This document shows positions 1-22,253 of a DNA stretch of 22,253 bases, in pieces. Under the pieces are notes generated by a model that did not search any database, was not told the DNA's origin, and worked only from the letters and a program-made list of their open reading frames with translations. The stretch lies in IMG/VR virus record IMGVR_UViG_3300025141_000859, positions 1 to 22,253 of that record, one strand, 5' to 3'. The position numbers and the translations under genes were made by a program. The stretch is from a virus. Numbering within the stretch: position 1 is the first letter of the stretch; each line of letters opens with the position of its first letter.

Positions 1-272
1 CTTTGCTCGTTGTGTCCTAGTGGACAACTTGGGTTTCTGTCTAACCATGCTTCAAATCCTCTAGCTCTACGTTCTGCTATTCTATTTGCGTCAACTTGTG
101 CGTCAGCTAATTTATCTAATGAATCGCCTATCCCTCGCATAAGTTCGGTTTGTACTCCTGATACTGTTTTACCGTTTTTTCCATTACCTTGCTTGTTCAT
201 CATATAAAGGATTACTAACACTCCCAAAACTGGAGCTTGGTTTAGTAAATTTAACAACATGTCAATTTCCAT
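1..272 (-). CDS. Membrane-anchored small phage protein, C-terminus beyond window
   Basis: Partial gene: it runs off the left edge after about 90 codons. The ATG at 272 has a good ribosome site (GAGGG, 8 bases upstream) and overlaps the 3' end of the spanin-like gene by 11 bases. The protein starts with a short acidic end, then a hydrophobic segment at about residues 6-25 (LLNLLNQAPVLGVLVILYMM). A Gly/Asn/Lys linker follows (NKQGNGKNGK), then a charged amphipathic helix with many Ala, Asp and Arg. The last visible stretch reads NPSCPLGHNEQ. I do not recognise the family. Its place after the holin and spanins suggests a role in lysis or at the membrane, and a second holin or antiholin is possible, but that is inference from context. 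Confidence 0.7.
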   Translation of the reverse strand, partial: MEIDMLLNLLNQAPVLGVLVILYMMNKQGNGKNGKTVSGVQTELMRGIGDSLDKLADAQVDANRIAERRARGFEAWLDRNPSCPLGHNEQ

Positions 273-675
273 CTAGTAGTCCCTCAATTGTATTTCTTAA
301 TAGGAAATTATTATTCTTACATGATTCTATATTCTTGTAGTTTGCTATAGCGTCTTTATTTTTCATGCAAACATACGGAACTTCAGGCTCTATGTCTTCT
401 GGAGCTACATATTCCACCTTCTCATACGTTGGAGGGGATGGAATTTCTAAATTTTTGATTGGATTAGTAAAATAGGAGCACGATGTAGCCATAAATAGCA
501 AAAAACTAAGGGTAAACATCGTATTTTTGATTTGAGGCCGCTTATGACCCCTTAAAATCGATATTCGGGGTCTTAGAGCCCAGAAAGAGGCAAAAAGCCC
601 AGACAATCTTAGCCTTTTCAGATATAGGAGGTGAAATAGGTCGTTTTTTAAGATATGCCTGAGCCAAGAAAACAT
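262..675 (-). CDS. Probable outer-membrane spanin (Rz1-like lipoprotein), start uncertain
   Basis: The last 85 residues look like an o-spanin. There is a hydrophobic signal (MFTLSFLLFMATSC) with a lipobox-like A-T-S-C at Cys66, then a Pro-rich stretch (about residues 77-100: IPSPPTYEKVEYVAPE). It follows directly after the inner-membrane spanin candidate, the usual order. O-spanins span the periplasm with the i-spanin and fuse inner and outer membranes at lysis. The start is a problem. The ATG at 675 overlaps the previous stop (TAATG) but has no good ribosome site, and it would add a 52-residue Arg-rich leader before the signal peptide. The ATG at 519 gives a normal lipoprotein length but also lacks a ribosome site and has no charged n-region. 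The short mature Cys-containing tail (two more Cys) fits only loosely with known spanins. Confidence 0.6.
   Translation of the reverse strand: MFSWLRHILKNDLFHLLYLKRLRLSGLFASFWALRPRISILRGHKRPQIKNTMFTLSFLLFMATSCSYFTNPIKNLEIPSPPTYEKVEYVAPEDIEPEVPYVCMKNKDAIANYKNIESCKNNNFLLRNTIEGLLDGN
546..572. other. Inverted repeat inside the long spanin leader
   Basis: GACCCC (546-551) is perfectly complementary to GGGGTC (567-572) around a 15-base loop. Within the loop AAT (556-558) and ATT (563-565) could add three pairs. It lies in the Arg-rich leader between the two spanin-like genes, 27 bases or more upstream of the alternative ATG at 519. There is no T-run on either strand, so it does not look like an intrinsic terminator. 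It might shape access to the downstream start, but a 6-bp stem can occur by chance. Confidence 0.3.
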
Positions 676-908
676 TAATTTTTATTTAAACGCCTTAAAA
701 GCTCTTTGCCAGTAGCTTGTTCTAGTTCAGCCACTTCTTCATTAAGCTCATTTTCTAATTTATTTTGTAGTTTTAAATTTGACTTCTCAATTCTAAGTTT
801 GTTCACTTCTCCTTTTAAATTATCTATACGTCTATTTTTCCACATAGACCATAATCCAAAAGCGACAAGTCCTAAAATTTTAGTTGCCAAACCTCTTAAC
901 CAATTCAT
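675..908 (-). CDS. Probable inner-membrane spanin (Rz-like)
   Basis: This 77-aa protein has one N-terminal membrane segment (about residues 5-23, ending GLWSMW), then a basic patch (KNRR) and an almost continuous charged coiled coil (residues 27-76, rich in Leu, Glu, Lys and Asn). That is the layout of an i-spanin: anchored in the inner membrane with a helical periplasmic domain that meets the outer-membrane lipoprotein. It lies 22 bases after the holin-like gene, and its stop overlaps the next ATG (TAATG). GGAGG sits about 11 bases before the ATG. It is shorter than lambda Rz, and a coiled-coil membrane protein of another kind cannot be excluded. The call rests on topology and position, not on a sequence signature. 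Confidence 0.6.
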   Translation of the reverse strand: MNWLRGLATKILGLVAFGLWSMWKNRRIDNLKGEVNKLRIEKSNLKLQNKLENELNEEVAELEQATGKELLRRLNKN

Positions 909-930
909 TATTAAGCGTATCCTCCCTTCA

Positions 931-1098
931 TTATTGTTTTCCTTTTTCTCTCAAAATCATAGCGGCAACACCAGCAAGTGCAGCTAAAGCCGTACTAATA
1001 GTTGTCCACTGTTCATTTGAAACGCCAATTGCAAGCATTAAACCAGATATACCGGCATATGTGCTTGGTTCTCGTAGCATTGAAAGTATTTTGTTCAT
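931..1098 (-). CDS. Small holin-like membrane protein, 55 aa
   Basis: Read directly from the sequence: ATG at 1098, TAA at 933-931. The protein begins MNKILSMLREPSTYAGISGL and ends AMILREKGKQ. It has two hydrophobic segments, about residues 13-25 and 33-49, separated by a short polar turn (SNEQWTT), with a basic C-terminus (REKGK). The opening (leader, then EPSTYAGI) and the ILREKG end are familiar from many small phage holin-like proteins. Holins oligomerise in the inner membrane and time lysis by opening it to the endolysin. AAGGAGG lies 5 bases before the ATG. The spanin genes follow directly. No endolysin is seen in this window, so it must lie elsewhere. Confidence 0.75.
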   Translation of the reverse strand: MNKILSMLREPSTYAGISGLMLAIGVSNEQWTTISTALAALAGVAAMILREKGKQ

Positions 1099-1103
1099 AT
1101 AAA

Positions 1104-1110
1104 CCTCCTT
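1104..1110 (-). promoter_or_regulatory. Strong ribosome binding site of the holin-like gene
   Basis: AAGGAGG on the minus strand, 5 bases before the ATG at 1098, in the 27-base gap after the preceding stop. It supports the existence and start of the short holin-like gene. Confidence 0.75.
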
Positions 1111-1125
1111 ACTTCTTTTCTTTGA

Positions 1126-1737
1126 TTATATTCTTCGAAAAGGAGTAGCTCTTTTTATTCTATCTCTATCTTCTTTATTATATATAAAATGAGTCAATGC
1201 CTCTAAAGCATTTTCATCAGAAGTGCTAGTCGGGTCTCCCCAAGTTTTGATTTTTTTCCAGAAGCTATCTGCTTCTGTTGCAGGAGCTTTTCTGTCTCCA
1301 GAAAGGAACTCACCCAGGCCTCCACTTTGTTCCTCTATTTGTTTATTTATTTCATCTAGTTTAGGGTTATCTTTCTTTGGAAATCGGTCAGTTATATTCT
1401 CTTCCCACCAATCACTCCCCATTAGTTTGTCTCCTCCTGCTCTAACAGCCGTAGAGACACCTGCTTGCCCCAGAGATTCAGCTAGGTTTGGACTTCTTGG
1501 AACGTTCATATTGACTCCTTGTGTTGCAGAAGCGGGTTGAGCAGCTTTTACTAAATAATCAGTAATTCCCGAACCTATAGCTGTTGCTCCAAGTTTGGCA
1601 CCAAGTTGAGCTCCGCCAGCTGCTCCAGCAGGACCTCCTACCATAGAACCTGCAGTTGCACCTACCACTGTAGGCAACATGCTCTTTAGCATATCAAAAA
1701 GAGTTCCACCTCTAGCTGCATTTAAGTTCACTGCCAT
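1126..1737 (-). CDS. Glycine-zipper protein, probable internal virion/membrane-inserting protein
   Basis: This 203-aa protein has a long Gly/Ala-rich hydrophobic segment at about residues 22-62. Glycines fall exactly every fourth residue: Gly26, 30, 34, 38, 42, 46 and 50. This GxxxG repetition is a glycine zipper, known to pack transmembrane helices in channels and oligomeric membrane proteins. The rest is hydrophilic, with charged helices (NPKLDEINKQIEEQ) and a C-terminus ending in TPFRRI. It follows the giant 2129-aa gene by 12 bases, with GGAGG about 15 bases before the ATG. I do not recognise the family. The composition and neighbours suggest a virion protein that inserts into the host envelope during DNA entry. 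A structural coat role is also possible. Confidence 0.7.
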   Translation of the reverse strand: MAVNLNAARGGTLFDMLKSMLPTVVGATAGSMVGGPAGAAGGAQLGAKLGATAIGSGITDYLVKAAQPASATQGVNMNVPRSPNLAESLGQAGVSTAVRAGGDKLMGSDWWEENITDRFPKKDNPKLDEINKQIEEQSGGLGEFLSGDRKAPATEADSFWKKIKTWGDPTSTSDENALEALTHFIYNKEDRDRIKRATPFRRI

Positions 1738-1749
1738 CTGACTATTATA

Positions 1750-4700
1750 CTACCTCCATTCGCTTGGGGCAAGTCCTTCTCTAATAGCTTGAATTTGTAT
1801 TTCTCTTGGCCATTTTTTAAATTGTTTCCTGGTCCATAATTTAGGGTAGAAATGCTTTAATTCTGCAAAAACATTTTCTCTAACCGCTGCAAGACTCTTT
1901 TTAAGCATTATCTTTTTCATATTATCGCTAGGTAGGTCCTTGTATCTTGCACCTTCTACGAGTCTATTTAGCATAGGAACATGTTGTGAAATTCTTTCTG
2001 CTGCTCTATCGTCCCATTCTGGAATACCGGTTCTCGGAATAATCTCTTTTAATTGAAAATGAAGTCTATCTACTTCGTATTCTATAGGTGTTTTAGGTTC
2101 ATATAAAGATAATCCCAATACTTGTTTAGATAGATTCCATTTTCTTTCCATCATTTTTCCTTTAAGACCTGTTCCCCATTTCGGCCTCCTTAATTCTTCA
2201 ACCTGATGTTTGATTTTTTGTGATATACTAGGCTCAAACCATGGAATATCGGGAGAGAACAATTCGTATTTATGGTAATCAGGCCAATCCTCCCGTGGCA
2301 ATGTCCTAGGAAGAGGCACTTTAGAGAGAACTCCACCTATTGGTTTACCCATCGACCTAGACATATAGTTAAAATCGCTAGCTACATCTTCCATGGCATC
2401 ATGTATTGCTGTATCTTTAAGTACATCTCCTACTCCAAAAGGCATATGCGTAACTAATTCATCTGATGCCGCAAGAAAATCACCAACCATATTCAATGTC
2501 TGCAAAGGTCTTCCTGCTATATCCCCCAAGGCTACGCCTAAGTTGTTTGTTACCTTTCCCATTCTGTGTTCCGATATATCTGTGAAAAGGTCAAATGCCC
2601 ATGTCGGTAAGTTCTTAGCTCTTGCTTCGATACCTGTAAAGGCTTTCATGCCCTCTTTGAAAGTTAGACCCAGAGGGGCTCCTGTCTGATGAGAGTTTAT
2701 TAGATGGTAAAGTAAGAACCAGCCTGTCATTGGAGTGAAAGGTTTTAAATCCAGAGCCCTAGGCCCCTTATCTGTATCAATAACTAACTCATTGTATTTT
2801 CCCTTACCGTAAGCTTTGTATAAACCACCAACAGTTGCTAATATTCCAAGACTGGTCATTGCTTCAATTAAAGGCTCCGTGTCTCCTTTGACATATTTTG
2901 TAACAGCATTTTCGTCATGTAATCGTACCAAGTTAAGCATTTTTATTGGATTGTATTTAGCTAGAATTCTGAATGTATTATATAAAAATCTTGGAAATGG
3001 TATTAAGCTTGTAAAGGCAAAAGGTATTGGCCCACTCTCAATTTGTCTTTGGAAAAAGCTTATCATCCTTCCATTAAATGAATCTTTAACAGGCGTAACA
3101 CTAAATGTTGATTCAGCAGCAACTGTTAAAGACTCTGCGAGTGTGTCCAATATTACTTTATCGTCTTTCAATCTCATCATTTGTTCAACGCTATGGCCTC
3201 TTTTTGCAGCCTGCTTGACAAACTCATCAAAGAAAACAAACCTTCTAATCGAATAATCAGCTTGAGCATTTAAAATATTGAGGAATCTAGCAACACTTCT
3301 TATACTTCCTGCTATATCTTTAGTTCCCACAAAAAATGGTGAAGCTTGATGACTAGCTTGGTTCAGAACATTATAATCTGAAGATATAATACGCATTTCA
3401 TCGGCTATTGTCTTATGTGTAGCTGAAAGCCATTCATAAAATTGAGATACATTTGCTATATCTTTTGATGCCCATAGGTCTACCTCTCCATTAAATAATT
3501 TAGTCTCTTGGTTGTAAATGCCTTTTAGATTAATGCCCTTGTCTTTTAGAAGATTATGGTCTTTACGATTTAAATCATGAAGTGGAATCCTCCTTCTTAC
3601 TAGGGCCCCTGATGCTGCACCTACTTCTTTGTTGAAATAATGATTTAATCCTTCTGGTGAATACATAAGAAGATTCCATCTCTGCAAATAAGGTCTTACT
3701 AAATCCAAGAAGCTACCAGAAAAGCTTTCCTTATTTAGATATTCTTCCATTTTTCCTGGTGGAAAGAACTTCTTGAGTATAAAATTATCTGGATATTTCA
3801 TCTGAGCATTTTTCAACATATGGGTATAGCCAAAAGCAAAAATCTCCCCTATGTTCCTCATACTGATTTGAAATCCTGATTGTAAGACATTTCTTAAAGT
3901 AGTTGCAAACTGTCCAAGCAGCATGGCAACAGTCGACCGGTCGACAGTATTTAAGAATTGCCTTCCCCCTTGTTCAGTTAGAGTAGGATAATGCTGAAAC
4001 ATATATTTATAAACGTCTTCTTCGTCAAGCCAGTTTTGTAATCCATATTTATCTTTTATGTCTTTTTCTATCGTTTTCATATAAACATCTAATTGTTTCT
4101 GCTTCCTCTCTGGTTCTGTAACAGTTTTGAGCCAGTTTTTATATCCCAGTTTGGTAGCTTCTTCTATTGTAAATTGTTCTCTAGTTAGACTAGGATTTAG
4201 TTTTACTGCATCATCGTAGAACCCCTTACTTCCTCCCCTAATTTTAGCCGTCATACTCAATGCACTACCAGCTGTAGACGTATAAGTCTCAAACGCCATC
4301 CCCATCTCAACCGGGTCTGACTTCTCAATTCCAACTTTTTTCAATCCAGTATGTAACTGCTTTAGGATTGGGTCTGTAGTCTTATCAGCAATAATTAGCA
4401 ATCGTTTTACAGCTTGACTAACTGTTAGGACCTTATCATTAAGGGCAGTAATTATCGGGTTTCCAGCAGCTGGTGTCCCTGCCTCCACCAACTCTTGTTG
4501 TAATCTCTTACTCGAAGCTGAGTCACTATGAATAAGGAAACTCATAAGTCCGATAAATTCATCGTTCTGAAAATATTCACCATACTTCCGCTGTATTTGG
4601 GCAGAGAGTTCCGCACTTACTTTTTTATCCCAATGTTTTTCCAGCAGATGGACTAATTGTTTATTAAATCCCAAGGTATCAAATTCTTCCTTACTTATTA

Positions 4701-7700
4701 ACTCTTTTATTTGTGCTAGATTTTCGTTCGTGGTACTAGTAATCCTCATAATCTCTTTGTTATTCATTTTAATTGGAAGAACTTCTCCATCTTTATATGT
4801 CTTAGCAAAATCTTTTATCTGTTGTACTATTTCAGGATTCAGTCTTATAAAACTTTCTACTCTCCTTTTCTCTGCCGAGCTGCGATAAGAAGTAACGAAC
4901 TCCCCCGTATCTCTAAAGTAATTTACCGGGAATACTGATTCGACTCTCGTTATTCCCAGGGATGCCCATTGTTCTGCTGCAGTTCCTCTTTTTATTCCTG
5001 TTTCCGCTAGCGTTGCGAGATAACGAAATTGATTAGCCACATTAGCTAGGCCTTCTACAAAAACCTGAGCCTCACTCATATTTTTATATGCTGGTTGACT
5101 TGCTTCTTCTTTGAATAAGAGTAGGTCATAAAGACCCTGCTCCTTGCCTGAACCTCTTCTTGTTAATATCCTTTTTTTATTTTTCAGCACCTGTGTTGAA
5201 GATACCGCAGTATCTTCTAACGACTGAGTTTTGAATTTATCCATTAAATATACAAATTCTGTAAACGCATTAACATCGTCTGCGTCAATACGAAACACCC
5301 AATTCCTATCTGCGTTTTGTTTCCAGCCAGAGAGCAAGGTAGTAGTTCCCTCTTCATCAACACTCTTTCTTAAATCCTTAAATAAACGGCGTATGAGAAA
5401 AGCTTCTCCATTCGTATGCTTCTTTGCTCGCATCCATTGTAAGAGCGGTTTTTGAATATCATCACTTTCTGTCAAAATAGTTCGTATATTTGTAGGCTGC
5501 CTAAGTATATCATCAGCTACATTTTGGGGATATTTCGACATAAGTCTTCCAAAATCATGCAATTTACCAAGGACTGAAAACAGATAGTTTGACATCTGAC
5601 TATGCAAAAAAGCTTGATTAGGGGTATCACTTTGAAGAATATGTCTTTTCCAAAAATAAGTGGCAAACGCTCGTTGAAATTCTGCACTTACAGGTTCTCC
5701 TTTTGAGGTTTTTGGAGTAACATGTTTCCATGACACTCCCCAGTCTCCCCTCCCAGAAGTTCTCGCTGATACCAATGTCATAACCTCCGCTGGATTCACG
5801 CCTTTATTTGCTTTCAGAAATCTTGTAACAGCAGAAATCCAAGGGTCAACGGCATCATAAAAGACGGCAGCCTCTCCCCTTTCAACTCCTCTAAGAGGAC
5901 TATGGACACCTGGTGTAAGGATTTCACCCTGATGTTGCTCTCGCCAAACATCCCTAGGCTCCATATATTTCCCTGTTCCTTCCACTACTTTAGGTCCTGC
6001 ATCCATCTGATATCTAGCTTTAACTCTATCGTAAGTTTCTACGTTTCTTCTCATTATAGTTAGTTGTTCTTTAAGTTTGTTATATTGGTTTGTAAAAAGT
6101 TTTTTTCTTTGAGAATCAGTTAACTGTGACCATCTCTTCTTCCTCTCTATTTTAACTTTATTTAAAAAGTCTCTTCTAGGAATAGTTGGTCCTATAAAAT
6201 CTTCGCCATATTGTCCATGCTGTTTTACAAATCTTTCAATATGCTTTTCTAATATAGGTATTGCCCTTCCAGCCTTTTCTCTCCATGCTTCACGCTCCGC
6301 CAGCTGCTCCCCGGTAAGCCTTTCCCATGTCCATCTCCGATTAGCAGCTACATCTTTTAATTGAAAGTCACGTCCTTCTTCTCTTGCAAATTCCATTACG
6401 GAAGGCAAACTCATATCCGTAGACTCCTTAGAACGAGCAGTTTTTTGCCACATTGCCTCCCGGCCCTCTTTGAACACTTTGGGATTAAATCCTGCTCCTT
6501 CATAATATAAACCCGCTTCTCCTTCTTTTCCTTTCCCAAGTGTTAAACGATGTTTTTTTACAAGTGCATCTAAAGCTTCATCAACTGATATTCCTCCTTT
6601 TTTCATAAGCTCATCAAAGTCTTCTAAAAATTGAGAAATATATGTATGTGGGTTTTTTTGTTTAGCAATAGGACTTTTACTAGCAAGATTGAACTCTTCA
6701 AATAGAGCTACGATACCTCTATATCTATTAACAGCTCGTTGGGCTGCCTCCTTAACCTCTGCTTCTGTTACTGGGTTACTTTTACCTAACAATTTATTCC
6801 ATACACGTTGTCCTTTTAGTTCTTTAGAGACTTCTGCTAAGAAGCCATGATATCCATTATCTTTAGCTCTGTCGGCCACTCTTAGTGCTATTGCAGTTGC
6901 AAGAAAGTCTGGCATGAATAGTGGCCTATTTGGGTCAAAGAGCCGACCTGCTCTAGTTAAAAGAGGATTTCTAAGATAATTTGTTACTAACTCATTTATA
7001 CCTGGAGAGATAATCTTTGTCTCAGGATTAAACCAGTCAGTTGACTTAATGTTTGTCTTGGCTGTAGCAGCGTGTATAGCTTTCCACAGCTCATTTATAT
7101 CTATCTGTCGTCCTTTAGGGACCATGCGATTAAACAATGTAACTAGAGCACTTAAAACAGAAGGGGATGTATAAAAATCACTCACTGCAGTTTCTAGTGG
7201 TACACGCCTGCCAGTAGCTTGAAATACCTGCTCGGCAAGCAGTTTAGGGTCTCTAGTCAGTCTTAAGGTTCCATCATCAAGTACAGATATAAGTTTATTA
7301 GCCGCTTCTTCATTCGCTTTAAAAGCAAAGGTCTTATCGCTCCGTCCTAATGCACCAAGACTAGGGTCTGGTATCCACTTTGGATGAGTATGGTCATATA
7401 ATCGCCGGTTTAACTCTTCTAGTAATTTCTTTTTTCTTGGACTATCTGGAAGGTTTTTTTCAATTCTCTTAATTTTCTCACTTATTATAGCTCTTTCTCT
7501 GCCCAACGCTTTGCTTACCTGCTGGACTGGAGCTTCACCTACTGTAGTTTTTGCGGTTCCTTTTCCAACAAGAGCGTTCCAACCTATTTTCTCTACACCT
7601 TTTGTGAATCCGAGAGAAGCTCCCTTAAATAGAGTTTCCATGACAACCCAACTACCTATTGATGCAACATAGTCATACAAATCAGGCTCTTCTTGGTCGT

Positions 7701-8139
7701 CCATTACCATGCCCCTAATAAAAGTACCTGATGCACCCAAATAGGCAGACCTTTGAAGTATGTTCTTAATTGTAAAATACATCCCAGGTACTCTAGTAAA
7801 ACCTAAAACACCTCCTACGAGAGGATTTGCAACAAAACCTAGTGCAATAAGTGCCATATCAATTCCAAGATGAGGAAGCCATTCTGGTATTTCCAATGGG
7901 TCAGAGTCTATAGGAATACCTGCTGGTACTATTGCTGTGTCTTTGACATTTACTGGTGTAACAGTTTGAAAATCTTCTACAGTTGGTTTGTCAGATGATA
8001 TGTCTACGGCAGAATCATCGAGCAATTTTTTTAATTTTAGTGTAGTTGAAACCTCTTTGTCATTTACTGGTGTAATACCAGCACCTGTAATATCTACAGG
8101 GTCAAGCTCTACAAAATCTTTAGAAAGTCGTGCTGACAT
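1750..8139 (-). CDS. Giant 2129-aa virion-associated protein, possible DNA-ejection protein
   Basis: One uninterrupted frame of 2129 codons. After an acidic, Pro/Thr-rich start (residues 1-90) come hydrophobic, Gly-rich segments at about 91-115 and 158-178. Most of the rest is charged helix. A helical region near residue 1411 contains TTLRNVLQSGFQISMRN. Hydrophobic stretches recur around 1700-1800 (for example MTSLGILATVGGLYKAYG), followed by a basic C-terminus. Size, helical content and position beside Gly-rich and Gln-rich proteins recall large internal or ejection proteins such as T7 gp16. The later half also recalls large polyvalent proteins of phages (LPD38-type regions), but I cannot confirm this. 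I saw no lysozyme/transglycosylase signature and no T7-type RNA polymerase motif set. The start at 8139 is 4 bases after the previous stop, with only a weak GAG ribosome site. Confidence 0.75.
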   Translation of the reverse strand: MSARLSKDFVELDPVDITGAGITPVNDKEVSTTLKLKKLLDDSAVDISSDKPTVEDFQTVTPVNVKDTAIVPAGIPIDSDPLEIPEWLPHLGIDMALIALGFVANPLVGGVLGFTRVPGMYFTIKNILQRSAYLGASGTFIRGMVMDDQEEPDLYDYVASIGSWVVMETLFKGASLGFTKGVEKIGWNALVGKGTAKTTVGEAPVQQVSKALGRERAIISEKIKRIEKNLPDSPRKKKLLEELNRRLYDHTHPKWIPDPSLGALGRSDKTFAFKANEEAANKLISVLDDGTLRLTRDPKLLAEQVFQATGRRVPLETAVSDFYTSPSVLSALVTLFNRMVPKGRQIDINELWKAIHAATAKTNIKSTDWFNPETKIISPGINELVTNYLRNPLLTRAGRLFDPNRPLFMPDFLATAIALRVADRAKDNGYHGFLAEVSKELKGQRVWNKLLGKSNPVTEAEVKEAAQRAVNRYRGIVALFEEFNLASKSPIAKQKNPHTYISQFLEDFDELMKKGGISVDEALDALVKKHRLTLGKGKEGEAGLYYEGAGFNPKVFKEGREAMWQKTARSKESTDMSLPSVMEFAREEGRDFQLKDVAANRRWTWERLTGEQLAEREAWREKAGRAIPILEKHIERFVKQHGQYGEDFIGPTIPRRDFLNKVKIERKKRWSQLTDSQRKKLFTNQYNKLKEQLTIMRRNVETYDRVKARYQMDAGPKVVEGTGKYMEPRDVWREQHQGEILTPGVHSPLRGVERGEAAVFYDAVDPWISAVTRFLKANKGVNPAEVMTLVSARTSGRGDWGVSWKHVTPKTSKGEPVSAEFQRAFATYFWKRHILQSDTPNQAFLHSQMSNYLFSVLGKLHDFGRLMSKYPQNVADDILRQPTNIRTILTESDDIQKPLLQWMRAKKHTNGEAFLIRRLFKDLRKSVDEEGTTTLLSGWKQNADRNWVFRIDADDVNAFTEFVYLMDKFKTQSLEDTAVSSTQVLKNKKRILTRRGSGKEQGLYDLLLFKEEASQPAYKNMSEAQVFVEGLANVANQFRYLATLAETGIKRGTAAEQWASLGITRVESVFPVNYFRDTGEFVTSYRSSAEKRRVESFIRLNPEIVQQIKDFAKTYKDGEVLPIKMNNKEIMRITSTTNENLAQIKELISKEEFDTLGFNKQLVHLLEKHWDKKVSAELSAQIQRKYGEYFQNDEFIGLMSFLIHSDSASSKRLQQELVEAGTPAAGNPIITALNDKVLTVSQAVKRLLIIADKTTDPILKQLHTGLKKVGIEKSDPVEMGMAFETYTSTAGSALSMTAKIRGGSKGFYDDAVKLNPSLTREQFTIEEATKLGYKNWLKTVTEPERKQKQLDVYMKTIEKDIKDKYGLQNWLDEEDVYKYMFQHYPTLTEQGGRQFLNTVDRSTVAMLLGQFATTLRNVLQSGFQISMRNIGEIFAFGYTHMLKNAQMKYPDNFILKKFFPPGKMEEYLNKESFSGSFLDLVRPYLQRWNLLMYSPEGLNHYFNKEVGAASGALVRRRIPLHDLNRKDHNLLKDKGINLKGIYNQETKLFNGEVDLWASKDIANVSQFYEWLSATHKTIADEMRIISSDYNVLNQASHQASPFFVGTKDIAGSIRSVARFLNILNAQADYSIRRFVFFDEFVKQAAKRGHSVEQMMRLKDDKVILDTLAESLTVAAESTFSVTPVKDSFNGRMISFFQRQIESGPIPFAFTSLIPFPRFLYNTFRILAKYNPIKMLNLVRLHDENAVTKYVKGDTEPLIEAMTSLGILATVGGLYKAYGKGKYNELVIDTDKGPRALDLKPFTPMTGWFLLYHLINSHQTGAPLGLTFKEGMKAFTGIEARAKNLPTWAFDLFTDISEHRMGKVTNNLGVALGDIAGRPLQTLNMVGDFLAASDELVTHMPFGVGDVLKDTAIHDAMEDVASDFNYMSRSMGKPIGGVLSKVPLPRTLPREDWPDYHKYELFSPDIPWFEPSISQKIKHQVEELRRPKWGTGLKGKMMERKWNLSKQVLGLSLYEPKTPIEYEVDRLHFQLKEIIPRTGIPEWDDRAAERISQHVPMLNRLVEGARYKDLPSDNMKKIMLKKSLAAVRENVFAELKHFYPKLWTRKQFKKWPREIQIQAIREGLAPSEWR

Positions 8140-8143
8140 CGGC

Positions 8144-9235
8144 TCACTCTATATATTGTTCAAGAATTTCCTTCAATTCTTCGAGAGGCATTTTAAAATA
8201 CTTCTCATCTATATCAGGATTCTCACGCTTTACATCATCTTTGTCATAAACAAAAACTCCGTTCTTTTCTAGTATTTTGATTATATTCATATATGGAAAC
8301 GGCTTATTGTCAACAAGGGAGGGGACAGCGGTTAGAAGCTTTTCTCTCTGTGCTGCCTCTTTCGTGGCTTTATCAATCATCGTGTTTATCCATTCGCCGG
8401 CCGTCATGCCTTCCCGCAGTTTGTCTATTTTCGTTCTTATCGCTTTGGGAGAGGGTCTTCTACGGGTGTCCCCGAACCATTGGTTTAGAACGTTTTTAAC
8501 GGCTCCTAGGTGTTGCCCCTGTGGAAGTATTTTACCTTCCGTAATATCTTGCGATGTCACTTTTCCTTTCTCTAGGTCAAGACCCTTAGTAGCAGCTGCC
8601 TGCCTCTCTCTCCAGATTTTCATAACGTCATCCGGAGATGGCTCTTTTCCATGTTTCTCTATAAAGTCGGCATATGTATTTAAATATTCTATAATCTCCT
8701 CTTTTTTGCCTGGGATAATATTACCACGGGAATCTACAAAGTCGTTTTTTCCCTGGGGAGTTTTATGCTCTTTCAAAAGATTAATCATGGCAGTTTCCAA
8801 CTGGTTTCTAGTAGCGGGAAGCATCTTACCAGTTGTAAAGTCTAACATGCCCGGAGCTGAACCGACGTTGAATTCAAGACGACCAAGGTCCTTTTGTAAC
8901 AAGTCCTTTTTCAATCGAGATGCCAGCTCTTGATTTATACCTGCTTTTATAAGCAAATCGTATGGGTTCAAAGTGAACGGGTCGCCGGTTTCAAGGGATT
9001 TTCTATACTCCCTTATAGCTATTATTTTTGCTTTGGTACTTGTCTTTTTTAGACTTTCTAACTCTCTTTTTGCCGCTGCTCTGTCAAGAAATCCTGTTAT
9101 ACCCAGTTCGCTAGCAGCATGACCCACGCCAGCTTGGATAAGACCACCAGCTGCTGTACCAAGCCCCTGTCCAACACCTGTTAATAGTCCTCTTCTTAAA
9201 TAATCCCATCCTGTTGGTGGAGCAGCTTGTACCAT
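8144..9235 (-). CDS. Probable internal virion protein with N-terminal glycine-zipper helix, 363 aa
   Basis: The N-terminus (residues 9-45) is a Gly/Ala-rich hydrophobic helix with overlapping zipper spacing: Gly16/20/24 and Gly22/26/30. After it come basic and acidic helices (for example FLDRAAAKRELESLKK), a middle section with EEIIEYLNTYADFIEKHG, and an acidic C-terminal helix (PLEELKEILEQYIE). The ATG at 9235 overlaps the previous stop (TAATG) with GGAGG upstream, and the stop is 4 bases before the giant gene. No enzyme motif is visible. The arrangement of a membrane-active N-terminus and a soluble helical body next to the giant protein suggests an ejection-complex partner. The family is not recognised. 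Confidence 0.65.
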   Translation of the reverse strand: MVQAAPPTGWDYLRRGLLTGVGQGLGTAAGGLIQAGVGHAASELGITGFLDRAAAKRELESLKKTSTKAKIIAIREYRKSLETGDPFTLNPYDLLIKAGINQELASRLKKDLLQKDLGRLEFNVGSAPGMLDFTTGKMLPATRNQLETAMINLLKEHKTPQGKNDFVDSRGNIIPGKKEEIIEYLNTYADFIEKHGKEPSPDDVMKIWRERQAAATKGLDLEKGKVTSQDITEGKILPQGQHLGAVKNVLNQWFGDTRRRPSPKAIRTKIDKLREGMTAGEWINTMIDKATKEAAQREKLLTAVPSLVDNKPFPYMNIIKILEKNGVFVYDKDDVKRENPDIDEKYFKMPLEELKEILEQYIE

Positions 9236-10125
9236 TATTTACCTCCAGATGCACCAGTTTCAACTCTTACTGGTTGCATACCTGTAGCCACACCTTGAAG
9301 GATATCATAAGGAGCAGCTAAGGCCCCTCTTCGAATCGCTAAGTCTTGAGCTCCTAGTCCCATAAGTGCTCTAGCGGCTTCTTGCTGTGCTTGCTGGTTA
9401 GCAGTATTTAGTTGTGCTTGTTGTATTGCTTCTTGTGATGCTAATTGGGCTTGTGCTAATGCTTCCTGTCCTGTTTGCTGTCTTTGTGCTAATGCGGAAC
9501 CTAATAATGCCTGTTGTCCTTGTTGCTGTCTTGCCAAGTCTTGTCCTGCTTGACCAAATAAAAATTGTTCCAGAGCTAAAGCATTTTGAGCTCTTATAGC
9601 AGCTGATTGTGTTGCAAAGTTTTCAGCTGCAGATTGTCTAGCTCTTTGTACTTGAGAACCTGATATAAGTCCTCCACCTGCCAGATTTCCCATTGTTGCA
9701 TCTAAACCTTGTTGTAATCTTTGTGCTGATAAATTTTCAAGAGCTTGATTTACTTCTTCTGTTCGTTGACCTACTTGAGTTGCCATGGGGCCACCCGTAG
9801 CTGTGTCAAACAAACTAGGCATATTCTGTAGACTTGTTACCGCCTCTTGTCCTACGGTACTTCCAACTGGTAATCCTCCATAAGTTCCTGGCCCTGCTCC
9901 AGTAGCAGCAACAGTCTGAGCTTGAGGTCCTGCCTGCATTGTCTGATAAGCCCCCCCTAACCTAGGGTCGTACTGAGCCATAGGCAATAACGTCATTTCA
10001 GATAAAGATTGAAATGATGGCATTTGACCTTGTGTTTGGTCTAAAAGTCTTCGTGCGGCCTCTGTTGATTCAGGACTGGGTCCTGATTGCGAATGACCTG
10101 GAGTGCTTCCGCCTCCTCCGCCCAT
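9235..10125 (-). CDS. Gln/Ala-rich internal virion-type protein, 296 aa
   Basis: It begins with MGGGGG and a flexible Ser/Pro/Gly stretch, then a Gly/Ala/Gln-rich region. From about residue 120 to 260 it is a long, uncharged, Gln/Ala-rich helix (for example QAQLASQEAIQQAQLNTANQ). Poly-Gly starts and Gln/Ala-rich helices are common in internal virion proteins of tailed phages, comparable in style to T7 gp14. It lacks Cys and has very few charged residues in the helix, in line with a protein that partly unfolds and refolds or crosses membranes. GGAGG precedes the ATG by 9 bases. The stop overlaps the next start (TAATG), so it is probably translated together with the next two large genes. The function is inferred. 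Confidence 0.65.
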   Translation of the reverse strand: MGGGGGSTPGHSQSGPSPESTEAARRLLDQTQGQMPSFQSLSEMTLLPMAQYDPRLGGAYQTMQAGPQAQTVAATGAGPGTYGGLPVGSTVGQEAVTSLQNMPSLFDTATGGPMATQVGQRTEEVNQALENLSAQRLQQGLDATMGNLAGGGLISGSQVQRARQSAAENFATQSAAIRAQNALALEQFLFGQAGQDLARQQQGQQALLGSALAQRQQTGQEALAQAQLASQEAIQQAQLNTANQQAQQEAARALMGLGAQDLAIRRGALAAPYDILQGVATGMQPVRVETGASGGK

Positions 10126-10126
10126 A

Positions 10127-10618
10127 CTATTTTCCTCCGTTCCTTTTGTTTAGCCAGCTGACAATCTTCTGACTACTAAAGTCTACCACATCACCTGTGA
10201 ATTGCATAGTCAGCTTTCTAGGCTTAAAACCTAGTTTAGACCATACTTTTTGGTTGTCAATGTTATTTACTTCAACAATTCCTTTTTGACAGTTAGTACG
10301 CTTCGCCATTTCTACTCCTTTTTCGATTAATCGACTCATTATTGAAAAACCACTCCTATAGTGAGGCTGGATATATATTTGTTCAATAAAGAGAAAAGGC
10401 TTGTTGTATACATCATTTGCTATTCTAAACCAGATATATCCTACCTCATAATTTCTTTTATTGACACCAACCCAAACCTGTGAAAATGGTGATTGACAAT
10501 AGTTTGCCATTAATATTCTCTCAGGTTCTGGATTCTCTATAGCCTCTTTATAGCCTATAGATTCAAAAAAAGCATCCGTTAAATGATTTATAGTAGATAC
10601 TTCATTCGGAAGTAGCAT
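10127..10618 (-). CDS. GNAT-fold acetyltransferase-like protein
   Basis: 163 aa from the ATG at 10618. The centre has the GNAT order: a beta strand (VGYIWFRI), strand beta-4 ending in a typical (FIEQIYIQPHYR), the CoA-binding loop and helix (RSGFSIMSRLIEKGVEMAK), then EVNNIDNQKVWSKLGFKPR, where the N...KLGF pattern is a common GNAT ending. The pyrophosphate-binding loop (Q/R-x-x-G-x-G/A) is degenerate here (YRSGFS), so catalysis is uncertain. The frame is open further upstream to 10720, but that region overlaps the previous gene and gives an unlikely Lys/Arg-rich leader. The chosen ATG overlaps the previous gene by 17 bases and lacks a strong ribosome site, so it is probably translationally coupled. 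GNAT proteins occur in some phage structural operons. The target is unknown. Confidence 0.75.
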   Translation of the reverse strand: MLLPNEVSTINHLTDAFFESIGYKEAIENPEPERILMANYCQSPFSQVWVGVNKRNYEVGYIWFRIANDVYNKPFLFIEQIYIQPHYRSGFSIMSRLIEKGVEMAKRTNCQKGIVEVNNIDNQKVWSKLGFKPRKLTMQFTGDVVDFSSQKIVSWLNKRNGGK

Positions 10619-10796
10619 TTTCAACGTGACATCCACATCCACTACTTTGTCCGTTTTCTTTACAGTCTTTAACTTCTTCTTCGACAATAGCCTTGACCTC
10701 CTGTAATGACTGCAATGCACCTTGGCATTGATTTAACGCATTTACATATTTATTGATTAGGCCTTCTATTTTAACTAATCTGTCTTTACAATTCAT
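10602..10796 (-). CDS. Small coiled-coil protein with C-terminal Cys/His cluster, 64 aa
   Basis: Begins MNCKDRLVKIEGLINKY. It is mostly one charged helix (residues 4-48) with a C-terminus containing the cluster SSGCGCHVENATSE, and further Cys at residues 3, 23 and about 47. AAGGAGG lies 5 bases before the ATG at 10796 and overlaps the last codons of the fibre gene (AGG AGG TAA), which fixes this start over longer in-frame extensions. The 3' end overlaps the GNAT gene by 17 bases. I do not recognise it. CGCH could bind metal or form disulfides, but there are too few ligands in one motif to claim a zinc finger. A chaperone or small accessory protein for the preceding fibre is a possible reading of its position. 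Confidence 0.65.
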   Translation of the reverse strand: MNCKDRLVKIEGLINKYVNALNQCQGALQSLQEVKAIVEEEVKDCKENGQSSGCGCHVENATSE

Positions 10797-10798
10797 AA

Positions 10799-12052
10799 TT
10801 ACCTCCTTAGCTCTACAGCTGTTACCCTTCCAGAAACAAGACCAATGTTCAAATCTGGGGTTGCTGTTGGAGCTGCCCAAGTATGCTTCGCACTGTCTAG
10901 TTGAGCCGTAAAATGATATGTTGTTGATGAAGGGGCGGCAACAGTTCCATTAGGTGATGCATCGAGACCAAAACATTGCCCAGATGTATAAAAAAATGTA
11001 GAGGCCCCCAAGTTGTAATTTACATTGGTATTCTTTATATAAGCCATACCCAAAAGAGTTCCACTAGAAGAACCTTGTCTAATTCTTAACGTCCAATTGA
11101 AATCTATTAATGGATTACCTCCACCACTATTCCAAATTCTCCACTCAATTTGAAAAAATAATAATACCTTTCTCCCTACCGTTGTTAGCCCAATATTATC
11201 ATATGATGTCTCAACTATGGTACCTTCGGCTGTATCAAAGCCAGAAAAACTACCTAAATCTGCTATAGGGGTAATAATCGCAGTATCCGCTTGTGCAGCA
11301 GCACCTTCGACAAGATTGCCAGTTGTAATAAGCTCTCCAGTAAGGGCTAAAGTTGAATTATCCCAATATAGATTATTACCAGTTGATGGCCCAAACCTGA
11401 ATGTCCCATCGTTAGTTATATCCACAGTCTGTGTTCCATCAGCTTTATAACCGTTGATACCGTCAGTAGTCATATTGACTCTGGCTCCACTACCTGCTGT
11501 TTGTATAGTACCACCAGTAATTGTTCCTGCAGTTATAGTTCCTAAATCGGCAGTTATCGCAGATAACGTAGCTGCATTTACAGCATCAGCTGAAACCGTA
11601 TTATCTGTTATAATAGCTCCATCAAGAGACAGAGAGCTACCTGATGCGTTCATTTTTACATTTCCACTGCTATCGTAAATTTTTATACCATAATCAGAAG
11701 TACCTGCTCCTATTTTACCTATTTCTACTCTAGTCTGAGGTGAACCCTGGGTATCCTTAACTATAATTTTAGAATTTACACCATCAAGTTCCAGAGAAGA
11801 AGCACCTATATAGACAGCACTAGCCGCCATAGTTCCCGCAACCACCTTATTTGCAGAAATAGTATCTACCATAAAGTCTCTTACTAATGCCTGTCCATGT
11901 ATTACTTGATATAGTTCAGATTGAAATATATTAGATGTTCTTAAAAAATCCTTTATCTCTCTAATAGCTACAAAGCCATCATTAAGGGTCTGCATTTCAA
12001 AATCTGATGGAACAGTAGGTAGTAAAACAGTATCTACAGTTGATATAGCCAT
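10799..12052 (-). CDS. Tail fibre / tip protein with host-specificity-type repeats, 417 aa
   Basis: From the ATG at 12052 the protein begins MAISTVDTVLLPTVPSDF. Residues 60-200 hold the pattern seen in the distal part of many central fibres and J-type proteins: ISANKVVAGTMAASAV, GIKIYDSSGNVKMNASG, then short beta repeats (LSAITADLGTITAGTITGG). The C-terminal half is a Ser/Thr/Gly-rich beta domain with IEWRIWNSGGGN and ends AVELRR. It is probably a trimeric receptor-contacting fibre. The frame is open to 12100, but that adds a spurious leader and lies inside the 39-aa gene. The ATG at 12052 overlaps that gene by 19 bases. The ribosome site is weak and coupling with the 39-aa gene is likely. 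Confidence 0.75.
   Translation of the reverse strand: MAISTVDTVLLPTVPSDFEMQTLNDGFVAIREIKDFLRTSNIFQSELYQVIHGQALVRDFMVDTISANKVVAGTMAASAVYIGASSLELDGVNSKIIVKDTQGSPQTRVEIGKIGAGTSDYGIKIYDSSGNVKMNASGSSLSLDGAIITDNTVSADAVNAATLSAITADLGTITAGTITGGTIQTAGSGARVNMTTDGINGYKADGTQTVDITNDGTFRFGPSTGNNLYWDNSTLALTGELITTGNLVEGAAAQADTAIITPIADLGSFSGFDTAEGTIVETSYDNIGLTTVGRKVLLFFQIEWRIWNSGGGNPLIDFNWTLRIRQGSSSGTLLGMAYIKNTNVNYNLGASTFFYTSGQCFGLDASPNGTVAAPSSTTYHFTAQLDSAKHTWAAPTATPDLNIGLVSGRVTAVELRR
10802..10808 (-). promoter_or_regulatory. Ribosome binding site inside fibre stop, sets start of 64-aa gene
   Basis: AAGGAGG on the minus strand contains the last Arg-Arg codons of the fibre gene and lies 5 bases before the ATG at 10796. 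It argues against the longer frame starting at 10880. Confidence 0.75.
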
Positions 12053-12153
12053 GGTAATCCAAAAAACAACAAAAGAGTACCCCAGTAAACGGAACTCCAC
12101 TTAACAAGCTCTACCCATTTCTCTTCTGGAATATTATCTAAAAAAGTTTTCAT
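12034..12153 (-). CDS. 39-aa membrane protein encoded between propeller and fibre genes
   Basis: Read directly from the sequence: MKTFLDNIPEEKWVELVKWS, then a hydrophobic, aromatic stretch (VYWGTLLLFFGLPWLYQL) reaching the TAG. The first half is amphipathic and acidic; the second half could cross a membrane once. The ATG at 12153 overlaps the preceding TGA (ATGA), and a strong GAGGAGG lies 4-9 bases upstream, much better than any site for the following fibre. The 3' end overlaps the fibre start by 19 bases. I do not recognise the family. Its strong initiation signal and tight coupling make it a likely real gene, perhaps a tail-tip or membrane-contact peptide. Confidence 0.7.
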   Translation of the reverse strand: MKTFLDNIPEEKWVELVKWSSVYWGTLLLFFGLPWLYQL

Positions 12154-13649
12154 TTTCCTCCTCTAGGTTCAGCATATATCGTATATCCACTAACGGTAAA
12201 GGGAGTACCAGTACCTGTGTCAGTTACTTTTAAATTTATATACCGCCCTGTATTAGTATTATGTGTTCTTTTAATACCTACAGCATTAGCATCATTGGCC
12301 ACAGTTTGAGCGGTATCGTAAGTTGCAGCAGTATGAATCATTTCTGTTGCACCTACTTGAACGCTAGGTGTTTGTTCGACTTCTAGTTCGACTCTTCGAA
12401 CAGTTTTACGAAGATTTTGCATTTGCTGCTCTTTAAAATTAAACAACTTTGTTCTTAATGTTGCTGATACAGCTACTCCATCATCTGTATTACCAGAAAA
12501 AGCTTCATAAAACTCACCATTTCCACCAAAATAGGATTCAGGTGTATTAACTGTTTGATTATGTACTTGCACACTATATAGACTTCTACCAAATGTATGT
12601 TTAGTCCAAGCGTTGTATAGATAATTAAAACAATAGGCAGCATCGCATGTAGTCGAATCACCACTAGGATAAATAATCCAACATTCAAATCGGTGAGGTA
12701 TGGTCTTTACATACAACTTTTCTCTATATTGATAATTTAAATCATCAAAAAAATCCTTTTTAATCCTATCTCCAATAGGCGGAGAATCAAAACTAGCACC
12801 ATCAAATAAATAGATATTATCCTGGCTAACAACTAAATGCACTTTGTCAAGTATCCCTACTCCTTTTGGGGATATCGTACCTCTATCTGACATCACAAGT
12901 CTCGGTACGAAATAGTTAGGACTACCCGTATATGTCATTGTATAAATAGCCCCTTGTTTGTAGACAGCAACGGCTTCTCTCAATGGGTGCATACACATTA
13001 CTTTAGAATTAGTTGCATCTTCAATTAAATTCAGGTAGCCTGCGGATTCTAGTGCTGAATCATTCCAATCTGTGGGGTCACTAACTTCTGACCATCGTAC
13101 CCGATAAGGAAAAGTGCTTCCATCTTCTGTAACATTACCTAGAATTAAATGCCCTCTATATCCTAACAAACTTTTACCCAATAAAGTAGTAAAACCACTT
13201 GACAAAGTTAAATTAGTCCAGTTTCCAGAACCTGACCATTGTTTAATTGCATCTTTACCATTGCTTATATATAAATAATCAGTTGACATACCACCGACTG
13301 GAGACATAAATATGGGAAAAGCATCTGTTCCTGTTAAAGTCGTACCTCCATACCTTGTAGTAAAGGTAGTGCTTCCATCCCATTCAATTAGTCCATTAGA
13401 AGTACAAAAAACTAAATGATTAGCAGCACTAGAATCTCCATACTCCACACCTTCCATTATTGGATAATTATTTACAGCCGAAACATCGCCTTGTTCAGCA
13501 AACCCTAATCTTTTTTTAATAGAGCCATCTGACATAATGACATTTGTCAACTCTGGTGAAAACAATTCTGGAAGTATAGTCTCAGGTTGGGATGTATTTA
13601 TACCCTGTATAGGTGCTGGCAATGTTAATTCTATTGGATATCTAGGCAT
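12150..13649 (-). CDS. Propeller-like virion structural protein, 499 aa
   Basis: Starts MPRYPIELTLPAPIQGINTS. The early region (PELTNVIMSDGSIKKRLGF) resembles the start of phage virion proteins often found in podovirus tails, where an N-terminal 'loads of positions, each with a DGS and a K/R-R-x-G' pattern leads into beta-propeller blades. The rest is beta-rich and repetitive, with recurring W-x-G, YLYISNGKDAIKQW and DNIYLFDGASF segments consistent with blades. The C-terminus is a beta domain (VRRVELEVEQ ... GYTIYAEPRGGK). The TAA of the preceding gene is directly followed by this ATG. Probably a tail or adaptor component of the virion. The function is inferred from pattern and neighbours. 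Confidence 0.65.
   Translation of the reverse strand: MPRYPIELTLPAPIQGINTSQPETILPELFSPELTNVIMSDGSIKKRLGFAEQGDVSAVNNYPIMEGVEYGDSSAANHLVFCTSNGLIEWDGSTTFTTRYGGTTLTGTDAFPIFMSPVGGMSTDYLYISNGKDAIKQWSGSGNWTNLTLSSGFTTLLGKSLLGYRGHLILGNVTEDGSTFPYRVRWSEVSDPTDWNDSALESAGYLNLIEDATNSKVMCMHPLREAVAVYKQGAIYTMTYTGSPNYFVPRLVMSDRGTISPKGVGILDKVHLVVSQDNIYLFDGASFDSPPIGDRIKKDFFDDLNYQYREKLYVKTIPHRFECWIIYPSGDSTTCDAAYCFNYLYNAWTKHTFGRSLYSVQVHNQTVNTPESYFGGNGEFYEAFSGNTDDGVAVSATLRTKLFNFKEQQMQNLRKTVRRVELEVEQTPSVQVGATEMIHTAATYDTAQTVANDANAVGIKRTHNTNTGRYINLKVTDTGTGTPFTVSGYTIYAEPRGGK
12157..12162 (-). promoter_or_regulatory. Ribosome binding site for the 39-aa gene
   Basis: AGGAGG (within GAGGAGG) on the minus strand, 3 bases before the ATG triplet's AAA spacer and inside the end of the preceding 499-aa gene. 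It is the main evidence that the 39-aa frame is translated. Confidence 0.65.
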
Positions 13650-14369
13650 TTATGTTGTCTTCCTCCATGTTGTATCATCCGGGCTGTCGTCTGTTGTCCA
13701 AGTAGTCGTACTAGGAGAACTGTCCGTAATATATGGTATCATAACTTTTGGAATTTCGCATATTAGCTCTACTTCTACACCTAAAGGCTCTAAAGTTACA
13801 TCTGATATACTTAGTTTAGCAACTGCAGTTCCAAAAGCTAAAGTATCTGATATTCCAGTAGCACCAACTTGCAATTGAACAGTCGTAGTTCCTATAGCCA
13901 AAGTGCTAGCTATCCCTACTCCAGTTAAGTAGCCTCCAAGATTCGCAGTACCGAAAGCAAGAGTGCTAGCAACACCTGTTGCCCGAACCTGACTTTCAAG
14001 TTTAGCGGTACCAAATGCTAATGTACTTGCAAGACCTGTCCCTGTAAGAATACCGCCAAGATTTGCAGTACCAAACGCTACTCCACTTGCAAGGCCTGTA
14101 CCATTAATTTGAAGTTGAACACCTGTAGTACCTATAGCTAAAGTGCTAGCTATCCCTACAGTATTGGCTTGAAGTTGAGCCTTACTTGTTCCAAAAGCAA
14201 CACTACTTGGTATTCCAGTATTACTAACTTGAAGTTGAACGGCCGCAGTACCGATAGCCGTTGTTGCAGCTACAGCAGAAGGGCTAATAGTTTGTGAATC
14301 AGGCAGTATTAGGTCAATATGGCCCGCTGATTGCCAAAAACTATGTCCAGCAAAACTTCCTAATGCCAT
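13650..14369 (-). CDS. Virion protein of eight 20-residue repeats, 239 aa
   Basis: Residues 1-31 form a head (MALGSFAGHSFWQSAGHIDL). Residues 32-191 are eight repeats of exactly 20 residues, with consensus G-I/L-A-S-T-L-A-F/I-G-T followed by a variable ten (VQLQVxxT, NLGGxLTGT or similar). This looks like a beta-solenoid or beta-strand stack. A connecting domain follows (VTLEPLGVEVELICEIPKV), then a C-terminus with two copies of a DDSP-x-T-T-W-like motif (DSSPSTTTWTTDDSPDDTTW). Similar GIASxxAFGT repeats are known in phage tail and decoration proteins. The ATG overlaps the previous TAA. It is likely a surface tail or fibre-associated protein. No enzymatic motif is seen. Confidence 0.7.
   Translation of the reverse strand: MALGSFAGHSFWQSAGHIDLILPDSQTISPSAVAATTAIGTAAVQLQVSNTGIPSSVAFGTSKAQLQANTVGIASTLAIGTTGVQLQINGTGLASGVAFGTANLGGILTGTGLASTLAFGTAKLESQVRATGVASTLAFGTANLGGYLTGVGIASTLAIGTTTVQLQVGATGISDTLAFGTAVAKLSISDVTLEPLGVEVELICEIPKVMIPYITDSSPSTTTWTTDDSPDDTTWRKTT
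13797..14276 (-). repeat. Eight tandem 60-bp (20-codon) coding repeats
   Basis: The 60-bp period is seen in both the protein and the DNA. The variable halves of repeats 3 to 7 run VQLQ, NLGG, KLES, NLGG, VQLQ, so repeats 3 and 7 resemble each other, as do 4 and 6. This mirrored order suggests growth by duplication of multi-repeat blocks or selection for an alternating surface. Confidence 0.8.
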
Positions 14370-14698
14370 TATGTTATCCTATATAATCTATACGTATATG
14401 CTCTATTTGTTCCACCTGTCTTTTCTATTGTCCAAGTGAAGTTTTCTGTACTTGTTACTGGTGGAAAATGATACAATGGTTCATCTGACTGTGCACCTGC
14501 AAATGTATCTTTAACTACTACCCTGTCATCACTACCAGCTATTCTTACTTTAATCTTAATGACAATAGTCTCACCTGATGTGCTATTAGTCATATCTAAA
14601 TATCCAGTATATGCACCATCTGTAGTTTGAGCTGAACCTATAGTTTGTTCACTACCATCCGTGGTAACAGTACCATTCTCTACTGATGTTATTGCCAT
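14369..14698 (-). CDS. Small beta-rich virion protein, 109 aa
   Basis: Starts MAITSVENGTVTTDGSEQTI. It is Thr/Ser/Gly-rich with alternating hydrophobic residues (TIVIKIKVRIAG, FTWTIEKTGGTNRAYTYRLY), so a beta sandwich is likely. Small proteins of this type (TTDGSEQ..., then IKVRIAGSDDR) are common in phage tail-fibre gene groups, where they may decorate or join fibres. The ATG at 14698 overlaps the previous TAA with GGAGG upstream, and the TAA overlaps the next ATG. No specific function can be assigned. Confidence 0.65.
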   Translation of the reverse strand: MAITSVENGTVTTDGSEQTIGSAQTTDGAYTGYLDMTNSTSGETIVIKIKVRIAGSDDRVVVKDTFAGAQSDEPLYHFPPVTSTENFTWTIEKTGGTNRAYTYRLYRIT

Positions 14699-14883
14699 TA
14701 GTCTACCTCCGTTATTGTATTACCAGCTGCTACCCATTGCATAACCATTTTATAATGTCTATTGTTTGGAACATCTGGCACAAAATGCTCTTTGCCATCT
14801 TCATACGTAATTTTATAATTAATTATTTGTTCATCTGTTGGCAATCCCTTTGGTAAATATAATTTTTCTACTTTTTCAATCAT
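14698..14883 (-). CDS. Small conserved-type phage protein, 61 aa
   Basis: Starts at the ATG at 14883 (MIEKVEKLYLPKGLPTDEQI), overlapping the fibre stop as ATGA. A longer frame from a GTG at 14898 is less likely. The C-terminal part (VPNNRHYKMVMQWVAAGNTI) follows a pattern common in small phage proteins next to tail fibres: a VP...N(R/D) turn, a short helix with a central W and a final AGN turn. The role is unknown. The position suggests fibre assembly or a small structural part. Confidence 0.6.
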   Translation of the reverse strand: MIEKVEKLYLPKGLPTDEQIINYKITYEDGKEHFVPDVPNNRHYKMVMQWVAAGNTITEVD

Positions 14884-16052
14884 AACTCTGCATCCCACTC
14901 CATATAATCACTAGAACTATTGCCTTGTATATATCCTGCGTCATTACTAATACTTACGGCAGTCAACATCAGCATGCAATAAGTTCTATCTGCATAAGTT
15001 CCACTATAGGTTACTGTAGTATCTATGCCACTATAATCTCGAAATCTTAATCCACTATATCCAAATGTCGGTTTCTCTCTCATGGTAACAGGTAATGGAA
15101 TAGGAATTTCGGCAGTTGTTGCTCCCGTTCTAATACCAGTTCCAAAAACATTATAAGTTGAATCAGCACAGTTGTGCATTTGATAATATCTTTGACATTT
15201 ACGCAAGGTAACCCCATATTCTTCATGAACAAAATCAGTAGCAGAACTTCCAATTTCAACTTGTATTCCTGTAATTTCATACCAATCATCTGCTCCAGCA
15301 GTTCCAGTAGGAGTTGCTATTATTTGAAAAACTAATTGATTAGAATCTGTTGGAACAACACTTCCACTTGTAAATTCATATCTTACCCAACTTGTTGTTA
15401 TTGCTTGGTTAACAGCTCCAATTACTGCAACAGAACCAGTTAATCCTGCCATTAATGTTTGGTCAGTTCCAGTTCCAGAATATAAGGCTACACTAATATA
15501 AGAACTTGTTGGAGAAAAATTTGCTCCTGCTTTTGCCCAAAAACTTAAAGTTACTGTTTCTCCAGCAGCGCCAACACTTGCATCACTTGCACATGGTTGA
15601 GAAAAATATGTTCCTGCTGTGCCAGTATCCCCATTATCTCTTGCAATTTTTATACTATGTTTAAATCCTGTTGGAGCATCAGTTACTTGTGATATTGTCC
15701 TATTCGCAGCTCCAAATATATATGTATAAAATCTGTCTAATAAATATTCTTGGTTTCCCCCCGTTGTTGAAGTTCCTCTTTGTGCAACTTCCATTGCTCC
15801 ATTGATTATAAAATTATGACTTGTGTTTCCACCAACTGTTGTACTACCACCTAAAGATATTGCACTTCCATTAATTGTAATAGCAGAATTTGCTAATTTG
15901 TCATTAGCTATACTTCCTGCTAATTTGTCATTAGCTATACTTCCAGCAAGTTTTCCATTGGAAATTGTTGTATCAGCAATCTTATCATTAGTTACTGCTG
16001 CGTTTTGTATATCATCTGTTCCAATATTTTTTACACTATCTGCAACTGCCAT
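14880..16052 (-). CDS. Tail fibre / receptor-binding protein with nine-residue repeats, 390 aa
   Basis: Begins MAVADSVKNIGTDDIQNAAV. Residues 30-56 carry LAGSIANDK twice, then LANSAIT and SAISLGGSTT, a trimerising fibre-shaft style seen in many phages. From about residue 78 a globular domain starts (HNFIINGAMEVAQRGTST, then LLDRFYTYIFGA). Together with a later Ser/Gly/Thr-rich beta section (ETVTLSFWAKAGANF, then GIQVEIGSSATDFVHEEYG), it resembles carbohydrate-binding modules in phage fibres. The last 110 residues hold RKCQRYYQMHN and a C-terminal beta domain. AAGGAG sits 5-6 bases before the ATG. It is probably a receptor-binding fibre. Confidence 0.75.
   Translation of the reverse strand: MAVADSVKNIGTDDIQNAAVTNDKIADTTISNGKLAGSIANDKLAGSIANDKLANSAITINGSAISLGGSTTVGGNTSHNFIINGAMEVAQRGTSTTGGNQEYLLDRFYTYIFGAANRTISQVTDAPTGFKHSIKIARDNGDTGTAGTYFSQPCASDASVGAAGETVTLSFWAKAGANFSPTSSYISVALYSGTGTDQTLMAGLTGSVAVIGAVNQAITTSWVRYEFTSGSVVPTDSNQLVFQIIATPTGTAGADDWYEITGIQVEIGSSATDFVHEEYGVTLRKCQRYYQMHNCADSTYNVFGTGIRTGATTAEIPIPLPVTMREKPTFGYSGLRFRDYSGIDTTVTYSGTYADRTYCMLMLTAVSISNDAGYIQGNSSSDYMEWDAEL
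15892..15972 (-). repeat. Tandem 27-bp repeats in fibre gene
   Basis: Two copies (15892-15918 and 15919-15945) differ at one base and encode LAGSIANDK each. A third, degenerate unit (15946-15972) precedes them in reading order. Nearly identical DNA copies point to recent duplication, a likely site of length variation between relatives. Confidence 0.85.
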
Positions 16053-16055
16053 GTC

Positions 16056-16346
16056 TTACTCCTTTGGATATTTCTCCTTAACTGCTGTAATAACTTCTTT
16101 CCAAGAATCTATGCCATTATGATATATCATGTCTAATTGTTCTGATACTGATGGATACTCTGACATTCTTTTTGCTTTGTATGTCATTTTAGTTTCGTGT
16201 TGCCCCCAACATTGTTCTATTTCTTGCCATGTTGGTTTATCTCTTTCGTCTTCCCATCTTAAATTGTCGTAACTTTCTTCATCTTCTGGAAACCCACCAT
16301 AATTAGCATTGGGTACAAGGTAATCTAAAATTAAAGAAATATCCAT
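16056..16346 (-). CDS. Small acidic phage protein, probable tail/fibre accessory, 96 aa
   Basis: The ATG at 16346 overlaps the previous stop (TAATG) with GGAAGG upstream. It starts MDISLILDYLVPNANYGGFP. A 15-base longer frame exists but lacks this coupling. The middle is charged with Trp (DKPTWQEIEQCWGQ), and the C-terminus reads EYPSVSEQLDMIYHNGIDSW followed by a helical end. This YPS...EQLD.(I/L)(Y/W)H pattern is frequent in small proteins of marine phages next to fibre genes. The role is not established; fibre assembly is a fair guess. Confidence 0.65.
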   Translation of the reverse strand: MDISLILDYLVPNANYGGFPEDEESYDNLRWEDERDKPTWQEIEQCWGQHETKMTYKAKRMSEYPSVSEQLDMIYHNGIDSWKEVITAVKEKYPKE

Positions 16347-16834
16347 TATGCTACCTTCCATATTGCTACAGATGTGTATTGTTCTGTAACGCTAAAATTT
16401 GTTTCTATTCCTAACCCTTGAGTAGCCATTGTTGTTTCTACTTGATATTGTAATTCACAAGCAGCACTTCCACTTAATACAAAATAACCATTCAACCAAT
16501 TTGGAGCTGAATTGTAATCTGTCTCTAAGTAGTTACTTCCACCTATAACTAACACAGCAGTATTTGTTGTATCATAGAATTGTAATTTATTTCTTGCACA
16601 ATGATAAAACCATTGCCATGCTCTTATACAATAAGTTCCTGCTGGTAATGTAATTTGATTAGTGCTTAAACTAGCCCCAGATATATTGTTTTTTTTACTT
16701 GTGTTTATTACAAGTGTTCTCCAAGCCCCAGATGTAGCACTTCCACCAGCAGTATTAGCAGCTTGGTCATTTGTCATTAATAAATCTTCGTTTTCAAATG
16801 CTCCACCAACTGCTATGTTTCCTTGTATTGGCAT
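16346..16834 (-). CDS. Jelly-roll (C1q/TNF-like) adhesin domain protein, 162 aa
   Basis: It opens with a short region (MPIQGNIAVGGAFENEDLLM). Alternating strands follow, such as SLSTNQITLPAGTYCIRAWQ, KLQFYDTTNTAVLVIGGSNY and GYFVLSGSAACELQYQVETT, and it ends EQYTSVAIWKVA. This order is typical of C1q/TNF-like jelly-roll tips of phage fibres, which bind host surface molecules as trimers. Here it is a stand-alone gene rather than the end of a long fibre. It may be a tip protein that joins the following fibre. AAGGTG precedes the ATG by 4-5 bases. Confidence 0.65.
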   Translation of the reverse strand: MPIQGNIAVGGAFENEDLLMTNDQAANTAGGSATSGAWRTLVINTSKKNNISGASLSTNQITLPAGTYCIRAWQWFYHCARNKLQFYDTTNTAVLVIGGSNYLETDYNSAPNWLNGYFVLSGSAACELQYQVETTMATQGLGIETNFSVTEQYTSVAIWKVA

Positions 16835-16835
16835 A

Positions 16836-17249
16836 CTACACCTTCATAATGAAGGGGTCGCTGGAAGCCCATGTTACATTAACAGTACCACCATCTGGCG
16901 TTAACGGGAATCCAGTTCCTTCACTCTGTATAAACATTAATGGACTTGTAGATGAGTCGGCAGTTGAAACATATAGTATTATTCCGTTTATGTCTCCACC
17001 AGTTACAGTTGCTATTGCTAAGTCGTTAGCGTCAACTCGACCTGATGAGACTGCTACTCCAGCTAATGTTGCTGTTGTTTGTATTGCAACTTGTGGTACA
17101 TCGGCTAAAGTTGTATGAGCAGCACTAAAAACATATCCTGAGTTTGCATTAGCAAGAGTATTAACCAATGCTGCTTTTAGGGTAACAGAGCCTAAATCTG
17201 CACTCCCAACTGCTAAATACTGCCTAAAAGAATCATATACATGTGCCAT
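16836..17249 (-). CDS. Beta-rich virion structural protein, 137 aa
   Basis: Starts MAHVYDSFRQYLAVGSADLG, with VTLKAALVNT early on. The N-terminal arrangement (short start, then 'sfr..la.G.idl.t..lk..Lv') is widely seen in a family of phage virion proteins found beside tail and fibre genes. The middle and end are beta (VAVSSGRVDANDLAIATVTG, GIILYVSTADSS, TVNVTWASSDPFIMKV). It is separated from the preceding gene by 31 bases, the largest gap in this part of the operon, and has only an AAGG ribosome site. It is probably structural. A more precise function is not known. Confidence 0.65.
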   Translation of the reverse strand: MAHVYDSFRQYLAVGSADLGSVTLKAALVNTLANANSGYVFSAAHTTLADVPQVAIQTTATLAGVAVSSGRVDANDLAIATVTGGDINGIILYVSTADSSTSPLMFIQSEGTGFPLTPDGGTVNVTWASSDPFIMKV

Positions 17250-17280
17250 GCTAAATTATACCTTAAATTTTGAGTTTACC

Positions 17281-17658
17281 CTATATTGTTTCAATTACAA
17301 TTTTTCCTTCGTAGTATTGTCTAAAATACGGCTCAATAAATTTAGTGAAAGAATCTTTTTTGCCAACAATTCTGACAGAATAATAGCTGTTAGGAAAACC
17401 ATCGTCTTCAATAAATCGTAAATCTGTTGCTGTTATAAACCATGAATTAACTTGTGCTCTTTTTGTTGAAGTTACAAAAGTCATTGGTATTTCAAATTTT
17501 TGAAATGTACTTTGTGGTAACACATAAGTGTATAGCTCACCACCTTTTGTTCTAATATCATATTTGTCTAATTGATTTTCAAACTTATAACCATAACCTG
17601 CATTATCTCCGATAACTATATAGCTTGAATTGGGTACTCCTAGCAACATACTGCCCAT
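17281..17658 (-). CDS. Minor tail protein candidate (possible distal-tail type), 125 aa
   Basis: It starts MGSMLLGVPNSSYIVIGDNA at an ATG overlapping the previous TAA. The sequence is beta-rich with strands such as ELYTYVLPQSTFQKFEIPMT and SYYSVRIVGKKDSFTKFIEP, ending EGKIVIETI. Its position two genes after the tape measure protein is where siphoviruses keep their distal-tail (Dit) or first minor tail protein. It is short for a Dit and I see no definite signature, so the assignment stays open. Confidence 0.6.
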   Translation of the reverse strand: MGSMLLGVPNSSYIVIGDNAGYGYKFENQLDKYDIRTKGGELYTYVLPQSTFQKFEIPMTFVTSTKRAQVNSWFITATDLRFIEDDGFPNSYYSVRIVGKKDSFTKFIEPYFRQYYEGKIVIETI

Positions 17659-17789
17659 TATTTATTCACCTTTTGGCGTTTTCTATCCCATTTACGCTTA
17701 AAAAACCCTAAATCTTCGTAAAAAACAGGTCTTTTTTGTGGTTTTTGTACTTTTTTGCGTTGATTTTTAGCTTTTGTTGTTTTTTTCAT
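17658..17789 (-). CDS. 43-aa Lys/Arg-rich protein after the tape measure gene
   Basis: Read directly from the sequence. ATG at 17789, overlapping the tape measure stop (TAATG); TAA at 17660-17658, overlapping the next start. The product is very basic, with Lys/Arg making up about 40 percent of residues. It begins MKKTTKAKNQRKKVQKPQKR and ends PVFYEDLGFFKRKWDRKRQK plus VNK. GGAG lies about 8 bases before the ATG. Perfect coupling at both ends supports translation. It could bind nucleic acid or an acidic partner in the tail, but no family is recognised. Confidence 0.65.
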   Translation of the reverse strand: MKKTTKAKNQRKKVQKPQKRPVFYEDLGFFKRKWDRKRQKVNK

Positions 17790-20164
17790 TATCTAGTCTC
17801 CTGAAATGCCAATGAAGTAGTAGAGCCATCTTGTCCTAAACTATTTAATGCTGGTAATATTTTTTCTTGTGCAAGAGCAACCCAAAACTCTATTGGCTTA
17901 TCCATGAGAGCTTGGTCTATATTGGCATGTGGTAATATGTTTAATTGTTCTATTGCTTGTACACCCCCACCTTTTAGGTTAACAGGCACTTGTCCATTTT
18001 GCATTGGTATAACAGCTTCTTGTCTTTGTGGATTGTCTCCTATCATAGCAAATGTAGGTCTTCTTACAATTCCACCACCAGCAAAAGAAGGAACATTTAA
18101 ACCACCCCTAAAGACTCCACCTTTAGCTGCTGATGTTCCACCTTTTAAAAATGTATCTGCTAATTTTTTACCTAAATCAGATAGATTTTTTATTTCTGAA
18201 GTATCTACGCCCATACCAGCTAAACTTCTAATAATCATCATTTGTATCGCTAGTTTAATTAAAGCTGTTATCATTTCTTTAGCAAAACTTTTGAATACTT
18301 TTTTCATTGATGCCCCAAAGTTTTCTCCGTCCATTATTGCACTACCAAATGCTTTTGCCGAAGCATCTACAAAATTACCAAACACAGATTTTATCCCTTT
18401 TTGTAGTTCTCTAAATGTAGTTTCGTATGCAAATAACCAAGTGTTTGCAAAAGTAATAGCTTCTTCTTGTGCATTATGAACACCTAATCGGTTAGATTCT
18501 GCTGCAAAAGTAGCTAATCCTACTATTGACTCTTTTGTTGTTGCTAGGGCTTCTTGTTGTTCTTGGGTCATGCCGTCAAATTCTTCTTTTGTAATAGCTC
18601 TAAGATGTTTTACTTCTTCTCCAGCTAGTTCATAACCCATTATTAGTTCATTTTTAGCATTTTGGTCAATAAATTGTTCAAAGAAACTACCTTCTTGTCT
18701 GTTTATATCTGCTAATTTTTTTTGGTCTTTTGCTAACGCTGCAATAGCTTCTTTACCTTTATCTACACCTCTAACTATATCTTGCATGTTAGCTCCAGTT
18801 TCTTTACTAATTGACCCTAATAGCTCTATTGTTTTTACTAGCTCTTGTCCTTTAGCTGTATCACTAAACATCATTGAAAGCGAATCTAGTTCACTTAATA
18901 ACGGGTCTAATCTTGCTGCTTCATAAAGAGCAAGTGGGTCTAGAAATTCATTAAGAACTCGTTTACCTACTGCAGTTAAACTGTAAAATCTATCTTCTAA
19001 AGTGTTATAAATTGATTCTACTTCTTGTACAGTTTGCCCAACTTGTTGTGCTATTGTATCAAAGGTTGCCATTCTTTCATTTAGTTTTCTTTGTTCAAAA
19101 TCAGCTCCCGATATTGCTGCTCCTATTCTAGCAAAGAAATCGCCTACATTAAGTTTTATTAAATCTATAAATAATTGATAAGCAAAACTTAACGGAATCA
19201 ATACTGCGCTAATTGCTCCAGTTAATATTTGAATTACTAAAGCAATACCTCTAAAAGCAACAGTAATTAAATCTTTAAACATTTGTAAGTCTCCAGCAGT
19301 AGCAGTAAACGCTAAAAGTTCTGTTTTAATTAAGTTGTAACCTTGCGATAGTGTTACAGATGTTTTTTTAAATTTAGTATTAATATTTGCTGTTTCTTTT
19401 AACAACGCATTTAAAATTAGTCTAGGTTTTAAAAACCCTTCAGAAGCTAATTTTTTAAGTTCTTCTCTAGTTCTTCCTGTTTCTTTTGCAAGAATATCTA
19501 AAATCGGTGGCAATGTTTCTGAAATAGCTCTAAATTCATCACCTTGCAACCTACCAGATTGAAAACCTTGCGACAACTGCAACAGGATAGAACGAGCTTC
19601 GTGGGCTTGAACACCTTGTATTGTCATTAATTTGTTTAGGTTTTCTGTTACTTGTGCTACTTGCTCGGAACTCGCCCCTAATCTGTTAGAAGCAAAAGTC
19701 AACCTTTGGTACATTGTTATTGTTCCGTCTAAGTCTCCCCTTGTTTCTCTAGCAACTCCAACCATAGCTGACATACGATTTTTTAAATCAGTAGTTGAAG
19801 TTGATACAACTCGTAATTTGTTAGTTAACTGCTGGGCTTGGTTTACTAACTGAACTACTTCAGATATTATTTTTGCCCCAATTAAAGCTCCAAAACCTGC
19901 CGATAAAGTACGAGCCATGCCACGCAGATTACCAAACGCTTTACCTATACCACCAAGTCTTGTTTGAAAATTAACAAAACTTGAAGATACTTTTCTAGTT
20001 TCTTTTTGTGTTTTATTTAATCGAGAAGCAAATTCCTGAGTTCCTTCGGTGGCTTTTTGTGTAGTATTGCCATATTTGCTAATTACATTAGCCCCTTTAC
20101 CAAACTCATTGAGACCTTTGGTTACATATTCTAATATGACTTTAAATTTATCTGATGTTGCCAT
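17789..20164 (-). CDS. Tail tape measure protein, 791 aa
   Basis: It sets tail length by acting as a ruler inside the tube during assembly. Residues 1-75 form a short helical start. About residues 85-262 match the N-terminal tape-measure domain pattern (TIGR02675 type): LTNKLRVVSTSTTDLKNRMS, NLNKLMTIQGVQAHEARSIL, LSQGFQSGRLQGDEFRAISE and a KLASEGFLKPRLIL helix. A hydrophobic section follows (residues 298-335) and long helical stretches. The C-terminus is a Gly-rich tail-tip end (SFAGGGIVRRPTFAMIGDNP, EAVIPMQNGQVPVNLKGGG). By the usual ~0.15 nm per residue, 791 aa suggests a tail of about 120 nm (inference). It overlaps the preceding chaperone ORF by 17 bases; AGGAAG lies about 10 bases upstream. 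Confidence 0.9.
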   Translation of the reverse strand: MATSDKFKVILEYVTKGLNEFGKGANVISKYGNTTQKATEGTQEFASRLNKTQKETRKVSSSFVNFQTRLGGIGKAFGNLRGMARTLSAGFGALIGAKIISEVVQLVNQAQQLTNKLRVVSTSTTDLKNRMSAMVGVARETRGDLDGTITMYQRLTFASNRLGASSEQVAQVTENLNKLMTIQGVQAHEARSILLQLSQGFQSGRLQGDEFRAISETLPPILDILAKETGRTREELKKLASEGFLKPRLILNALLKETANINTKFKKTSVTLSQGYNLIKTELLAFTATAGDLQMFKDLITVAFRGIALVIQILTGAISAVLIPLSFAYQLFIDLIKLNVGDFFARIGAAISGADFEQRKLNERMATFDTIAQQVGQTVQEVESIYNTLEDRFYSLTAVGKRVLNEFLDPLALYEAARLDPLLSELDSLSMMFSDTAKGQELVKTIELLGSISKETGANMQDIVRGVDKGKEAIAALAKDQKKLADINRQEGSFFEQFIDQNAKNELIMGYELAGEEVKHLRAITKEEFDGMTQEQQEALATTKESIVGLATFAAESNRLGVHNAQEEAITFANTWLFAYETTFRELQKGIKSVFGNFVDASAKAFGSAIMDGENFGASMKKVFKSFAKEMITALIKLAIQMMIIRSLAGMGVDTSEIKNLSDLGKKLADTFLKGGTSAAKGGVFRGGLNVPSFAGGGIVRRPTFAMIGDNPQRQEAVIPMQNGQVPVNLKGGGVQAIEQLNILPHANIDQALMDKPIEFWVALAQEKILPALNSLGQDGSTTSLAFQETR

Positions 20165-20342
20165 GTTTACGAGCTTCCTGTCTTTCTCTTTTGGAAATTA
20201 TAACATAGAGCTGGTTTATTTCATCACTTGTTAGTTGAAATGTTTGCTCTTTGCTCCACCCGTATTTAGCTGCAAAGTAATCGACTATTTTTATATAATC
20301 TATTTGTTGTCGGGTGAGCTCACCTGCAGGAAATAAGTACAC
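20148..20342 (-). CDS. Downstream tail assembly chaperone ORF (GT-type extension), 64 codons
   Basis: The frame opens after a TGA at 20348-20346 and reads PAGELTRQQIDYIKIVDYFA, then KYGWSKEQTFQLTSDEINQL, ending in a very basic end (KRERQEARKHGNIR). It contains no Met, and the only start in range is a GTG at 20342 whose ribosome site (GAGG) is too close to work well. It lies in the -1 frame relative to the upstream ORF, overlaps it by 43 bases and ends inside the tape measure gene start. That is the arrangement of lambda G/GT and many siphoviruses, where -1 frameshifting makes a longer chaperone that binds the tape measure protein. The fused product would be about 140 aa. A separate GTG start remains possible. 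Confidence 0.7.
   Translation of the reverse strand: MYLFPAGELTRQQIDYIKIVDYFAAKYGWSKEQTFQLTSDEINQLYVIISKRERQEARKHGNIR
20300..20342 (-). other. Candidate -1 programmed frameshift window of the chaperone genes
   Basis: The two ORFs overlap by 43 bases in the -1 relation. No canonical X-XXY-YYZ heptamer is visible. The nearest weak candidate is T-TAT-TTC at 20336-20330, where only the A-site Phe codon repairs well. It is followed by overlapping palindromes (20313-20330) that could stall ribosomes. The phase fits frameshifting; the exact slip site is not resolved. Confidence 0.45.
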
Positions 20343-20575
20343 ACCTCATTTAGTTGCGACATTGCTGTTGCAGGAAGTCCATTAATCCATTCTTCTGTAA
20401 CTCCATCGTCTTGTGGAGTAGCAGATATAATTATTAAAAGCACTTGCACAACCATACTTATAGGGTGAGCTTGTAACTCGTCCTGTAGATTTGTGTGCTT
20501 TTCTAATTCTGCTAACTGTCCGATTGTGGCAGGATTAACTTTTACTTGTTTGCCTTCAATTTCAAAGGTTTTCAT
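20300..20575 (-). CDS. Tail assembly chaperone (gpG-like), 91 aa
   Basis: Begins MKTFEIEGKQVKVNPATIGQ and LAELEKHTNLQDEL, a small helical protein with an acidic middle (SATPQDDGVTEEWINGLPAT). Between the tail tube and tape measure genes, this position and size are those of the short tail assembly chaperone (lambda gpG class). It coats the tape measure protein before the tube forms. AAGGAG lies about 7 bases before the ATG. The 3' end overlaps the next ORF in the -1 frame, so a fraction of ribosomes probably extends it. Confidence 0.75.
   Translation of the reverse strand: MKTFEIEGKQVKVNPATIGQLAELEKHTNLQDELQAHPISMVVQVLLIIISATPQDDGVTEEWINGLPATAMSQLNEVCTYFLQVSSPDNK
20313..20330. other. Overlapping perfect palindromes in the chaperone overlap
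   Basis: GGTGAGCTCACC (20313-20324) is a perfect 12-base palindrome and CCTGCAGG (20323-20330) a perfect 8-base palindrome sharing two bases. As RNA, GGTG/CACC can close a 4-base loop. They fall within the 43-base overlap just after the weak slip candidate. Confidence 0.6.
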
Positions 20576-20595
20576 AGAAACTCCTTATATATATT

Positions 20596-21561
20596 TTAAT
20601 AACTAGCAGCAGTATTTTGCAAAGTTACTCTTATTGCATAGCTACTTGTTGTATCGTATTGTGCTTGACCTTCGTAAGAAGCTGTTATTCGACCAGCTCC
20701 AGCAATCGGATATTCAAATGTATTATATCTAACATCTGGCATATCTAAAACTAATTGATTTATATCAGCAGCTGCTCCAACAGTTGCTCCTGTTACTGTA
20801 AATTTAAACGATTGTACTGTCTGGGCTCTAAATGCTCCTTCTTGTGCTTGTGTGTCAAACGACTGGTCTCCAGCAACCATTGTTGTTCTAAATCCATTTC
20901 TTAGCAATTTACCTTCGTTGGTTGAAGCATTAAGTACAGATATGCCTTCAATACCATTGTCTATTGTTATTGTTGCTGATTCAAATTCACCATTGGCACT
21001 TCCACCAACTTGTAAAGAAACCTGATTCCATGTAAATGGGTCAGCAGCAATGTAACTTGGAGTTGCTTTTGCAGATTTTGCATAAGCTCTACCATGAACT
21101 GTTGCAGTACATCTAATTATAGACCCAGCAGTAATTTCTATTGCTAAAGCTGAAATCACACCATCTGTGATTTGATAAGCACTACCTACGCTTTTCCACA
21201 TACTTATAGTATATGGAGCTAACGCACAGTCTTCGCTGAAGTCCGTTTGTCTTGGTAAAAACTCATGTAAATATGAAGATGTTTGTAATGTTGATGTAAC
21301 AGTTTTATTCAATGCACTTCTTAAAAATTCACCCAGATATATAGGGTGTGGCTCAAATACAATATCGCCTGTTACATTATTTACGCCTTCTACGCTATTT
21401 GGAGCATCAAAGACACTCCTTAAATTTTCTATTTGAATTACATTTTTGTTTTCAGTTAAAGATTCCGATACAAAAGGAATATACTGTGGACTGCTACTTA
21501 CTGGAGTCCCAAAAGTTGTTTGTTTTTCTAAACTTAAATATCCACCTAGTCCGTATCCCAT
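20596..21561 (-). CDS. Major tail tube protein, 321 aa
   Basis: It forms the inner tube of the tail by stacking rings. The start MGYGLGGYLSLEKQTTFGTP followed by SSSPQYIPFVSESLTENKNV and EGVNNVTGDIVFEPHPIYLG is a strong match to the pattern of siphovirus tube proteins. The rest alternates beta strands and loops (EITAGSIIRCTATVHGRAYA, GEFESATITIDNGIEGIS, QSFKFTVTGATVGA), as in the tube fold. It is larger than a minimal tube protein (about 200 aa), so an added C-terminal Ig-like or decoration region is possible. The ATG overlaps the previous TAA, with GAGG upstream. Twenty bases separate it from the chaperone gene. Confidence 0.8.
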   Translation of the reverse strand: MGYGLGGYLSLEKQTTFGTPVSSSPQYIPFVSESLTENKNVIQIENLRSVFDAPNSVEGVNNVTGDIVFEPHPIYLGEFLRSALNKTVTSTLQTSSYLHEFLPRQTDFSEDCALAPYTISMWKSVGSAYQITDGVISALAIEITAGSIIRCTATVHGRAYAKSAKATPSYIAADPFTWNQVSLQVGGSANGEFESATITIDNGIEGISVLNASTNEGKLLRNGFRTTMVAGDQSFDTQAQEGAFRAQTVQSFKFTVTGATVGAAADINQLVLDMPDVRYNTFEYPIAGAGRITASYEGQAQYDTTSSYAIRVTLQNTAASY

Positions 21562-21743
21562 TATTCTATTACCTCTTTTGAAGATTTATCTTCTTTAGTA
21601 TTTTGCCTGATTTTTACTTCTTTGGCAATTTTTTCATTAATTAAACTTGTACCTACTTCATCGGGCACTTCTGCTTGTTTGCCTTCTTGTGTAACTCCTA
21701 ACCCAGTAATTTCTAATCCACTAACTAGCCATTTAATAAACAT
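21561..21743 (-). CDS. Small protein between tail terminator and tube, 60 aa
   Basis: The ATG at 21743 overlaps the previous TAA (TAATG) with GAGG about 10 bases upstream, so I prefer it to a longer TTG frame from 21761. It begins MFIKWLVSGLEITGLGVTQE, followed by GKQAEVPDEVGTSLINEKIA and a charged, Lys/Glu-rich end. Short proteins with a beta start and a 'v...G...eVpd.....li....A' middle are often found at this position in tail operons. The function is unknown, perhaps structural. The coupling suggests co-translation with the tail terminator. Confidence 0.6.
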   Translation of the reverse strand: MFIKWLVSGLEITGLGVTQEGKQAEVPDEVGTSLINEKIAKEVKIRQNTKEDKSSKEVIE

Positions 21744-22198
21744 TACTCTTTTACCTCGCAATCTATATTTAGGGATACGCCCTTAAAGAAACCCAAGCCA
21801 TTTTCGTTACGCATATTATCAAATTTACCTGATGTAAACTTATAATACAAGACGTTCCCACCTAAAGTTTTATTGTCTTTTAATACTTCTTTAACTTTAC
21901 CAAGAGCAGTATCTCTTAAAGTAGCCCCATCAAGATTTTCCATAGAAAATTCATATATCCATATTTCAATCGCAAGAAGTGTTAAGTATGGTTTTGCTCC
22001 ACCTATTGTTTCAGTATCTTCAAGTGTTTCGTAACTATCTAAAAATATACCTATATACGGACATCGTGGCTCAGAAACAAAATCAGAATCTTCAACAACT
22101 ATTGTTGTTGTTCTGCCGTTTATAGTAGTTGTCCTTGCATCATTTTCCAATATTGTTTTAATTCCGTTTTCTATTCCAATATAATCTATAATTGCCAT
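21743..22198 (-). CDS. Tail terminator / tail completion-like protein, 151 aa
   Basis: Starts MAIIDYIGIENGIKTILEND. It has the order of tail terminator proteins (lambda gpU / SPP1 gp17 type): an N-terminal helix, a beta hairpin (PYIGIFLDSYETLED), a strand with small hydrophobic residues (KPYLTLLAIEIWIYEFS), a helix (LRDTALGKVKEVLKDN) and a final strand (GFFKGVSLNIDCEVKE). Such proteins form a ring that caps the tail tube and joins it to the head. Its place just before the tail tube gene agrees. GGAGAAGG lies about 5 bases before the ATG, which overlaps the previous TAA. The call rests on position and pattern; sequence identity to a known one is not established. Confidence 0.65.
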   Translation of the reverse strand: MAIIDYIGIENGIKTILENDARTTTINGRTTTIVVEDSDFVSEPRCPYIGIFLDSYETLEDTETIGGAKPYLTLLAIEIWIYEFSMENLDGATLRDTALGKVKEVLKDNKTLGGNVLYYKFTSGKFDNMRNENGLGFFKGVSLNIDCEVKE

Positions 22199-22253
22199 TA
22201 CCTTCTCCGTATCCTTGCTTTTGGTGATTTATTTTTTTTAAATGCTTTCTTGT
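22198..22253 (-). CDS. C-terminus of an upstream connector-type gene (partial)
   Basis: Only the last 17 codons are present; the 5' part lies beyond the right edge. The visible end reads KKAFKKNKSPKARIRRR and stops at TAA (22200-22198), which overlaps the next ATG. The order in siphoviruses puts a head-tail connector (HK97 gp10-like) or minor tail protein with a basic tail here, but 17 residues do not allow a call. Confidence 0.6.
   Translation of the reverse strand, partial: KKAFKKNKSPKARIRRR

Follow-up and report, generated by a model that had tools for sequence, protein, structure and literature searches.

Genes and placement of the window

The window analysed here is a 22,253-bp stretch of viral DNA that makes up the whole of the IMG/VR record IMGVR_UViG_3300025141_000859 (G000 in our set). 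Its G+C content, which a preliminary description of the sequence had assumed to be just below 40%, is 37.5%. The window encodes a tailed phage's tail module, almost entirely on the minus strand (Table 1). It is about 60% as long as the contigs of its relatives, which measure 36-38 kb. The portal gene is absent from the window, and its placement in the clade described below is by the tail protein only. For the 2129-aa protein, the Pfam and PHROG searches were read at E<=0.001, and the PDB was searched by sequence against solved structures.

Table 1. Features of the window, with positions, strand and supporting matches
Feature	Position	Strand	Evidence
GATC-free stretch	1..22253		0 sites, ~50 expected
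2129-aa protein, family unknown	1750..8139	-	no Pfam/PHROG/PDB match
GNAT-type acetyltransferase	10127..10720	-	PF00583 E 4.5e-9; phrog_3810 E 2.4e-10
Segment shared with IMG/VR contig L001 (99.8% identity)	11661..15834		remaining 3.4 kb of L001 without match
Virion structural protein (phrog_3287)	12150..13649	-	E 7.7e-51
Minor tail protein-like	13650..14369	-	phrog_13352 E 6.8e-12
Tail fibre protein	14880..16052	-	phrog_4492 E 2.4e-38
Tail fibre-like protein	16346..16834	-	phrog_24210 E 7.1e-20
Tail length tape measure protein	17789..20164	-	phrog_339 E 9.2e-62
Minor tail protein (phrog_290), query for relatives	20596..21561	-	E 2.8e-34

The remaining 3.4 kb of contig L001 has no match in the window, which marks a mosaic junction. 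L001 also lacks GATC (0/17; paired figures of this kind are observed/expected throughout). Among annotated phage records there was no DNA-level match to the window and no protein match to its minor tail protein. The phage has no close cultured relative. Judging from cultured terminase relatives, the contigs of this group are probably marine, and the names of their metagenomes are ones that we take to be marine.

Absence of GATC and its signature in codon choice

GATC is missing from the window in coding and non-coding DNA alike. The complete absence claimed in the preliminary description is exact (count 0), and its expectation of several dozen sites by chance agrees with both null models that we applied. 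A Markov model from the counts of GAT, ATC and AT predicts 48.5 sites. A synonymous-codon shuffle, which keeps the proteins and the pooled codon usage and permutes synonymous codons, predicts 51.6 +/- 5.1, with a minimum of 39 in 300 shuffles (z = -10.1). GATC lies in the range that defines site elimination, namely an observed/expected ratio below 0.1 with more than 15 sites expected.

Codon choice avoids GATC in all three reading phases. Aspartate before a C-starting codon is encoded by GAC 36 times and by GAT 0 times, compared with 87 GAC and 246 GAT elsewhere (26% GAC), which bears out the earlier remark that codon choice complies with the absence. Isoleucine following a G-ending codon uses ATC in 0 of 55 cases, as against 29 of 380 elsewhere. 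When a glycine or arginine codon ends in -GA, the next serine is TCN 0 times and AGY 21 times; after glycine and arginine codons with other endings, the figures are 22 and 21.

Words of the same composition are near expectation in the window (CTAG 83/87, AGCT 140/142, GTAC 56/69, and likewise CATG), so the loss is specific to the word and not compositional. GANTC is at 60/56. The preliminary description had treated the other four-base palindromes as ordinary, which holds for AGCT, GTAC and CATG but fails for GCGC, a strongly depleted site with 2 occurrences against 18.2 in the codon shuffle (z -4.2). By the same null, ACGT is moderately depleted (19 against 35.3) and CGCG has 0 occurrences against 5.6. 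GATC is the sole well-powered total loss in the window, yet other sites are avoided too.

Loss of GATC across an uncultured lineage

The minor tail protein search returned 55 viral relatives at 40-75% identity, mostly with zero GATC. A portal alignment built from the larger relatives matched 78 loci, with portal identities of 56-62% inside the close clade. GATC is exactly zero in 50 of 57 minor-tail loci and 39 of 59 portal loci, some of these loci being overlapping or near copies. Together, 21 contigs picked for GATC poverty (466,517 bases) hold 7 GATC against 1,248 expected, a ratio that describes these contigs and not the average of the clade. The portal and tail proteins of the GATC-poor contigs diverge by up to about 45%.

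The portal tree contains a clade of 53 rows with 99% support, in which GATC is free in 39 rows, low in 6 and present in 8. About 12 changes of GATC state are needed over the whole tree. In most of the more distant portal relatives (35-40%) GATC is normal; L166 (0/34) is one of the exceptions. We read the loss of GATC as a lineage-wide and very strong case of restriction-site elimination, a known phenomenon that here affects a new and uncultured lineage.

In most members GGCC, GCGC, ACGT or further type II sites are missing as well, in sets that differ by genome. In G004, where GATC stands at 1/81, the missing set is CCNGG, GGNCC (0/30), GGCC (0/34), GCGC (0/21) and CCGG, with CCWGG at 0/25. 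The set is ACGT (0/25), GGCC (1/18), GCGC and GGATG in G003, and GCWGC (2/26), CCWGG (0/20), GGCC and ACGT in G021. Although GATC is present in G019, CCGG, CGCG and GGWCC are nonetheless missing from it. GANTC is at expectation across the clade. Among the testable loci fetched, which overlap in part, GATC is eliminated in 102 of 139, GGCC in 24 of 57 and ACGT in 13 of 67, and TCGA, CATG and TGCA in none.

Re-emergence of GATC in a nested sub-lineage

Four contigs (L131, L132, L133 and L135) carry GATC at roughly half of expectation (about 55-65%). They are nested within the GATC-free clade with branch support of up to 99%, and their GATC-free sisters are 82-90% identical to them in nucleotide sequence. 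GGCC and ACGT are still at zero in the four contigs, so that the relief seems confined to the pressure on GATC.

The full contig of L131 (L181, 18.7 kb) was aligned base by base with sisters that are 85-87% identical to it. It has 0 of 13 GATC sites in common with L159 and 0 of 20 with L121, whereas for CTAG, AGCT, CATG and TGCA about one site in two is common to the sisters. Roughly half of its GATC sites are one base away from the sister sequence. Between L131 and L132, 12 of 17 GATC sites are in common, which represents ordinary turnover. All genes of L181 except one small ORF have a homologue in a GATC-free relative; thus, over the part covered, no gained phage gene explains the re-emergence.

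A phage methyltransferase was considered as the general reason for GATC-positive members and was rejected, since a full adenine-type methylase occurs in G019 alone. In that genome, a ParB-N6/N4 methylase fusion occurs together with a short C5-methylase-like protein. No adenine methylase was detected in GATC-positive G005 or in the L131 group, several of these records being fragments, and phage-borne protection is therefore not the general reason for the presence of GATC. A partial adenine-type methylase occurs in the GATC-free G032.

Host and lifestyle

By terminase, the best cultured matches, at about 33-35% identity, are to phages of SAR11, SAR116 and Roseobacter-type Alphaproteobacteria. 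Among the terminase and portal matches listed, cultured phages are at most about 35% identical. The terminase relatives offer a lead, and only that, to a possible alphaproteobacterial host. A Shine-Dalgarno-like motif precedes about half of the genes, as against 5-22% in controls, a frequency that argues weakly against a host in the Bacteroidota. Minor-tail and portal alignments run against 84,980 species genomes matched no prophage or mis-binned contig.

The clade is apparently non-temperate. The PF00589 integrase, the one recombinase family searched, is missing in 22 of 23 records that may be fragments, including all clade members. The sole record with an integrase, G025, is an outgroup with normal GATC.

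GATC in other marine phages

Roseobacter phage CRP-1 (164/192) and Bacillus phage Eoghan (215/218) served as controls with normal GATC. Two other phages fetched as controls, Pelagibacter phage HTVC104P (0/150) and SAR116 phage HMO-2011 (0/156), were unexpectedly GATC-free. Zero GATC was found in 9 of 13 pelagiphages sampled. The cultured SAR11 host HTCC1062 supports the GATC-free HTVC019P as well as the GATC-normal HTVC010P and HTVC033P, which places any enzyme acting on those phages in other natural hosts.

In IMG/VR, all 80 of the best relatives of the HTVC019P capsid (Pelagivirus) have zero GATC, 0/1,200 in all, with GGCC at 2/223 and GCGC at 6/547. The best 80 relatives of the HMO-2011 terminase include 46 with zero GATC and 14 with at least half of expectation. 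Each of these sets consists of close relatives of one another, and its members are not independent. Depletion of GANTC in pelagiphages has been published, and SAR11 is described there as having no known restriction system (PMC9516812). A full-text search of an open-access library found no report of GATC loss in pelagiphages.

Restriction-site elimination and its alternatives

We attribute the loss, with a probability of roughly 0.7, to type II restriction at GATC in a putative host, which would have exerted purifying selection over a long time. The preliminary description had also named a GATC-targeting system as the likely cause, and such a system fits best. The loss is specific to GATC, absolute, achieved through codon choice and maintained through a deeply diverged lineage; it is accompanied by genome-specific losses of other sites; and it is reversible at GATC alone. 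Under this model, a non-temperate tailed-phage lineage would long have infected hosts with a GATC-cutting type II enzyme, of the MboI/DpnII/Sau3AI type or, if the sites become methylated, of the DpnI type. Destruction of GATC-bearing genomes would remove new sites and keep the synonymous codons that avoid them. GATC would be the pressure common to most members, and other enzymes would add lineage-specific losses (GGCC, GCGC, ACGT, CCWGG, GGNCC and others). In a sub-lineage that no longer meets the GATC enzyme, sites would drift back while the other losses stay. We infer that a host endonuclease is the agent of the loss and that a change of host is the reason for the re-emergence.

Published comparisons are consistent with this model. 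It is mainly non-temperate DNA phages exposed to orthodox type II systems that lose a site completely or nearly so, and every one of the 46 phages of hosts with a GATC type IIM enzyme has less GATC than expected (PMC6286503). Our positive control, phage K, has GATC at 0/112 in its first 50 kb. Three observations count against restriction. The two scans of 84,980 species genomes, with the minor-tail and the portal alignments, found no host, and so no GATC enzyme. By terminase, the best cultured relatives infect marine Alphaproteobacteria, among which SAR11 reportedly has no restriction-modification system (PMC9516812). Lastly, HTCC1062 supports GATC-free and GATC-normal phages alike.

The main rival is counterselection by Dam and MutH, in which the MutH of a host with methyl-directed mismatch repair would nick GATC sites left unmethylated or hemimethylated as phage DNA replicates fast, and no restriction enzyme is involved. 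This mechanism was proposed for enterobacteriophages by Deschavanne and Radman in 1991, as cited in a passage of PMC5014478, and T7 in E. coli has 6 GATC against 141. It predicts depletion of GATC only, whereas most relatives of the window also lack GGCC, GCGC, ACGT, CCWGG or GGNCC, and GCGC is at 2/18 in the window itself. The loss in the clade is also more complete than that in T7. Moreover, the cultured phages that match best by terminase infect Alphaproteobacteria, which as a rule are not known to have MutH or Dam. We consider Dam/MutH counterselection unlikely to account for the loss.

GATC could in principle be removed with no nuclease at all, by a mutational process or through interference from host proteins that bind or methylate GATC, and an orphan GATC methyltransferase has been reported in a Pelagibacter isolate (PMC12570018). 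Such avoidance is quite improbable for a word that is at zero in coding and non-coding DNA while CTAG and AGCT are normal. The genome-specific loss of other type II sites also argues against it, as does the ordinary turnover of sites in the GATC-positive sub-lineage.

We judge it very unlikely that the phages make a GATC nuclease of their own, which would degrade host DNA and require purging of the phage genome for self-protection. Such a nuclease would account for GATC being the common loss while other sites vary, and an HNH homing endonuclease is present in G004. Homing endonucleases are not known to cut four-base sites. A search of 25 records, of which 16 were clade contigs including the window, revealed no gene of the MutH/Sau3AI or DpnII families; a DpnI-family search had no match even in its controls and carries no weight here. 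In addition, L181 regains GATC with no gain of a gene in the part covered.

Finally, a library or assembly artefact, such as GATC digestion before sequencing, found no supporting point and is refuted by GATC-free or nearly free and GATC-bearing contigs from the same metagenomes (L015 0/17 and L044 8/22 in 3300030389; L045 0/48 and L057 29/50 in 3300030330; L095 1/56 and L102 7/17 in 3300028925), by the GATC-free cultured phages, and by the codon choice, which libraries cannot generate.

Significance and comparison with known systems

The sites missing from phage genomes tell which enzymes their hosts use. Read as restriction-site elimination, the loss described here suggests that a GATC-cutting defence acts on an entire uncultured lineage and on cultured phages of SAR11 and SAR116. 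If SAR11 is truly without restriction systems, its phages should keep GATC, GGCC and GCGC, and their loss of these sites is a contradiction. We tentatively raise a broader possibility, doubtful as it is at present: an unannotated, GATC-directed, DNA-destroying defence may be widespread in marine bacteria that are both abundant and streamlined (SAR11, SAR116 and the clade's own host). Under such a defence, phage families that are unrelated could each have lost GATC totally and independently, among them phages whose hosts are described as lacking restriction systems. The nested GATC-positive and GATC-free sisters provide a natural experiment on the rate at which site avoidance decays.

T7 resembles the clade in its strong GATC depletion, ascribed to Dam/MutH counterselection in the passage of PMC5014478 that treats it. 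It differs in that the loss is not absolute (6/141) and no other four-base site is at zero. The complete absence of GATC in Staphylococcus phage K and Twort-like phages, ascribed to host restriction (PMC5618024), is a closer likeness, and GGCC is also at 0/13 in phage K. These phages belong to another family and have a known host, and the likeness implies no homology.

In pelagiphages, which are marine, GANTC likewise has four specified bases and is lost at the level of clades with no restriction enzyme known, and its depletion partitions their phylogeny (PMC9516812). The motif lost in the window's clade is instead GATC, with GANTC normal. HTVC109P and HTVC115P are pelagiphages that combine absence of GATC with normal GANTC. 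The non-temperate dsDNA phages surveyed by Rusinov in 2018 (PMC6286503) are alike in their near-total loss of short type II sites, with no integrase found in the clade. In contrast to those phages, the clade shows the loss across most of an uncultured lineage and its reversal in nested sub-lineages, with an enzyme of the host that is putative.

Junctions and gene content

All four GATC sites of G013, an IMG/VR virus record, lie within its final 650 bases (G013:30112-30592, the end of stretch L076). Exactly at this GATC-bearing end, two identities change: that to the GATC-free sister L121 falls from 100% to 86-90%, and that to L126 climbs from about 70% to 97-99%. From these identity shifts, the end of G013 appears to be a recombination or assembly junction, perhaps with a GATC-bearing relative as its source. 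A 4.2-kb distal tail segment of the window (11661-15834) is 99.8% identical to contig L001, and the other 3.4 kb of L001 has no match to the window. This mosaic would mean either that a module was exchanged recently or that the contig is chimeric.

Record G004 carries one GATC in 36.5 kb, at G004:12943 (in L067), in surroundings that contain no ORF of at least 90 aa. Such lone sites could date the most recent contact with the enzyme. Among the GATC-bearing relatives, both G019 and G005 encode a C5-methylase-like protein. A family, a structure and an IMG/VR relative were all sought for the 2,129-aa protein of the window, and none was found.

Features of the window and of the GATC-bearing relative G019
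Feature	Location	Strand	Remark
2,129-aa protein, family not assigned	window 1750-8139	-	no match in family/structure searches
ParB-N6/N4 methylase fusion	L072:1023-2243 (G019)		predicted
C5-methylase-like protein, 221 aa, domain only partial	L072:4850-5515 (G019)		predicted

Comparison with other phages

Other four-base words are totally or near-totally lost in more distantly related phages (observed/expected): CTAG (0/28 in L166, 1/26 in L062, 0/18 in L145), and CATG in the pelagiphage HTVC025P (L215; 0/24). The SAR116 phage HMO-2011 (L196) has GATC at 0/156. Its terminase relatives (L297-L376) are mixed, with zero GATC in 46 of the best 80 IMG/VR matches and at least half of expectation in 14. 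GATC is absent from 9 of 13 sampled cultured SAR11 phages (L195, L201, L204, L209-L213, L215). It is likewise absent from all of the best 80 IMG/VR matches to the HTVC019P capsid (L217-L296; summed 0/1,200), across which GGCC stands at 2/223 and GCGC at 6/547. Restriction systems have been reported absent from SAR11 (PMC9516812), and the GATC-free SAR11 phages stand in contrast with these reportedly restriction-free hosts.
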